Shown here piece after piece: positions 1 through 64,000 of a stretch of 64,000 bases of DNA. The notes under the pieces are model-generated. The model did not search any database. It saw nothing but the letters and a program-made list of their open reading frames with translations, and was not told where the DNA came from. A program made the position numbers and the translations under genes. This DNA is from Shewanella glacialimarina (lineage in GTDB: Bacteria; Pseudomonadota; Gammaproteobacteria; Enterobacterales; Shewanellaceae). The stretch spans positions 2,790,001 through 2,854,000 of the forward strand of contig NZ_CP041216.1 in NCBI RefSeq assembly GCF_020511155.1, given 5' to 3'. The first letter of the stretch is position 1; each line of letters begins with the position of its first letter.

Positions 1-838
1 CGGTAACACCGGTCAGCCAACTTGCCATACCGGCAGATAACATAATACCCGCCACTCGATTTCGTTCAGTTTTGTCCGCACAACGCCATATGGCGAATGC
101 CGCAGCAGGTAAACCCCACATTTTAATTAAATAGCCTCCAGCAAGATTACCCGCCATAGGATCACCAGCTAAATATCGACCGACCTCACCACGTACCAGT
201 TGTCCATCATGCCAAAAATGACCAAACTCTAAGTAAAATGGTGCATTCCATATGTGGTGTAGTCCTAATGGGATCAGTAAACGCTCAACAAAACCATATA
301 ATCCAAATGCAACCGAAGGGTCTTGATAAACTGCCCAATTAGATAGCAGTTCTATATTTGACGATAAGGGAGGCCAAATAAAAGCAAGCACGCTTGCGAG
401 TATCATAGCTAAAGGCAAAATAATTAAGGGTGCGCTTCGACGACCTTCAAAAAATGAGAAGATAGCTGGTAGGGTTAACTTTTCACTCATCTTAACCGCG
501 ATATAGGTTATAGCACCGACCAACATACCACCCGCTATACCAGTATCTATGGTTTCGATACCCCACATTGGCCTTGAGGGTAATTGATAGAGTGAACTCA
601 GTGCGCCCATGGTTGAGATAAACACACCAAACCCGAAAACGGCAGAAAAAGCGGCAAGCCCCTGATCTTTACAAAATCCAATTGCTATCGCGACAGCAAA
701 AAGCAGTGGCATCATAGTAAAGATTAGGTGACCGACAGAAGAAAAGATTAAATTAACGGCTTCAGGAATGAAGGTTAAGGGATTAGCCGTGATACCCAGC
801 ATAACCCCAGCGGCTGGTAGTATAGCAATCGGGATCAA
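1..838 (-). CDS. PTS glucose/N-acetylglucosamine-type EIIC permease, N-terminal part (cut by window edge)
   Basis: The reverse strand translates without stops into a multi-spanning membrane protein with hallmarks of PTS EIIC of the glucose/GlcNAc family: a start-proximal LLIPIAILPAAGVMLG segment, then ERLLIPLGLHHIWNAPF and AGDPMAGNLAGGY near the left edge. EIIC forms the inner-membrane channel that couples sugar uptake to phosphorylation; the EIIB part would lie outside the window. The start is odd. The frame is open back to about 922 and overlaps the end of yqcA, but holds no ATG or GTG. The only usual initiator is TTG at 838-836, with a weak AGG five bases upstream. That start would remove the short amphipathic N-terminus usual in the family, so a missed start or N-terminal decay is possible. 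It is the last gene of a minus-strand run with truC and yqcA. Confidence 0.72.
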   Translation of the reverse strand, partial: MIPIAILPAAGVMLGITANPLTFIPEAVNLIFSSVGHLIFTMMPLLFAVAIAIGFCKDQGLAAFSAVFGFGVFISTMGALSSLYQLPSRPMWGIETIDTGIAGGMLVGAITYIAVKMSEKLTLPAIFSFFEGRRSAPLIILPLAMILASVLAFIWPPLSSNIELLSNWAVYQDPSVAFGLYGFVERLLIPLGLHHIWNAPFYLEFGHFWHDGQLVRGEVGRYLAGDPMAGNLAGGYLIKMWGLPAAAFAIWRCADKTERNRVAGIMLSAGMASWLTGVT

Positions 839-906
839 TAAAGCCTGGCTTAATCGCTGTGCGAACTTAAACCATTGCTGGGTAATGACGTGTTTAGAAA
901 ATTTAC

Positions 907-1368
907 CTATAACATGTCTGCATTAGCTGCGGCTTGCCAAGTTGTTAGCCATTGAACTGCATCTAACTCAGGTTCCATGGTTTCTGTGGCATCTATTTCC
1001 AATCTAGGGGTTAATGCCTGTGCGCCAAGCTCATTTAATAGCTCATCAAACTGTTTTGCTGCGCCGCAAAAGGTGTCATAACTTGAATCACCTAGACCAA
1101 CAATGCTGTATTTCAATTTTGGTAAATAGGGCGCGGCAGATTTCATTTGTGTAAACCAAGGTTGAATATCTTCCGGTAAATCACCTTGGCCTGTGGTTGA
1201 GCAAACAATAATAAGATAATCAGATTCAGCAGGAATAAATCCTGCTAGCTCATCTGGTTGCTTTAAGGTGGTTGTAAAACCCATCTCAGTAATTTTTTTT
1301 GCTAATGTTTCAGCGGTAAATTGCGCACTGCCATAAACAGTACCAAAAACAAGATTAACATTTGCCAC
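907..1368 (-). CDS. yqcA: YqcA-type short-chain flavodoxin
   Basis: A flavodoxin of about 153 residues, an FMN-binding one-electron carrier of the cytoplasm. The FMN phosphate loop is at the N-terminus (FGTVYGSAQFTAETLA); the later loops STTGQGDLPEDI and GLGDSSYDTFCGAAKQFD are also present. The frame is open further upstream, but I place the start at GTG 1368-1366 because an AAGGA Shine-Dalgarno sits seven bases before it and the protein then begins MANVNLVFGT, as relatives do. It lies downstream of truC, the same neighbourhood as E. coli yqcC-truC-yqcA. MioC is the closest alternative name; gene order favours YqcA. Its redox partner cannot be read from the sequence. Confidence 0.88.
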   Translation of the reverse strand: MANVNLVFGTVYGSAQFTAETLAKKITEMGFTTTLKQPDELAGFIPAESDYLIIVCSTTGQGDLPEDIQPWFTQMKSAAPYLPKLKYSIVGLGDSSYDTFCGAAKQFDELLNELGAQALTPRLEIDATETMEPELDAVQWLTTWQAAANADML

Positions 1369-1466
1369 TACTTTATCCTTCCTGTGCCATGATTTAAAAA
1401 TCAATTAGATTATAACTAACATACTGTATAAATTTGCTTTGTAGCAAGTGGGTTTTATTGATGAAT

Positions 1467-2336
1467 TTAAATAAGCATACTGGCTTCAGTATCTAGATCG
1501 TTCCACCCCAGTAAACTGAAAAGATCTAACCACTCTTGTTCTAACTCAGTCTCTATGTGCATTGGCTCACCCGTTATTGGGTGGGTAAATTGCAAGCTTT
1601 TAGCAATAAGCCATAAACGGTTGACGCCAAAATGCTCACGCCCGAATTTATTTTGTTTACCATCGCCATGGGTGGTATCACCAATAATAGGATGACGTAA
1701 ATGTGCCATATGGCGACGCAATTGATGTTTTCTGCCTGTTTTAGGTGTGAGCTTGACTAATCCGAAACGACTGGTTGGATAACGACCTGAACTAAATGGG
1801 ATTTCACTATTAAGTAGCGGCTGATAAAAGGTCACAGCATCTTGAGCGGGTTTATCCGCAGCTGCAAATTTGTCAGCAACATCATCAAGTTCAACTCTTA
1901 AAGCATAGTCGAGCTCACCGCCATCATGCATATTACCGCGCACTAAAGCCAAATAGCGTTTAGTGACGGTATGATTTTCAAATTGCTCACATAAAGTACG
2001 TGCACATTCACTGCTTTTGGCAAATAACAACACGCCAGATGTGGGGCGGTCTAAACGATGAACTGGAAAAACATGGCAGCCAACGAGATCCCGGGTAAGT
2101 TGCATAGCAAAAAAACGTTCTTTACGCGCCAAGTAGCTACGATGCACTAACAAGCCTGCGGGTTTGTGAATAGCGACAATGTGTTCATCTTCAAATAAAA
2201 CGGCTAATTCTGGGGGGCTTTGTTGCTCTTCATCAGCATTTAACGTCTGATCACCCTCTTGTTCTGGCTCAATATCAGCCATTAAAAGGTCATATAAATT
2301 GGAGTCGCTCATAGTCATTAGGTCGCTTATTGTCAC
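1467..2336 (-). CDS. truC: tRNA pseudouridine-65 synthase TruC
   Basis: RluA-family pseudouridine synthase, expected to convert uridine 65 of certain tRNAs. The catalytic motif HRLDRPTSGVLLF carries the invariant Asp, and the family's opening strand (LFEDEHIVAIHKPAGLLVHRS) begins near residue 47. There is no S4 RNA-binding domain. The gene starts with GTG at 2336 behind GCAGG, nine bases after yqcC ends. This gives an acidic N-terminal extension of about 45 residues relative to E. coli TruC; internal ATGs at codons 7 and 9 are alternatives but lack a clear ribosome site. It lies between yqcC and yqcA, as in E. coli. Confidence 0.9.
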   Translation of the reverse strand: MTISDLMTMSDSNLYDLLMADIEPEQEGDQTLNADEEQQSPPELAVLFEDEHIVAIHKPAGLLVHRSYLARKERFFAMQLTRDLVGCHVFPVHRLDRPTSGVLLFAKSSECARTLCEQFENHTVTKRYLALVRGNMHDGGELDYALRVELDDVADKFAAADKPAQDAVTFYQPLLNSEIPFSSGRYPTSRFGLVKLTPKTGRKHQLRRHMAHLRHPIIGDTTHGDGKQNKFGREHFGVNRLWLIAKSLQFTHPITGEPMHIETELEQEWLDLFSLLGWNDLDTEASMLI

Positions 2337-2345
2337 CAGCCTGCA

Positions 2346-2666
2346 CTAATATTGATTAGTTAACAGTTGGTCAAATTGATCCAATAGTGCAATTATCTCT
2401 TGTCTGTCAGGTAGCGCTTGCCACACCTGTTGCGCCATTGGCGCTATCGCCATTTGGCTAGGTAACGAGCTTTGCGTGTCGATTAATTGCTGCATTTTAG
2501 GAATAAAAATAAATTGTAACCATTGCTCAAATGCTAAGGTATCGCATGCAAATGGAGCCGTACTTGCCAGCGCTATAGTGGAAGGAGGCGTTAATGACCA
2601 TAGACCTAACAACTTGAGTTGCTGCTCTAATTTTTCTAAAAAAGTCAGACTCGCTTCATAAAGCAT
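2346..2666 (-). CDS. yqcC: YqcC family protein
   Basis: A small cytoplasmic protein of about 106 residues belonging to the YqcC family, of unknown biochemical function. The diagnostic centre is FEQWLQFIFIPKMQQLIDTQSSLP, matching the EWLQWVLIPRMHDLLD region of E. coli YqcC, followed by an MAIAPMAQQVW segment. The frame extends 15 codons further upstream to 2711, but starting at ATG 2666 gives the family's usual length and a helix rich in Leu, Glu and Lys at the N-terminus. It is the first gene of the minus-strand group yqcC-truC-yqcA and is divergent from the DUF3549 gene, so the roughly 95 bp between them should hold both promoters. Confidence 0.82.
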   Translation of the reverse strand: MLYEASLTFLEKLEQQLKLLGLWSLTPPSTIALASTAPFACDTLAFEQWLQFIFIPKMQQLIDTQSSLPSQMAIAPMAQQVWQALPDRQEIIALLDQFDQLLTNQY

Positions 2667-2761
2667 ATATAATGGCTCAAATACAATGGCAAAGGTTGAA
2701 TATGATAACATTAGCCACCATTAATACCCACATATTGCCACGTTTTGTATAGCGAGTCCCC

Positions 2762-3775
2762 ATGACAGAAATCACCACCCTTAGCCAATTTCTTGCCACA
2801 GCTAACACTCAATTCCAGGTTTATGATTTAGGCAGAAGAGTACAAAATATCGATATGATGGCATTTCATCAAATAGAGTCATTGGTTGCCCCCTACCCTT
2901 ATCCCATTCAAGGCCATGCGCAGTTTGCGATAGTTTTTTGGCAGCAAAGCCAACAACCATACATTTGGTTTATCAAACTGGCCCTTGATGAACAGGGATT
3001 ACTCTCCCCCGCGCCAAGACAACAATTTATAAAGATGATTTTAGAGGCGTTAGGCCGAGATCCGACTCAAGACCTAACGGATGAACAGCAACAACAATTG
3101 GCTAACCACCCATTCAGCTTTAAACCCAATCAACATAAATTGGCTATTTTTAATGCCTTAGTCAAAAAACAACTGGGCGAGCAAGCCTCAAATCAATATG
3201 AAATTGCAGCGCAGTATCTTGCCGGGCAAATGCCGCCACAACAATGGCAGCAAATTGGTATGCAAGGTTTAGCCGATGTATGCGTGAGAATGTCATCATT
3301 TGACCACCAACAGGATATTATCAACATTTTGCCGCTGGCCCCTGTAGAAGTACAAGCGGCATTATGTAGCTGCTTTGAACACCTGCCGATTGAACAGCCC
3401 TTAGCTGACGTATTAGTAACATTATTTGACCAATCCCCAGTAGAATATAAGGGGCTATTTTTAAAAGCGTTGGCATCAAATACAAAACTCAGTCAACAGG
3501 CAATACATAGATTAAATGTTCAAGATCAACTTGATGAAACTATGCTAATCACAATAGCAGCGCGTAATTGGTTAGCATTGAAAGATGACACCACCCGCAA
3601 ATTCTTTTTAGAAGCGCTGGCAAAACAGCCACAAAGCTTTTTTAATCAAGTTTTTGCTGATATTGTTGCCATACCAAGCTTGCGTAATGCTTTACTAACA
3701 GATTTGCGTAATCCAGATCGCAGCGAACAACTCTCCCTCGCCATTGGCGGTTTATTTAAGGCAACAAGCCTATGA
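2762..3775 (+). CDS. DUF3549 family protein
   Basis: A soluble protein of 337 residues that I recognise as the DUF3549 type found in Shewanella, Vibrio and relatives. No catalytic motif is visible. The N-terminus (ITTLSQFLATANTQFQVYDLGRRVQ) and the central QHKLAIFNALVKKQLG stretch are typical; the C-terminal half looks like helical repeats. No signal peptide or membrane span is seen. The stop overlaps the start of the next gene (ATGA), so the two are translationally coupled and probably act together. Function is unknown. Confidence 0.8.
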   Translation: MTEITTLSQFLATANTQFQVYDLGRRVQNIDMMAFHQIESLVAPYPYPIQGHAQFAIVFWQQSQQPYIWFIKLALDEQGLLSPAPRQQFIKMILEALGRDPTQDLTDEQQQQLANHPFSFKPNQHKLAIFNALVKKQLGEQASNQYEIAAQYLAGQMPPQQWQQIGMQGLADVCVRMSSFDHQQDIINILPLAPVEVQAALCSCFEHLPIEQPLADVLVTLFDQSPVEYKGLFLKALASNTKLSQQAIHRLNVQDQLDETMLITIAARNWLALKDDTTRKFFLEALAKQPQSFFNQVFADIVAIPSLRNALLTDLRNPDRSEQLSLAIGGLFKATSL

Positions 3776-4158
3776 TGTCTGATTTTTTAATAATGGCTGC
3801 ACTGATTGTCACCGCTGCTTTCTTCTGGCAGTTACGCAATATGGCTGAACTTAGTCGCGTTTTCGCTGAGCAGGCTTGTGGCAAACAAAAAGTGCAGCTA
3901 CTTGCAATCGCTATGGAATCTGCTCGCCCAAGTTTAGGCGGGCAAACTGGCTTATGTTGGCGAGCTAAGTTTATGTTTGAATTTAGCACTGATGGGATGA
4001 ATCAATATCAGGCGCATATTAATATGCATGGAAAAAGAGTCACTAAAATAGACTGGCCGATTTTCCCTGAACCTGAATGGTTTGATGCACCAATGTCACA
4101 GGGAAAATTTGGTGGCTGCGGCACTAAAACAAGTTGTGATTCAGGTAAGTGTCATTAG
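3772..4158 (+). CDS. DUF3301 family membrane-anchored protein
   Basis: A protein of 128 residues with one hydrophobic N-terminal segment (residues about 4-20), likely a membrane anchor, then a Cys-containing domain ending in a Cys-rich tail (GGCGTKTSCDSGKCH). It resembles the DUF3301 family, which sits next to DUF3549 in related genomes. The start ATG overlaps the upstream TGA, and a second in-frame ATG follows at once. The clustered C-terminal cysteines could bind metal, but that is inference. Function is unknown. Confidence 0.78.
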   Translation: MMSDFLIMAALIVTAAFFWQLRNMAELSRVFAEQACGKQKVQLLAIAMESARPSLGGQTGLCWRAKFMFEFSTDGMNQYQAHINMHGKRVTKIDWPIFPEPEWFDAPMSQGKFGGCGTKTSCDSGKCH

Positions 4159-4322
4159 CTATCAAACTGATGTTAACAGACTGAGTTAGACCCATCATGA
4201 TTCACTCACAAAATGTTATCTTAACGGGTAGCATTTTTGTTTGTGATAATGGTTGGCTAATAGCTGTGGATTCATTCTAGTGCGGTAACGAATTGAAAAC
4301 TCATTTAAAAACATGCAGACAT

Positions 4323-4352
4323 AAAAAAGCCCCGACGCAGTGTCGAGGCTTC
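4323..4352 (-). terminator. Rho-independent terminator of tRNA-Leu
   Basis: On the minus strand a GC-rich hairpin (AGCCTCGAC paired with GTCGGGGCT) is followed by six Ts. It lies about 50 bp beyond the tRNA 3' end and is well placed to end its transcript. The remaining bases between the DUF3301 stop and the tRNA hold nothing else I can identify. Confidence 0.85.
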
Positions 4353-4400
4353 TTTATCCATCACTCAATCTCGATATAAATATCAAAGTGAGTCTAATAA

Positions 4401-4486
4401 TGGTACCCGAGGCCAGACTTGAACTGGCACGCTTATTCAGCGAGGGATTTTAAATCCCTTGTGTCTACCGATTCCACCACTCGGGC
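4401..4486 (-). tRNA. leuZ: tRNA-Leu (anticodon UAA)
   Basis: The minus strand folds into a complete class II tRNA of 86 nt with encoded CCA (4403-4401). The acceptor arms GCCCGAG and CTCGGGT pair with one terminal G-U. The anticodon stem AGGGA/TCCCT encloses loop TTTAAAA, giving anticodon TAA. A long variable arm (TGAATAAGCG region) and the GTTCAAGTC T-loop fit leucine tRNA. It would read UUA and UUG codons. A terminator follows it. The symbol is borrowed from E. coli. Confidence 0.95.
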
Positions 4487-4778
4487 AAACTGTGACGAAT
4501 TGAATTTCAATTCGTAGAATCTATTGTCAACTTAACAACTTAGGTTGTGCCGCTGAACTTGCTGCACACTTTACTGTTTTTTTGAAATCACGCAACTATT
4601 AATTTTAATCAAACGATTCAAGTGACTTAAAAAACAACAAACTGAAGTGTTTTTATTCATTAACCGCTAAAAATTAAACAGCAAGTCTAATACCCATGCT
4701 TTATTAGGGCGTTGGTGTTATCGGTCACTCGAACTAAGCATGGCAACGCAGTGATGATAAAATAAAACTTATCCGCTA
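4487..4778. other. Intergenic region upstream of tRNA-Leu with a short palindrome
   Basis: No gene is visible. A perfect 19-base palindrome (CGAATTGAA, one base, then its complement) lies at 4496-4514, just upstream of the tRNA on its own strand. It could be a protein site or chance in AT-rich DNA. The rest is AT-rich and presumably includes the tRNA promoter. Confidence 0.5.
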
Positions 4779-4806
4779 TAAAAAAAGGCCGCTAACGCGA
4801 CCTTCT
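4779..4806 (-). terminator. Terminator after rluB
   Basis: On the minus strand the hairpin AAGGTCGC-GTTA-GCGGCCTT is followed by a run of seven Ts, 29 bp past the rluB stop. It should end the scpA-scpB-rluB transcript. Confidence 0.85.
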
Positions 4807-4834
4807 TTTAATACTAAACAAACTCACAGCTTAA

Positions 4835-5707
4835 TTAGCTACGTTGACGCGTAGGCTTAGCTTTACCAGTGACCACTTTCGTTTTACGCACAGCACGACG
4901 AATTTTAGCACTTTTCACTTTCGAGCGTGAAACACTGTGTTTATCGTGTCCGATAAGTGAACGGGTTTCAACGTCTAAGCTAGCCAGCTGACGCAAATAG
5001 TTCACTTGGTCTAATGAAAGTTCTAACCACCCGCCACGCGGCAGTGATTTAGGTAATTCAATCATGCCATAGCGAATACGGATCAGGCGGCTTACTTGTA
5101 TTTCTTGTGATTCCCATAAACGACGCACCTCACGGTTACGACCTTCACGTAATGTCACATGCCACCACTGGTTTATGCCTTCACCACCGGCAGGTTTAAC
5201 GCTATCGAACATGGCTGGGCCATCTTCTAGAGTCACACCGGTACGTAAACGCTGCACAGCAGCCTCTGGTACTTCACCAAAGGTACGCACGGCATATTCA
5301 CGCTCAACTTCGTTCGATGGATGCATTAAGCGGTTAGCTAACTCGCCATCTGAAGTAAATAACAATAAACCTGAGGTGTTAATATCTAAACGTCCAACAG
5401 CAACCCAGCGTGAGTCACGCATGTTAGGTAAACGTTCAAAAACCGTTGGGCGGCCTTCAGGGTCTTTGCGCGAACAAATTTCACCTTCAGGTTTGTGGTA
5501 CGCCAACACACGACAAATAACTTCGTCTACTGACTTTAATGCAATCGCGCGTCCATCGATACGTATTTTGGCACTAGCCTCAACACGGTCACCAAGATTG
5601 GCAATTTCACCATCAATACTAACTCGGCCTGCAGCAATCCATGCCTCCATCTCACGACGGGAGCCATGGCCTGCACGGGCCAAGACTTTCTGCAACTTTT
5701 CGCTCAT
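4835..5707 (-). CDS. rluB: 23S rRNA pseudouridine-2605 synthase RluB
   Basis: RsuA-family pseudouridine synthase. An S4 RNA-binding domain occupies the first ~60 residues ([27 protein letters not shown]). The catalytic domain carries [27 protein letters not shown] with the active-site Asp, then the late motif [13 protein letters not shown] basic C-terminal tail ([15 protein letters not shown]) probably adds RNA affinity. It is last in a tight minus-strand group behind scpB (23 bp gap). RluB is preferred over RluE or RsuA because of the basic tail and the scpAB linkage, which is common in gammaproteobacteria. Confidence 0.93.
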
Positions 5708-5730
5708 TAGTATTACTCTTTAGTTTGCTC

Positions 5731-6336
5731 TTACGAGACTTGCTCTTGCGAGGTTTGCTCCACATTTTGTGGTGCCTGTTGGGCTTTTTCAAACATCGCT
5801 TGAAGTGACTCAATATCATTTAGCTCAGGTAAATCAGCTAACTTTTTTAAGCCAAAATAAGATAAAAAATCAATGGTGGTTGCATACAGTGCTGGTCTAC
5901 CCGGCACCTCTTTGTGTCCGACCACTTTTATCCAATGTCTATCAGCTAAACTTTTAATGATGTGACTGCTGATCGCCACACCTCTTATTTGTTCAATATC
6001 GCCCCGGGTAACGGGTTGTCGATAGGCAATCACGGCTAAGGTTTCCATGGTTGCACGAGAATACTTTGGCGCTTTTTCTTGCCAGAGTGGCTGTAAAAAA
6101 GGGCTGAGTATTTCTTGAGTTTGAAAACGATATCCGCCGGCCACTTGCACCAGTTGAACACCGCGCTCTTGGTATTCTTGCTGTAATTCATCTACAGCGG
6201 CTTTAATTTTAACCCGTGACACGTTGAAATCAGCCAGTACGGTTTCTCTCAACGCTTTAATGGTCATCGGCTTGGCTAATACAAATAAACTGGCTTCGAT
6301 TAATTGCTTTAATTGAGTCGGGTTTATTTGCATCAT
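5731..6336 (-). CDS. scpB: Segregation and condensation protein B
   Basis: ScpB of 201 residues, partner of ScpA and an SMC-like ATPase in chromosome condensation. It holds two winged-helix domains; the N-terminal ASLFVLAKPMTIKALRETV and the second-domain ATMETLAVIAYRQPVTRGDIEQIRGV are family signatures, and KVVGHKEVPGRPALYATT is the conserved C-terminal wing. A polar tail rich in Gln and Glu follows. The start lies 19 bp after scpA ends. In Shewanella the partner may be an SMC or MukB-type protein; neither is encoded here. Confidence 0.93.
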   Translation of the reverse strand: MMQINPTQLKQLIEASLFVLAKPMTIKALRETVLADFNVSRVKIKAAVDELQQEYQERGVQLVQVAGGYRFQTQEILSPFLQPLWQEKAPKYSRATMETLAVIAYRQPVTRGDIEQIRGVAISSHIIKSLADRHWIKVVGHKEVPGRPALYATTIDFLSYFGLKKLADLPELNDIESLQAMFEKAQQAPQNVEQTSQEQVS

Positions 6337-6355
6337 GGTTTACACTTATTTAACA

Positions 6356-7144
6356 TTACTTGGCTTTAATATAAATGGTGGCAAAAGGCTCGTTCTGCAC
6401 CACATCCACTAATAACTCTTTAATCAATTCCATTAACGCTAAAAAACTTACCACCACACCGGCACGGCCTTCTTCAAAATCAAATAACTGCTCAAAATGC
6501 AGGTATTCGTTACTGGATAGCTTAGCTAAAATTTGGCTCATTCGCTCGCGTGTGGACAGTTGCTCGCGCTTTACATGGTGATCTTCGCTCGCGTCAATGC
6601 GTTTTAGTACCTCACCAAATGCACGTGCTAATTCTAACAAGGTCACATCTGGAGGTACAATAATAGGCTTGATGTTGGGTGCTTTGGCAGCACTGACTTG
6701 AAATACATCCCGCTCTAGTCGAGGTAATTCATCTAAATCGTATGCAGCCTGTTTAATCACTTCATAGGCTTTCAACTGACGAATAAGTACAACTCTAGGG
6801 TCTTCTTCCTCATCGTTTTCTGTCACCATTTTAGGCAACAACAAACGTGATTTAATTTCAGCTAAGGTTGCTGCCATCACTAAATAATCGGCTGCTAGCT
6901 CAATTCTCGCCTCAGTTAACACTTCGATATAAAGTAAATACTGCTGAGAAATTTGCTGAATGGGTAAATCAACCACATCCAATTTTTGCTTGCGAATTAG
7001 GTATAAAAGTAAATCTAGCGGCCCTTCAAATGACTCTAGAAATACCTCTAATGCTTCTGGGGGAATAAACAAATCACTGGGCATAACGTCTAACGCTTTG
7101 CCGCGAACTATGGCTAATGGAAGGCTTTGTTGATGACCCTGCAT
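6356..7144 (-). CDS. scpA: Segregation and condensation protein A
   Basis: ScpA (kleisin-like) of about 262 residues. The signature FEGPLDLLLYLIRKQKLDVVDLPIQQISQQYLLYI appears near residue 40, followed by the AADYLVMAATLAEIKSRLLLP helix; the C-terminal winged helix (VSFLALMELIKELLVDVVQNEPFATIYI) is also present. The first ~30 residues are not conserved in the family, so the true start may be the ATG preceding PSDLFIPPEALEV. It is first in the scpA-scpB-rluB group; the promoter should lie in 7145-7278. Confidence 0.92.
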   Translation of the reverse strand: MQGHQQSLPLAIVRGKALDVMPSDLFIPPEALEVFLESFEGPLDLLLYLIRKQKLDVVDLPIQQISQQYLLYIEVLTEARIELAADYLVMAATLAEIKSRLLLPKMVTENDEEEDPRVVLIRQLKAYEVIKQAAYDLDELPRLERDVFQVSAAKAPNIKPIIVPPDVTLLELARAFGEVLKRIDASEDHHVKREQLSTRERMSQILAKLSSNEYLHFEQLFDFEEGRAGVVVSFLALMELIKELLVDVVQNEPFATIYIKAK

Positions 7145-7278
7145 AGCGCTCCGTTTGTTATGATTATTAGTGCGTAATGACTGTTTCTTCGCCCAATAAA
7201 ACAGGCCCTAAAAGCGAACGCGCGATTATACGCATTAATGGATAAGGATTAAACAATTATCTACTCTATCGCTAATTG

Positions 7279-7899
7279 CTATTCAAATGCCGCCGTATCG
7301 CCAGCACCATAACGTAAAATGTTAATCTCACCTTCTGACATATCAATTACGGTTGTTTGCTTTTCAGGCAAGTAACCACCCAATACGATGCCTTCAACTT
7401 GATGCTCAAGAATATCGCGAATATGTTCTGGATCAGACTCAGCATGCTCTTCATTAGGCATTACTAAACTGGTCGACATTAAAGGCTCACCCAAGGCTTC
7501 TAATAATGCTTGTAAAATCAAGTTATCCGGTACACGAATACCAATAGTACGTTTTTTCTCACACTGTAAACGGCGAGGCACTTCTTTACTGGCTTTAAAA
7601 ATGAAGGTGTATGGCCCAGGGGTGCAGCTTTTTAGCAAACGATAAGCTTGATTATCAACTTTTGCAAAATTGGCTAACTCAGACAGATCACGACACATTA
7701 ATGAAAAATTTTGGTCATTATCAATCTGGCGAATACGAGCCATACGGGTCATTGCATTTTTATCGCCAATCATACAACCCAATGCATAGCCTGAGTCGGT
7801 TGGGTAAACGATAACCCCACCCTGCTTTAAAATTTCCACAACTTGATTGATTAATCTGGCTTGTGGGTTTTCTTCATGTATATAAAAAAATTGGCTCAT
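7279..7899 (-). CDS. yciO: YciO, Sua5/YrdC-like protein (threonylcarbamoyl-AMP synthase family)
   Basis: A Sua5/YrdC/YciO-family protein of about 206 residues. It shows the nucleotide-binding KQGGVIVYPTDSGYALGCM motif, PGPYTFIFKAS and IGIRVPDN, all typical of the fold that binds ATP, threonine and bicarbonate. YciO proteins resemble TsaC, but whether they make threonylcarbamoyl-AMP in cells is less certain. The frame is open 12 codons upstream; I place the start at ATG 7899, where it overlaps the rnm stop (TAATG) and yields the usual MSQFFYIHEENPQ. It pairs with rnm beside trp, as in E. coli. Confidence 0.88.
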   Translation of the reverse strand: MSQFFYIHEENPQARLINQVVEILKQGGVIVYPTDSGYALGCMIGDKNAMTRMARIRQIDNDQNFSLMCRDLSELANFAKVDNQAYRLLKSCTPGPYTFIFKASKEVPRRLQCEKKRTIGIRVPDNLILQALLEALGEPLMSTSLVMPNEEHAESDPEHIRDILEHQVEGIVLGGYLPEKQTTVIDMSEGEINILRYGAGDTAAFE

Positions 7900-8756
7900 T
7901 AACGTTCCATCCAAGATGCTGATTGCCAAACCCAAGTCACTCCTTGGGGTTGATATAAATTTTTACCTAACTCTATCCAGTTGCTTATAAAGTGAAAATC
8001 ACTTCCCAATGAACCTAGTAGCTGATGTTGGTGGCATAATGCAAGTAAGTTATTGCGGTCATCAATGGTTTGCTGACCAAGCACGACTTCCATGGCGTCG
8101 CCGCCTGCTTCAGCAAAGTCTTTTACGAGTTTTTTAAGCCACTTTGCCGAGAGTTTATAACCGCTCGGATGCGCTAATACTGCAACACCACCCGCTTGAT
8201 GGATCACGTTGATCGCATTTGCCATATCACCCCAGTTATTGGGGACGTAACCTGTTTTACCACGGGCTAAGTAGCGTTTAAAAACACTGGGCATATCGCT
8301 AGCGTAACCATGTTCAGCTAGCCATCTGGCATAATGGCCACGACTTAACGCCGCATCACCGGCAATCGCTTTGGCGCCTTCGTAGGCACCTTCTATGCCT
8401 GCTTTGGCTAAGCGTAAACCAATCTCTTGGGCGCGAACTTCACGCAGTTCACGTTGTGCTAATAAGAATTCAAGTAACGCAGGCTGGGATTTATCAATAT
8501 TTAAACCCACAATGTGGATATCAAAATTATTCCAACGGGTGGATATTTCGGTGCCATCAATCAAATTTAACGGCTGAGCCTGTTGATTGTTAAATGAATG
8601 TGCTTCCGCTAAACCATCAATAGTATCATGATCAGTAATTGACAACATTTGCACGCCTTTTTCAAGCGCTCGGGCAACAAGTTCTGAGGGTGATAACATG
8701 CCGTCAGATGCAGTTGTGTGGCTGTGTAAATCGGCCAAGATAGATTCAGTATTCAT
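7899..8756 (-). CDS. rnm: RNase AM (5'-3' exoribonuclease, PHP domain; YciV/TrpH)
   Basis: A PHP-domain phosphoesterase of 285 residues. Metal-binding motifs are plain: ADLHSHTTASDGMLSP at the N-terminus, LSITDHDTIDGL, VLAHPSGY and GSDFHFIS. E. coli YciV (RNase AM) trims 5' ends of 5S, 16S and 23S rRNA and also acts on short nucleotides. It is upstream of and overlaps yciO by one base, and is divergent from the trp operon, the same arrangement as E. coli yciO-yciV-trpL. Confidence 0.9.
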   Translation of the reverse strand: MNTESILADLHSHTTASDGMLSPSELVARALEKGVQMLSITDHDTIDGLAEAHSFNNQQAQPLNLIDGTEISTRWNNFDIHIVGLNIDKSQPALLEFLLAQRELREVRAQEIGLRLAKAGIEGAYEGAKAIAGDAALSRGHYARWLAEHGYASDMPSVFKRYLARGKTGYVPNNWGDMANAINVIHQAGGVAVLAHPSGYKLSAKWLKKLVKDFAEAGGDAMEVVLGQQTIDDRNNLLALCHQHQLLGSLGSDFHFISNWIELGKNLYQPQGVTWVWQSASWMER

Positions 8757-8958
8757 GCCGATATTGTACTTGATACTCCTAATAAAAGCTTTGTGTATGT
8801 GTAAATAAATCGCTAAATAAGAGCAAGATACCGCAAAAAAACCACCTACAAGCGAATTTATTAGTCATTTATTAAAATAATGAATAATATTCAATTGACA
8901 TTAAGCGCCAGCTAAGGTTTCCTATAGGCACTAAAACACACTGACTTAGATGACTTGC
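8757..8958. promoter_or_regulatory. Divergent rnm/trp promoter region
   Basis: About 200 bp between the rnm start and the trp leader. A good -35 (TTGACA, 8895-8900) points toward trpL, but no well-spaced -10 follows; TATAGG at 8923-8928 is too far (22 bp) and the 17-bp position reads TTTCCT. I could not find a convincing TrpR operator by eye. The trp promoter should be here, but its exact boxes are unresolved. Confidence 0.4.
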
Positions 8959-9027
8959 ATGACACACTTTATCGCTTCTCAAAACATTACATGGTGGTGG
9001 CACTTCCCAAATTATCGGGTTGTGTGA
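8959..9027 (+). CDS. trpL: trp operon leader peptide with three consecutive Trp codons
   Basis: A short open frame of 22 codons encodes a peptide with three adjacent tryptophans (TGG TGG TGG at 8992-9000), ending in TGA at 9025. Another in-frame ATG lies nine bases upstream (8950), so the peptide may be three residues longer. Ribosome stalling at these codons when charged tRNA-Trp is scarce would let the nascent RNA avoid the terminator at 9061-9098. This is the classical attenuation arrangement, and its place between the divergent promoter region and trpE fits. No strong Shine-Dalgarno is visible before either ATG. Confidence 0.88.
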   Translation: MTHFIASQNITWWWHFPNYRVV

Positions 9028-9060
9028 AGCGTTGCGCTCATTTTAAGAGACAAAATTTTA

Positions 9061-9098
9061 CAAGAAAGCCCGCAGAGATGTGGGCTTTCTTGTTATTT
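9061..9098 (+). terminator. trp attenuator (Rho-independent terminator)
   Basis: A perfect 10-bp stem (AAGAAAGCCC with GGGCTTTCTT) and 10-base loop, followed by a T-rich tail (TGTTATTT), lies 34 bp past the leader stop and 115 bp before trpE. It is the terminator arm of the attenuator. A small hairpin AGCG-TTG-CGCT at 9028-9038 may be part of the competing fold; I could not define the antiterminator exactly by eye. Confidence 0.88.
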
Positions 9099-9212
9099 GG
9101 CCCACGCTCAGAGGCTGAATAATGATAATAATTTAGCGATGTATTTATTTAAGCGGTCATTCATTCCCCCTTAGATAACTTAATCGACACAGAATCAAAC
9201 GAAGGCAGCACT

Positions 9213-10775
9213 ATGAAACATGATCAAATAGCCCAGGTTAACACGGTAAAGCAGCCATTGACCTATCATGCAGACCCTTTAAGTCTTTATGAGCACGTCA
9301 CCCAAAATGCCCCACATACTATGTTGTTGGAATCAGCTGAAATTGAGAGTAAAGACCATCTTAAAAGTATCGTATTAACCCACGCAGCGTTAATGATCCG
9401 GTGTGATAGTTATCAGCTAACGTTTACAGCCTTGAGTGCAAACGGCCAAAGTTTACTCAGCCCTATAGATGAATACTTTGCGGCGCAATTTAGTAGTCAC
9501 AATAAGTTAGCCGATAATAGTTTAGTTATTCAATTAACCAAGGCCACCAGTCTGCAAGATGAAGATGCCCGGTTAAAATCAACGTCTCCGCTTGATGGTT
9601 TACGGGCACTGGTTAACCATATTCATACCGACACATCGCCTCAATTTGAAGACCTATTCTTAGGCGGCGTGCTTGCATATGACTTAATTGATACCGTTGA
9701 ACCATTGCCTATGGTGCCTAATGCCAGTAATGAATGTCCTGATTATTTATTTTATCTCGCTGAAACCCTTATATTGATTGATCACAAGCTACAAAAAGCC
9801 GATATCATCAGTCAACAGTTTAACCAAGATACTGCGGTTACATCGCTGCTTACTGCGCAACGAAAACAGATAATAACCCAGTGCCAAACCATTGCAGCAG
9901 CAAAGCCGTTAGTGACTATCAACACCACTGAAACGGTTAACATTAGCGATGAAGAATACAAAAAGACCGTTATCGATTTAAAAGAACACATCGTTGCCGG
10001 TGATATTTTCCAAGTGGTGCCATCACGTAGCTTTAGTTTGCCTTGCCCCAATACACTCGGCGCTTATCGTGCATTACGTAAAACCAATCCTAGCCCTTAT
10101 ATGTTTTATTTTCGTGGTGCAGATTTCACCTTATTTGGCGCTTCCCCTGAGTCAGCACTGAAGTATGAGGCGGCTAATAATCAGGTTGAAGTTTACCCTA
10201 TTGCGGGTACTCGTAAGCGCGGAAAAACACCTGAGGGAGAAATTGATTTTGATCTAGACAGTCGTATTGAATTGGAACTGCGTTTAGATAAAAAAGAGTT
10301 ATCAGAGCATCTTATGCTGGTTGACTTAGCCCGCAACGATATTGCCCGCATTAGCCTAAGTGGTAGCCGCAAAGTCCCTGAGCTTTTGAAAGTTGACCGT
10401 TACTCCCATGTGATGCACTTGGTCAGCCGCGTAACTGGTCAACTGAGGGGAGATTTAGACGCGCTACACGCCTATCAAGCGTGTATGAATATGGGCACGT
10501 TAGTCGGCGCGCCAAAAGTACGCGCATCACAGTTAGTCCGTCAGGCAGAGCAAGCTCGCAGAGGCAGTTATGGCGGCGCCGTGGGTTACTTAAATGGCCT
10601 GGGCGATATGGATACCTGTATTGTGATCCGTTCAGCTTTTGTTAAAAATGATATTGCTCATATTCAAGCTGGTGCCGGGGTGGTATTTGATTCAGACCCA
10701 CAAGCTGAAGCTGATGAAACCCGCCAAAAAGCACAGGCCGTGATCACCGCAATTAAACTAGGAGGCGGACTATGA
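9213..10775 (+). CDS. trpE: Anthranilate synthase component I
   Basis: TrpE of 520 residues converts chorismate and ammonia to anthranilate with TrpG. The chorismate-binding domain is seen in GDIFQVVPSRSF, YMFYFRGADFTLFGASPES, PIAGTRKRG, ELLKVDRYSHVMHLVSRVTGQL and YGGAVGYLNGLGDMDTCI. The N-terminal LLESAEIESK element matches the tryptophan feedback site of the family. AAGG lies eight bases before the ATG. Its stop overlaps the trpG start. It is the first structural gene behind the attenuator. Confidence 0.97.
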   Translation: MKHDQIAQVNTVKQPLTYHADPLSLYEHVTQNAPHTMLLESAEIESKDHLKSIVLTHAALMIRCDSYQLTFTALSANGQSLLSPIDEYFAAQFSSHNKLADNSLVIQLTKATSLQDEDARLKSTSPLDGLRALVNHIHTDTSPQFEDLFLGGVLAYDLIDTVEPLPMVPNASNECPDYLFYLAETLILIDHKLQKADIISQQFNQDTAVTSLLTAQRKQIITQCQTIAAAKPLVTINTTETVNISDEEYKKTVIDLKEHIVAGDIFQVVPSRSFSLPCPNTLGAYRALRKTNPSPYMFYFRGADFTLFGASPESALKYEAANNQVEVYPIAGTRKRGKTPEGEIDFDLDSRIELELRLDKKELSEHLMLVDLARNDIARISLSGSRKVPELLKVDRYSHVMHLVSRVTGQLRGDLDALHAYQACMNMGTLVGAPKVRASQLVRQAEQARRGSYGGAVGYLNGLGDMDTCIVIRSAFVKNDIAHIQAGAGVVFDSDPQAEADETRQKAQAVITAIKLGGGL

Positions 10776-11428
10776 TAAATTCTAACGGCTTAGATAAACA
10801 AAACGCCACTCAGTACACTCAAAAAATGAAACTGTATTTACTCGATAACTTTGACTCTTTTACCTATAACCTGGTTGATCAATTCAGAAGCCTGGGTTTT
10901 GAAGTGGTTATTTACCGGAATGACGTTAGCGCCGAATATTTGGCAGAAAAGCTATTGAATGAAACCCAGCAAGCCGCATTGGTGTTATCACCCGGCCCTG
11001 GTGCGCCGCACGAAGCGGGCTGCATGATGGCATTAATTGGTAAAGTGGCGGGCAAAGTGCCTATGTTAGGTATTTGTCTTGGTCACCAAGCCATGGTGGA
11101 ATATTACGGTGGAAAAGTAGAGCGCGCACCTTTTGTAGTGCACGGTAAAGCCAGCCCGACAGTGCATAACGGTCAAGGTGTATTTGCCAACCTTCCCTCA
11201 CCTTTACCCGTTGCCCGTTATCACAGTTTAGTGGCGACAAGAGTACCTGATTGCCTTGATATTATTGCCACCACAGATGATATGCCAATGGCGATTTTAC
11301 ATGATGCCCACAAGGCAGTGGGATTCCAATTTCATCCAGAATCAATTTTAACCACTCTTGGCAGTCAATTACTGACCCAAACACTGACGTATTTAACCAC
11401 GACCTCGATGTCTCAAGGAGGCCAATAA
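10772..11428 (+). CDS. trpG: Anthranilate synthase component II (glutamine amidotransferase)
   Basis: Class I glutamine amidotransferase of 218 residues supplying ammonia to TrpE. It has the oxyanion motif LSPGPGAPHEAG, the nucleophile Cys in GICLGHQAM, and the His-Glu pair in FQFHPES. The start overlaps the trpE stop (ATGA) and has a perfect AGGAGG seven bases upstream, which supports this start over the internal ATG before KLYLLDNFDSFTYN. It is not fused to trpD, unlike E. coli, and resembles the Vibrio/Shewanella arrangement. Confidence 0.96.
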   Translation: MINSNGLDKQNATQYTQKMKLYLLDNFDSFTYNLVDQFRSLGFEVVIYRNDVSAEYLAEKLLNETQQAALVLSPGPGAPHEAGCMMALIGKVAGKVPMLGICLGHQAMVEYYGGKVERAPFVVHGKASPTVHNGQGVFANLPSPLPVARYHSLVATRVPDCLDIIATTDDMPMAILHDAHKAVGFQFHPESILTTLGSQLLTQTLTYLTTTSMSQGGQ

Positions 11429-12504
11429 TGTCTATGCCAACTGAATCAATGCAAACGCTGTTTGATAGCTTGTATCAAGGAAATGCGTTAACCCGTCAGC
11501 AAAGTGCCAGTTTATTTGCCAGCATAGTGGCTGGTGAAATGGACCCAGTCACTATGGCGGGAATGTTAGTCGCATTAAAAATGCGCGGCGAAACCATAGA
11601 TGAAATCACCGGTGCTGCAGATGCATTACGTCAAGCGGCTAAAGCTTTTCCTCGCAGCAATCAATCTATTATTTCTGGAGTGGTTGATATTGTCGGCACC
11701 GGTGGTGATGGATTTAACACCATCAATATATCAACCACAGCGGCTTTTGTTGCAGCTGCAGCTGGCGCTAAAGTGGCCAAACACGGTAATCGCGGCGTAT
11801 CAAGTAAATCAGGATCGTCAGATCTACTTACCCATTGTGGTATTGGCTTGACCATGACACCTGAGGCCTCAAGTCACTGTATTGACACGCTCGGATTATG
11901 TTTCTTATTCGCACCGCATTACCATGCGGGAGTACGTCATGCAGTACCTGTTCGCCAGGCACTAAAAACTCGCACCATATTTAACATTCTTGGGCCATTA
12001 ATTAATCCGGCAAAACCTGAGTTTATGCTGCTTGGGGTGTATTCTCCTAAATTGTTAGCCCCTATCGTTAATGTGCTCAATGGATTGGGCGTAAAGCGCG
12101 CCATGGTTGTTCATGGTAGCGGCTTAGATGAAGTGGCTTTACACGGTGATACTCAAGTGGCTGAGCTAAACAATGGTGATATTCGCTTTTATACCCTAAC
12201 GCCGGAAGAATTAGGCGTAACCAGAGCGGATATCAATTTATTAACCGGCGGTGAACCAAGTGAAAACGCCCAAATAACCCAAGCTATTTTGCAGGGTAAA
12301 GGCGAGACTGCACAACGTGATGCTGTAGCGATTAATGCCGGTTGTGCCCTTTATATCAGTGGTGTTGCTGACTCAGTTCAAGCGGGAACTCAGCTGGCGC
12401 TAACTACCTTAGCTAGCGGTAAAGCGCACCAGGTACTGACACAATTAGCAACCATAAGCCAAGCTACTGAGCAAGCTCAAGTGCACGCGCAAACTCAAGG
12501 GTAA
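11428..12504 (+). CDS. trpD: Anthranilate phosphoribosyltransferase
   Basis: TrpD of 358 residues transfers phosphoribose from PRPP to anthranilate. The PRPP/Mg site GTGGDGFNTINISTTAAFVAAAAGAKVAKHGNRGVSS and NILGPLINPAKPEFMLLGVYSP are complete. The ATG shares one base with the trpG TAA and has AAGGAGG upstream, so translation is coupled. It ends with a Gln/Ala-rich tail six bp before trpCF. Confidence 0.97.
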   Translation: MSMPTESMQTLFDSLYQGNALTRQQSASLFASIVAGEMDPVTMAGMLVALKMRGETIDEITGAADALRQAAKAFPRSNQSIISGVVDIVGTGGDGFNTINISTTAAFVAAAAGAKVAKHGNRGVSSKSGSSDLLTHCGIGLTMTPEASSHCIDTLGLCFLFAPHYHAGVRHAVPVRQALKTRTIFNILGPLINPAKPEFMLLGVYSPKLLAPIVNVLNGLGVKRAMVVHGSGLDEVALHGDTQVAELNNGDIRFYTLTPEELGVTRADINLLTGGEPSENAQITQAILQGKGETAQRDAVAINAGCALYISGVADSVQAGTQLALTTLASGKAHQVLTQLATISQATEQAQVHAQTQG

Positions 12505-12510
12505 TGACAA

Positions 12511-13929
12511 ATGAATCAAGCTAATCTATCACCAAAAGAAAGTAATGTATTAACTAAAATAGTGGATACCAAAGTCGCCCATATTGCCGCACTTAAGCTG
12601 CGTTTTCCAGAAGCGACATTACAACCCAAAACATCTGACCGCAGTTTATTTGAGGCGCTAAAACAGCCTAATGCGCAATATATATTTGAGTGTAAAAAAG
12701 CCAGTCCATCAAAAGGGGTTATTCGTCCAGTATTTGATGTTGATGCCATTGCTGATACCTATACCAAGTATGCAGCGGGTATTTCAGTACTCACCGACGA
12801 AGAGTTCTTTCAAGGTGATATGGATTATATTCCTCAAGTACGCGCCCGTGTTACTCAGCCTATTTTATGTAAAGACTTTTTTGTTGATGTATACCAGGTC
12901 AAATTAGCTGCCCATCAGGGCGCTGACGCAATACTGTTAATGCTTTCGGTGCTCGATGATGAACAATACCGACTACTAGCTGAAGAAGCTGCAAAGTATC
13001 AATTAGATACATTGACCGAAGTCAGTAATGAAGACGAATTACACCGAGCGATTGATCTTAATGCGCCTATTATTGGTATCAACAACCGTAACTTACGTGA
13101 TTTATCGACAGATTTGGCTACTACAGAACAATTAGCGCCGCATATTCCAGCGGATCGGGTAGTGATAAGTGAATCAGGCATTTACTCGCATGACCAGATA
13201 AAACGACTCAACCCTTTGGTTGACGGTTACTTGGTTGGCAGCTCAATTATGGCGCAAGAGGATATCGATTTAGCGTGTCGTCAGTTATTATTTGGCAACA
13301 ACAAAGTCTGTGGCTTAACTCGTATTGAAGATATTAAAGCCGTCGCCGATTTAGGCGGTGTTTATGGCGGCTTAATTTTTTATCCTAAATCACCACGCGC
13401 AGTCGATTTACCCCAAGCTAAAGTCTTGGTGGACCAAATGGGTGTTCAGGGCATTAGCCTTAATATGGTAGGTGTATTTGTCAATGCTGACACACAAGAA
13501 ATAGTCGAAGCCGCTAACACCTTAGCGTTACATGCGGTGCAATTACACGGTAGCGAAACAGAACTTGAAATAGCCGCATTAGCTGAGCAGTTTAGCGGTT
13601 TAAATATTAATTGTGCTATTTGGAAAGCCATTGCCGTTGACAGTACCTGTGGCGACATTGGTGTTACGCCAAAAGGCGTAGACCGTTACTTGTATGATAG
13701 TAAGAATGAGAATCGATTTGGCGGCACGGGTCAAGCTTTTAACTGGCAATTATCTATCGAAAATAAAGATCAAGCTATGCTAGCGGGTGGCTTAAATGCC
13801 GGTAATGCTTACGAAGCCAGCCAGCAAGGGTTCTACGGATTAGACTTTAACTCAGGTGTAGAATCACACCCTGGTCAAAAGGAATATTCATTATTGGCAC
13901 AGGTATTTAGCAACCTGAGACGCAACTAA
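12511..13929 (+). CDS. trpCF: Bifunctional indole-3-glycerol phosphate synthase / phosphoribosylanthranilate isomerase
   Basis: A 472-residue fusion of two TIM barrels. The N-terminal half is TrpC: FECKKASPSKGVIR, PILCKDFFVDVYQV, TEVSNEDEL, IGINNRNLRDLSTDL and VISESGIYS. The C-terminal half is TrpF: KVCGLTRIEDIKAVADLGGVYGGLIFYPKSPR, VQLHG, and FGGTGQAFNW. The order C-F is the usual enterobacterial/Shewanella fusion. It catalyses two successive steps, isomerisation of PRA to CdRP and ring closure to indole-glycerol phosphate. Confidence 0.96.
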   Translation: MNQANLSPKESNVLTKIVDTKVAHIAALKLRFPEATLQPKTSDRSLFEALKQPNAQYIFECKKASPSKGVIRPVFDVDAIADTYTKYAAGISVLTDEEFFQGDMDYIPQVRARVTQPILCKDFFVDVYQVKLAAHQGADAILLMLSVLDDEQYRLLAEEAAKYQLDTLTEVSNEDELHRAIDLNAPIIGINNRNLRDLSTDLATTEQLAPHIPADRVVISESGIYSHDQIKRLNPLVDGYLVGSSIMAQEDIDLACRQLLFGNNKVCGLTRIEDIKAVADLGGVYGGLIFYPKSPRAVDLPQAKVLVDQMGVQGISLNMVGVFVNADTQEIVEAANTLALHAVQLHGSETELEIAALAEQFSGLNINCAIWKAIAVDSTCGDIGVTPKGVDRYLYDSKNENRFGGTGQAFNWQLSIENKDQAMLAGGLNAGNAYEASQQGFYGLDFNSGVESHPGQKEYSLLAQVFSNLRRN

Positions 13930-14001
13930 CATAGCTAGCAGTAACTAGATGTACATAGTCATCAATGACTCACAGTAAAGATTAGTAGAACTCATTTAGG
14001 G

Positions 14002-14023
14002 TATCGCTGTTTAACTAGCGATA
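14002..14023. repeat. Perfect inverted repeat in the trpCF-trpB gap
   Basis: Arms TATCGCT and AGCGATA (7 bp, perfect) flank an 8-base spacer in the 169-bp gap between trpCF and trpB. There is no T-run, so it is not a terminator. It could be an operator, an RNA processing hairpin, or chance. The gap is unusual because the other trp genes overlap or nearly touch. Confidence 0.5.
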
Positions 14024-14098
14024 TTCACAAATATCCGATTTTAACTTCGAATCGACAACTGACTCAAAAACAGAATCTATTTAGCAACAGGACACATT

Positions 14099-15304
14099 AT
14101 GGACGAGCTCAAGCTTAACCCTTATTTCGGCGAATATGGCGGTATGTATGTACCACAGATTCTAGTACCAGCTTTAAAGCAATTAGAAACTGCCTTTGTA
14201 GAAGCTCAACAAGACCCTGAGTTTCAAGCTGAGTTTACTGACCTGCTAAAAAACTATGCGGGTCGCCCAACAGCGCTGACACTTACCCGTAATTTAAGCC
14301 CTAACCCATTAGTAAAAATCTATCTTAAAAGAGAAGATTTGCTCCACGGCGGTGCCCATAAAACCAACCAGGTATTGGGTCAAGCATTATTGGCTAAGCG
14401 CATGGGTAAGAAAGAAATTATTGCTGAAACCGGTGCCGGCCAACACGGCGTAGCAACCGCCCTAGCCTGTGCGTTATTAGATCTTAAATGTAAAGTTTAC
14501 ATGGGTGCAAAAGACATTGAACGTCAATCACCAAACGTATTTAGAATGAAATTAATGGGGGCTGAGGTGGTACCTGTGACGTCTGGTTCATCCACCCTAA
14601 AAGATGCTTGTAACGAAGCAATGCGTGATTGGTCTGGCAGCTACGATAAAGCACATTACCTTTTAGGTACTGCAGCTGGCCCTCATCCATTCCCGACCAT
14701 AGTGCGTGAATTTCAGCGTATTATTGGTGAAGAAACCAAAAGGCAAATTCTTGAAAAAGAAGGTCGCCTTCCGGATGCTGTTATTGCCTGTGTTGGCGGT
14801 GGTTCAAACGCTATTGGTATGTTTGCTGACTTTATCGATGAACCGTCAGTTGAACTTATTGGTGTCGAACCAGCAGGTAAAGGCATTGATACCCCCATGC
14901 ACGGCGCCCCGCTTAAACACGGTAAAACCGGTATTTTCTTTGGTATGAAAGCCCCACTAATGCAAGACAGTCATGGTCAAATTGAAGAGTCTTATTCAGT
15001 TTCTGCCGGACTTGATTTCCCCTCTGTTGGTCCACAACATGCACACCTTAATGCCATTGGTCGTGCTAGATATGAGTCAGCAACCGATGATGAAGCATTA
15101 GAAATGTTCCAAGTATTGGCCCGTAAAGAAGGTATTATTCCTGCGCTTGAGTCCGCTCACGCACTTGCCTATGCAGTGCGACTAGCAAAAGAAGCCACCA
15201 AAGAAACCATTTTAGTGGTCAACTTATCAGGTCGTGGTGACAAGGATATTTTCACCGTAGCAGACATTTTAGCAGCCAAAGCACAGGAGAGCGGCAATGA
15301 GTAA
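14099..15304 (+). CDS. trpB: Tryptophan synthase beta chain
   Basis: TrpB of 401 residues condenses indole and serine using PLP. The PLP lysine lies in [31 protein letters not shown] binds substrate carboxylate and [10 protein letters not shown] holds the phosphate. AGGA precedes the ATG by seven bases. The stop overlaps the start of trpA, as usual for these subunits of one complex. Confidence 0.97.
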
Positions 15305-16106
15305 TCGATATCAGGCAGTCTTTGCGGCGTTAAAAGCAAAAAAACAAGGTGCCTTTGTCCCCTTTGTGACCATTGGTGACCCTAGTTTAGATATTTCTTT
15401 TAATATCATTAAAACCTTAGTTGAAAGTGGTGCTGATGCGCTGGAGTTAGGATTTCCATTTTCAGACCCACTTGCTGATGGCCCGGTTATTCAAGGCGCT
15501 AATTTGCGCTCGCTAGCAGCAGGCACCACACCTGACGACTGCTTTGAATTAATCGCTAAGGTTCGTGTGCTTTATCCAGAGTTGCCGATTGGCTTATTAC
15601 TGTATGCTAACTTAGTATTTTCAAATGGTATTGATCAATTTTATACCAAAGCACAGGCAGCGGGTGTCGACTCAGTACTAATTGCCGATGTACCGATAGA
15701 AGAATCTGCCCCCTTTATTGCAGCAGCTAAACAGCACAATATAGCGCCAATATTTATTGCGCCGCCAAATGCAAACAGCGACACATTAAAACAGGTAAGT
15801 GAATTAGGTGAAGGTTACACCTACTTATTATCTCGTGCTGGCGTAACAGGCACTGAGTCTAAAGCAGGCGCACCAGTTGAACTTATTCTGGCAAAATTAG
15901 TTGAATTTAATGCGCCGCCACCGCTATTGGGCTTTGGTATTGCAGAGCCCGAGCAGGTCAAAGAAGCGATCAAAGCCGGTGCTGCGGGTGCTATATCAGG
16001 CTCAGCTGTGGTTAAAATCATTGAAACTCATCAACATGATGAAGCAAAATTACTGGCAACACTGGGCGAGTTTACCAAAAACATGAAAGCTGCCACGGCT
16101 TATTAA
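15297..16106 (+). CDS. trpA: Tryptophan synthase alpha chain
   Basis: TrpA of 269 residues cleaves indole-glycerol phosphate and passes indole to TrpB. Typical motifs are [31 protein letters not shown] (with the catalytic Glu and Asp), [24 protein letters not shown] and [11 protein letters not shown]. It overlaps trpB by eight bases and ends the operon before a clear terminator. Confidence 0.97.
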
Positions 16107-16149
16107 GTAAACCTAATTAGCTAATTATTATTGGAATAGATAGAATATT

Positions 16150-16176
16150 GGAGCCGCTAAAGGCTCCATTATTTTT
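16150..16176 (+). terminator. trp operon terminator
   Basis: Hairpin GGAGCC-GCTAAA-GGCTCC followed by ATTATTTTT, 43 bp past the trpA stop. Confidence 0.85.
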
Positions 16177-16220
16177 ACACTGCTATACTGATTTAAAAGA
16201 CTAAAATTGAAAAGGACCCC

Positions 16221-17120
16221 ATGGCTAAAACTGTATTGTATTTAATGATATCGATAGGCTTACTGCTCTTTGTTAACGGAGAAGCTGAGGCCATCGACAT
16301 TGAAGAAATCACTGAAGTGAAATATAATTTATCGGTGCAGTTTGTCGACCCTAAACAAGCCTATTATATTGCTTTACTTGAACTGGCTTTACAAAGAAGT
16401 CAATCAAAGTACGGCGCTTACAAAATGACACCTGTGGTTATCGAAATGCCACAAGCCCGTACCATCAAATTAGTTGAATCGAACCAGCATATCGACATTG
16501 TGTGGACCATGACCTCTATTGAACGAGAAAACCAGCTGCAAGCAGTTTATATACCGTTACTTAAAGGCTTAATGGGTTATCGTATTGGTATCATACGCAA
16601 AGGCGAACAAAGTCGTTTTAATGGGATAAATTCCCTAACTGAATTTAAACGTATTCTTATTGGTCAAGGCTCAGACTGGCCAGATACAGATATTTTACAG
16701 CAAAATGGTTTTAGTGTTATTGCAGGTTCTGCCAGTAAATTATTAGCCATGTTAGCCAAAAATCGCTTTGACTATTTCCCCCGCGCAATACATGAACCTT
16801 GGGATGAATTGTCCCGCAGGGATGACATTGAATTAGAACAACATTTATTACTGCACTACGCTGCCCCCATTTACTTCTTTGTTAATAAGCAAAATAAACC
16901 ATTGGCTGAACGATTAGAGTTTGGGTTACGCCAAACAATTGATGATGGCAGCTTTGATGAACTACTTTTAAATCATCCTATTACAGCAGGTGTAATAGAG
17001 AAGGCTCAGTTACACAAGCGCAGACAATTTGAAATAGCCAATCCCCTTTTATCACCCAAAAGCGCGGCATTATTAAATGATGCCAAATTATGGTTAACGA
17101 CACTAGAAAGCGCTCAATAA
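16221..17120 (+). CDS. Periplasmic solute-binding-like protein
   Basis: A secreted protein of 299 residues with an N-terminal signal peptide (hydrophobic residues about 5-20, then EAEA). The body resembles the bilobed periplasmic binding fold of the family 3 type (YNLSVQFVDPKQAYYIALLELAL, IVWTMTSIEREN, DYFPRAIHEPWDEL). No permease or ATPase gene is adjacent, so an ABC transport role is not supported; Shewanella and Vibrio carry many such orphans. AAAGGA lies upstream of the ATG. Ligand and function are unknown. Confidence 0.6.
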   Translation: MAKTVLYLMISIGLLLFVNGEAEAIDIEEITEVKYNLSVQFVDPKQAYYIALLELALQRSQSKYGAYKMTPVVIEMPQARTIKLVESNQHIDIVWTMTSIERENQLQAVYIPLLKGLMGYRIGIIRKGEQSRFNGINSLTEFKRILIGQGSDWPDTDILQQNGFSVIAGSASKLLAMLAKNRFDYFPRAIHEPWDELSRRDDIELEQHLLLHYAAPIYFFVNKQNKPLAERLEFGLRQTIDDGSFDELLLNHPITAGVIEKAQLHKRRQFEIANPLLSPKSAALLNDAKLWLTTLESAQ

Positions 17121-17365
17121 CATTAAATATCAATACGATTAATCTCGACAACCTTACAGTCAACTTAATGACCACAGCTAAATTTATTGATTACCTTATC
17201 TGCCTACTGCACTTATTTTATCCATCATAATTGATGAAAAAATGTTAATTATCAAACACCATTTTAGCCGTGGTAAAGGTTCTCGATTGACCTTATTGCA
17301 TGGTACACTCTCAGCTTATTTTTTCATGCAATCGACTTTGCAGCCAACAGTGAATTTTATCTAAC

Positions 17366-17914
17366 ATGAAACAATTGCTCGATTTCTTACCCTTAGTTAT
17401 TTTTTTCGCCGTGTATAAATTTGCCGATATTTATACCGCGACAGGCGTACTTATCGCCGCCACAGCAGTACAACTTATGGTAACGTACCTACTATATAAA
17501 CAAGTAGAGAAAATGCATCTCATTACCTTCGCTATGGTAACGGTATTTGGCTCATTAACTTTGTTTTTTCATGACGATGCCTTCATAAAATGGAAAGTCA
17601 CTATCGTCTATGGACTGTTTGCCGTGGGGCTAGGTGTTAGCCAATTAATGGGCAAGTCAGCACTGAAAAGTATGCTAGGTAAAGAGATGGTTGTCCAAGA
17701 TAAGATCTGGGCTCAGGTAACCTGGTATTGGGTCAGTTTTTTCATTATTTGCGGTATCGTCAATATTTATGTCGCCTTTAGTTTACCGCTAGAAACCTGG
17801 GTTAACTTTAAGGTCTTTGGCTTAACCGCTTTAACCCTAATTAATACCGTAGTCACTGTGGTTTACTTGTTTAAACACATGGAAAACCCACCGGAAGAAC
17901 CAAAAAGCGAATAG
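17366..17914 (+). CDS. yciB: Inner membrane septation protein YciB (IspZ)
   Basis: An integral membrane protein of 182 residues with about five spans. The N-terminus [27 protein letters not shown] and the motif [22 protein letters not shown] are signatures of the YciB/IspZ family, linked to cell-envelope synthesis and septation. It sits near yciI, as in E. coli, where both are near trp. No strong Shine-Dalgarno is seen. The 245 bp upstream hold no gene. Confidence 0.93.
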
Positions 17915-18000
17915 GGTTTAAATCGTTATTGAAAACGATTTCAGTGCGTTTTATTCAACAATGTTAAACAGCAAATTTAAGAACAAATGGAGCCTTAACT

Positions 18001-18300
18001 ATGTGGTATATGATCTCTTCTCAAGATGTTGAAAACAGTTTAGAAAAACGCTTATCAGTCCGTGCCGATCACCTTGATCGTTTACAAGCTTTAGCCGATG
18101 AAGGCCGCTTGTTAACCGCAGGCCCACATCCTGCAATCGATAATGAAAATCCAGGTGAAGCTGGGTTTACAGGTTCACTAGTGGTTGCTGATTTTGCCTC
18201 ACTAGAAGAAGCACAAGCTTGGGCCGATGTGGACCCGTATATTGCTGCAGGTGTGTATAAAAGCGTGATTGTTAAACCGTTTAAACGAGTCCTTCCATAA
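18001..18300 (+). CDS. yciI: YciI family protein
   Basis: A 99-residue alpha/beta-barrel protein of the YciI family ([27 protein letters not shown] and [33 protein letters not shown]). The exact reaction of E. coli YciI is not established; the fold resembles muconolactone isomerases. GGAG lies before the ATG. Its TAA shares a base with the xthA ATG, suggesting coupled translation. Confidence 0.92.
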
Positions 18301-19109
18301 TGAAAATTGTCTCATTTAACATCAATGGTATTCGGGCGCGGTTACATCAATTACAGGCATTGATTGATAGCCACCAGCCAGACATTATTGGCTTACAAGA
18401 AACCAAAGTGCACGATGAAGCGTTTCCGTTGGCCGATGTTGAAGCCATGGGCTACAAGGTGCATTACCATGGTGGCAAAGCCCACTATGGCGTAGCTATG
18501 TTGTCTAAAGTCGAGCCTATCAAGGTCATAAAAGGTTTTGAAAGCGACAGCGACGATGCACAGCGTCGTTTAATCATCGGCCAATTTAGCCAGCCAAATG
18601 GCCGTGTATTAACTGTCATCAACGGTTACTTTCCCCAGGGTGAAAGTATTCACCATGAAACCAAGTACCCTGCTAAGCGCAAATTTTACCAAGATTTAAT
18701 GACCTACTTAACCACTCACCACACCCCAGATGAAGACATCGCTGTGATTGGTGATATCAATATTTCACCACTTGATTTAGATATCGGTATTGGTGAACCT
18801 AACGCTAAGCGTTGGTTAAAATCAGGTAAGTGTAGTTTTCAACCTGAAGAGCGTGAATGGTTAAAGACCTTATTAGACTGGGGCTTTGTTGACAGTTTCC
18901 GTCAATTACATCCAACACGTACTGAGCGTTATTCATGGTTTGATTATCGCAGCAAAGGCTTTGATGACAACCGTGGTCTGCGTATTGACGTTGTGTTAGC
19001 AACACAATCGTTAGTGGCTAATGTGGTTGAGTCTGATGTCGATTATGAGTTACGCGGCATCGAAAAACCCTCTGATCACGCTCCGATCTGGAGCACATTT
19101 AAAGCATAA
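18300..19109 (+). CDS. xthA: Exodeoxyribonuclease III
   Basis: A 269-residue endonuclease/exonuclease/phosphatase-family enzyme acting at abasic sites in base-excision repair. Active-site motifs: [24 protein letters not shown] (Glu), [14 protein letters not shown] (Asp and Asn), [19 protein letters not shown] and SDHAPIW (catalytic His). It overlaps yciI by one base and is followed by a shared terminator. Confidence 0.96.
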
Positions 19110-19142
19110 ACAACGGCTCTAATGTTTGTGTTTTACCCCATT

Positions 19143-19177
19143 AAAAAAGGCCTAATCGATGAGATTAGGCCTTTTTT
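19143..19177. terminator. Bidirectional terminator between xthA and bioD
   Basis: A perfect 9-bp stem (GGCCTAATC / GATTAGGCC) with a 5-base loop is flanked by six As and six Ts, so it works on both strands for the convergent xthA and bioD. Confidence 0.92.
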
Positions 19178-19243
19178 GCTAATGCTATCTACAGAAATAA
19201 CACTCCGCTTTCCATATGAAAACTGAGACTATAACAACAAAGA

Positions 19244-19939
19244 CTATGACAACTGCCCGATATCAAGGTGTTTTGCGGCTAATTCAGCACTTGCGTGTGG
19301 AAGGTGAGGCACGTAACCTAAATAAGGTGCTGTCATCATTTGTTGTAAGCTTGCCAAATTAGCGGCTATCTCACTCATGTTTGCATCTACCTGATTAGCC
19401 ACCCAACCAACAACCTTTAAGCTATCGGCTTCAATCGCTTGTAAGGTCAATAAAGCATGATTCAAACACCCTAGCTTCATACCGACCACTAAAATAACCC
19501 CGACTCGTTCGGCATTATGGGTTTGTACATAAGCATCCAGTTGCTTAACACTGTCCGACAAATACTGGTTATTGCCTAAGGGTAATCGCCAGCCACCCGC
19601 CCCTTCAATTAAGGCGAAATCTGCCGCTAAAATTGGTGTTGCCAGTAAAGCTTCTACTACCTTAGACGCCGATAATGTTACATCTATTTGAGCAGCAGCA
19701 ATATGCGGCGCAATGGCTGGTTCAAACGCAATAGGATTAACCTGTTGGTAGCTTAAGCCCATGTTCGATTGTGCCATTAACGCTTGCGCATCTGGGTTTC
19801 TTAATCCATCAGGCGTTAACACACAGCCAGATGCGATGGGTTTAAAGCCACACTTGTTACCTTGGGCTAAAGAAAGCAACGCTGAAGAAATTAAGGTTTT
19901 ACCGCTATCGGTGTCGGTTCCCGTCACAAAATAAATCAT
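19244..19939 (-). CDS. bioD: Dethiobiotin synthetase
   Basis: BioD of 231 residues closes the ureido ring of dethiobiotin using ATP and CO2. It shows the P-loop-like FVTGTDTDSGKTLISSALL, the KPIASG motif, and LIEGAGGWRLPL. It is last in the minus-strand group bioB-bioF-bioC-bioD and lies 28 bp after bioC. Confidence 0.95.
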   Translation of the reverse strand: MIYFVTGTDTDSGKTLISSALLSLAQGNKCGFKPIASGCVLTPDGLRNPDAQALMAQSNMGLSYQQVNPIAFEPAIAPHIAAAQIDVTLSASKVVEALLATPILAADFALIEGAGGWRLPLGNNQYLSDSVKQLDAYVQTHNAERVGVILVVGMKLGCLNHALLTLQAIEADSLKVVGWVANQVDANMSEIAANLASLQQMMTAPYLGYVPHLPHASAELAAKHLDIGQLS

Positions 19940-19967
19940 GTTCCGCCTACTTTATGTAAATGCAAAA

Positions 19968-20732
19968 TTAACGCTTTTTCGCGTGGATATAAGCTATGTG
20001 GTAGGTCAAAGGTATGCCCTTTTCGGTGGCGAGGCCTTGTGCTAACACCACCCGCTCTTGCCAGGCGGATTTTGATAACATCGCCCGCGATTGACTGCCA
20101 GCTTGCCCAGCTGATGCGCCAACGCCTTTAATTGAATACAATAAACTGCGTAAACTATCGAAATACACGGTTACTTTTTCGACCTTGGCCTGTAAAACCG
20201 TCCAATGACTGTTGCACGATTGCATCGATGCATCTTTAACACCAAACGCGCTTAACAGGCTGGGCATACTGGTAAATTGATTGGTTCTAAAACCTAACGT
20301 TTGTAGTTCAGGTAAACTGCCATCGGCTACTATGGCGAGACTACAAACACCGTTATCCACTAACACGCGCTCAATTTCATTAACTGCTTTGGGGAAATCA
20401 TCACACCATTGCAAGGCAAGATTTGAGTAAACGCTGTCAACACTATTAGCGCTAAGCGTCAAAGATTGCGCATCACAGTTAAGGGTTGAATATTGAGGGT
20501 AATTCAATCTGACCTGCTCTAACATGCCAGCGGCAATATCTATTGCAGTGACGTTAGATACCGATGAAAAATCACTAAAACAGGTACCAGGGCCACAGCC
20601 AATATCTGCCAGATGACCTGTTAATATGGCATTACCCTGTAATGTTTTGGCGGTGATCCGCTGTAGCACATCATGTTGTTTATACAAACTAGCCGCATGG
20701 GAAAAGGTATCGGCAACCGATTTATCTAACAT
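19968..20732 (-). CDS. bioC: Malonyl-ACP O-methyltransferase
   Basis: A 254-residue SAM-dependent methyltransferase that caps malonyl-ACP to start pimelate synthesis in the BioC-BioH pathway. It has ADTFSHAASLYKQHDVLQ at the N-terminus, the SAM loop LADIGCGPGTCF, and SVYSNLALQWCDDFPKAVNEIERVL. The ATG directly follows the bioF stop. No bioH is in the window. Confidence 0.92.
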   Translation of the reverse strand: MLDKSVADTFSHAASLYKQHDVLQRITAKTLQGNAILTGHLADIGCGPGTCFSDFSSVSNVTAIDIAAGMLEQVRLNYPQYSTLNCDAQSLTLSANSVDSVYSNLALQWCDDFPKAVNEIERVLVDNGVCSLAIVADGSLPELQTLGFRTNQFTSMPSLLSAFGVKDASMQSCNSHWTVLQAKVEKVTVYFDSLRSLLYSIKGVGASAGQAGSQSRAMLSKSAWQERVVLAQGLATEKGIPLTYHIAYIHAKKR

Positions 20733-21878
20733 CTATTGATTCTCAATTGGCTGATCTATTAACAACAAAGCAAGCTCGGCTACAAGTTGGCAAATTTGTG
20801 CAGACGTATGCTTGGCATTTAGGGTAATGCGTAATCTGGCCGAACCTTGAGGTACTGTGGGCGAACGTATTGCCCCTACCTTAAAGCCTTTTTGAGCCAG
20901 CGACTCTGCCACCGTCATGGTCGATATATTATCGCCAATAATAATAGGTTGAATTGCTGTGTTTGATTCAGTTAACCCAATACCCGCTTGCTCTGCTAAA
21001 CGTCTAAATAAGGTAATATTGTCATTGAGTTGCATAAGGCGTTCAGGCTGCTGTTCAATTAATTTAAGCGCAGAAAAAGCCAAATATGCATTAGCCGGTG
21101 ACAAGGCTGTTGAATAAATATAATGGCGGGCATTGGCCACTAAAAAATCAATCACTTGCTGGCTCGCTAAAATGGCTGCGCCTTGGCAGCCTAATGCTTT
21201 ACCAAAGGTAACCACTTGAATATCAGCATCAGCTGCTGTTAATCTCTTGGCACTTAACACCCCAAAACCGTGGGCATCATCGACGATTATCAAGCTATTA
21301 TGTTGCCGACACAGCGCGCTTAAATCACTAATGGGTGCGCAATCGCCGTCCATACTAAAGACGCTTTCGGTGACTAATACACTATTGGGATGCTTGGTTA
21401 GTAGGCGGGCCGCGCTGTCTATGTCGTTATGCAGATAACGCAGCAACTTCGCGCCGCTGTCTTGAATGCCATCAATAATTGAAGCGTGTACCAGTTTATC
21501 GGCAATCACTGTATCGGTACTTGAAAACAAGGTTTTCATTAATGCGCTATTAGCACTAAAACCAGAACAAAAAAGCATGCCAGCTTGATGACCTGTCATC
21601 TCACACAGTTTTTGCTCAAGCATTGCATGTGCCTGACCATAACCGCTGACTAATGGCGATGCTTTGCTGCCAACACCATAGGTTAATGCGCCTTGATAAA
21701 GCGCATCGGCAAGTTCGCTGGCGTTAGCTAAACCTAGATAATCATTATGACTAAAATCGATGAAAGCTGTAGGCTGATGAGTTGCGGCATTAAGCTCATG
21801 CCGCTGTCGCAGCAAGCCACTTTCTTGCTGCTGCGCCATTTGCTGAGTCATTTTATCCGTCAGAGGATGCGCCATCAA
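20733..21878 (-). CDS. bioF: 8-amino-7-oxononanoate synthase
   Basis: BioF of 381 residues, a PLP enzyme joining pimeloyl thioester and alanine. Motifs: FIDFSHNDYLGLAN, GVGSKASPLVSGYGQAHAMLE, ESVFSMDGDCAPI, IVDDAHGFGVL and the PLP lysine in VVTFGKALGCQGAAIL. It is 27 bp after bioB and abuts bioC. Confidence 0.95.
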   Translation of the reverse strand: MMAHPLTDKMTQQMAQQQESGLLRQRHELNAATHQPTAFIDFSHNDYLGLANASELADALYQGALTYGVGSKASPLVSGYGQAHAMLEQKLCEMTGHQAGMLFCSGFSANSALMKTLFSSTDTVIADKLVHASIIDGIQDSGAKLLRYLHNDIDSAARLLTKHPNSVLVTESVFSMDGDCAPISDLSALCRQHNSLIIVDDAHGFGVLSAKRLTAADADIQVVTFGKALGCQGAAILASQQVIDFLVANARHYIYSTALSPANAYLAFSALKLIEQQPERLMQLNDNITLFRRLAEQAGIGLTESNTAIQPIIIGDNISTMTVAESLAQKGFKVGAIRSPTVPQGSARLRITLNAKHTSAQICQLVAELALLLIDQPIENQ

Positions 21879-21905
21879 TTTGCCGTATTGTTGTCAATAA
21901 TAAGC

Positions 21906-22958
21906 TTACAATGCCGCGGCATCGTAAAACTGTTGAGTTGCTTTAGCAGTTTGCGCGCTGGCCTTAGCCACCATTTGACTGTCTTGATCAATATTGGCTA
22001 CAGGGCCCTGTTCAGGGTGTAGTCCTAAACGTTTAAACAAGTTCATGTCATCATTTTCTTCAGGGTTTGCAGTGGTTAATAACTTACATCCGTAGAAGAT
22101 TGAGTTTGCCCCTGCAAAAAAACACATAGATTGTAATTCATCACTCATGCTTTCACGCCCTGCCGATAAACGCACTCGAGACTTAGGCATAATGATGCGG
22201 GCAACGGCAATGGTGCGTACGAATTCAAGTGGATCTAAATCATCTATTTTTTCAAACGGTGTACCTGCGACTTTGACTAACATGTTAATCGGCACTGAAT
22301 CTGGGTGTTGGGCTAAATTAGCTAATTGCTGCAATAAACCTGCGCGGTCAGTGGCTTGTTCGCCCATGCCAACAATCCCGCCCGAACAGACTTTCATCCC
22401 AGAAGCTCGTACGTTTGTTAAGGTATCTAGGCGGCTTTGATAAGTGCGGGTGGTGATCACATCGCCATAATATTCAGGCGAGGTGTCTAGATTATGGTTG
22501 TAATAATCTAAACCAGCATCGGCTAATCTGCCGGCTTGTTCAGGCGACAACATACCTAATGTCATGCAGGTTTCCATGCCTAAAGCACGAACATCTTTTA
22601 CCATTTGAGTTAAATATGGCATGTCTTTATCACGCGGGTTACGCCATGCAGCGCCCATACAAAAGCGTGATGCCCCAGCAGCTTTGGCACTTTTGGCTTC
22701 AGTTAATACTTTTTCAATTTCAAGTAAACGCTCTTTTTCAAGTCCGGTGTCGTATCGCGCGCTTTGTGGGCAATATTTACAGTCTTCAGGGCACGCACCG
22801 GTTTTTATCGATAATAAACGACTGATCTGTACTTCGTTAGGATCAAAACTTTCACGATGGATACTGTGGGCTTTAAACAGCAAATCATTCATTGGCAATG
22901 CAAATAACGCTTCAATTTCTGTTTTTTGCCAATCATTGCGAACTTCAGCTAACGACAT
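21906..22958 (-). CDS. bioB: Biotin synthase
   Basis: Radical-SAM enzyme of 350 residues that inserts sulfur into dethiobiotin. The 4Fe-4S motif [10 protein letters not shown] (CxxxCxxC) is intact, with [17 protein letters not shown] and RLSAGRESM further on. It is the first gene of the minus-strand bio group and is divergent from bioA. Its first 132 bp are repeated at 31240-31371. Confidence 0.96.
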
Positions 22959-22985
22959 GGATTATTCCTTTATTTTGATTTTATG

Positions 22986-23019
22986 TTGGCTAGGATACCT
23001 GTAGCCCGTAAACTGTCAA
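22986..23019. promoter_or_regulatory. Face-to-face bioA/bioB promoters
   Basis: Toward bioA: TTGGCT (22986-22991), 17 bp, TAAACT (23009-23014). Toward bioB: TTGACA (complement of 23014-23019), 16 bp, TATCCT (complement of 22992-22997). The two promoters overlap almost fully, as in the E. coli bio control region, where BirA with biotinyl-AMP blocks both. A BirA operator is expected here, but I see no clean TTGTAAACC-type palindrome; the imperfect arms GTTGGC and GTCAAC are the only symmetry found. Confidence 0.6.
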
Positions 23020-23056
23020 CGCAGCGCCCACCACCAACTTTACTAATGGTTATTTT

Positions 23057-24454
23057 ATGAGCAAATCAAGCGTATCACAACAGCCAGAAAATGAATCAAC
23101 CATTGATTACGCATTTGACCGTCAACATATTTGGCATCCTTATACGTCAATGACCCAATCTATGCCGGTGCATGGTGTGGTGTCAGGGCAAGATTGTGAG
23201 CTAGTGCTGGATAATGGCCGTAAGTTAATTGACGGCACCAGCTCATGGTGGGCATGTGTCCACGGTTATGGTCACCCGCATATTTTGGCGGCGATGCAAC
23301 AGCAGCTTCATCAATTAAGTCATGTGATGTTTGGCGGTATAACCCATCAACCCGCTATTGACACCAGTAAGTTGTTAGTCGAAATGACTTGCTCGAGATT
23401 AACCAAGGTATTTCTGGCTGATTCAGGCTCTATTGCAGTTGAAGTGGCATTAAAAATGGCACTGCAATACTGGCAAGGACGTAATCAGCCTAACAAGCAA
23501 AAAATAATGACCGTAAAACGTGGCTATCATGGCGATACCTTTGCCGCCATGAACGTATGTGACCCTGAAGACGGTATGCATACTATGTTTGGTGACAATG
23601 TCACCCAACAGATCTTTATTGCTGCCCCGCAAACCCCGTTTGGCTTCAGTGCAGCATTAGACCCTCAATTACCATTAAATGATCAAGACTTAGCCATTGA
23701 AGATGAAACCGCATTAATAACGGCTTTTGAAACCCACCATCAAGATGTGGCCGCGATTATTATCGAGCCCATTATGCAGGGCGCTGGCGGAATGCGCTTT
23801 TATTCTCCGGCATATTTAACCCGATTACGTCAGCTATGTGATCAGTTTAATGTCTTACTGATATTAGATGAAATCGCCACAGGCTTTGGTCGCACAGGTA
23901 AATTATTTGCCTATGAGCATAGCAATATTGAGCCCGACCTACTGTGCTTAGGTAAAGCGCTCACTGGCGGTTATATCAGCCTTGCTGCGACTATGTGCAG
24001 TGATGAAGTCGCCAAAGGGATTAGTGACTCGCCCGCGGGGGTATTTATGCATGGGCCGACGTTTATGGCCAATCCCCTCGCCTGCGCCGCAGCAACAGCT
24101 AGCTTACAATTAATTAATCAACAGCAATGGCCAGCGCAAATCAATATGATTGAACAACAAATGATCACTGAGCTTGCAGAGGCAATTGAATTTGATCAGG
24201 TAAAAGATGTACGCATATTAGGTGGCGTGGGGGTGATTGAAATGCGCCACACAGTCAATACCGCACAATTACAGCAGGCTTTTATCGACCAAGGGGTTTG
24301 GGTTAGACCTTTCAGCAATTTAATTTATATTATGCCGCCCTACACCATTAGCTCAGCGCAATTAAGCCAATTGACCAGAGCAATGAAAGTGGTTGCCGCT
24401 AGTATCACAGAACCACAAACACATGAAGATGCTGAGTTTATTAGTCATGGATGA
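23057..24454 (+). CDS. bioA: Adenosylmethionine-8-amino-7-oxononanoate aminotransferase (left copy)
   Basis: Class III PLP aminotransferase of 465 residues, converting KAPA to DAPA with SAM as amino donor. It contains HIWHPYTSM, the DGTSSWWACVHGYGHP motif typical of BioA, ILDEIATGFGRTG and the PLP lysine in LCLGKALTGGYISLA. All motifs are intact, so it should be active. A second complete copy at 31470-32867 differs at about 21 residues by my alignment. It is transcribed away from bioB from overlapping promoters. Confidence 0.95.
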   Translation: MSKSSVSQQPENESTIDYAFDRQHIWHPYTSMTQSMPVHGVVSGQDCELVLDNGRKLIDGTSSWWACVHGYGHPHILAAMQQQLHQLSHVMFGGITHQPAIDTSKLLVEMTCSRLTKVFLADSGSIAVEVALKMALQYWQGRNQPNKQKIMTVKRGYHGDTFAAMNVCDPEDGMHTMFGDNVTQQIFIAAPQTPFGFSAALDPQLPLNDQDLAIEDETALITAFETHHQDVAAIIIEPIMQGAGGMRFYSPAYLTRLRQLCDQFNVLLILDEIATGFGRTGKLFAYEHSNIEPDLLCLGKALTGGYISLAATMCSDEVAKGISDSPAGVFMHGPTFMANPLACAAATASLQLINQQQWPAQINMIEQQMITELAEAIEFDQVKDVRILGGVGVIEMRHTVNTAQLQQAFIDQGVWVRPFSNLIYIMPPYTISSAQLSQLTRAMKVVAASITEPQTHEDAEFISHG

Positions 24455-24541
24455 TCATCGGATAGTCGATACTTCTACATCGGCTTTACTTAGCATCTTA
24501 ATGAACGATGCTATAAGTATTAATCTCTTAGGCTTAGTTAT

Positions 24542-24789
24542 ATGTTTGTTCTACAAGGTGCTTTCATGCTCTTTCTACCTTTGGCTTCTTTAGTGACATT
24601 AATGGTTTTATATAGAGTTTAGCGAAAAAACGCCACCCTCTTTTCTTTAAAACGTCGGTATTTTTTGTTGTCAGCTTGATTCTGCAAGTACTGTTTAGTC
24701 AAACTGAATTTTGGCAAGTTGATCGCTACCTTGATAACGGTGGTAGATATAATTACCCGTTAGCTAGATGCGAGCAAACACTTGCATGA
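24542..24789 (+). pseudogene. Frameshifted copy of a small membrane-protein gene
   Basis: This 248-bp stretch aligns with the intact 82-codon gene at 32949-33197. One base is missing near the 22nd codon (TTTTATATAG here against TTTTGATATGG there), so translation stops early, at TAG just after the hydrophobic segment. The rest, including the ...KTSVFF...VLFSQTEFWQ region and the terminal TGA, is still recognisable. It lies 87 bp behind the left bioA, the same position as its intact twin. Confidence 0.85.
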
Positions 24790-25158
24790 ATTTAATTCTG
24801 GCCTTCTTAATCTCATCATAAAAATTATTATACATAGATGCCTATTTTTGAGTAATTTTTACAAGGTTGAATATAATTACCTGTAAAAAATACAAAAAAA
24901 TTACATCTAGGCACTCCTATTAAATATAATTATAATAAAAACCTATTCATATCATTCGCCTATCTTTTATATTGTTAATATTTAAAATATGGCACAGCAT
25001 TCGCATCTTAAATAATAACAATCGATACTTTATAGTTTCAAATTGATATTGTATTGGTTTACCTATTTTATTTTAAGTAGTAATGTTTGGATGCAATCAT
25101 TTATTGTTGCTATTTATTCACAATAAGATAACTCGAAAGATTATTTAAGGAGATTAAA
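24790..25158. other. AT-rich intergenic region before the yqjD-like gene
   Basis: No gene or clear remnant is visible. The sequence is markedly AT-rich with A and T runs. It starts at the end of the left repeat, so it is the left inner flank of the accessory block, and it should contain the promoter of the following trio. Confidence 0.5.
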
Positions 25159-25407
25159 ATGGCTACAACAAAAGAAAAAAATCAAGACTCTCAAGAAAAA
25201 GTCAAAGATGCTTACCATTTAGCTGAAGAGGCAACATCAGAAGCCGTTAATTCTTTAAAAGATCATGCCAAAGAATCACTCAGTGAAGGCTCTGAAAAAG
25301 TTAAGTCCGTAACTCATCAAGCTGGAAACATGATAAAGGAACATCCCTTACTGAGTATTGGGTGTGCATTTTTAGCTGGCTGGGCAATTTCGAAAATTAC
25401 GAAGTAA
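25159..25407 (+). CDS. yqjD: ElaB/YqjD-like (DUF883) ribosome- and membrane-associated protein
   Basis: An 82-residue protein with a charged, alanine- and serine-containing helical body and one C-terminal hydrophobic glycine-bearing segment (HPLLSIGCAFLAGWAISKITK), the layout of YqjD/ElaB/YgaM proteins. In E. coli these are stationary-phase, membrane-anchored, ribosome-binding proteins. AAGGAG precedes the ATG. The next two genes match the yqjD-yqjE-yqjK order, which supports the call. Confidence 0.75.
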   Translation: MATTKEKNQDSQEKVKDAYHLAEEATSEAVNSLKDHAKESLSEGSEKVKSVTHQAGNMIKEHPLLSIGCAFLAGWAISKITK

Positions 25408-25431
25408 AAAGGTAACCGGAGAGATTTTATT

Positions 25432-25914
25432 ATGGAAAACACCAAGACAGTGTCGAGTAAAAATAAGATCTCTGACGATAAGAAAACCGATCCATTATCT
25501 AATTCGGATGAGGTTAATGCTAATGTTGACGAAATAACTGATATTTTTAATAAGGTATCAAAAGTCGGACAAGATATTGGACAGTGGTCAGAATATACTG
25601 TCCAACTTTTCTTTATGGAGGTTTCTAGAAATGTTGTTGTGGCGAAAAAATTTCTTGTTTGCCAACTTTTGTTTATTCCTTTATTAGTACTTTTTATCTT
25701 CAGTATATGTGTCAGTGTAGGGATTGTTTCATATAGTATTACTCACAACATGCTTATCGGAGTGGGACTATTTTTATTCACAATGATTATGGTTTTACTC
25801 GGTTTAGTTTACTGGCAAAAATACCTGACGCAGTTTTTTGGCTTTAAAGACACTATATCGCAATTGAAGGAGGGTATGGATGTCATCTCTAAAGCGTCTC
25901 AATCACTCGATTAA
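25432..25914 (+). CDS. yqjE: YqjE-like phage-holin-family membrane protein
   Basis: A 160-residue protein. Its first ~60 residues are polar; two membrane spans follow (VCQLLFIPLLVLFIFSICVSVGIVSYSI and LIGVGLFLFTMIMVLLGLVYW). This is the YqjE layout (holin superfamily III-like). GGAGAG lies before the ATG, 24 bp after the yqjD-like stop, and its end overlaps the next gene by 35 bp. Function is unknown; an envelope stress role is only inferred from its relatives. Confidence 0.68.
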   Translation: MENTKTVSSKNKISDDKKTDPLSNSDEVNANVDEITDIFNKVSKVGQDIGQWSEYTVQLFFMEVSRNVVVAKKFLVCQLLFIPLLVLFIFSICVSVGIVSYSITHNMLIGVGLFLFTMIMVLLGLVYWQKYLTQFFGFKDTISQLKEGMDVISKASQSLD

Positions 25915-26122
25915 GCTAAAGCGTATGCAAGGTAACGTATCAGCTAGACAGAGTGAATTATCGATAAATTTATTACTTCACTCTGTCAAAAAACAAGCCG
26001 AAAAGCATCCTTTTGGGGTAACTGCCGTTGTCTCCATAGTCACTTTTATCTTTGCTAAATACAGACGAAATAGTAAACCACTTAATATTGCTACCCACTA
26101 TTTTAATTTAGCTATGTTTTAG
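25880..26122 (+). CDS. YqjK-like small protein
   Basis: An 80-residue basic protein with one central hydrophobic stretch (HPFGVTAVVSIVTFIFAKY). It starts inside yqjE in another frame, but a strong AAGGAGGG five bases before its ATG shows that the overlap is real. Position and layout match YqjK, the third gene of the E. coli trio; sequence similarity to YqjK is weak by eye. Confidence 0.6.
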   Translation: MSSLKRLNHSIKLKRMQGNVSARQSELSINLLLHSVKKQAEKHPFGVTAVVSIVTFIFAKYRRNSKPLNIATHYFNLAMF

Positions 26123-26642
26123 CCATGCTATTAAGCCATATATGAACAAACTTTGATATTCACTCGGGTATTGAGCTAGTTTTTTTAAAATAAATGGCTT
26201 CATTAACAAACACTCCTATTTAATCGATAAGCCAACGACCATCATCCTAAATATCGTTAATATTAAATGACACTCTCTCATTTTTCAACCCATTAACTTT
26301 TAAGCATCCAACTAATCCATCAATGTTTTCAAAGAGTGAAACCTAATTAGACACATATTTGTTAAATAATAATTTATCAGATACTTCATAACTATTTACA
26401 TTCAACTTTGCGAGTAAAATTTGACTCAAAATATCGGGAATTATCTGGAGTAGATTGTCTTTATGGACAATTTTATCAAATCAATTTATAAGATTAAAAG
26501 CCTACAAAGATAAGTATTTTAAGCTAAAATCACACTGGCTAACAGGTATTAAGACGCTACAATCGTTAATCAAGGATCCTATTCAATTCGTGGAAATCCC
26601 TCAGACTCTAACCAGATTGAGTCTTTAATATTAGTTAAACAT
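26123..26642. other. Intergenic region with no gene seen
   Basis: About 520 bp of AT-rich sequence. I found no open frame with coding character, no RNA gene and no clear mobile-element end. Confidence 0.5.
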
Positions 26643-26678
26643 AAAAAAGGTTAACCCTAATTAGAGGTGAACCTTTTT
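26643..26678. terminator. Terminator after the alkylsulfatase gene
   Basis: Arms AAAAAAGGTTAACC and GGTGAACCTTTTT form a hairpin with A and T runs outside. On the minus strand it lies 29 bp beyond the alkylsulfatase stop; it may also stop plus-strand transcription. Confidence 0.78.
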
Positions 26679-26714
26679 CTTACTTATCTTACTTAGCTTA
26701 CTTAGCTTACTTAG
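26679..26714. repeat. Four 9-bp tandem repeats spanning a stop codon
   Basis: CTTACTTAG occurs in four contiguous units (the first ends in T instead of G). On the minus strand the stop codon of the alkylsulfatase lies in the last unit. As the period is nine, each unit places another in-frame TAA, giving a series of four stops. Confidence 0.85.
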
Positions 26715-28740
26715 CGATAGTGCCTGGTAGCAACTCAAATGCCATAGAGAAGTTAACTACTGAAGACATTAACTCATCTATCGCCTTGCGGTCACCGTCA
26801 ATTTTAACTTTACCAGCCTTAATTTTGTCATCAAAACTTTTTGCGCCCATCATCACATCGTTTAATTCAGCACGATCAATGGTAAGGGTCAAGTCAGCTT
26901 TGTCAGAATGAATACCCTGGATATTGGTTAGTGCAGAGTTACTTAACTCGACAAGATATTTTTCATCATTATCTGGGGTAACCAAATTAATAATATAGTG
27001 TTTACCTGCTGATTTTTCAGTATCAAGACGCACACCAAGAAAATCAAGCCATAATCCGGTAGACATACCTTTTATCATATCTGGACCAGTCGTCTTTGGA
27101 GAGCTACCTGTAGGCATGCCATTACGAAGCTCATAGGCTGCGGCAAGAAAGCTGTTTCGAACACTCGGGCTTTCTTTTTGATAACCAATTTGCTCAAACA
27201 CATCGGCTAGTAAGTCTTTTGCCTGTTGGTTCTTAGGCTCTGCATAGACTAACTTGTTAAGAATTTCAGTTGCATGAAAATACTTACCTTGGTCAAACAA
27301 CTGCTTTCCTTTAGTGATAATCTTAGCGCTGCCGCCCATCATCTCAACATATAAAGGTGCAGAATCTTCAGGTGACAAAGGCATTAAGGTTGCAGGGTTT
27401 GCATCCCAATAACCTAAATAACGATTCAATACTGCGCGGCTATTGTGCTCTTCAGAACCATGATAGCTGTGTGCGGACCATTGTTGACGTAAGCTTTCTG
27501 GAAGCTTATAAACATTATGAATTTGATTAATTGTCACCCCCTGGTTGGCCAAATGTAGCACTTGATTATTTAGGTGGGCATAGGTATCACGTTGAGTTCG
27601 CATTATTTCTTGAATACGCTCGTTACCCCAACGAGGCCAAGAGTGTGAAGCAAACATAACTTCGGCATCTTGTCCAAACTTATACAAAGAGACGTTAATT
27701 TGCTTAGACCATTCCAATGCATCACGTACTAATGCGCCACGTAACGTATAAATATTGTGGATAGTACCAGTAATATTTTCTGCAGCCCAAAACGCTTTCA
27801 TATCTGGGAACCAAGTGTTCATTTCTGCAGGGGCTTCTGTACCTGGCGTGCTTTGGAACACCATCTTAACGCCATCAATTGTCATATCAGTGAAATCTTG
27901 CTTAATAGTCACGTTAGGCTCAATTAAGCCTAAATTACCCGCAGCAGTATTTTTACCGATAGACTGATCGACGTGTCCATAAGGACTGCGCGGTAGCAAT
28001 ACACCATATTGGAAGAACATACGGCGAGTCATCGCATTTCCCGCCATCACGTTTTCAGCAATCGCATGATGCATGAAACCCTCAGGGGCTATGATTTTAA
28101 CCTTACCACTCTTTACATCTTCTTCATTCACAACACCACGCACACCACCAAAATGATCTCCATGAGAATGCGAATATACAACGGCGACAACTGGGCGCTC
28201 ACCCAATTGCTCATTAATAAATTTCAGCGCTGCAGCAGCGGTTTCTTTAGCTGTTAACGGGTCAAATACAATCCAGCCTGTATCACCTTTAATAAAACTA
28301 ATATTTGCTAAGTCATAACCACGGACTTGGTATATTTTGCCTGGAAGCACTTCATACAAACCATAAGCCATATTTAATACAGCTTGACGTTGTAACGATG
28401 GATTGATTGTATCGAAGGTTTTACCTTCATCAAGTAACCAATCGTAGCTGCCCATATCCCAAGCAACGTTGCCAGCTTCAGCCATAATTTGCTTATAATC
28501 AGGTGCAGCAATAAAACCTTTTTGAGCTTCCTCAAAATCACGTTTATCTTCAAATGGAAGTGTTTTACGTAATCCATTTTGCAATTCTATGGTGAACTTA
28601 GAAGGCGCTTTTCCTTTTTCATCAAAATGCTTAGTCGGATCACTTTTTATAACGGCCCCGCCACCAGCAGCCATAACAGAAGATATGGATAAGCCCATAA
28701 CCGCTGATGCAACTATTACATTAATTAGTTTTCTATTCAT
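26707..28740 (-). CDS. Secreted linear alkylsulfatase (SdsA1/YjcS family)
   Basis: A 677-residue protein with a signal peptide (residues 1-24, ...SISSVMA-AGG), a metallo-beta-lactamase domain and a C-terminal sterol-carrier-like domain. The zinc motif HSHGDH is at residues 191-196 followed by FGGVRG, and the family element SHSWPRWGNERIQEIMRTQRDTYAHLNNQVLHLANQG is present. Relatives such as Pseudomonas SdsA1 hydrolyse SDS and other primary alkyl sulfates in the periplasm, freeing the alcohol and sulfate. The gene stands alone on the minus strand in the block bracketed by bio repeats, so it may be acquired. Substrate chain length cannot be told. Confidence 0.9.
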   Translation of the reverse strand: MNRKLINVIVASAVMGLSISSVMAAGGGAVIKSDPTKHFDEKGKAPSKFTIELQNGLRKTLPFEDKRDFEEAQKGFIAAPDYKQIMAEAGNVAWDMGSYDWLLDEGKTFDTINPSLQRQAVLNMAYGLYEVLPGKIYQVRGYDLANISFIKGDTGWIVFDPLTAKETAAAALKFINEQLGERPVVAVVYSHSHGDHFGGVRGVVNEEDVKSGKVKIIAPEGFMHHAIAENVMAGNAMTRRMFFQYGVLLPRSPYGHVDQSIGKNTAAGNLGLIEPNVTIKQDFTDMTIDGVKMVFQSTPGTEAPAEMNTWFPDMKAFWAAENITGTIHNIYTLRGALVRDALEWSKQINVSLYKFGQDAEVMFASHSWPRWGNERIQEIMRTQRDTYAHLNNQVLHLANQGVTINQIHNVYKLPESLRQQWSAHSYHGSEEHNSRAVLNRYLGYWDANPATLMPLSPEDSAPLYVEMMGGSAKIITKGKQLFDQGKYFHATEILNKLVYAEPKNQQAKDLLADVFEQIGYQKESPSVRNSFLAAAYELRNGMPTGSSPKTTGPDMIKGMSTGLWLDFLGVRLDTEKSAGKHYIINLVTPDNDEKYLVELSNSALTNIQGIHSDKADLTLTIDRAELNDVMMGAKSFDDKIKAGKVKIDGDRKAIDELMSSVVNFSMAFELLPGTIAK

Positions 28741-28986
28741 AAAAACACTTCCTTAAAAGTTAAAGTTAAATTTCCATTTTGATTTGTTACAAAAAATAGG
28801 CAGAAAAGATCGATTAATTTTCGCAAGTTGAAAACGTTCAATACTCTACTTCGGCAAAAAATGCATCCAAGTAACTTATTTATAACATATCAGTGCGGTT
28901 TTTAGAGGGGTAAAATAGACTTATTTAAAATAAAAAAAACAATACTTAAACACAGAACTGGATGCAAAAAGTCACAAACCGCCAAA

Positions 28987-29018
28987 GGTTGGGGCTGTTT
29001 AAGGTTGAGGCTGTTTAA
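28987..29018. repeat. Two 16-bp tandem repeats
   Basis: GGTTGGGGCTGTTTAA and GGTTGAGGCTGTTTAA stand head to tail, differing at one base. They lie between the alkylsulfatase promoter side and the RAYT remnant, in the otherwise empty 28741-29058 stretch. Confidence 0.8.
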
Positions 29019-29058
29019 TGATGTAAAGAGCTCAATTTAATATTGGGTGTCAATGATT

Positions 29059-29162
29059 AATAAGGCGAGTTTGCTAGGTCTGGCTATCTTCAATTACCAT
29101 TTAGGACAGGTGAATAAAGCGTAGTATACTGTTTAATATTTAGCCAAAATCGTGGGTAGCCA
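29059..29162 (-). pseudogene. Remnant of a RAYT transposase 5' end and leader
   Basis: This stretch matches the 5' flank of the transposase gene at 30155-31132: shared words include ATAAGGCG, ACCATTTAGGA, AATAAAGCGTAGT and GTTTAATATTTAGCCAA, followed by a degenerate GTGGGTAGCCA for CTTGGGTGGCCA. On the minus strand only the leader and the first codons remain; the start ATG GCC AGA CC is now ATA GCC AGA CC. The rest of that copy has been lost, its place being taken by the DUF6151 gene upstream. Confidence 0.8.
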
Positions 29163-29182
29163 AATTGATGGTTGCTAGCTGA

Positions 29183-29773
29183 TTAGTCGATTTCACCCTT
29201 TGATAAAACTTTAACCTTTGCTACCGTTTCGTTTCCATTGAAAAAGGGGGATGGACTACTGCTTTTCCTAAATAGACCCTTTAGCATAAAACCTATTATT
29301 TTAGGCATGAAGGACATAGGGAACTTAGAGTAAGCATCCTTAGGCATTTCTCCTATTGAGTGTTTACCAAATGCCTTCATGGTAACAGGCCCTAATATTT
29401 CTAACTTTTCTTGCTCGCTTGCAAATTTCATTAGTTTTACTGACACACCTATAAATGGGATCTTTGCTGAACTCATTGTGTTAGCTATTGGCATATTGCA
29501 ACATCTTGTATGCCAACGATATATACCTTTGTCTTTCAATTGTACGCCACCGATCTTGTCTTGCCCTTCAGTAATTTTCATAAACTCCGGATAAGTCTGG
29601 AAAAGTTCAGACCCGCCATGCTCATCCAAAATATTGTCACTATTCTTTAAATAAGAGGCGAACTGTTGGCAATCGCAACACAGGCAATGTACGTGAAAAA
29701 ATGATCCAGGAACCACCCTAATATTGCCTTTCACTGTTCCACATAAACATTCTAGTTCAACTATTTTTGACAT
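29183..29773 (-). CDS. DUF6151 (GFA-like zinc-binding) protein
   Basis: A 196-residue protein with cysteine motifs CLCGTVKG, HCLCCDCQQFA and RWHTRCC, resembling the zinc-binding fold of glutathione-dependent formaldehyde-activating enzymes and the DUF6151 family. No glutathione-linked dehydrogenase is adjacent, so a formaldehyde role is not supported. A C-terminal hydrophobic stretch (MSFMPKIIGFMLKGLF) may touch membrane. It is an isolated gene between two RAYT-derived sequences. Confidence 0.68.
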   Translation of the reverse strand: MSKIVELECLCGTVKGNIRVVPGSFFHVHCLCCDCQQFASYLKNSDNILDEHGGSELFQTYPEFMKITEGQDKIGGVQLKDKGIYRWHTRCCNMPIANTMSSAKIPFIGVSVKLMKFASEQEKLEILGPVTMKAFGKHSIGEMPKDAYSKFPMSFMPKIIGFMLKGLFRKSSSPSPFFNGNETVAKVKVLSKGEID

Positions 29774-30154
29774 GTCATTTCCTCGTGATAAACGCCAGTA
29801 TAAGTAGGAGTAACACTAGCACCTAACGAAACTGTACAATAACTTCAACAGCAAAAACTAACTAAAAAACGAGCCCCTCAAATTAACTTTAAGCGCCTTT
29901 GAGACGCTAGGCAATGCATTTTAACCCCATAAAAGAAAAACATAGCCACCCATTTTTAATAAAATAACTTAACTCGTTTTGATTCCTTTTACGACAGTTC
30001 TTTTCTAGATACTCAATCCAATTATTTAAATCGATATAGCTGAAAGTTAGCGCTGCATTAGTCATTGATTAGTCATCTAGAAAATTTAACACAGCAGAAA
30101 TACTTGATATCAATCAAGTATGAATTGGAAATTTATTTGGAGGAAAGTTAACGG
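29774..30154. other. Intergenic region with no gene seen
   Basis: About 380 bp, AT-rich. It contains the upstream region of the DUF6151 gene and the downstream flank of the transposase. I saw no terminal inverted repeat and no coding frame. Confidence 0.5.
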
Positions 30155-31132
30155 TTAAGCGCACAACCAGCGCTGACAGTTGGCTGCGCCTTGTCGTCGT
30201 TTTCGGTCTAAATGTTCACAATAGTCAGTTAATGCAGGTAAAGCCCCTACTGCACCTTTGAATAATGCGCCAAATTCGGTAGTAATTTTCAACCAGTTTT
30301 CAGCAGGAATATTTAGTCTATTGAGAATATTCTGGCTACTTTCGCTAATGGCACCGCGTTTATCCTGTCGAATTATCCTGCCGGTATCTTCAACCAGAAC
30401 AATGTAGTCTTTTACACTGAACATTAACCCATTAGGCATGTTCAAACGCTCATTACCCACAAAAGGCAATAATTCTGTTGGTTGCTCACCTTTTATCGCT
30501 GAATTTATTCGACGCTGAATACTGGTGTAGTCTGAGGTTTCAGGGGTAGCAGCCATTTTGGCGCGAATAGGATTCAAATCGACATAGGCCATACAGGCTA
30601 ATACTGCGGCTTCATCTAATAATGCTTGAGACTTGAACCTACCTTCCCAGAAGCGACCTGTGCATTTATCTTCTTTATTGGCCATTCTGGCTATTGGCTC
30701 ACTAAGCGAGCGCATAAACCAGCTGATATCGATTAAGCGTTGTCGATATTGGGTGATACTGTCATTAACCGTCTTTAATTCAAATTCATTCAGGTCTTCA
30801 CCTTTTACAAACTTATGTGTCAGTAAGGTACCTTTAAAGCCCTTATGCCACTGCATCAGTACCTCTTTATCTGACCAGTTTTTTGCTTTATCTGCATCCA
30901 CTTTAACCACTACATGCAAGTGATTGCTCATGACGACATAGGCACAAATATCAATGGCGAAAATTATCGCTAATTCAAGAATACGAGCATCAACCCACTC
31001 TCGTCGATGTTCAAAGTTTTCGCCTGTTGAGTTATCAAAACCGCACAGAAAAGCTTTACGCACCACACGCGAACAGCAGTGATAATAAGGCGTATCTTCT
31101 AAGCTAACAATAGTTTGTCTTGGTCTGGCCAT
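30155..31132 (-). CDS. RAYT-type (REP-associated tyrosine) Y1 transposase
   Basis: A transposase of about 325 residues of the IS200/IS605-like Y1 superfamily. It shows the HUH metal motif in VVMSNHLHVVVKVD, the CTGRFWEGRFKSQALLDE block and AYVDLNPIRAKMA, all diagnostic of RAYTs. The opening ARPRQTIVSLEDTPYYHCCSRVVRKAFLCG is typical of the Shewanella/Vibrio group. The frame runs to a TTG at 31138, but ATG at 31132 is the likelier start. It is complete and probably functional. It sits next to a 24-bp tandem repeat and the bio duplication junction. Confidence 0.9.
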   Translation of the reverse strand: MARPRQTIVSLEDTPYYHCCSRVVRKAFLCGFDNSTGENFEHRREWVDARILELAIIFAIDICAYVVMSNHLHVVVKVDADKAKNWSDKEVLMQWHKGFKGTLLTHKFVKGEDLNEFELKTVNDSITQYRQRLIDISWFMRSLSEPIARMANKEDKCTGRFWEGRFKSQALLDEAAVLACMAYVDLNPIRAKMAATPETSDYTSIQRRINSAIKGEQPTELLPFVGNERLNMPNGLMFSVKDYIVLVEDTGRIIRQDKRGAISESSQNILNRLNIPAENWLKITTEFGALFKGAVGALPALTDYCEHLDRKRRQGAANCQRWLCA

Positions 31133-31190
31133 CTTCAAATACCATTTAGGAAGGGTAAATAAAGCGTAGTTGAGTGTTTAATATTTAGCC

Positions 31191-31238
31191 AATAATCTTG
31201 GGTGGCCATGTTTTAATAATCTTGGGTGGCCATGTTTT
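31191..31238. repeat. Perfect 24-bp tandem duplication next to the RAYT gene
   Basis: Two identical 24-bp units (31191-31214 and 31215-31238), each containing TCTTGGGTGGCCATG with the palindrome TGGCCA, end one base before the start of the right bio repeat. The decayed RAYT remnant at 29059-29162 has one degenerate half of the unit. It resembles the recognition repeats found beside RAYT genes. Confidence 0.85.
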
Positions 31239-31239
31239 A

Positions 31240-31371
31240 CTGTACTTCGTTAGGATCAAAACTTTCACGATGAATACTGTGGGCTTTAAACAGCAAATCA
31301 TTCATTGGCAATGCAAATAACGCTTCAATTTCAGTTTTTTGCCAATCATTGCGAACTTCAGCTAACGACAT
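31240..31371 (-). pseudogene. bioB: Truncated bioB (first 44 codons)
   Basis: The minus strand reads the start of BioB with only a few changes from the complete gene, then ends abruptly after 44 codons at the junction with the RAYT tandem repeat. The Fe-S motif is absent, so it cannot be functional. Its promoter and ribosome region are kept and would drive transcription toward the transposase gene. Confidence 0.92.
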
Positions 31372-31398
31372 GGATCATTCCTTTATTTTGATTTTATG

Positions 31399-31432
31399 TT
31401 GGCTAGGATACCTGTAGCCCGTAAACTGTCAA
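31399..31432. promoter_or_regulatory. Second copy of the face-to-face bio promoters
   Basis: The promoter boxes at 22986-23019 recur here unchanged. One direction serves the second bioA; the other now points through truncated bioB to the transposase gene, which therefore may come under biotin control. Confidence 0.6.
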
Positions 31433-31469
31433 CGCAGCGCCTACCACCAACTTTACTAATGGTTACTTT

Positions 31470-32867
31470 ATGAGCAACTCGAGCGTATCACAACAACCAA
31501 AAACCGAATCAAGCATTGATTACGCATTTGACCGCCAGCATATTTGGCATCCTTATACGTCAATGACTCAAGCTATGCCTGTTCATGGCGTGGTGTCTGC
31601 GCAAGATTGCGAACTCGTGCTGGATAATGGCCGTAAGTTAATTGACGGCACCAGCTCATGGTGGGCATGTGTTCACGGCTATGGTCACCCGCATATTTTG
31701 GCGGCGATGCAACAGCAGCTTCATCAATTAAGTCATGTGATGTTTGGCGGTATAACCCATCAACCGGCTATCGACACCAGTAAACTTTTAGTCGAGATGA
31801 CTTGCAGTAAATTAACCAAGGTATTTCTGGCTGATTCAGGCTCTATTGCAGTTGAAGTGGCATTAAAAATGGCACTGCAATACTGGCAAGGACGTAATCA
31901 GCCTAACAAGCAGAAAATAATGACCGTAAAACGTGGCTATCATGGCGATACCTTTGCCGCCATGAGCGTATGTGACCCTGAAGGCGGTATGCATACTATG
32001 TTTGGTGACAATGTCACCCAACAGATCTTTATTGCTGCCCCGCAAACCCCGTTTGGCTTCAGTGCAGCATTAGACCCTCAATTACCATTAAATGATCAAG
32101 ACTTAGCCATTGAAGATGAAACCGCATTAATCACGGCTTTTGAAACCCACCATCAAGATGTGGCCGCGGTTATCATCGAGCCCATTATGCAGGGCGCTGG
32201 CGGAATGCGCTTTTATTCTCCGGCATATTTAACCCGATTACGTCAGCTATGTGATCAATTTAATGTCTTACTGATATTAGATGAAATCGCCACAGGCTTT
32301 GGTCGTACAGGTAAATTATTTGCCTATCAACATGCCAATATTGAGCCCGATTTACTGTGCTTGGGTAAAGCGCTAACCGGTGGTTACATCAGCCTTGCTG
32401 CGACTATGTGCAGTGATGAAGTAGCCAAAGGGATTAGTGACTCGCCCGCGGGGGTATTTATGCATGGGCCGACGTTTATGGCCAACCCCCTCGCCTGCGC
32501 CGCAGCAACAGCTAGCTTACAATTAATTAATCAACAGCAATGGCCAGCGCAAATCAATATGATTGAACAACAAATGATTACTGAGCTTGCAGATGCAATT
32601 GAATTTGAGCAGGTAAAAGATGTACGCGTATTAGGTGGCGTAGGGGTGGTTGAAATGCATCACCCAGTCAATACCGCACAATTACAGCAGGCTTTTATCG
32701 CGCAAGGGGTTTGGGTTAGACCTTTCAGCAATTTAATTTATATTATGCCGCCCTACACCATTAGCTCAGCGCAATTAAGCCAATTGACCCAAGCAATGAA
32801 AGTAGTCGCCGCGAGTATCACAGAACCGCAAATACATGAAGATGCAGAGTTTATTAGTCATGGGTAA
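31470..32867 (+). CDS. bioA: Adenosylmethionine-8-amino-7-oxononanoate aminotransferase (right copy)
   Basis: A complete 465-residue BioA, about 95% identical to the left copy (21 differences by my alignment). PLP lysine (CLGKALTGGYISLA), DGTSSWWACVHGYGHP and ILDEIATGFGRTG are all intact. The differences cluster at the two ends; the centre is nearly identical in DNA, which suggests gene conversion or recombination between copies. Its neighbour downstream is the intact small membrane-protein gene, and upstream is a bioB stub instead of bioBFCD. Confidence 0.94.
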   Translation: MSNSSVSQQPKTESSIDYAFDRQHIWHPYTSMTQAMPVHGVVSAQDCELVLDNGRKLIDGTSSWWACVHGYGHPHILAAMQQQLHQLSHVMFGGITHQPAIDTSKLLVEMTCSKLTKVFLADSGSIAVEVALKMALQYWQGRNQPNKQKIMTVKRGYHGDTFAAMSVCDPEGGMHTMFGDNVTQQIFIAAPQTPFGFSAALDPQLPLNDQDLAIEDETALITAFETHHQDVAAVIIEPIMQGAGGMRFYSPAYLTRLRQLCDQFNVLLILDEIATGFGRTGKLFAYQHANIEPDLLCLGKALTGGYISLAATMCSDEVAKGISDSPAGVFMHGPTFMANPLACAAATASLQLINQQQWPAQINMIEQQMITELADAIEFEQVKDVRVLGGVGVVEMHHPVNTAQLQQAFIAQGVWVRPFSNLIYIMPPYTISSAQLSQLTQAMKVVAASITEPQIHEDAEFISHG

Positions 32868-32948
32868 TCATGGTAGTCCATTTTCACACACTGCTTGCCA
32901 CACTCTAATCAATGATGCTACAAACATTTAAATCTAAGGTTTATTTAT

Positions 32949-33197
32949 ATGCTTATTGTACAAAGCGCTTTATTGCTCTTTTTGCCTATCGTTTCTTTGA
33001 TAGCGCTAATGGTTTTGATATGGAGTTTAGTGAAAAAACGCCGCCCTCTTTTCTTTAAAACGTCGGTATTTTTTGTTATCAGCTTAATTCTACAAGTACT
33101 GTTTAGCCAAACTGAATTTTGGCAAATTGATCGCTGCCTTGATAATGGTGGCAGCTACAATTACCCGTTAGCCAGATGCGAGTTCACGCCGGCATGA
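32949..33197 (+). CDS. Small membrane protein (intact copy)
   Basis: An 82-residue protein with two hydrophobic segments (LIVQSALLLFLPIVSLIALMVLIWSLV and TSVFFVISLILQVLF) separated by KKRRP, then a short tail with two cysteines (RCLDNGG...LARCEF) probably outside the cytoplasm. I do not recognise the family. A frameshifted copy follows the left bioA, so this gene naturally belongs behind bioA. Confidence 0.7.
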   Translation: MLIVQSALLLFLPIVSLIALMVLIWSLVKKRRPLFFKTSVFFVISLILQVLFSQTEFWQIDRCLDNGGSYNYPLARCEFTPA

Positions 33198-33332
33198 TTG
33201 TCATAATGTCTGACATAGTAATGTTTGATCATTTTCAAACTCTCTTTTAGACAGATGTGTTAGCAAAGCCAACTTGAAAATGGACAAAAGGGCTTAGAAG
33301 GTGTCTTTTTGTAAAGGTTGACTTTGACCCCA

Positions 33333-33488
33333 CTACATTTCTCGCTGGCTCGTCTGCACCCGAATTATTATCTCTTCGATTTAGCTTCATTGATGACAGT
33401 ATCTGGAAAACCAAAGAAAGTGGCTATTATTGTCTGCATTAGAAAGATGCTTGGGATCTTAACTTAGATGTTAAGAGATGCTGTTTTA
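33333..33488 (+). pseudogene. Remnant of an IS110-family transposase C-terminus
   Basis: One frame reads ...SGKPKKVAIIVCIRKMLGILT, stop, MLRDAVLW. This matches the conserved C-terminal end of IS110/IS116/IS902 transposases (GKPKKVA..ACMRKLLTILN.M..). An in-frame TAG interrupts it and the rest of the element is missing. The rest of the 33198-33537 gap shows no gene. Confidence 0.7.
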
Positions 33489-33537
33489 TGGGAAGCGCCA
33501 AAAGCATAGAATTAACTATTGACGCCATAGTCTCTTG

Positions 33538-33975
33538 TTAGCTGTAATTTACCACCAACCACCGATTTAAATAATAAAATACGATACTATGAATTAAACC
33601 AGACACCCCAAACAATAACGTAAATGGTAGCGATATTGTAAATATATACTCTACTACTTGAGTAAAACTTGCCCCCATTAATGGATCCCCAGCCGCAAGA
33701 ACCTGAGTTGAAATACTCCAAGTCCAAAAAACAACACCAGAGATTACACCCCACTTAAAACCATCTATGGCATATAACTTTAAAGTTGCAGATCCTTTAA
33801 TTAGTTGGGGAGCTAACGATGTGCTACGCCAAGAAACTAAAGCTGAAGTAGGAATTAAGATAAACAAAAATATTGGAATAACACCAAACCAATTAGTAGC
33901 TAAAATTAACCCTACAATTGACCAAACAGAAAGAGTTAATAATCCATTGATTAATCCCAAACTTCTAGGTTGCAC
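33538..33975 (-). CDS. Hypothetical four-span membrane protein
   Basis: A 145-residue protein with about four hydrophobic segments (residues ~8-27, 29-47, 73-93, 109-135) and few charged residues. I do not recognise the family. It stands alone on the minus strand between the IS110 remnant and the LexA box. Confidence 0.55.
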   Translation of the reverse strand: MQPRSLGLINGLLTLSVWSIVGLILATNWFGVIPIFLFILIPTSALVSWRSTSLAPQLIKGSATLKLYAIDGFKWGVISGVVFWTWSISTQVLAAGDPLMGASFTQVVEYIFTISLPFTLLFGVSGLIHSIVFYYLNRWLVVNYS

Positions 33976-34240
33976 ACAATCTCCGATTACAGCTAACAGC
34001 TTATTGAACGGTTCGACCGATAAAGCCGCCCGTTTAAGTTATTGATTAATATCATGCTACATTTCCTATGTCTTTGAAGTAAAGCAATTTAATGACTGAT
34101 ACACTCAAATATAAAACTAAAATTGCGCGTTAAAAGTGTCGACGCCAAATGTAAAAAAATAAACCAAGCAAGATCAATATATTAGAGCAGCCCTATTTTT
34201 CTCGACATAGTCCTTTAGACTGCTTTTTGTTCACTTATTA

Positions 34241-34283
34241 TTGGTATTCCGTCAAAAACCATTATAACTGTATATAAATACAG
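34241..34283 (+). promoter_or_regulatory. Sigma-70-like promoter overlapped by a LexA (SOS) box
   Basis: The SOS box at 34268-34283 reads CTGTATATAAATACAG, a full CTGT-N8-ACAG match with an AT-rich centre; the flanks (AA before, CA after) also fit. A promoter TTGGTA (34241-34246), 16 bp, TATAAC (34263-34268) abuts it, so bound LexA would block it. A Shine-Dalgarno-like AAGGGGG follows at about 34298, but the next ATG (34310) opens a frame of only seven codons. No gene is evident between here and the convergent methyltransferase gene. Confidence 0.75.
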
Positions 34284-34369
34284 CACAGGTAACATAAAGG
34301 GGGAATGTGATGGCGGGAACAGGAAATTTATAAGCCATTAGACAACAAATGAGGATGAGACCTAATGAG

Positions 34370-34399
34370 TCTTTAACTCTGATTAATCTTTAACTCTGA
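34370..34399. repeat. 13-bp direct repeat
   Basis: TCTTTAACTCTGA occurs at 34370-34382 and 34387-34399 (period 17), about 90 bp past the LexA box and just before the end of the methyltransferase gene. It is part of the gene-free 33976-34432 gap. Confidence 0.75.
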
Positions 34400-34432
34400 C
34401 ACCCACCATTATTTCCGAACTACAATACCAAA

Positions 34433-35083
34433 TTAGCGCACAAATTTAAGAATATGGCCTTTGAATGGATTAACAAGGTATTCGGTGTGTAGCGGCTTTA
34501 GATGAACCGACGTAAAGCCAAATTCAATCATTTTATTGGTGAGCTTGTTTTTATTTCCCCGACCTGGGTCAACCAAAATCATTTCACAATGGGGCTTAGC
34601 GTGCTCGTTAATAAAGTTAGCTAATAGCTCGACGTGTTCATCTTCGTACAATAAATCACTGCCAATAATCATATCAAACAAACCTAAACTGTCGTCATGG
34701 CTTGCCCAATCAGTTTGTTGATAGGCAATGGGTTTATCTTGATTTAACACAGTGTTTCGAAGTAAAAACTTACCGACTTCTGGGTGATAATCTGTGGCGG
34801 TGATATCAGCATGTTTTTTATTAAGCATTAAACTGGTTAAAGCCATACCACAGCCGATTTCAAGTATTCGTTTAACACCCGTATCGTAATCAGAAATATA
34901 ATGCGCTAGTACTAAGCTTGAAGGCCAAAGAATGCCAAATATTGGCCATGTGGCGGATGAAATACCGAGTTTTTCAGCAATGCCTGCAGGATCGTTAAAT
35001 TCTTGATTATCGCGAAGCGTACACAGATGAATATCGGTCTTACCAAACTCAACGGTTTGGTAACGTAAGCGTAGATTTGTCAT
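34433..35083 (-). CDS. Class I SAM-dependent methyltransferase (METTL/Methyltransf_16 type)
   Basis: A 216-residue methyltransferase. The SAM loop is ILEIGCGMALTSLML, followed by ITATDYHPEV (acidic residue for ribose), DMIIGSDLLYEDEHVE and MILVDPGRGNKNK. This layout matches protein lysine-type family 16 methyltransferases; the substrate is unknown. It stands alone on the minus strand. Confidence 0.8.
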   Translation of the reverse strand: MTNLRLRYQTVEFGKTDIHLCTLRDNQEFNDPAGIAEKLGISSATWPIFGILWPSSLVLAHYISDYDTGVKRILEIGCGMALTSLMLNKKHADITATDYHPEVGKFLLRNTVLNQDKPIAYQQTDWASHDDSLGLFDMIIGSDLLYEDEHVELLANFINEHAKPHCEMILVDPGRGNKNKLTNKMIEFGFTSVHLKPLHTEYLVNPFKGHILKFVR

Positions 35084-35540
35084 TTGGCGGCCTAATAATT
35101 GGCGCTCAGCCAGGTATCTTTGATAAATGACAAAACGGGATGAACGTTCAAAGTATAGTAAATCAGCAGAAAGGCAATGTATTTAAATTATAGTACCGAG
35201 AAAAAAATAATTTATTATCAATATTTTAGCCATAAAAACCCTATTGATTCGGCTACTTAACAGATACAAAAAACACAACAATATCAGTGTTTGACCAAGG
35301 TTATACCGAACTTACTGCGTGCTACATTTAGCTCATATTGGCAGCAAACCATAAAAGCGTACTTATAATCGATTAATTGTCAGGTTTTTAACGCCCAAAT
35401 AAGCTATGATCCCCGCCACGACTTTGCGACTTAACTGGCTGCTTGCTAGCACTTAATTATCGATGGCCTTGAATGCTATTCTGCCTTGATAATCGCACTG
35501 TGCACCACTTTCTCTTTTACATTTTAAATTAGGCAATACC
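35084..35540. other. Divergent intergenic region with no gene seen
   Basis: About 457 bp between the methyltransferase gene and rlmI, which are divergent. It should contain both promoters, but I cannot name boxes with confidence. No coding frame or RNA gene was seen. Confidence 0.5.
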
Positions 35541-36734
35541 ATGGCTATCAGAATTAAACTTAAACCCGGCCGCGAACGTTCATTAGAGCGACGCCATCCT
35601 TGGATATTTTCCAACGGTATTCACAACGTTAATGGCGGCAAGCCACAGGCGGGAGATACGGTTGATGTGGTCGGCCATGATGGTCGTTGGCTAGCACGTG
35701 GTGCCTGGTCACCTGAATCACAAATTCAAGTACGCATATGGACCTTTGATAAAGAAGAAACTATTGATAGCGATTTTTTTGCTAGACGTATTAAAAGAGC
35801 CCAAGCTGGACGTGATGAACTGATACGTGAGCAAGGTTTAACCGGTTATCGTTTAATTGCTGCAGAATCTGACGGTTTACCCGGTATTACCATTGACCGT
35901 TATGCCAATGTGCTTGTCTGCCAATTACTGAGCACAGGTGCTGAAAAATGGCGTGACACAATCGTCGAGCAATTAGCGATTCAATATCCAGATTGTGCCA
36001 TTTATGAACGCTCTGATGTCGACTCAAGAAAAAAAGAAGGCCTATTGCCAGTCACTGGATTACTGCACGGTGAACTGCCACCTATGCCGGTTATCATTGA
36101 AGAAAATGGGATTAAAATTGCCGTTGATGTCGTCAAAGGCCACAAAACAGGATTTTATCTGGATCAGCGAGACAACCGCGCCATGGCTGCGCGCTTTGTT
36201 AAAGGCAAGTCAGTGCTTAACTGTTTTTGCTATACGGGCACTTTCGGCTTATACGCCGCTAAAGCGGGTGCGGCGAGTATTGAAAACGTTGATGTATCAT
36301 CCCTGGCACTGCAAACTGCCCGCGACAATATGGCCATCAATGCGCTAAATGATGACCATATCATTTATAATGAAGCTGATGTGTTTAAGTTACTGCGCCA
36401 GTACCGCGATGAAGGTAAAACCTTTGATGTCATCGTGCTTGACCCACCTAAGTTTGCCGATAACAAATCGCAACTCGATGGTGCATGTCGCGGTTATAAA
36501 GACATTAATATGATTGCAATGCAGCTGTTAAACCCTGGAGGCATGTTACTGACTTTTTCTTGTTCAGGTTTGATGCAGTCTGACTTATTCCAAAAAGTGG
36601 TTGCTGATGCGGCACTTGATGCCAAACGTGAAGTGCAATTTGTTGAACGTATGCACCAAGCTAGCGACCACCCAATAAGCAGTGCTTTTCCTGAAGGTTA
36701 TTACCTTAAGGGTTTAGTTGCCAGAGTGTGGTAA
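35541..36734 (+). CDS. rlmI: 23S rRNA m5C1962 methyltransferase RlmI
   Basis: A 397-residue enzyme with an N-terminal PUA domain ([24 protein letters not shown]) and a Rossmann methyltransferase domain ([40 protein letters not shown], the last holding the presumed catalytic Cys). [16 protein letters not shown] is the typical ending of RlmI. It ends before a terminator and is separate from the pfa cluster. Confidence 0.93.
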
Positions 36735-36764
36735 ATAATCACGTTAATGAGTAACAACTCATCC

Positions 36765-36793
36765 AAGGGGAGCATGAATTGCTCCCTTTTTTA
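36765..36793 (+). terminator. rlmI terminator
   Basis: AAGGGGAGC and GCTCCCTTTTTT form a stem with a 7-base loop and one extra G, followed by Ts. It separates rlmI from the pfa cluster. Confidence 0.85.
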
Positions 36794-37091
36794 TTGGTTA
36801 TCTGCTCTGGGCACTCACTACTAATCATGCTGATTAATCCACTTACTCAGGTTGACCCATTCTAATGAGTCCTAACCACTCAATCCCTGTTAAATACAAT
36901 CAATACTTCCTGATACTCATTTTGTAAATATAGCTTTTCGTTAACCAACACACGTTTTTAGTCTCGGGTGATTGTATCGGAGTGAAACCTCAGGTAATCT
37001 GCGTCTTCTTATTATATATAAGTGGATTTAGGCACAGTCAACGCACGAACGACAGGCCAGTCCCAACAGATTATTCGGATATGCTGTCTCG
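36794..37091 (+). promoter_or_regulatory. Upstream region of pfaR
   Basis: About 300 bp between the rlmI terminator and pfaR, with no gene. It must contain the cluster promoter. An AT-rich stretch near 37009-37024 (TTATTATATATAAG) may provide a -10, but I cannot assign a -35. Confidence 0.4.
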
Positions 37092-37964
37092 ATGACAAAA
37101 AAGATAAGTACGCCTACAGAAGTGAGCCAGGCCGACGGGACTGCCAGCAAAAAAACGGTTAATCACCGCAATGCAACCACAACACCAGAGATGCGTCAGT
37201 TCATTCAAGAATCTGATCTCAGCGTAAGCCAATTATCTAAAATTCTGAATATTAGTGAAGCCACTGTGCGTAAATGGCGTAAGCGTGACTCTGTTGATAA
37301 CACTCCTAACACGCCACACAAACTCAATACGACCCTGTCCCCCATGGAAGAATACGTCATGTTGGGTCTGCGTTATCAATTGAAAATGCCTTTAGACAGG
37401 TTGCTAAAAGTCACCCAAGAATTTATTAACCCCAATGTGTCACGCTCGGGTCTTGCCCGCTGCTTAAAACGCTTTGGGGTATCTAAGTTAGATGAGTTCG
37501 ACAGCCCTTTTGTGCCCGAAAAATTTTTTAACCAGCTTCCTGTTACTCAGGGTGCTGACATTCAAACCTATACCGTTAATCCACAAACCTTAGCCGATAC
37601 TTTGTCTCTACCCAGTCCTGATCCTGACAACGTAGTACAAGTCGTGTCCCTAAGTATTCCACCCCAACTAACAAAGCAGCAAGCCTATTCAGTGCTGCTA
37701 GGAGTCGATTTCAAGTCTGACTGGGTTTACTTAGATATTTATCAAGACAGCCATACCCAAGCGAGTAATCGCTATATCACCCATGTCTTAAAGCACGGCC
37801 CGTTTCATTTACGAAAGTTGCTGGTCCGCAACTATCACAGTTTTCTTGCTCGATTTCCTGGAGCAAGTCTATCAGCTGCCAAGCCTAATAATGGCCAACC
37901 TAGCGCAGCTGAATCCCTACATCAGATGGCTCATTCCCAGCCATCAAACGGAGACTCACAATGA
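37092..37964 (+). CDS. pfaR: PfaR-type regulator of the EPA synthase genes
   Basis: A 290-residue protein with an N-terminal helix-turn-helix (SDLSVSQLSKILNISEATVRKWRKR, about residues 41-65), then a second DNA-binding-like segment (PMEEYVMLGLRYQLKMPLDRLLKVTQE...SRSGLARCLKRFGV) like that of IS481-type transposases. The C-terminal part is a degenerate transposase-like core and Ser/Gln-rich tail. Proteins of this type sit upstream of pfaA in marine EPA producers and are described as positive regulators. The stop overlaps the pfaA start (ATGA). Confidence 0.87.
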   Translation: MTKKISTPTEVSQADGTASKKTVNHRNATTTPEMRQFIQESDLSVSQLSKILNISEATVRKWRKRDSVDNTPNTPHKLNTTLSPMEEYVMLGLRYQLKMPLDRLLKVTQEFINPNVSRSGLARCLKRFGVSKLDEFDSPFVPEKFFNQLPVTQGADIQTYTVNPQTLADTLSLPSPDPDNVVQVVSLSIPPQLTKQQAYSVLLGVDFKSDWVYLDIYQDSHTQASNRYITHVLKHGPFHLRKLLVRNYHSFLARFPGASLSAAKPNNGQPSAAESLHQMAHSQPSNGDSQ

Positions 37965-40900
37965 GCCAATCCAACAAAAACACCGACAAACGTCTTAACA
38001 AACGTTTAAAAGATATGCCTGTTGCCATAGTCGGCATGGCGAGTATTTTTGCCAATTCGCGTTATTTAAACAAGTTTTGGGATTTAATCAGCGAAAAAAT
38101 CGATGCCATTACCGAAGTGCCTGACACTCATTGGCGTATCGAAGACTATTACGATGCTAATAAATCTGCGCCGGATAAAAGCTACTGTAAGCGCGGTGGT
38201 TTTTTACCAGAAGTTGACTTTAACCCAATGGAATTCGGCCTGCCGCCTAATATCCTTGAGCTAACAGACTCATCACAATTGTTGTCACTTATTGTGGCAA
38301 AAGAAGTATTAGCCGATGCAGGCGTAGGTGCTGATTACGACACCGACCGCATTGGTATTACGCTAGGTGTGGGTGGTGGTCAAAAGCTTAACCACAGCTT
38401 AAGCGGCCGGCTGCAATATCCTGTGCTTAAAAAAGTATTCAAAAGCAGCGGATTAAGTGATAAAGACACTGAAATGCTGATCAAAAAATTCCAAGATCAG
38501 TATGTTCACTGGGAAGAGAACTCGTTCCCTGGATCTTTGGGTAACGTGATCGCTGGTCGTATTGCTAACCGTTTTGATTTTGGCGGCATGAACTGTGTGG
38601 TCGATGCGGCATGTGCTGGCTCATTAGCTGCGCTGCGCATGGCGTTAACTGAATTAACAGAACATCGCAGTGACATGATGATCACCGGCGGAGTATGTAC
38701 CGATAACTCACCGTCTATGTACATGAGCTTCTCTAAAACCCCTGCTTTTACCACTAACGAAACCATTCAACCTTTTGATATCGATTCAAAAGGCATGATG
38801 ATTGGTGAAGGTATTGGCATGGTGGCATTGAAGCGCCTTGAAGATGCTGAGCGTGATGGCGACCGTATTTATGCTGTCATTAAAGGTGTTGGCGCTTCAT
38901 CAGATGGTAAGTTCAAAAGTATTTATGCTCCGCGCCCTGAAGGCCAAGCAAAAGCATTAAAACGCGCCTATGATGACGCAGGATTTGAGCCACACACTAT
39001 TGGCTTAATTGAAGCCCATGGTACAGGTACTGCAGCGGGTGATGTTGCCGAGTTTAATGGCTTAAAGTCGGTATTTTCTGAAGGCAACGACACTAAGCAA
39101 CACATCGCATTAGGCTCGGTTAAATCTCAAGTCGGTCACACTAAATCGACCGCAGGTACTGCTGGCGTGATTAAGGCGGCCCTTGCACTGCATCACAAGG
39201 TATTGCCGCCGACCATTAATGTCAGCAAACCTAATCCAAAGCTTGGCATTGGGGATTCACCGTTTTATTTGAACACCGAAACGCGTCCATGGATGCCACG
39301 CACTGATAATACTCCTCGCCGCGCCGGCGTAAGCTCATTCGGTTTTGGTGGCACTAACTTCCACGTGGTGTTAGAAGAATACAAGCAAGATCACGCCCGT
39401 GATGCTAAATACCGTCATCGCGCGGTGGCACAAAGTTTACTGATTAGCGCAAGCAATAAAGCGGCACTGCAAGCTGAATTAACCCAGTTATTAAATACCG
39501 TAAAAGCAATTGATACCGCTTCACCTAACAGCAGTGAAATTGAATTAGCCAAGTTAGCTAAACGTTTTGCCGTCACCACACTTGATAGCCAAGCTGCACG
39601 TATTGGTATGGTGGTAAGTTCATTAACTGAGCTTGTGACCCAACTAACACAGGCCGTTGCACAGTTAAGCGCGAACACCGATGATGCCTGGCAATTACCG
39701 TCTGGTACAAGTTATCGTACTAGCGCGTTAGTGGCTAAAGACAGCAAGGTTAAAGTTGCCGCGCTATTTGCTGGTCAAGGTTCACAATACGTCAATATGG
39801 GCGTGGATTTAGCCTGTCACTACCCAGAAATGCGTCAGCAGTTAATCCTAGCCGACAAGGTGTTTGCTAAAAACAAGCAAACACCATTGTCACAAATTCT
39901 ATTTCCAATTCCAGCCTTTGAAGCGGATGATATTGCAGCCCAACAAGCGGCATTAACTAATACCGCGAATGCGCAAAGTGCTATTGGTGCTGTGAGCATG
40001 GGTCAGTATCAACTGTTATCCCATGCTGGTTTTAAAGCCGATATGGTCGCCGGGCACAGTTTTGGTGAACTGTCGGCATTATGTGCTGCTGGGGTTATCT
40101 CTTCTGAGGATTACTACCAATTAGCCTTTGCCCGTGGTCAAGCGATGGCGGCAACGCCTAAAGATCAAGATGCTGGCGCCATGTACGCGGTTATTTTGCC
40201 CGCCACTGCTGATACGGCCAATATTGATAAATTAGAACACTGCATCAAAGATTTTGATGGCGTGAAAGTGGCTAATTACAATTCACCGACTCAGTTAGTG
40301 ATTGCAGGCCCAACGACAACCACCAGTGATGCGGCAAAAGCGATTCAAACCTTAGGCTTTAAAGCCATTGCTTTACCAGTATCAGGTGCATTCCACACGC
40401 CGCTTGTGGCTCATGCCCAAGTACCGTTTGCTAAAGCCATCAGCAAGGTTAAATTTGCTAAGCCAGGCATGAGTTTATATGCCAATGGCACAGGTAAATT
40501 GCACCCTAAAGATCCTAAAGCCATTCAAGCCGCCTTTAGCGAGCACATGCTGCAATCGGTGCGTTTTAGCGATCAATTACAGTCTATGTACGATGCTGGT
40601 GCCCGCGTCTTTGTTGAGTTTGGCCCGAAAAATATTCTACAAAAATTAGTTGAAGGCACCTTAGGCAACCAAAGCGATGCTGTCAGTGTAGTCAGCTTAA
40701 ATCCAAATCCTAAAGGTAATAGCGATATTCAATTACGCCAGGCTGCAACTCAGCTTGCGGTATTAGGGTTAAGCCTTACAGAGGTTGACCCGTATCAAGC
40801 ACCGATTGCTGAATTAGCTAAGTCATCGCCGATGAATGTGAAGCTAACGGCAACCAACTTCATCAGCCCTGCGACCAAAGCCAAAATGCAAAAGTCACTG

Positions 40901-43900
40901 GAAACGGGTCAAGTTGCGCTTAAAGAAGTGAAGGTTGAAGTGCCTGTTGAAAAAATTGTTGAGACTATCGTTGAAAGAATTGTGGAAAAAGAAGTGATCA
41001 AAACAGAATATATTGAAGTGCCACAAGCTGGCAGTGCTAATGCTAATGCGAGTAACAGTGCAAGCGCTCAAACAAGTGCTCCAGCCAACGCCGCGCCTGT
41101 AAACACAGCACCAGTCAGCCATGACAGCATTGGGGCATTTTTTGCCGCCCAGCAACAAACTGCTGAGTTACATCAACAGTTTTTAGCCATTCCACAGCAA
41201 TACGGTGATACGTTTGCCACCTTAATGGCTGCGCAAACGCAAATGGCAGCTTCGGGCGTTGCTATTCCTGATAGCTTGCAGCAATCAATGGCATTCTTCC
41301 ACCAGCATCAAGCGCAAACGCTGCAAAGCCATACCTTGTTCCTTGAGCAACAAGCGCTTTCAAGCCAAAACGCATTAGCCATGTTAAGCGGTCAAGCGCC
41401 AGTTGCATTTGCTCCGGCTCAAGTTCAAGTTCAAGCTGTGCCGGTTGCCACTCAAGCTCGCGTTCAACAGCCAGTTCAACATATTGCGACTCAAACTGCT
41501 GCGCCTCAAACACCTGTCGCTCAAGCTGCTGTGCAAAATCGCGCAGCTCCGGCTCCACAAGCGGCCGTTGCTATGTCAGCTCCAGCGCCTCAAGTAGTGA
41601 CGCCAGTTAAAGCACCTGTACCAACTCCAGTTGCTGCAGCGGCGCCAGTTACTCCAGTGGTAGAAAGTTCAGGCTTAAGCGCACAAACAGCCCTGAGCGC
41701 ACAGAAAGTACTGCAAACCATGCTAGAAGTGGTGGCCGACAAAACCGGTTACCCAACTGAAATGCTAGAGCTTGGCATGGACATGGAAGCCGATTTAGGT
41801 ATCGACTCTATCAAGCGTGTTGAGATTTTAGGTACGGTACAAGACGAATTACCAGGCTTACCAGAATTAAGCCCAGAAGATTTAGCCGAATGTCGTACCC
41901 TTGGTGAAATCGTTGACTACATGAACTCTCGTCTACCAGCTGAGGGCTCTAAGCTGCCAGCAGCAGGTTCAAGTCCAGTTGCAGCATCGGTAGCATCAGC
42001 ACCGACTTCATCAGAGAGCAACGGATTAAGTGCAGCAAAAGTTCAAAGCACCATGATGGCTGTGGTGGCAGATAAAACGGGTTACCCTACTGAAATGCTT
42101 GAACTTGGCATGGATATGGAAGCCGATTTAGGTATCGATTCAATCAAGCGTGTTGAAATTCTTGGTACGGTTCAAGACGAATTACCAGGCTTACCAGAAT
42201 TAAGCCCTGAAGATTTAGCCGAGTGTCGTACATTAGGTGAAATCGTTGACTACATGAACAGCAAATTGCCAACTGCGGGCGCTGCGCCAGCTCAATCAGG
42301 TGTCGCGCCTGTTGCATCTGCAAGCAATGGCTTGTCTGCAGCAACAGCCTTGAGCGCGCAACAGGTTCAAAGCACCATGATGGCTGTGGTTGCCGACAAA
42401 ACCGGCTACCCTACTGAAATGCTAGAACTTGGCATGGACATGGAAGCCGATTTAGGTATCGATTCTATCAAGCGTGTTGAAATTCTTGGTACGGTTCAAG
42501 ACGAATTACCAGGCTTACCAGAACTTAGCCCTGAAGATTTAGCCGAGTGTCGTACCTTAGGCGAGATTGTTGACTACATGAACTCTAAGCTCCCTGCACA
42601 AGGCGCGGCTTCAGTACAACATACTGTGTCTGCACAAGCCGCTCCTGTATCAGGTTTAAGCGCGCAAAAGGTTCAAAGCACCATGATGGCTGTGGTTGCC
42701 GACAAAACCGGTTACCCTACTGAAATGCTAGAACTTGGCATGGATATGGAAGCCGATTTAGGTATCGATTCTATCAAGCGTGTTGAGATTCTCGGTACAG
42801 TACAGGATGAGCTTCCAGGCTTACCAGAACTTAACCCAGAAGATTTAGCCGAGTGTCGTACCCTTGGCGAAATCGTTGCTTATATGGGCAGCAAGCTGCC
42901 AGCCGCAGGCGCCATGAACTCTCCACTGTCTGCACAAGCAGCTCCTGCATCAGGTTTAAGCGCTGAAACAGCCTTGAGCGCAGAAAAAGTACAAAGCACT
43001 ATGATGTCAGTGGTTGCCGACAAAACCGGTTACCCAACTGAAATGCTTGAGTTAAGCATGGACATGGAAGCTGATTTAGGTATCGACTCTATCAAGCGTG
43101 TTGAGATTTTAGGCACAGTACAAGATGAGCTTCCAGGCTTACCAGAACTGAACCCAGAAGATTTAGCCGAGTGTCGTACCTTAGGCGAAATCGTCGCCTA
43201 CATGAACTCTAAGCTAACTGCTGGCGGCGCATCAACAACTAGCCCTGCTGCACAAACTGTTGTTCACCAAGCTACAGCTGAACTTGCTACAGACTTACCT
43301 CCTCATCAGGAAGTCGCGCTAAAAAAGCTACCAGCGGCGGATAAGTTAGTTGGCTGTTTTTCTAAAGACGCATGCATCGTTATCAATGATGACGGCCACA
43401 ATGCCGGCGTATTAGCAGAAAAATTAGTGTCAACAGGCCTAACCGTCGCAGTGATCCACAGCCCTAAAGCCATTACCAATAAACAGTCGCCACTAAGTAG
43501 TGCAGTTGCTAGCTTTGAGTTAACGCAAGTCAGTGATGATGCGATTAGCGCTGTGATTAAGCAAATTAGCGCTAAACACAAGATTGCAGGTTTTGTGCAT
43601 CTACAACCTCAGTTTGAACAGATAAACAATGCATTACCACTAAGCGACGCTGGTTTCAAAGCTGTTGAGCAAGCCTTCTTAATGGCGAAGCATTTACAAA
43701 AAGGTTTTGAAACCTTATCAAAAACTGAGCGTGTTAGCTTTATGACGGTAAGTCGTATTGATGGTGGTTTTGGTTATTTAGATACCCAAGCCCTAGCGAC
43801 AACTGAGCTAAACCAGGCGGCACTGTCAGGATTAAGCAAAACACTCAGCCATGAATGGCCAAACGTGTTCTGCCGCGCCTTAGATATTGCACCAAGCTTT

Positions 43901-45904
43901 GAAGCGGCAGAACTAGCCAAGGCAATTGTTGCAGAGCTGTTTGATATTGACACGTCAATCACTGAAATCGGCATCAGCAAGCAAGGTCGTCACACGCTTA
44001 GTGCAACGGCTTGTGCAACAACGCGCTACCAAACCACCACGTTAAACCAAAATGATACTGTGCTAGTTACGGGTGGCGCAAAAGGAGTCACATTTGAATG
44101 TGCCCTCACCTTAGCCAAACAAACTAAATCACACTTTGTTTTAGCGGGACGTAGCGAGCATTTAGCGGCTAATTTACCAACCTGGGCGCAAGGCAAAAAA
44201 GTTAATGAGCTTAAAGCGGCAGCGATTGGGTTTATTCAATCCCAAGGTGACAAACCAACACCTAAGCAAATTGATGCCTTAGTTTGGCCTATTACCAGCA
44301 GCTTAGAAATTGACCGCGCGCTTAATGCATTTAAAGACGTGGGCGCCAGCGCTGAATATATCAGCATGGATGTCAGCTCAGATGCGGCAATTAAGCAAAC
44401 GATTAAAGGGCTTAACACCATTACAGGCATCATCCATGGAGCTGGTGTGTTAGCCGACAAACATATTCAAGACAAAACCTTAGCTGAATTAGGCCGTGTT
44501 TATGGCACTAAAGTATCGGGCTTTGCCGGCATTATTAACGCCATAGATGCCAGCAAACTTAAGCTAGTGGCTATGTTCTCATCTGCGGCGGGTTTTTACG
44601 GCAATACAGGCCAAAGTGACTATTCAATGTCTAATGAGATCCTCAACAAAACAGCACTGCAACTTGCGGCTAACTACCCACAAGCCAAAGTGATGAGCTT
44701 TAACTGGGGCCCTTGGGACGGCGGCATGGTCAGTTCAACATTGAAGAAGATGTTTGTTGAGCGCGGCGTGTACGTTATTCCATTAGATAAAGGCGCAAAC
44801 TTGTTTGCCCACAGCCTGCTGTCTGAAACGGGCGTGCAAATGCTGATTGGCTCGGACATGCAAGGTTCTGACACTTCAGCCCAAGCTAATGCTCCGCAAG
44901 CGAGTGCTGCTGTAAAAAAGCTTAATGCGGACTCTTTGCATAACGCCAAGGGTTCGCTGACACTGTCTTTTAATGGTATGAACAACACTTATATTGTTGA
45001 ACGTGTACTTAACCCGCTTTTAATGCCCTTCATTGAAGATCATTGCATTGCGGGTAATCCAGTACTGCCGACCGTATGTGCCATTCAATGGATGCGTGAA
45101 ACTGCGCAGCTATTATGTGGCCAGGCGGTTTGCGTTCAAGATTATAAGTTACTCAAAGGCATTATTTTTGACACCAATACGCCGCAGGTATTAACCCTGA
45201 CATTAACGCAAACGCAGGCCGGCTTAAATGCAATTATTGCTAGCCGTCTGCAAAGCGATCCGGTAGACAGTGTGTTAAGACCGCAATATCAAGCGAGCCT
45301 GATTGTTAATGAAAAAGTTGTTAACCAAAACTTGGTTAACGAGAAAATTGTTAATGCATCGAACGCCTTACCTGCAATCATCACCACTGCAAAACAGTTG
45401 GCAAATGAAGGTAAAGTGATAAGCACTGACAGCGAGCTTTATTCAAACGGCAGCTTATTCCACGGCCCTCGCCTACAAGGGATTAAGCAAGTGTTAATTG
45501 CTGACGATCAGCAGTTGGTGTGCAAAGTTGAACTACCGCAGATTAACGACAATGATTGTGCCGGTTTTGCACCTAAGTTAACCCTTGGTGGCAGTCAGGC
45601 ATTTGCTGAGGATTTGTTATTACAGGCCATGCTTGTGTGGGCGCGCATTAAGCATGATGCAGCCAGCTTGCCATCTACCATTGGTGAGTTGACTACCTTT
45701 GACCCATTTGCATCGGGTGATAAAGGTTATTTAGTACTAACCGTGCTGAAAAGCACCAGCCGTTCACTCACTGCCGACATTGCGCTTTACCATGAAGATG
45801 GTCGCTTAAGTTGCACTATGTCAGCGGCTAAAACCACTATAAGCAAAAGCTTGAACGATGCCTTTATCGCACCGCGTAATAAGCTTATAGAGGGTGCAAC
45901 TTGA
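37961..45904 (+). CDS. pfaA: Polyunsaturated fatty acid synthase subunit PfaA (KS-MAT-5xACP-KR-PS-DH)
   Basis: A 2647-residue iterative synthase subunit. Domains in order: ketosynthase (about 16-475; Cys218 in DAACAGS), malonyl/acyl transferase (about 600-900; Ser700 in GHSFGE), a coiled, Glu/Val-rich and then Ala/Pro/Gln-rich linker (about 985-1245), five acyl carrier domains, ketoreductase (nucleotide loop near 2033, VLVTGGAKG; YSMSN active site), and a C-terminal hotdog domain with DHCIAGNPVLP (HxxxGxxxxP, His2361), the PS-DH signature. The ACP serines are at 1283, 1394, 1502, 1604 and 1710. It elongates and reduces the EPA chain together with PfaB-D. GGAG lies eight bases before the ATG; pfaB overlaps the stop. 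Confidence 0.97.
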   Translation: MSQSNKNTDKRLNKRLKDMPVAIVGMASIFANSRYLNKFWDLISEKIDAITEVPDTHWRIEDYYDANKSAPDKSYCKRGGFLPEVDFNPMEFGLPPNILELTDSSQLLSLIVAKEVLADAGVGADYDTDRIGITLGVGGGQKLNHSLSGRLQYPVLKKVFKSSGLSDKDTEMLIKKFQDQYVHWEENSFPGSLGNVIAGRIANRFDFGGMNCVVDAACAGSLAALRMALTELTEHRSDMMITGGVCTDNSPSMYMSFSKTPAFTTNETIQPFDIDSKGMMIGEGIGMVALKRLEDAERDGDRIYAVIKGVGASSDGKFKSIYAPRPEGQAKALKRAYDDAGFEPHTIGLIEAHGTGTAAGDVAEFNGLKSVFSEGNDTKQHIALGSVKSQVGHTKSTAGTAGVIKAALALHHKVLPPTINVSKPNPKLGIGDSPFYLNTETRPWMPRTDNTPRRAGVSSFGFGGTNFHVVLEEYKQDHARDAKYRHRAVAQSLLISASNKAALQAELTQLLNTVKAIDTASPNSSEIELAKLAKRFAVTTLDSQAARIGMVVSSLTELVTQLTQAVAQLSANTDDAWQLPSGTSYRTSALVAKDSKVKVAALFAGQGSQYVNMGVDLACHYPEMRQQLILADKVFAKNKQTPLSQILFPIPAFEADDIAAQQAALTNTANAQSAIGAVSMGQYQLLSHAGFKADMVAGHSFGELSALCAAGVISSEDYYQLAFARGQAMAATPKDQDAGAMYAVILPATADTANIDKLEHCIKDFDGVKVANYNSPTQLVIAGPTTTTSDAAKAIQTLGFKAIALPVSGAFHTPLVAHAQVPFAKAISKVKFAKPGMSLYANGTGKLHPKDPKAIQAAFSEHMLQSVRFSDQLQSMYDAGARVFVEFGPKNILQKLVEGTLGNQSDAVSVVSLNPNPKGNSDIQLRQAATQLAVLGLSLTEVDPYQAPIAELAKSSPMNVKLTATNFISPATKAKMQKSLETGQVALKEVKVEVPVEKIVETIVERIVEKEVIKTEYIEVPQAGSANANASNSASAQTSAPANAAPVNTAPVSHDSIGAFFAAQQQTAELHQQFLAIPQQYGDTFATLMAAQTQMAASGVAIPDSLQQSMAFFHQHQAQTLQSHTLFLEQQALSSQNALAMLSGQAPVAFAPAQVQVQAVPVATQARVQQPVQHIATQTAAPQTPVAQAAVQNRAAPAPQAAVAMSAPAPQVVTPVKAPVPTPVAAAAPVTPVVESSGLSAQTALSAQKVLQTMLEVVADKTGYPTEMLELGMDMEADLGIDSIKRVEILGTVQDELPGLPELSPEDLAECRTLGEIVDYMNSRLPAEGSKLPAAGSSPVAASVASAPTSSESNGLSAAKVQSTMMAVVADKTGYPTEMLELGMDMEADLGIDSIKRVEILGTVQDELPGLPELSPEDLAECRTLGEIVDYMNSKLPTAGAAPAQSGVAPVASASNGLSAATALSAQQVQSTMMAVVADKTGYPTEMLELGMDMEADLGIDSIKRVEILGTVQDELPGLPELSPEDLAECRTLGEIVDYMNSKLPAQGAASVQHTVSAQAAPVSGLSAQKVQSTMMAVVADKTGYPTEMLELGMDMEADLGIDSIKRVEILGTVQDELPGLPELNPEDLAECRTLGEIVAYMGSKLPAAGAMNSPLSAQAAPASGLSAETALSAEKVQSTMMSVVADKTGYPTEMLELSMDMEADLGIDSIKRVEILGTVQDELPGLPELNPEDLAECRTLGEIVAYMNSKLTAGGASTTSPAAQTVVHQATAELATDLPPHQEVALKKLPAADKLVGCFSKDACIVINDDGHNAGVLAEKLVSTGLTVAVIHSPKAITNKQSPLSSAVASFELTQVSDDAISAVIKQISAKHKIAGFVHLQPQFEQINNALPLSDAGFKAVEQAFLMAKHLQKGFETLSKTERVSFMTVSRIDGGFGYLDTQALATTELNQAALSGLSKTLSHEWPNVFCRALDIAPSFEAAELAKAIVAELFDIDTSITEIGISKQGRHTLSATACATTRYQTTTLNQNDTVLVTGGAKGVTFECALTLAKQTKSHFVLAGRSEHLAANLPTWAQGKKVNELKAAAIGFIQSQGDKPTPKQIDALVWPITSSLEIDRALNAFKDVGASAEYISMDVSSDAAIKQTIKGLNTITGIIHGAGVLADKHIQDKTLAELGRVYGTKVSGFAGIINAIDASKLKLVAMFSSAAGFYGNTGQSDYSMSNEILNKTALQLAANYPQAKVMSFNWGPWDGGMVSSTLKKMFVERGVYVIPLDKGANLFAHSLLSETGVQMLIGSDMQGSDTSAQANAPQASAAVKKLNADSLHNAKGSLTLSFNGMNNTYIVERVLNPLLMPFIEDHCIAGNPVLPTVCAIQWMRETAQLLCGQAVCVQDYKLLKGIIFDTNTPQVLTLTLTQTQAGLNAIIASRLQSDPVDSVLRPQYQASLIVNEKVVNQNLVNEKIVNASNALPAIITTAKQLANEGKVISTDSELYSNGSLFHGPRLQGIKQVLIADDQQLVCKVELPQINDNDCAGFAPKLTLGGSQAFAEDLLLQAMLVWARIKHDAASLPSTIGELTTFDPFASGDKGYLVLTVLKSTSRSLTADIALYHEDGRLSCTMSAAKTTISKSLNDAFIAPRNKLIEGAT
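41710..43215 (+). repeat. Five tandem acyl carrier protein repeats inside pfaA
   Basis: Five nearly identical domains, each with EADLGIDSIKRVEIL; the pantetheine serine codons are at 41807, 42140, 42464, 42770 and 43088 (spacing 333, 324, 306 and 318 bp). DNA identity within the ~200-bp cores is very high while the Ala/Ser/Pro-rich linkers differ. The fifth repeat has LSMDM in place of LGMDM. Such an array is prone to copy-number change by recombination. Confidence 0.96.
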
Positions 45905-48096
45905 GTACTGACTTAACAGATAACTCATTAGCTGGCCGCGCATTAACTAGCGCAGAACTGGCACAAGCAGTTAAGCAACGCCACACTATGCCACTGCGCA
46001 TAGCGGTGTTGCTTAACGCGCCTAAGGTGATGGCTCAAACTGAGATCCAGTTTGTTAGCCTTGATGAAACAAATCAGCTTGGGTTTGAACAAGCCCTTGC
46101 TGATACAGCAGAGCGTCTAACCAGTGTCCAGCCGGCAAATGTGATCATTAATTTAGCAGACAAGTTATGGTTAATGCCTGCACTGACAGCAGCAAGAAAC
46201 AGCGTTCATCCACATGCAGTAATAAACGGTGTCGGGATTGCTGAAAATAGTATTGAAGCCATTAATCAAGCTTTAGCGCATGCTAAACGGGATCACGTTC
46301 AGCCTGTGGTGCAAACCGTTAAAGCAGGATCGGCCAGACATAAGCTTAATCAACTTCATGGCTTAGTCACTTCTATGGCGACAAGGCAGCTTCCAGTTGC
46401 TAGCTGCTTAGCCTCTTCAAGAGCTAGCGAACAAGGTTATTGGTTTTGCGAGTTTCATCAAAGCCGAGTGGCTGCTTTTACTAGCTCTATGTGCGCTAAC
46501 TCGCATCAAGCAGTCATTTTAACCCAGGGCACAGGGCTGATTACTGCCAAGCCTTTACTCAATACTTCACGATTATGGCTGCCTATTGGCGCAATATCGA
46601 TTGATGATTTACAAGCCCAGTTAGCGTCATTAGCACTATTGCTGAGTCGTTTAGCCAGTGACTCAAGTAATGATATTGCTTTATTGGAACTGATTAAACA
46701 GCAGCTTATTGGTTATCAAGCTAAGTCAGCAATTAACAGCTTAAGCGCTGTGGTGATGGCAAGCAGTTATGAGGCACTTTGTGTTGAAGTCAACACCATG
46801 CTTAACGCAGTAAGCCACACTGATAGTACTGATATTCACTCACCGATTAATTATAAAACGCCTGCTGGCAGTGCTTTTACTCATCAGCCCTTAGGTGAAA
46901 ATGGCTTAAGTTTTGTCTATCCCGGTGTCGGCACCGTGTATCCCAATATGTTTAAACACTTGGGGCATACTTTTCCTGCGCTTTATAGTGAGCTTGAAAA
47001 AAAAGGTGATTTGCAAGCCATGTTGCAAAGTCAGCTAATCTATTCGACAGAAGATACGGCAACGGCACAGAGCATGAGTTTATCTGAACTGGCTATTTCA
47101 GGTGTTGGCGCCAGTTATATGCTGACCAAGTTGTTAGAAAAAGAATTTAACATCAAGCCTAAATTGGCCTTGGGTTATTCGATGGGTGAAGCCTCAATGT
47201 GGGCTAGCCTTAATGTGTGGCAGCAGCCCCACAGTTTAATTGATGCCACCCAAACAAGTTCATTATTCACCCAGGATATTTCAGGGCCATTACTGTGTGT
47301 TAGACAAGATTGGCAGCTTGATGTGTCAGACGCCACCAAAGGCGAAGACATTGTCTGGAACAGCTTTATTACTCGGGCAACACCAGAAGAGTTAGCGCCA
47401 CACCTTAACGATTACCCTAGGGCATACATTGCTATTATTCAGGGCGATACCTGTGTGGTTGCGGGGTGTGAAACCAGCTGTAAAGCCATGCTCAAACAAG
47501 CGGGTAAACGGGGTATTGCATCCAATAAAGTCACCGCAATGCACACGCCCCCGGCGATGCAAATTATTGAGCAGGTAAAGCAGTTTTATCATCAGCCTCT
47601 GATGGCGGACTTACCCAATGACATCCGCTTTATCACAGCAACAGAAGCTGAGCCAATAGTGTTAAGCCCGGATGCTATAGCCCAATCAATTGCCGATACT
47701 TTTTGTCATCAATTGGATTTTACCCAGTTAATTGCCAAGGCTTGTCAGCACGGCAGCAGGCTATTTGTTGAAATTGGCGCGGACAGACAAACTAGCACAC
47801 TAATCGATAAAATTTTAACCAGCCAGCTTGCTGACAAACAGGTTAATCAAGACAGCTTTTCAGCCCAAGCTATTGCCGTTAATGCCAAAGGTGCGGATGA
47901 AAATATCAGTTTATTGAAATGCCTAGGCCAATTGTTAACTCATCAAGTCCCTATGTCATTTACCCCTTTTATCGACAGCATTGATTGTGCCATCTCACAA
48001 GAGCTAGCACGAAAAGTCGAAAAACTAGCGGTTCTTGTTGATCCGATTTTATCGTCTCAGGCACCTCACCCTATTTCAGAAGGAGAACCTCATTGA
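45901..48096 (+). CDS. pfaB: Polyunsaturated fatty acid synthase subunit PfaB (acyltransferase)
   Basis: A 731-residue subunit. The N-terminal half resembles a degenerate ketosynthase-like region; the C-terminal half is an acyltransferase with Ser427 in LGYSMGEASMW. PfaB is the subunit thought to decide whether EPA or DHA is made. The start is TTG at 45901, inside the pfaA stop (TTGA), with GAGGG eight bases upstream; no ATG or GTG gives a full-length protein. Its own stop overlaps the next TTG start. Confidence 0.93.
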   Translation: MSTDLTDNSLAGRALTSAELAQAVKQRHTMPLRIAVLLNAPKVMAQTEIQFVSLDETNQLGFEQALADTAERLTSVQPANVIINLADKLWLMPALTAARNSVHPHAVINGVGIAENSIEAINQALAHAKRDHVQPVVQTVKAGSARHKLNQLHGLVTSMATRQLPVASCLASSRASEQGYWFCEFHQSRVAAFTSSMCANSHQAVILTQGTGLITAKPLLNTSRLWLPIGAISIDDLQAQLASLALLLSRLASDSSNDIALLELIKQQLIGYQAKSAINSLSAVVMASSYEALCVEVNTMLNAVSHTDSTDIHSPINYKTPAGSAFTHQPLGENGLSFVYPGVGTVYPNMFKHLGHTFPALYSELEKKGDLQAMLQSQLIYSTEDTATAQSMSLSELAISGVGASYMLTKLLEKEFNIKPKLALGYSMGEASMWASLNVWQQPHSLIDATQTSSLFTQDISGPLLCVRQDWQLDVSDATKGEDIVWNSFITRATPEELAPHLNDYPRAYIAIIQGDTCVVAGCETSCKAMLKQAGKRGIASNKVTAMHTPPAMQIIEQVKQFYHQPLMADLPNDIRFITATEAEPIVLSPDAIAQSIADTFCHQLDFTQLIAKACQHGSRLFVEIGADRQTSTLIDKILTSQLADKQVNQDSFSAQAIAVNAKGADENISLLKCLGQLLTHQVPMSFTPFIDSIDCAISQELARKVEKLAVLVDPILSSQAPHPISEGEPH

Positions 48097-51000
48097 GTTC
48101 TCATAATGCCCCCAAAATTGCCATAGTCGGCCTTGCTAATCAGTATCCTGATGCGGACACGCCGGCTAAGTTTTGGCAAAACTTATTAGATAAAAAAGAC
48201 TCACGTAGTCAAATCAGCGATCAAAAACTGAATGCAACGCCCAGTGATTACACAGGCGTGCAAGGTCAGTCTGACCGCTTTTATTGCGACAAAGGCGGCT
48301 ACATTGAAAACTTCAGTTTCAATGCCAATGGTTACCATGTGCCAGCCAGTGCATTTGACGGTTTAGATGACAGTTTTTTATGGGCCACAGACACTGCGCG
48401 TAATGCCTTAAATGATGCGGGCATATCGTTAAACGATAGCCGCTTATCACGCACCGGTATTGTGATGGGCACGCTGTCATTCCCTACGGCTAAGTCCAAT
48501 GAGCTGTTTGTGCCGCTTTATCACGGCGCTGTTGAAAAAGCCTTACAGGTAAAACTTGCCCAGCCTAATTTTGTGCTGCAAGGTTTTGGCAATGAGCAGA
48601 GTGCTGGTAATAAACCGGCTGAGCCAATCAATTATCGAAATGGTGCTATTGCCCACAATGCTTCAAAATTGGTTGCCGATGCACTGGGTTTAGGCGCAGC
48701 GCAATTAAGCTTAGATGCCGCCTGTGCAAGTTCTGTTTATGCCTTAAAACTGGCGTGTGATTACTTGCACACAGGCAAGGCAGATATCATGCTAGCGGGT
48801 GCAGTATCAGGCGCCGACCCTTTCTTTATCAACATGGGTTTCTCGATTTTTCACGCCTACCCAGACCACGGCATTTCAGCGCCGTTTGATAGTAACAGCA
48901 AAGGCTTATTTGCCGGTGAAGGTGCGGGTGTATTAGTACTCAAACGGCTTGACGATGCTCAGCGTGATGGCGACCATATTTATGCACTCGTTAGCGGTAT
49001 TGGCTTGTCAAACGACGGAAAAGGTCAGTTTGTACTAAGCCCAAATAGCAAAGGTCAGGTGTTGTCATTTGAGCGCGCTTATCGTGAAGCTGACATAGCG
49101 CCTGCCAGCATTGAAGTGATTGAATGCCATGCCACCGGCACGCCTTTGGGTGACAAGGTCGAGCTGACCTCCATGGAGCGCTTCTTTGAAGATAAGCTTA
49201 ATGGCAGCGCAACCCCATTAATTGGTTCAGCTAAATCTAACTTAGGCCATTTACTTACCGCCGCAGGTATGCCGGGGATCATGAAAATGATTTTCGCCAT
49301 GCGCCAAGGTGTGTTGCCGCCAAGTATCAATATCAGCAGCCCTATCGCCTCGCCGAATCAATTGTTTGGTCAGCAAACCTTGCCTAATGAAGTGTTACCT
49401 TGGCCAGACAAAGCTGGCAATACAGCGCGTCATGCTGGGGTGTCGGTATTTGGCTTTGGTGGTTGTAACGCGCATTTATTGATTGAATCTTATGATAACA
49501 ATGCGATTAATCATGATTTAACACATACGCCGGCTACCAAACAAGACACGTTAAACGCTGCTAACACGCCGCTTAACATTACCGGTATGGCTGCCCATTT
49601 TGGCCAAGCCAGCAACATTAATGCACTGGCAGACAAGATAGCTCAGCAACAACCTTTGATGACAGACTTACCTGCTAAACGCTGGAAAGGGTTAAATAAT
49701 CATCCCGAGTTATTAGCAAAACACGGTCTGTACTCTGTTCCCCAAGGCGCTTATATTGAACAGTTTGACTTTGATTTTTTGCGCTTTAAAGTGCCGCCAA
49801 ATGAAGATGACAGATTAATATCACAGCAACTGTTATTAATGAAAGTGGCCGATGAAGCCATCGTGGACGCCAAACTTAAACCTGGCAGTAAAGTCGCGGT
49901 ATTGGTGGCGATGGAAACTGAGCTTGAACTGCATCAGTTCCGTGGCCGCGTTAATCTGCATAGCCAAATAGCCCAAAGCCTTAAAGCACAGGGTGTTGTG
50001 CTAACAGATAATGAATACCACGCCCTTGAAGCTATTGCCATGGACAGTGTATTAGATGCCGCTAAGCTGAATCAATATACCAGTTTTATCGGCAATATTA
50101 TGGCGTCGCGGATTTCATCATTGTGGGACTTTAATGGTCCGGCCTTTACTATTTCAGCTGGCGAGCAATCTGTGAGTCGCTGTATTGATGTGGCACAAAA
50201 TCTGTTTGCCTTAGGCTCAATTCAAGAGCCACTAGACGCTGTGATCATCGCTGCAGTAGATTTGTCGGGCAGTATTGAAAATATGCTACTTAAAAATAGC
50301 TGCTTATCTGCATCAGGTATTCAGGCAAGCGATATTGCTACTAGCCCTTGGCATGTTGGCGAAGGTGCTGGAGCAATTGTATTGCAGACAAAAACGGCCA
50401 ATACCAGCTTAACTGACAACAGTTACGCCAGTATCGACAGTTTGCAATTTAGTAGCCACTATTGCGCCAATAATATCAGTGCTAACGTGTTTGCTAAGCC
50501 GACTAATTTGATTGAACTTAATCAATCTCCTGAAAGCCGTTTCGATGTTGCTGGCCAAGCATTGTTTAGCCAATTAGCATCTGGCACAACAATGCTAACC
50601 CAAGCGCAAGATATCATGGGACACAGCTTTGCGGCATCCGGCATGGCCAGTATGCTGCATGCTTTAATTAAGATGAGTCAGTTAAATGTCAGTGCTGGCG
50701 CTAATGCGGCTAATACAAGTGCAAACCATGCTAGTGCTAAAATCGTCACGGTAAGTGAAAACCAGTGTTCAAACATTGATTTATCGGTATCTCAGCCACA
50801 GCAACAAGCGCTAACACATCGTTTGAGTGCGCCCCTTGCTCAGCAGCTATCGCACACAATCGCGACTGGCAGCAAATTAAGTTTAATCAAGCAAGTCAGC
50901 CTTGGCGGACGAGATATTTATCAACATATTATCGATACACCAATAGCATCAATTGATAGCATTAAAGCTAAATGTGCCCATATTGCTCCGCAACCAAAGG

Positions 51001-53978
51001 CAGCGACATCCGTCACAGTAGTTCCTATGACAAACACGCTATCGACAACAAAAAATGCGCCCTCAACAGAGACGACACACACTATTATGCCTAATCTAAA
51101 ACCGGCTTCTCCTGCACTAAACTCTGCAAACTCTTCAAACGCTGCGTTTACCCAGAGTGTGCCACCAGCCCATTTAAATGCTTTTCAGCAAAACCAGTGG
51201 CTAGCGCAACAAGCACATTTGGCGTTTTTAAAAAGCCGTGATGCAGGCCTTAAAGTCGCTGATACCTTACTAAAGCAGCAGTTAGCTCAGGTTAATAGCC
51301 AGCAAAATGTTTACCCATCAAGCCCTGTACTTGCTCAACCTTTACAACAGCAAGCTCAAGCGGTAAACGTATTAGCCCAACCTGTGCCACAAACGGCATT
51401 AACACCCAATCATGCTAAGGTTCCCGCCTACACAGCCCCAATTCCAGCGGATAAACCGTGCATTTGGAATTACGCAGATTTAGTGGAATATGCCGAAGGG
51501 GATATCGCCAAGGTATTTGGTCAAGATTACGCCATTATTGACGGCTATAAACGTCGCGTACGTCTACCTACCACTGACTATTTATTGGTATCACGCGTCA
51601 CTAAACTTGATGCAACCATGAACCAATATAAGCCCTGTTCAATGACCACTGAATATGACATCCCAGTGGACGCCCCTTATTTAGTCGATGGTCAAATCCC
51701 TTGGGCGGTCGCGGTTGAATCTGGTCAATGTGACCTGATGTTGATTAGCTATTTAGGCATCGACTTTGAAAATAAAGGCGAGCGTGTTTATCGCTTATTA
51801 GATTGCACCCTGACCTTCTTGGCTGATTTACCTCGCGGCGGCGACACTCTGCGTTACGACATTAAAATCAATAACTTTGCTAGCAATGGCGACACCCTAC
51901 TGTTCTTCTTCTCTTACGAATGTTTCGTTGGCGATAAGATGATTTTGAAAATGGATGGCGGCTGTGCAGGCTTCTTTACTGACAAAGAACTCGCAGACGG
52001 AAAAGGCGTAATTCACACTGAAGATGAAATCAAAAACCGTCTTAGCGTGATGAACAATCCTAACAAACCGCGTTTTGAACCACTGCTACATTGTGCTCAA
52101 ACAGCGTTTAACTATGGTCAAATTCATCATTTACTCAATGGCGATATCGGTAGTTGTTTTGGCGGCGCCCATGTTAGCCACCAGCTAGAAAATGGATTAC
52201 AGCCATCGTTATGTTTCGCCTCTGAAAAATTCTTAATGATTGAGCAAGTGAGCAAGTTAGATGTCCGTGGCGGTGCTTGGGGCTTAGGCTTAATTGAAGG
52301 CCATAAACAATTGGCACCGGATCACTGGTATTTTCCATGCCACTTCCAAGGCGATCAGGTCATGGCTGGATCATTAATGGCCGAAGGCTGTGGTCAGTTA
52401 TTACAGTTCTTTATGTTGCATATCGGCATGCACACACAAGTGAGTAATGGTCGTTTCCAACCACTTGAAAATGCTTCGCAAAAAGTACGTTGTCGCGGAC
52501 AAGTATTACCGCAACATGGCGAATTAACTTATCGCATGGAAGTCACTGAAATTGGCACTAGCCCTCGCCCATACGCAAAAGCCAACATTGATATTTTGCT
52601 TAATGGCAGAGTGGTTGTCGATTTCCAAAACTTAGGCGTAATGATTAAAGAAGAAAGCGAATGTACTCTTTACCCGCTTTTATCTTCAGCGGCCACGAGT
52701 GCGAATATCCCCGTAAATAAAGCGCCATTGATGGCACAAGAGCCGGATTTAAGTGCGCCAACCAATAAAGGGGTTATTCCGCTTAAGCACGTTGAAGCAC
52801 CTAGAGTGGCAGCTGATTCTAAATATGCCAACCGCGTACCTGATACAGTGCCATTTACGCCTTATCATATGTTTGAATTTGCCACCGGTAACATTGAAAA
52901 ATGTTTCGGCCCAGATTTCAGCATTTACCGCGGCTTAATTCCACCACGTACTCCCTGTGGTGATTTACAGCTAACCACTCGCGTCGTTGAAATTAACTGT
53001 AAACGCGGTGAGCTGAAAAAACCTTCTTCTTGTATTGCTGAATATGAAGTACCTGCAGATGCTTGGTATTTTGCTAAAAACAGTCATCAAGCAGTTATGC
53101 CGTATTCGGTGTTAATGGAAATTTCATTACAACCCAATGGCTTTATTTCTGGTTACATGGGCACCACCCTAGGCTTCCCAGGGCAAGAGCTGTTTTTCCG
53201 TAACTTAGATGGTGGCGGTAAATTGCTACGCCATGTGGATTTACGTGGTAAAACTATCGTCAACGATTCAAAGTTGTTATCAACGGTTATTGCTGGCAGT
53301 AACATTATTCAAAGCTTCACATTTGAGCTCAGCGTTGATAACGAGCCGTTTTATACTGGTAGCGCGGTTTTTGGTTACTTCAAAGGTGACGCGCTTAAAA
53401 ACCAGCTTGGTATCGATAACGGTAGAATTACTCAGCCTTGGCATATCGACAATAATGTTGCCGCTGACATTAGCGTCAATTTACTCGATAAAACTTCACG
53501 GGTATTTAATGCGCCAACCCGTCAACCCCATTATCGACTAGCGGGCGGCCAACTTAACTTTATCGACAAGGCCGAAATCGTCGAGACGGGCGGCAAGTAT
53601 GGTAAAGGTTATCTTGCAGCGTCACGCACTATTGACCCAAGTGATTGGTTCTTCCAATTCCACTTCCATCAAGATCCGGTAATGCCGGGTTCATTAGGTG
53701 TTGAAGCCGTGATTGAGTTAATGCAAACTTACGCCATCAGCACAGACTTAGGTAAAGGTTTCACTAACCCGAAATTTGGCCAAATTCTGTCGGACATTAA
53801 ATGGAAATATCGTGGTCAAATTAACCCATTAAACAAACAAATGTCACTCGATGTGCATATCAGCGCAGTAAAAGATGAAGACGGCAAACGCATCATCATA
53901 GGCGATGCAAATCTTAGCAAAGATGGTCTGCGTATTTATGAAGTCAAAGACATCGCAATCTGTATTGAAGAAGCTTAG
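48093..53978 (+). CDS. pfaC: Polyunsaturated fatty acid synthase subunit PfaC (KS-CLF-DH-DH)
   Basis: A 1961-residue subunit. Ketosynthase (about 5-470; Cys211 in DAACASS), chain-length factor (about 500-870; a KS fold where the Cys position reads SAGEQS, so no nucleophile), a Gln/Ala-rich linker, and two FabA-like dehydratase/isomerase regions (about 1115-1580 and 1585-1955). The catalytic His are at about 1417 (CHFQGDQVMAGSL) and 1857 (FHFHQDPVMPGSL). It builds the methylene-interrupted cis double bonds. TTG start at 48093 lies in the pfaB stop (TTGA) with AAGGAG upstream. Confidence 0.96.
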   Translation: MSSHNAPKIAIVGLANQYPDADTPAKFWQNLLDKKDSRSQISDQKLNATPSDYTGVQGQSDRFYCDKGGYIENFSFNANGYHVPASAFDGLDDSFLWATDTARNALNDAGISLNDSRLSRTGIVMGTLSFPTAKSNELFVPLYHGAVEKALQVKLAQPNFVLQGFGNEQSAGNKPAEPINYRNGAIAHNASKLVADALGLGAAQLSLDAACASSVYALKLACDYLHTGKADIMLAGAVSGADPFFINMGFSIFHAYPDHGISAPFDSNSKGLFAGEGAGVLVLKRLDDAQRDGDHIYALVSGIGLSNDGKGQFVLSPNSKGQVLSFERAYREADIAPASIEVIECHATGTPLGDKVELTSMERFFEDKLNGSATPLIGSAKSNLGHLLTAAGMPGIMKMIFAMRQGVLPPSINISSPIASPNQLFGQQTLPNEVLPWPDKAGNTARHAGVSVFGFGGCNAHLLIESYDNNAINHDLTHTPATKQDTLNAANTPLNITGMAAHFGQASNINALADKIAQQQPLMTDLPAKRWKGLNNHPELLAKHGLYSVPQGAYIEQFDFDFLRFKVPPNEDDRLISQQLLLMKVADEAIVDAKLKPGSKVAVLVAMETELELHQFRGRVNLHSQIAQSLKAQGVVLTDNEYHALEAIAMDSVLDAAKLNQYTSFIGNIMASRISSLWDFNGPAFTISAGEQSVSRCIDVAQNLFALGSIQEPLDAVIIAAVDLSGSIENMLLKNSCLSASGIQASDIATSPWHVGEGAGAIVLQTKTANTSLTDNSYASIDSLQFSSHYCANNISANVFAKPTNLIELNQSPESRFDVAGQALFSQLASGTTMLTQAQDIMGHSFAASGMASMLHALIKMSQLNVSAGANAANTSANHASAKIVTVSENQCSNIDLSVSQPQQQALTHRLSAPLAQQLSHTIATGSKLSLIKQVSLGGRDIYQHIIDTPIASIDSIKAKCAHIAPQPKAATSVTVVPMTNTLSTTKNAPSTETTHTIMPNLKPASPALNSANSSNAAFTQSVPPAHLNAFQQNQWLAQQAHLAFLKSRDAGLKVADTLLKQQLAQVNSQQNVYPSSPVLAQPLQQQAQAVNVLAQPVPQTALTPNHAKVPAYTAPIPADKPCIWNYADLVEYAEGDIAKVFGQDYAIIDGYKRRVRLPTTDYLLVSRVTKLDATMNQYKPCSMTTEYDIPVDAPYLVDGQIPWAVAVESGQCDLMLISYLGIDFENKGERVYRLLDCTLTFLADLPRGGDTLRYDIKINNFASNGDTLLFFFSYECFVGDKMILKMDGGCAGFFTDKELADGKGVIHTEDEIKNRLSVMNNPNKPRFEPLLHCAQTAFNYGQIHHLLNGDIGSCFGGAHVSHQLENGLQPSLCFASEKFLMIEQVSKLDVRGGAWGLGLIEGHKQLAPDHWYFPCHFQGDQVMAGSLMAEGCGQLLQFFMLHIGMHTQVSNGRFQPLENASQKVRCRGQVLPQHGELTYRMEVTEIGTSPRPYAKANIDILLNGRVVVDFQNLGVMIKEESECTLYPLLSSAATSANIPVNKAPLMAQEPDLSAPTNKGVIPLKHVEAPRVAADSKYANRVPDTVPFTPYHMFEFATGNIEKCFGPDFSIYRGLIPPRTPCGDLQLTTRVVEINCKRGELKKPSSCIAEYEVPADAWYFAKNSHQAVMPYSVLMEISLQPNGFISGYMGTTLGFPGQELFFRNLDGGGKLLRHVDLRGKTIVNDSKLLSTVIAGSNIIQSFTFELSVDNEPFYTGSAVFGYFKGDALKNQLGIDNGRITQPWHIDNNVAADISVNLLDKTSRVFNAPTRQPHYRLAGGQLNFIDKAEIVETGGKYGKGYLAASRTIDPSDWFFQFHFHQDPVMPGSLGVEAVIELMQTYAISTDLGKGFTNPKFGQILSDIKWKYRGQINPLNKQMSLDVHISAVKDEDGKRIIIGDANLSKDGLRIYEVKDIAICIEEA

Positions 53979-53998
53979 GCCCAAAAGGAATAATAATA

Positions 53999-55639
53999 AT
54001 GACAACACAAGTGCATAACGAAAAGCTTTCACCATGGCCTTGGATAGTAGATTCAAACGATGCCAATTTTGACCTTGCTACTATTGGCAAAAAACTAAAA
54101 GATTTGTCACAGGCATGCTATTTAATTAATCACCCTGAGAAAGGGTTGGGCGTGGCTCAACATGCTCAGGTGATTACTGAGCAAAATGATGCGTTAACGG
54201 CAAATAACCAAAACTTACCGGTGAGTGCGTTTGCCCCAGCCCTTGGCACCCAAAGCTTAGGTGACAGTAACTTCCGCCGGGTTCACGGGGTTAAATACGC
54301 CTATTATGCAGGTGCTATGGCCAATGGCATTGCCTCTGAAGAGTTAGTGATAGCCTTAGGCCAGGCAGGTATTTTATGCTCATTTGGTGCAGCGGGTCTT
54401 ATTCCATCACGGGTTGAACAAGCCATTAAGCGCATTCAAGCAGCGCTGCCAAATGGGCCATACATGTTTAACTTAATCCACAGCCCAAGCGAGCCCGCAT
54501 TAGAGCGCGGCAGTGTGGAATTATTTTTAAAGCACAAAGTGCGTACCGTTGAGGCATCAGCCTTTTTAGGCTTAACCCCACAAATTGTGTACTACCGCGC
54601 CGCCGGATTAAGCCGTGATGCAAATGGCGAGATTAATATCGCCAATAAAGTGATAGCTAAAATTAGCCGCACCGAAGTGGCGATTAAATTTATGGAGCCG
54701 GCTCCTGAAAAAATGCTCCAAAAACTGGTTGATGAAGGCTTAATTACCACTGAACAAATGGCACTCGCGCTACTTGTGCCGATGGCTGATGATATTACTG
54801 CAGAAGCCGATTCTGGCGGCCATACCGACAATCGTCCTTTGGTGACGTTATTGCCGACTATTTTGGCACTTAAAGACAAGGTCCAAGCGCAATATCAATA
54901 TAAAACACCAATTCGTGTCGGTTGTGGTGGCGGTGTGGGTACACCCGATGCTGCGCTTGCTACATTTAACATGGGCGCAGCTTTTATTGTGACCGGTTCA
55001 ATCAACCAGGCTTGTGTTGAAGCTGGCGCGAGTGAATATACCCGTAAACTTTTGGCTACCACCGAAATGGCCGATGTGACTATGGCACCAGCGGCAGATA
55101 TGTTCGAAATGGGCGTTAAGCTGCAAGTGGTAAAACGCGGCACCTTGTTTCCGATGCGAGCCAACAAATTGTATGAACTTTATACGCGTTATGACTCTAT
55201 CGAAGCGATCCCTATTGATGAGCGTGAAAAGCTTGAAAAACAAGTGTTCCGCTCAAGCCTAGAGGACATTTGGGCTGGGACTGTGGCGCACTTTAATGAA
55301 CGTGACCCTAAGCAAATAGAGCGTGCTAAAGATAATCCAAAACGAAAAATGGCATTGATTTTCCGTTGGTATTTAGGGCTATCTAGCCGCTGGTCAAATA
55401 CCGGAGAAGTGGGCCGTGAAATGGACTACCAAATTTGGGCAGGTCCTTCATTAGGTGCGTTCAATGAATGGGCGAAAGGCAGTTATTTAGATGATTATAC
55501 CAAGCGAAATGCGGTAGACTTAGCCAAACACATGATGCACGGCGCCGCATACCAAGCCCGAGTTAACTTACTTACCGCCCAAGGTGTGGCTGTTCCAGTT
55601 GAATTACAACGCTGGCGCCCACAGGATCAGGTGAAATAG
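53999..55639 (+). CDS. pfaD: Polyunsaturated fatty acid synthase enoyl reductase PfaD
   Basis: A 546-residue FMN-dependent enoyl reductase of the nitronate-monooxygenase-like TIM-barrel type, reducing the double bonds not kept in EPA. Markers include GAAGLIPSRVEQAIKRIQAALPNGPYMFNLIHSPSEPALE, EADSGGHTDNRPL, RVGCGGGVGTPDAALATFNMGAAFIVTGSINQACVEAGASEYTRKLL and the C-terminal FNEWAKGSYLDDY. It starts 20 bp after pfaC with AAAGGAA before the ATG. It is the last synthase gene; no PfaE transferase follows. Confidence 0.96.
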   Translation: MTTQVHNEKLSPWPWIVDSNDANFDLATIGKKLKDLSQACYLINHPEKGLGVAQHAQVITEQNDALTANNQNLPVSAFAPALGTQSLGDSNFRRVHGVKYAYYAGAMANGIASEELVIALGQAGILCSFGAAGLIPSRVEQAIKRIQAALPNGPYMFNLIHSPSEPALERGSVELFLKHKVRTVEASAFLGLTPQIVYYRAAGLSRDANGEINIANKVIAKISRTEVAIKFMEPAPEKMLQKLVDEGLITTEQMALALLVPMADDITAEADSGGHTDNRPLVTLLPTILALKDKVQAQYQYKTPIRVGCGGGVGTPDAALATFNMGAAFIVTGSINQACVEAGASEYTRKLLATTEMADVTMAPAADMFEMGVKLQVVKRGTLFPMRANKLYELYTRYDSIEAIPIDEREKLEKQVFRSSLEDIWAGTVAHFNERDPKQIERAKDNPKRKMALIFRWYLGLSSRWSNTGEVGREMDYQIWAGPSLGAFNEWAKGSYLDDYTKRNAVDLAKHMMHGAAYQARVNLLTAQGVAVPVELQRWRPQDQVK

Positions 55640-55684
55640 TTTACCACTTGGATAGCAAGCTGGTATCAATAAAAGTATCAGTAA

Positions 55685-55716
55685 TGTCAGTCTCTTTTAA
55701 AAGGAAGCGACTGACA
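55685..55716. repeat. Inverted repeat between pfaD and the following small gene
   Basis: Arms TGTCAGTC and GACTGACA (8 bp, perfect) with a 16-base spacer. No T-run follows, so it is not a standard terminator; it might be an operator or an RNA-stabilising hairpin at the end of the pfa mRNA. Confidence 0.6.
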
Positions 55717-55729
55717 ATTAAATTAGGTA

Positions 55730-55990
55730 ATGGCTATGAGTGAAACGCAAAAACTGGATTTCTCAGCGGTTAATGGCACCACATTAGCGTCTTTTAATCA
55801 GCATAAGAATCTGATTAAGCGGATGTTAAAGGGCAACAGTGCAACTTGCAGTGAGTGTAATAAACCATTGATATTACAGCTGCCGCCAAATACTCACAAA
55901 GCCAAACCCAGCGAAAAAGCACCTGGTATTTATTGCGCGAAAGGCTGTACTGATATCGAGCTTGATATGGAAGCTGTATCCTTGATGTAA
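55730..55990 (+). CDS. Small cysteine-motif protein downstream of pfaD
   Basis: An 86-residue soluble protein with CSECNKP (CxxC) near residue 40 and YCAKGCTDIEL (CxxxC) near residue 68, plausibly one zinc site. I do not recognise the family. It starts at ATG 55730 or at the ATG two codons later; neither has a strong ribosome site. It is 90 bp behind pfaD, same strand, and a terminator follows it, so it may share the pfa transcript. A link to EPA synthesis is only inferred from position. Confidence 0.65.
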   Translation: MAMSETQKLDFSAVNGTTLASFNQHKNLIKRMLKGNSATCSECNKPLILQLPPNTHKAKPSEKAPGIYCAKGCTDIELDMEAVSLM

Positions 55991-56020
55991 TATGAGTAAA
56001 GTGCATTTAATTTAATCATT

Positions 56021-56046
56021 AAAGGCGCCTTTAGCGCCTTTTTTAT
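56021..56046 (+). terminator. Terminator after the pfa region
   Basis: AAAGGCGC and GCGCCTTTTTT pair around a short CTTTA loop, with a T-run on the plus strand, 31 bp after the small gene. Confidence 0.88.
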
Positions 56047-56232
56047 TGCCTGAATTAGCAAAAACTTGAATTACCGAGTTTTAAAAAATGCCATTAATAA
56101 AGAAAGGTTGAAATGAAATATATCTAACCTCGGTCTACTTTTTTAATAACAAACACTATAATGTCAAAAGAGCATAAACGTTCTACATATTTGTATGCAG
56201 GACATAATAAAAACAGAGATTCAAGGTTATCA

Positions 56233-56952
56233 ATGAAGTATCGTTTTATGTTAGCCCTTGCCGCGATAGTTTTTTGCGGCGAAAGCTTTGCTCAAACTGA
56301 AGATTATCAGTTTGCCTCGATAGAATCCTTATTTGAACAACAGGTCGGAGCAAAAGTATTGCCGGTCATTTATTCAAAACTGGGATTAACCATTAGCATC
56401 GCTCCGATGCCAGGCAAGCGCGCCCAACGTGAGGCTGTATCAGGTCATAAAGATGGCGAAATAATGCGAATATGGAATTATGGCGAAGAAAACCCCACCT
56501 TGATCCGTGTACCTACTCCTTACTATCAATTAGAGACTATGGCGTTTGTACATAAAGATAATCACATTGTATTAACGTCTCAGGCTGACTTATCTAAGTA
56601 TAGCTTGCTAAGAGTAAGGGGCGTTAAGCACACTAATATCATTACAGCTGATTTAAGAAACGTATTTGATTACAATAATACTCAAACTATGATGCAGGCT
56701 CTGTATTATAACCCCTCTAGTGTTGCACTTACTAATACAGCTGATGGCTTATACGCGATAAAAAAATTAAATATCGATTATGTCAAAGCCTTACCGCCAG
56801 CCTTAGCAACATTGGACTTATATCATTACGTTAATCAATAGCATGCAGCATTAGTCCCTAGGCTAGATGCCGTAATCAAAACCATGAAACAAAGTGGTGA
56901 ACTTGATAAGTTACTTCGTAATGCAGAAGCCGAGGTGTTAGCAAGTTTATAG
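56233..56952 (+). pseudogene. Periplasmic binding-like protein broken by an in-frame stop
   Basis: The gene starts at ATG 56233 (AAGG seven bases upstream) with a signal peptide (MKYRFMLALAAIVFCGESFAQ). A frame is also open upstream to 56161. The body resembles periplasmic binding proteins (LGLTISIAPMPGKRAQREAVSG). TAG at 56839 ends it, but the same frame goes on for 36 codons (HAALVPRLDAVIKTMKQSGELDKLL...) to TAG at 56950, a normal family C-terminus. A single substitution (CAG or AAG to TAG) explains this. It may still yield a protein lacking its last helices. Confidence 0.78.
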
Positions 56953-57422
56953 ATTTTAATAAATATTTCATAAAATCATAACCTTGAGGTATTTCTACAT
57001 ACCTAGATTGAATCGATAAATAGTAAGTTCTCAACAAATAGAAACCCTTGTTTAAAAGTCTTACCGGAGATCATAGATAACTATACGCAATAGTATTATT
57101 CGCAATAGTGCTAAACGTAATGAGGCCTTATAAAAACTAACATAGCTCCATTCCCGCCACACACAGAAAATGGTGACACTATCATTTATGTATTAAAAAT
57201 GGATGTTGCTAAGCAATAGGCTAAAAATAAACCCTAATTCGAATGGTGATTAGTTATTGCCTTAACTTAGAGTGTTTTACCGTAACTCATAACTTACGGT
57301 GCTATTTAAGATTTACTCTTAGGGTTTAATTTCATCACAAGCGCCCAATATCATATTAATAAAGGCTAATTTATAACGGATAAGCGATTTCATATAGCGA
57401 ATTTAAATATTAAGGATTTATC
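56953..57422. other. Intergenic region with an inverted repeat
   Basis: About 470 bp without a gene. A perfect 7-bp inverted repeat (ACCGTAA at 57279-57285, TTACGGT at 57294-57300) lies 122 bp before yghU and may be a regulatory site. Nothing else was recognised. Confidence 0.45.
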
Positions 57423-58280
57423 ATGACAAATGAATATACCCCTCCAGCAGTATGGACAATGGACAGTGAGAATGGCGGCCAATGGGCTAGTATTAATCGC
57501 CCTGATTCCGGTGCCCGTCATGAGCAAAGCTTACCGGTTGGTGAACATGCGTTACAACTTTACTCATTAGCAACGCCTAACGGTCAAAAAGTTACTATTA
57601 TGCTTGAAGAGTTGCTAGCTGCGGGGGTTGGTGCGGCTGAGTATGATGCTCACTTAATTAATATTGGTGAAGGTAATCAGTTTTCTTCTGGATTTGTAGA
57701 TGTTAACCCCAACTCAAAAATTCCAGCGTTAGTTGATAACTCGGGCGCAGAACCTATTAACGTATTTGAATCAGGTGGCATTTTATTATATTTAGCCGAA
57801 AAATTTGGTCATCTTATTCCGACCGACATAGCACTGCGCACTAAAGTCATGAATTGGTTATTCTGGTTACAAGGAGCTGCCCCTTATCTTGGTGGTGGTT
57901 TTGGACATTTTTATGCTTACGCCCCTGAAAAGTTTGAGTATCCTATTAATCGTTTTTCAATGGAAGTAAAACGCCAATTAGACGTATTAGATAAACAACT
58001 TGCCAAGGGTTCATTTATTGCTGGCGAGGAATACTCTATTGCTGACATAGCGATTTGGCCATGGTACGGTAATTTAGTACTAGGGAATATTTATAGCGCA
58101 GCAGAGTTTTTAGACGTAACCAGCTATAAAAATGTGATGCGCTGGGCAAAAGCTGTTGAACAACGTCCGGCCGTTCAACGTGGAATAATAGTTAACCGCA
58201 GTTGGGGAGAAGCGTGGGAACAACTTTCTAATCGCCACAGTGCCGCTGATATTGATAAGGTTTTAGCCCTAAAACCTTAA
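57423..58280 (+). CDS. yghU: YghU-type glutathione S-transferase / disulfide-bond reductase
   Basis: A 285-residue GST-superfamily protein. The thioredoxin-fold N-domain has LPVGEHALQLYSLATPNGQKVTIMLEEL and NPNSKIPALVD, with FESGGILLYLAEKFG binding glutathione; the extended N-terminus (YTPPAVWTMDSENGGQWASINRP) is specific to YghU/YfcG types. AAGGA lies seven bases before the ATG. Relatives reduce disulfides and peroxides with two bound glutathiones. It is a single gene. Confidence 0.92.
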   Translation: MTNEYTPPAVWTMDSENGGQWASINRPDSGARHEQSLPVGEHALQLYSLATPNGQKVTIMLEELLAAGVGAAEYDAHLINIGEGNQFSSGFVDVNPNSKIPALVDNSGAEPINVFESGGILLYLAEKFGHLIPTDIALRTKVMNWLFWLQGAAPYLGGGFGHFYAYAPEKFEYPINRFSMEVKRQLDVLDKQLAKGSFIAGEEYSIADIAIWPWYGNLVLGNIYSAAEFLDVTSYKNVMRWAKAVEQRPAVQRGIIVNRSWGEAWEQLSNRHSAADIDKVLALKP

Positions 58281-58416
58281 AGGATTAACCTTTAGAGGCT
58301 AAAAGCTTATAATATTAGCCTTGTACATCAGTAATTATCCAATAATAGGTCAGTTAATCAATAATAAATGATATTGTGGTTTAACTGACTTATTAGTCTA
58401 TAACATGGGAGCCACA

Positions 58417-58788
58417 ATGGATTTTGACACGTTAAGAGCATACTTGCTTGCCAAAACCGAAGCGGTTGAAAAATTTCCATTTGGGCCAGGCACACATGTG
58501 TTTAAAGTCAAAAATAAAATGTTTGCCTTAATTGGCTGGCACAACGATGCTTTAATGATAAACCTCAAGTGTGATCCTGATGAAGCCATTGCATTATGTG
58601 ATATTTCCTCGTCTATCACCCCCGGTTATCATATGGATAAGAAACATTGGATATCGGTTTATTTTAACCAATCAGCTAAACAACATATCCCAGATGATGA
58701 AATAAAACGACTGATGGATAACTCGTTCATGCTTGTTGTTAGCAAGCTACTCAAACACGACCAAACATCCATTTTATTGCACATGTAA
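58417..58788 (+). CDS. MmcQ/YjbR family protein
   Basis: A protein of about 123 residues of the MmcQ/YjbR family (TLRAYLLAKTEAVEKFPFGPGTHVFKVKNKMFALIGW, GYHMDKKHWISVYF). Members have a DNA-binding-like CyaY fold; function is unclear. An in-frame ATG lies at 58405, but it overlaps the GGGAG ribosome site that correctly serves ATG 58417. Confidence 0.85.
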   Translation: MDFDTLRAYLLAKTEAVEKFPFGPGTHVFKVKNKMFALIGWHNDALMINLKCDPDEAIALCDISSSITPGYHMDKKHWISVYFNQSAKQHIPDDEIKRLMDNSFMLVVSKLLKHDQTSILLHM

Positions 58789-58846
58789 ATATTCGATACA
58801 TTTTGAAATTATAAGCATTTACTGATACTTATTTTTGATTCAAACT

Positions 58847-59631
58847 TCATGCTAGCTCATGCTGCATTATGAATTTCAGTTGCATCTCACCTAATCCTTG
58901 ATATTGAAATTTAACCAAGGTGTCCATAGGGACTTTGATCACGCCACAGTACGACCCTGTAATAATGGCTTGGCCTTTTTTAAGGCTAACGCCCTTTGAT
59001 GTTAAATAATTAACTAACCAATAGACTGGATTTTGCGGCAGGTTACACGGATGAATACCGGTAAATGACCGTACTTCATCTTGATGGCTAACGGTGATGT
59101 TAACCTTACTCGCCTGATAGGCTAATGCTTTATCAATTTCAGGCCCGATATACAGCCCTTGATTACTTAAGCCATCAGCCAGGTTTTCGAAGTAACTGGC
59201 AGAGTAATCTGCACTAAACCGGCCTTGAATTAATTCCAACGCCATATGTGTTGCGCTTATGCCACTATCAATTTTTTCAATGCTGTATTCTTGATTAGCA
59301 TCGAAGTCTTGACCTAAAACAAATGCGATTTCCGGTTCAATTAACCCAACGGCTTCAACACCTTTTAGGTTAGCAATGATTGGACAACAAGTTTGTTGAT
59401 TAACTGCTGTTGCAATAATGGGGCAAAAATAAGCTGTCCGTTATCTAACGGCACTAAACACTTCCACCCAGTTACAGCATTACCGGACAATTCAATCATC
59501 TGCTGCTGGACAGCAAAAGCGTCATCGATATTTTTTGGTTTAAAAAGCTCAAAATCAGAAGCGGGATCCCTTACCTTACGTTGCGCAAAAAGGTGCTGTG
59601 TTAATTGATCGATTTGCTCAAGCTTCGACAT
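58847..59631 (-). pseudogene. Frameshifted 2-keto-4-pentenoate hydratase (MhpD/HpaH family)
   Basis: Two frames together make one ~261-residue hydratase. The first (59631 to about 59395) holds the N-terminus through GWKCLVPLDNGQLIFAPLL; then the frame shifts by one base near 59388-59395 (AACAAACTTGTTG). The second frame continues CCPIIANLKGVEAVGLIEPEIAFVLG to the natural end at 58847. A one-base deletion accounts for it. The intact enzyme would hydrate 2-hydroxypentadienoate-type compounds in aromatic breakdown. The gene lies 15 bp after the FAH-family gene, so they were one operon. Confidence 0.82.
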
Positions 59632-59646
59632 ATTTGTCCTTAATCA

Positions 59647-60306
59647 CTAAATAGCCAGCCACTGCTGGGTTATTAGTGGGGTGGAATTTGTTGTATCATC
59701 TAATAATTGCTGATCTGAGTAGTACTCTATCCCCTGCCACAGTGTTAACTTAAACATACTTCCAGCAATAACCTTTCCCACGCCTTTGGGAGTACCTGTC
59801 ATGACGACATCCCCATCTTCTAAGGTAATAAATGAAGCCAGCTCATTAAAGATTTGTGCGGGTGAATAGATCATTAACTGACTATGCCCCAACTGGGCAA
59901 GTTGATCATTTACCGTCAAACTAAAACACCACTCTTGGTTATCCGTACTTATCGGAATAAAGTCACTCAATATAGCCGAACCATTAAATGCTTTAGCCCG
60001 TTCCCATGGCAACCCTTTGGACTTTAACTGGCTCTGTAATTGACGTTTGGTTAAATCTAGCCCAATGCCTACCGCGCTAAAACGTCCATTTTCGACTAAA
60101 AAGCATAACTCAGCTTCATAGTGAATAGATTCTTGATGAAAGCTAATTAACTCAGTACTTATTGCGCTGTTGGGTTTTAAAAACACCACCATATCGTCGG
60201 GAATATCATTGCCTAACTCATGAATATGTTCGACATAATTACGCCCAATGCAGACGATTTTTGATGGAGTGACAGCGCCTTGCTGCCTAATCAGTATTTG
60301 CTGCAT
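59647..60306 (-). CDS. Fumarylacetoacetate hydrolase (FAH) family protein
   Basis: A 219-residue FAH-fold enzyme. IVCIGRNYVEHIHELGNDIPDDMVVFLKPNSAI, HYEAELCFLVENG (metal ligand Glu), GLDLTKRQLQSQLKSKGLPWERAKAFNGSAIL and GDVVMTGTPKGVG are all present. Family members hydrolyse or decarboxylate beta-diketo acids; the precise substrate is unknown. Its operon partner, the hydratase, is broken. Confidence 0.85.
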   Translation of the reverse strand: MQQILIRQQGAVTPSKIVCIGRNYVEHIHELGNDIPDDMVVFLKPNSAISTELISFHQESIHYEAELCFLVENGRFSAVGIGLDLTKRQLQSQLKSKGLPWERAKAFNGSAILSDFIPISTDNQEWCFSLTVNDQLAQLGHSQLMIYSPAQIFNELASFITLEDGDVVMTGTPKGVGKVIAGSMFKLTLWQGIEYYSDQQLLDDTTNSTPLITQQWLAI

Positions 60307-60569
60307 ATTAATTTGCTAAATAGTGGAAAACATGAACAATTATCCCGTATACAAAATAAAAGCACTACACTTAATTTAACCTTTGCCGATATAAGTTATC
60401 GCCACTATTCAACATTACCTAAAAGGCTGCTATGAAATCACTCATTTATTTGCCATAAAATGTATTAACCATTGATTATATTGACTACACTGAAACGGCT
60501 TAATCTTATTTAAAAGCATATAATTATAATGAAAAATTGCTATTGCCATTATTCAGAAAGGGACCTCAA

Positions 60570-62603
60570 ATGAACTTGCTTGAGCTAACAATCAAACAAA
60601 AAATTGCCTTGGGCTTTGCCACGATTGGTGTGTTGCTTCTTGCAGGAAGTAGCTTCTTTTATCGTTCGCTAACACAAATCCAAACAGCTAACACTAACAT
60701 CGAAATCTTAGCGGTTCCTGTTCAAACCCAAAGTAATGCACTTCAATTAAGTTTACTCAAAATGGCCAAAACAGGTAGTTTAGCCTTTTCACAGACGGGA
60801 AATGACAATATTAGTAGCAGCTTTGCTCAATTTAAGCTGTTACAAAATGAATACTCAACAACCTTTAAGGACTTATCAAATAAGGTCGCTGATCAACCCA
60901 AAATGAAACAGGCTCTAGATAATGTGACGCAACAATACTCACAATACATCAAGCAAAGTGAAATTATGTTCAATGCAAAATTAACCATTGAACAAGCGCG
61001 TGCAGATTATCAAAAGCAGTTTCAACAGTTCCTGCAAATAAAAGATACCGCCAGTAATAGTATGATCGATTTAGAGATAATAGATGCAGGCGAGCAAGAC
61101 AATTTATTGGCAGAGGTCATAGGAACAGGTACTAGATTAGACGATACCATCTATAATATGGGCAATATCATAGGTGAAGTTGCTCGATTTACAGATTTAC
61201 AGAATGTAAACAATCACCAGCAAGATATCTTGATGATGGTTAATAGTATTGAGACTAATTTTCAATTTTTAAAACAGCAAACAGCAACCCTGCCTGCAGA
61301 TGATTTGTTGGCTATTTTTGCTGAACAATTCGAGCAAATGAAAGCCTTACTCGATACACCGGGCACGCTATATGAAAGTCAGCGTAAAGTGGTTGAGGTA
61401 ATCAAACAGGCTGATATGGCATATAGTCAATCAAATCAATATTTCGACTCAAGCTTTGCCGAGCTAAGCAAGTTAATGATTTTAGCAGATCAGCGTTTTA
61501 ACGACTTTAAAAACGTCGCATCCGATGAAATAAGCACGGCGCAAACCTTAGCGATTGCGTTAGCATTAATATTCATCGTACTTGCTATTATCATTTACTA
61601 TTTTACCTCTAAAGCCATGCTAGAGCCACTTAGAGCGGTCAATCATGCTTTGTCTCGTATTGCTAGTGGAGATTTATCTAAACGGCTCACAAAGCGCAAC
61701 GATGATGAGTTTGGCGAGTTGATGGACAATATCAACAAGCTCTCCGATGATTTAACTTCACTATTACAAGATATTAGCCGCGATGCACATCTATTAGATG
61801 AATCCGCAATTAACTCACAAAATCAGGGGCAGAAAATTGCTGATGCCGCAAATAGTCAAATTCATCAAATCAATCAAGCGAAACAACTCGCAGAACACAT
61901 TCATCACAGTTCGAATTTAGTGAATAAACAGACTAATGAGTCGGCTAGCCAGATAAGCCTAGCGTCGGAACAAGGCAAGCATGTAAAAGGTATTGCTGAT
62001 GATAACCGTGGTCGAATTGAACGGTTATCAACTGGGTTAATCGACTCGGTTAACATCATGAATAGCCTAAGTAAAAACAGCGATAACATTGGTGGAATAT
62101 TAGTTACTATCAGCGCTATTGCAGACCAAACTAATTTGTTGGCCTTAAATGCGGCAATTGAAGCGGCACGAGCGGGTGAACACGGAAGAGGCTTTGCCGT
62201 AGTCGCCGATGAAGTAAGATCCCTTGCCTCAAGAACTCAATCATCTACCGCTGAAATTCAAACCATGATAGATGCCCTGCAGCAAGAAACGACAAATGCG
62301 GTGAAAGCGATTACCCAAGGACAAACCCAAGCTAACCAATGTGTTGAACAAAGCCAGGCACTACATGATGCAATCGAGCATATTGAGTCGGCGCTGTTAA
62401 CCATAGATAAAATGAGTCAAAGTATTAATCAAGCGGCACATGAACAGGTCAGTTTTAGTGAGCAAATTGAGCATACTATGGCTGAAACTGCAGAGTCTGC
62501 GGAACATAATGCAGAAGAGTCCTCAGCAATGGCGAAGCGAAGCAAGGAATTAAATCAATTAGCCCATTCATTAACCACATCTGTTGAACGGTTTAAGTTA
62601 TAG
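60570..62603 (+). CDS. Methyl-accepting chemotaxis protein
   Basis: A 677-residue chemoreceptor. One span near residues 12-31, a periplasmic helical sensor of about 290 residues, a second span near 326-348, a HAMP domain ([23 protein letters not shown]), and the signalling hairpin tip [40 protein letters not shown] near 513-550. It lacks a C-terminal CheR/CheB pentapeptide. I start at ATG 60570 because AAAGGGA lies just upstream; the frame also opens at TTG 60537. The ligand cannot be told. Confidence 0.93.
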
Positions 62604-62737
62604 TTTTTTGAGAGCTAAAGCATTTGAGTGTTAAAGACGACATTAAGTGCGCTAGGTATTTAATGCTTAGAGATAGAAGTGAAATGATATTGTGGTAATT
62701 AGTAGAGACTGTAACTAATTTTGTGTAACTGCTAATC

Positions 62738-62778
62738 AAAATGTCACTTTAATATTAGATTTTTAAAGTGACATTTTT
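62738..62778. terminator. Bidirectional terminator between the chemoreceptor gene and tdk
   Basis: AAAATGTCACTTTAA and TTAAAGTGACATTTTT form a long stem with A and T runs on either side, between convergent genes. Confidence 0.88.
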
Positions 62779-62798
62779 ATCATGCTAGCATACCTGGG

Positions 62799-63377
62799 CT
62801 AATCCCATAAAAACTCTCTAAAGTGCTTGCGGCAAACCGACTCATAGGTTTCATTGCCACCTATCGCCACTTGCTCACCTTCTTTCATTGGTTTGCCATC
62901 ACCGTCTAAACGTACCACCATATTGGCTTTGCGACCACAATGGCAAATCGTCTTTAGCTCAACTAATTTGTCAGCCCAAGCTAACAAATATTGGCTACCA
63001 GTAAATAGCTCTCCTTGGAAGTCACTTCGCAGCCCATAACACAATACAGGGATATTTAAATTATCTACCACATGAGTCAGCTGCTTAACCTGTGCTTTTG
63101 ACAAAAATTGGCTCTCATCGACAAGTACACAATGGATATGTTTCTGTTGATGTGATTGACCAATAATATCACTCAAATCATCGCCACTGGCAAACACTTG
63201 CGCATCAGTTTGTATACCAATTCGTGATGCAACAATGCCAACGCCATAGCGATCGTCAATTGATGCTGTCATAACTAACGTGTGCATGCCGCGCTCGCGA
63301 TAATTATAAGAAGATTGTAATAATGAGGTCGATTTACCCGCGTTCATCGACGAATAATAAAAATACAGTTGCGCCAA
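62799..63377 (-). CDS. tdk: Thymidine kinase
   Basis: A type II thymidine kinase of 192 residues for nucleotide salvage. The P-loop is [15 protein letters not shown], with VLVDESQFL, the [23 protein letters not shown] region, and zinc cysteines in CHCGRK and VCRKHF. The frame is open upstream to 63434, but homology begins at AQLYFYYS, so TTG at 63377 (with GGA eight bases before) is the likely start, giving LAQLYFYYS like E. coli MAQLYFYYS. Confidence 0.9.
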
Positions 63378-63438
63378 AATAATGTCCAATATTGTTGCTT
63401 TACTAAATTCTACTTTGATATGACCATTAACCACAAAT

Positions 63439-63474
63439 AATAATGCCGCTCAATGAAGATTGAGCGGCATTATT
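63439..63474 (-). terminator. Hairpin between the NhaC-type gene and tdk
   Basis: A perfect 16-bp stem (AATAATGCCGCTCAAT and its complement) with a 4-base loop GAAG. On the minus strand it follows the antiporter stop by 20 bp. The T-tract is imperfect (TATTTG), so it may terminate or just stabilise the RNA. Confidence 0.75.
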
Positions 63475-63493
63475 ATTCATTTATGAGTAACGG

Positions 63494-64000
63494 CTAGCGA
63501 CGTGCAAAAAAAGCCAAAGCGAACACGCTGATCACAAACACAAGACTACAAGCTAATAATCCACTGATTAATGAGTCAGTAAAGCCAAGCACTGTATAGC
63601 CAATAATACTGATAAACGCCACAATTAAGGCATAAGGTAACTGAGTAATCACATGGTCTATATGATGACAACTGGCCCCTGTCGATGACAAAATAGTGGT
63701 GTCGGATATAGGTGAACAATGATCACCAAAAACAGCACCTGCAAGCACAGCCGACAGCATAGGTAACATCATATTTGAGTCGCTTCCCATTGCCATATCG
63801 GCAGCAATTGGCAACATAATGCCGAAAGTGCCCCAACTTGTGCCGGTTGAAAAAGCGGTAATGCCTGCAAGAATAAATAACACCACAGGCAATAGCTCAA
63901 AAGGAATTGAACCCGTGACTAAGCTTGCCATATATTTACCGGTTTCTAGCTGACCAATAACTCCAGCAATAGACCAGGCAAACAGTAATATATAGATAGC
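63494..64000 (-). CDS. NhaC-family Na+/H+ antiporter, C-terminal part (cut by window edge)
   Basis: The frame continues unbroken to the right edge (AIYILLFAWSIAGVIGQLETGKY upstream of MASLVTG). The C-terminal 168 residues are visible: several membrane spans and the conserved stretch FSTGTSWGTFGIMLPIAADMA, then AGAVFGDHCSPISDTTILSSTGASC, typical of NhaC-type sodium/proton antiporters. The gene's start lies outside the window. Confidence 0.88.
   Translation of the reverse strand, partial: AIYILLFAWSIAGVIGQLETGKYMASLVTGSIPFELLPVVLFILAGITAFSTGTSWGTFGIMLPIAADMAMGSDSNMMLPMLSAVLAGAVFGDHCSPISDTTILSSTGASCHHIDHVITQLPYALIVAFISIIGYTVLGFTDSLISGLLACSLVFVISVFALAFFARR

Follow-up and report, generated by a model that had tools for sequence, protein, structure and literature searches.

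An intact EPA-type pfa synthase locus in Shewanella glacialimarina and its distant pfaE gene

We found that the window, a stretch of 64,000 nucleotides from Shewanella glacialimarina (bases 2,790,001-2,854,000 of a genome consisting of a single contig of 4,456,447 bases), carries a complete polyunsaturated fatty acid synthase locus, and that the only Sfp-type phosphopantetheinyl transferase (PPTase) gene found in the genome lies far away from it. The best account of these data, and a very probable one, is that of an intact type A (EPA) pfa locus whose orthologous pfaE came to lie 1.18 Mb away after an ancestral chromosomal rearrangement, with the PPTase acting in trans. This settles the question of the activator that was open when the window was read by itself, since the gene exists and its location has been found. 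Below, G000 denotes the genome of the window and the other G numbers denote comparison genomes.

Gene content of the pfa locus

The genes pfaR-A-B-C-D form five intact frames on one strand (Table 1). The four-base overlaps at pfaR/pfaA, pfaA/pfaB and pfaB/pfaC suggest that translation of these genes may be coupled. NCBIfam models matched PfaA (3970 bits, cut-off 1010), PfaB (582 bits, cut-off 144) and PfaD (709 bits, cut-off 449), and the NCBIfam list used holds no dedicated PfaC model. Pfam marked five ACP stretches (PF00550) in PfaA; in PfaC it detected two stretches of FabA-like DH. The catalytic residues are in place: Cys218 (KS) and Ser700 (MAT) in PfaA, Ser427 in PfaB, and Cys211 (KS), His1417 and His1857 (both DH) in PfaC. 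The order and domains follow the type A layout, namely pfaA with KS-MAT-ACP(4-6)-KR, pfaB with AT, pfaC with KS-CLF-DH2 and pfaD with ER.

Table 1. Features of the pfa locus and its surroundings, in window coordinates
Feature	Position	Strand	Description
Methyltransferase gene	34433..35083	-	216 aa; two genes upstream of pfaR
pfaR	37092..37964	+	290 aa; presumed transcriptional regulator; HTH and IS481-family (DDE) transposase-like region
pfaA	37961..45904	+	2647 aa; KS - MAT - 5 ACP - KR - PKS-type DH
ACP attachment serines, first-to-last span	41807..43090	+	PfaA Ser1283, 1394, 1502, 1604, 1710; motif LGIDSI
pfaB	45901..48096	+	731 aa, TTG start assumed; EPA-type acyltransferase (Ser427, His548)
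pfaC	48093..53978	+	1961 aa, TTG start assumed; KS - CLF - two FabA-like DH
pfaD	53999..55639	+	546 aa; enoyl reductase-like
86-aa ORF, conserved 3' of pfaD	55730..55990	+	present in 31/100 searched loci

An earlier reading of the sequence alone (the sequence-only reading) had called the pfaR-A-B-C-D set complete, and our analysis bears this out: its coordinates and frames were right, the domain models passed, and the active sites that it named in PfaA, PfaB and PfaC are all at the residues it gave. It did not list the PKS-type DH near the C-terminus of PfaA (Pfam PKS_DH_N, residues 2342-2421). Position 55990, where it ended the cluster, is the stop of the 86-aa ORF. Across the 31 loci that carry this ORF it is 57-95% identical, and some of the 100 loci stop short of that place.

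The NCBIfam IS481 model matched all of the PfaRs scanned (47 of 56 were aligned and scanned), and the PfaR of the window scored 64 bits, below the cut-off of 224. Its structure model was of low confidence (mean pLDDT 64), and a Foldseek search with this model gave weak matches, the best being IstA (E 0.007, TM about 0.14), so we rely on sequence for the likeness of PfaR to transposases. PfaR has already been called an inactive transposase relative working as a regulator (excerpt of PMC4744452).

A PADLOC scan of seven neighbouring proteins gave no match. Elsewhere in the window, a 1.95 kb duplication (22827-24774 and 31240-33182, 92.7% DNA identity) carries bioA. Both copies are complete aminotransferase genes (proteins 95.5% identical, dN 0.026, dS 0.13), and the second is placed apart from the other biotin genes. 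Close to the second copy, the gene at 30155-31138 gave a sub-threshold match to a REP-associated tyrosine transposase (42.5 bits, cut-off 80).

The distant pfaE and the site of the break

A PF01648 profile search of the whole genome found two PPTase genes, both more than 0.4 Mb from the pfa cluster. One is AcpS (126 aa, 3.26 Mb) and the other is an Sfp-type gene of 318 aa at G000:C1:1642536-1643489 on the + strand, 1.18 Mb from pfaR. The same search found no PPTase encoded in the window and no pfaE relic near pfaR. The sequence-only reading had placed no such enzyme within 19 kb on either side of the cluster, and had suggested searching the genome for a PfaE-type Sfp transferase. The absence stands and the search found the gene, but the distance was inexact because the window has 37 kb upstream of the cluster and only 8.4 kb downstream of pfaD. 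Its view that a distant gene is needed for activation is supported, since one Sfp-type gene was found and PfaA was the only large carrier protein found; the refuting case that it named, a genome lacking such a transferase, does not apply.

The distant protein has an Sfp-type sequence with the catalytic motifs GxDIE and WxxKE; the G, D and E of the first and the W, K and E of the second are kept in all 49 PPTase rows of our alignment. Four PfaE pairs from the unlinked group gave dN/dS values of 0.17-0.27. For seven linked pairs, of which three have 28-42 kb spacing, the range was 0.20-0.47, and one further pair, whose linkage is not established, gave 0.50. Judged by these ratios, the distant pfaE is under purifying selection, as in linked copies.

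The gene order of relatives identifies the distant gene. In G048, which has a linked pfaE, the genes run syd, queF, a peptidase gene, pfaE (reverse), pfaR and pfaA. Here queF and syd were named by NCBIfam, and the peptidase, which has no NCBIfam match, appears to be S10-like from a reading of its sequence. In G000, G034, G008 and G033, the PPTase gene is still flanked on one side by the peptidase gene, queF and syd, without pfaR, and has a hybrid histidine kinase gene on its other side, with extra genes interposed in places. The kinase gene, PPTase gene and queF are also found together in G051, where the pfa contig ends within the cluster, and pfaE is still near queF in the unlinked genomes G063 and G046. 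A seven-row PPTase clade united G000, G034, G008 and G033 with G063, G051 and the linked G048. Its support was 100/97 in a tree of all 49 PPTase rows and 99/96 in a tree of 43 of them, which left out six divergent PPTases (G001, G005, G042, G059, G084, G110). Since the distant Sfp-type gene adjoins queF and syd like the linked pfaE of a relative, and clusters with that pfaE, it is by synteny and phylogeny the pfaE orthologue.

The surroundings of the synthase genes were compared in the same way. The methyltransferase gene of Table 1 has a homologue directly upstream of pfaR in G055, G098 and G105, and therefore this neighbourhood stayed with the cluster. Downstream of pfaD are FAA-hydrolase and chemoreceptor genes, whose homologues follow pfaD in G048, G114, G107, G085 and G055. 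It appears that pfaE remained close to queF and pfaR-ABCD came to lie in another place, or that the chromosome broke between the two. As we read the gene orders, the simplest single inversion between pfaE and pfaR does not account for the orientations seen, that of the kinase gene now close to pfaE being at odds with it.

We propose that a chromosomal rearrangement in the ancestors parted pfaE, left by queF and syd, from pfaR-ABCD, which would account for the distance of 1.18 Mb. Once produced from its remote locus, PfaE would act in trans, moving 4'-phosphopantetheine from CoA onto the five ACP serines of PfaA. PfaA, PfaB, PfaC and PfaD would then assemble EPA iteratively, with PfaB as the terminal acyltransferase. 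Orthology and the lack of other candidates both point to the distant gene as the activator of the PfaA ACPs.

Alkyl sulfatase-like genes, 41% identical to each other, are present both upstream of pfa (26707-28740, - strand) and near the distant pfaE (L003:9297-11297, - strand). The second of these has relatives in G098, where they adjoin pfaE, and in G046, where a single gene separates them from it.

The expected product and other accounts of the locus

PfaB sets the product, and EPA- and DHA-type PfaBs differ at listed residues, according to the excerpt of a 2026 structural paper (PMC12895367). In the PfaB of the window, four of the five single positions tested are EPA-type (Val343, Ile399, His444, Ile447), which agrees with the earlier proposal that its type fits EPA producers. 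The fifth, Lys368, is of neither type; this position is Glu (E399) in S. baltica and Leu in the DHA type, and it varies across the genus (Q, E, D, H, A, K). Apart from this Lys368 in place of Glu399, the protein shares PGVGT, LS..AI, GYSMG, TAMH, NAKGAD and the H and I of PHxxI with the S. baltica PfaB (PDB 9ry8), as far as that excerpt describes it. The Ile, Glu, Leu and PGLMS of a type B (DHA) PfaB were not found in it. Among 61 Shewanella PfaB rows (52 G rows plus nine named rows, with at least six of the latter duplicating a G row), the first position is Val in 61, the second Ile in 57 (Val in four), the third His in 54 and the fourth Ile in 58. We also typed 16 PfaBs from other families of the order by residues alone; ten carry I, E and L at three single positions, and the other six show neither pattern in full. 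Six PfaBs of Vibrio and Photobacterium that were intended for this comparison gave no row.

A cluster that makes DHA rather than EPA could be argued from Lys368 in place of the EPA-type Glu, and from the five ACPs, as known DHA producers have. The sequence-only reading had taken this ACP number as a sign of EPA, which proved mistaken. Five ACPs are given for M. marina and C. psychrerythraea, which make DHA, and six for an EPA-producing Shewanella (excerpt of PMC5029812), and 31 further PfaAs of the genus carry between 3 and 7 ACP motifs; ACP number was thus rejected as a product marker. Against DHA stand the four EPA-type positions of a PfaB of 731 aa, whereas the residues published for the DHA type (I, E, L) sit in open frames of 861-920 aa in the ten outside PfaBs, and we consider this product extremely unlikely. 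The locus reads from these residues as an EPA-type synthase, with EPA as the predicted product.

The other accounts concern the activator and the state of the cluster. PF00550 found eight carrier domains in the whole genome: one in an 81-codon frame taken as AcpP, five in PfaA and two in small free-standing proteins. No multi-domain carrier protein besides PfaA was found by this search. The two free-standing ACPs lie at 3.03 Mb in a glycan-type cluster (L308:8634-13508) with NeuB, methyltransferase and AMP-binding genes. Eight PF00550 domains were also found in G034, and 24 in G114, where 14 are in large non-PfaA frames and a third PPTase gene stands beside some of them. Because PF00550 shows no other large carrier in G000, PfaA would be the one obvious client of its Sfp-type PPTase. 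Sfp-type enzymes are broad, and the PPTase might instead serve another carrier, such as the two small ACPs, with the ACPs of PfaA left to AcpS or never activated. We hold this to be very unlikely, given that PfaA is the one multi-domain carrier and that pfaABCD without pfaE needs a supplied PPTase in E. coli despite the AcpS of that host (excerpts of PMC2901515; PMC5029812). The same excerpts describe PfaE as replaceable by other PPTases. The distant gene could in principle be an unrelated PPTase that took the place of a lost true pfaE, as its distance and its mere 38-63% identity to linked pfaE genes in Shewanella would allow. But it has the same neighbours (peptidase, queF, syd) as the linked pfaE of G048 and falls with it in a supported clade, and linked pfaE genes are divergent too, that of G114 being mostly 42-58% identical to its matches elsewhere. 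Synteny largely refutes such a takeover, which is highly improbable. We give similarly little probability to decay or silencing of the cluster following the split. Apparent TTG starts of pfaB and pfaC would fit decay, as would the fact that a shared promoter region for activator and synthase is no longer possible; against it, every frame and active site is intact, and dN/dS in the unlinked group is 0.13-0.24 for PfaB, next to the PfaE values given above.

Linkage of pfaE and exchange of synthase genes in Shewanella

To place the split in the genus, we scored the presence of PfaE-like PPTase and PfaB at E up to 0.001 in 117 Shewanella genomes. Both were present in 104, PPTase only in five, PfaB only in five and neither in three; a PfaE-like PPTase thus accompanies PfaB in 104 of 109 PfaB-bearing genomes. 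The two genes are on one contig in 91 genomes and on different contigs in 13. The PPTase gene is upstream and divergent in 84 of the 91, at 8.4-51.8 kb from pfaB (median 11.9 kb, and under 10.5 kb in 32 genomes). It is 58-123 kb off on the opposite side in three (G014, G100, G111) and over 1.1 Mb from pfaB in four (G000, G034, G063, G046). Within this one genus, activator and megasynthase thus form a natural series in which they are tightly linked, spaced by 10-50 kb or fully separated.

Another PPTase besides AcpS is carried by four of the five PfaB-only genomes (open frames of 236-261 aa). G018, G056, G065 and G088, which have no PfaE-like match at E 0.001, have two PfaB-like loci each and a PPTase other than AcpS. 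In G105, a PfaB-only genome, AcpS is the sole PPTase and an assembly gap is likely, since queF is missing too. No PPTase was found in the flanks of S. holmiensis, S. aestuarii and S. subflava, which start just 1.2 kb upstream of pfaR, and many other species are likewise without one there; with so short a flank, this says little.

The locus of G000 shares the pfaA-D order and domains, an EPA-type PfaB and a PfaE-type PPTase in the genome with the type A clusters of Shewanella, Vibrio and Photobacterium (excerpt of PMC3098273). The upstream pfaR is also common, being present at 55 of the 57 loci searched. In the usual layout described there, which is not needed for function, pfaE lies just upstream of pfaA in the opposite direction, in contrast to the 1.18 Mb of G000. 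Unlinked pfaE is already known outside Shewanella: Moritella marina and myxobacteria have separate synthase and activator loci like G000 (excerpts of PMC4882568; PMC6463001), pfaE is clustered or elsewhere according to host (PMC6463001), and the wording 'located elsewhere' in PMC12895367 is a further precedent. Unlike these cases, the split of G000 sits inside a mostly linked genus, and the locus where pfaE stayed behind is recognisable. The layout here is unusual, and among the matches listed from open-licence full texts no title or abstract opening mentions a pfaE split inside Shewanella. For users of pfa genes, we expect clusters cloned from the unlinked group to show no activity unless the distant gene, or a different Sfp-type PPTase, is supplied with them.

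Synthase and activator may also be separately exchangeable. We see about an even chance that pfaA, pfaB and the start of pfaC passed between the lineage of G000 and that of G107 (Shewanella sp. SR44-3) and G114 without pfaE. In an RpoB + GyrA tree of 30 genomes, G107 and G114 join the S. frigidimarina group (SH-aLRT 97) and not G000. Forcing them together with G000, G034, G008 and G033 gave an AU p of 0.045, and with G000 and G034 alone a p of 0.115 (not rejected), so these housekeeping tests lie close to the threshold. The PfaA tree places them with G000 and its kin (SH-aLRT 100), as does the PfaB tree (100/100; 46 genomes having both PfaB and PPTase proteins), in a clade that also includes G051. 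A position of their PfaB inside their own species group was rejected (p 0.0002).

Synonymous distances, at sites near saturation, were smaller for G000-G107 than for G000-G008 in two parts of PfaA (0.78 and 0.57 vs 1.07 and 0.97), in the start of PfaC (0.73 vs 1.26) and in PfaB (1.35 vs 1.66). The reverse was found for GyrA (1.37 vs 1.01), and RpoB differs little (0.47 and 0.40). PfaR (1.24 and 0.75) and PfaD (1.14 and 1.07) show no G000-G107 closeness. The 86-aa ORF after pfaD is less alike in G107/G114 (61-63% identical) than in the S. frigidimarina group (83-86%), so the shared tract seems confined to the interval between pfaR and pfaD.

G114 and G107 have a divergent PfaE of 375-378 aa beside pfaR, and their queF-syd loci (L119 and L120) gave no PPTase match or pfaE relic (best E 0.048 and 0.080). 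AU tests on 43 of the 49 PPTase rows rejected this PfaE as kin of the G000 group (p 0.0066, or 0.0049 with G051 added) and as kin of its own species group (p 7e-5), tests that its long branch may distort. If the exchange is true, G107 and G114 pair a synthase core of G000 type with a PfaE about half identical, and the unlinking of pfaE would allow synthase exchange with function kept. The exchange could have gone either way, because a clade of G000, G034, G008 and G033 without G107/G114 was not rejected for PfaA (p 0.42) or PfaB (p 0.38). Across the genus the synthase genes have a mosaic look, since the G027/G078 group is closer to G000 in the PfaA tree than G048 is.
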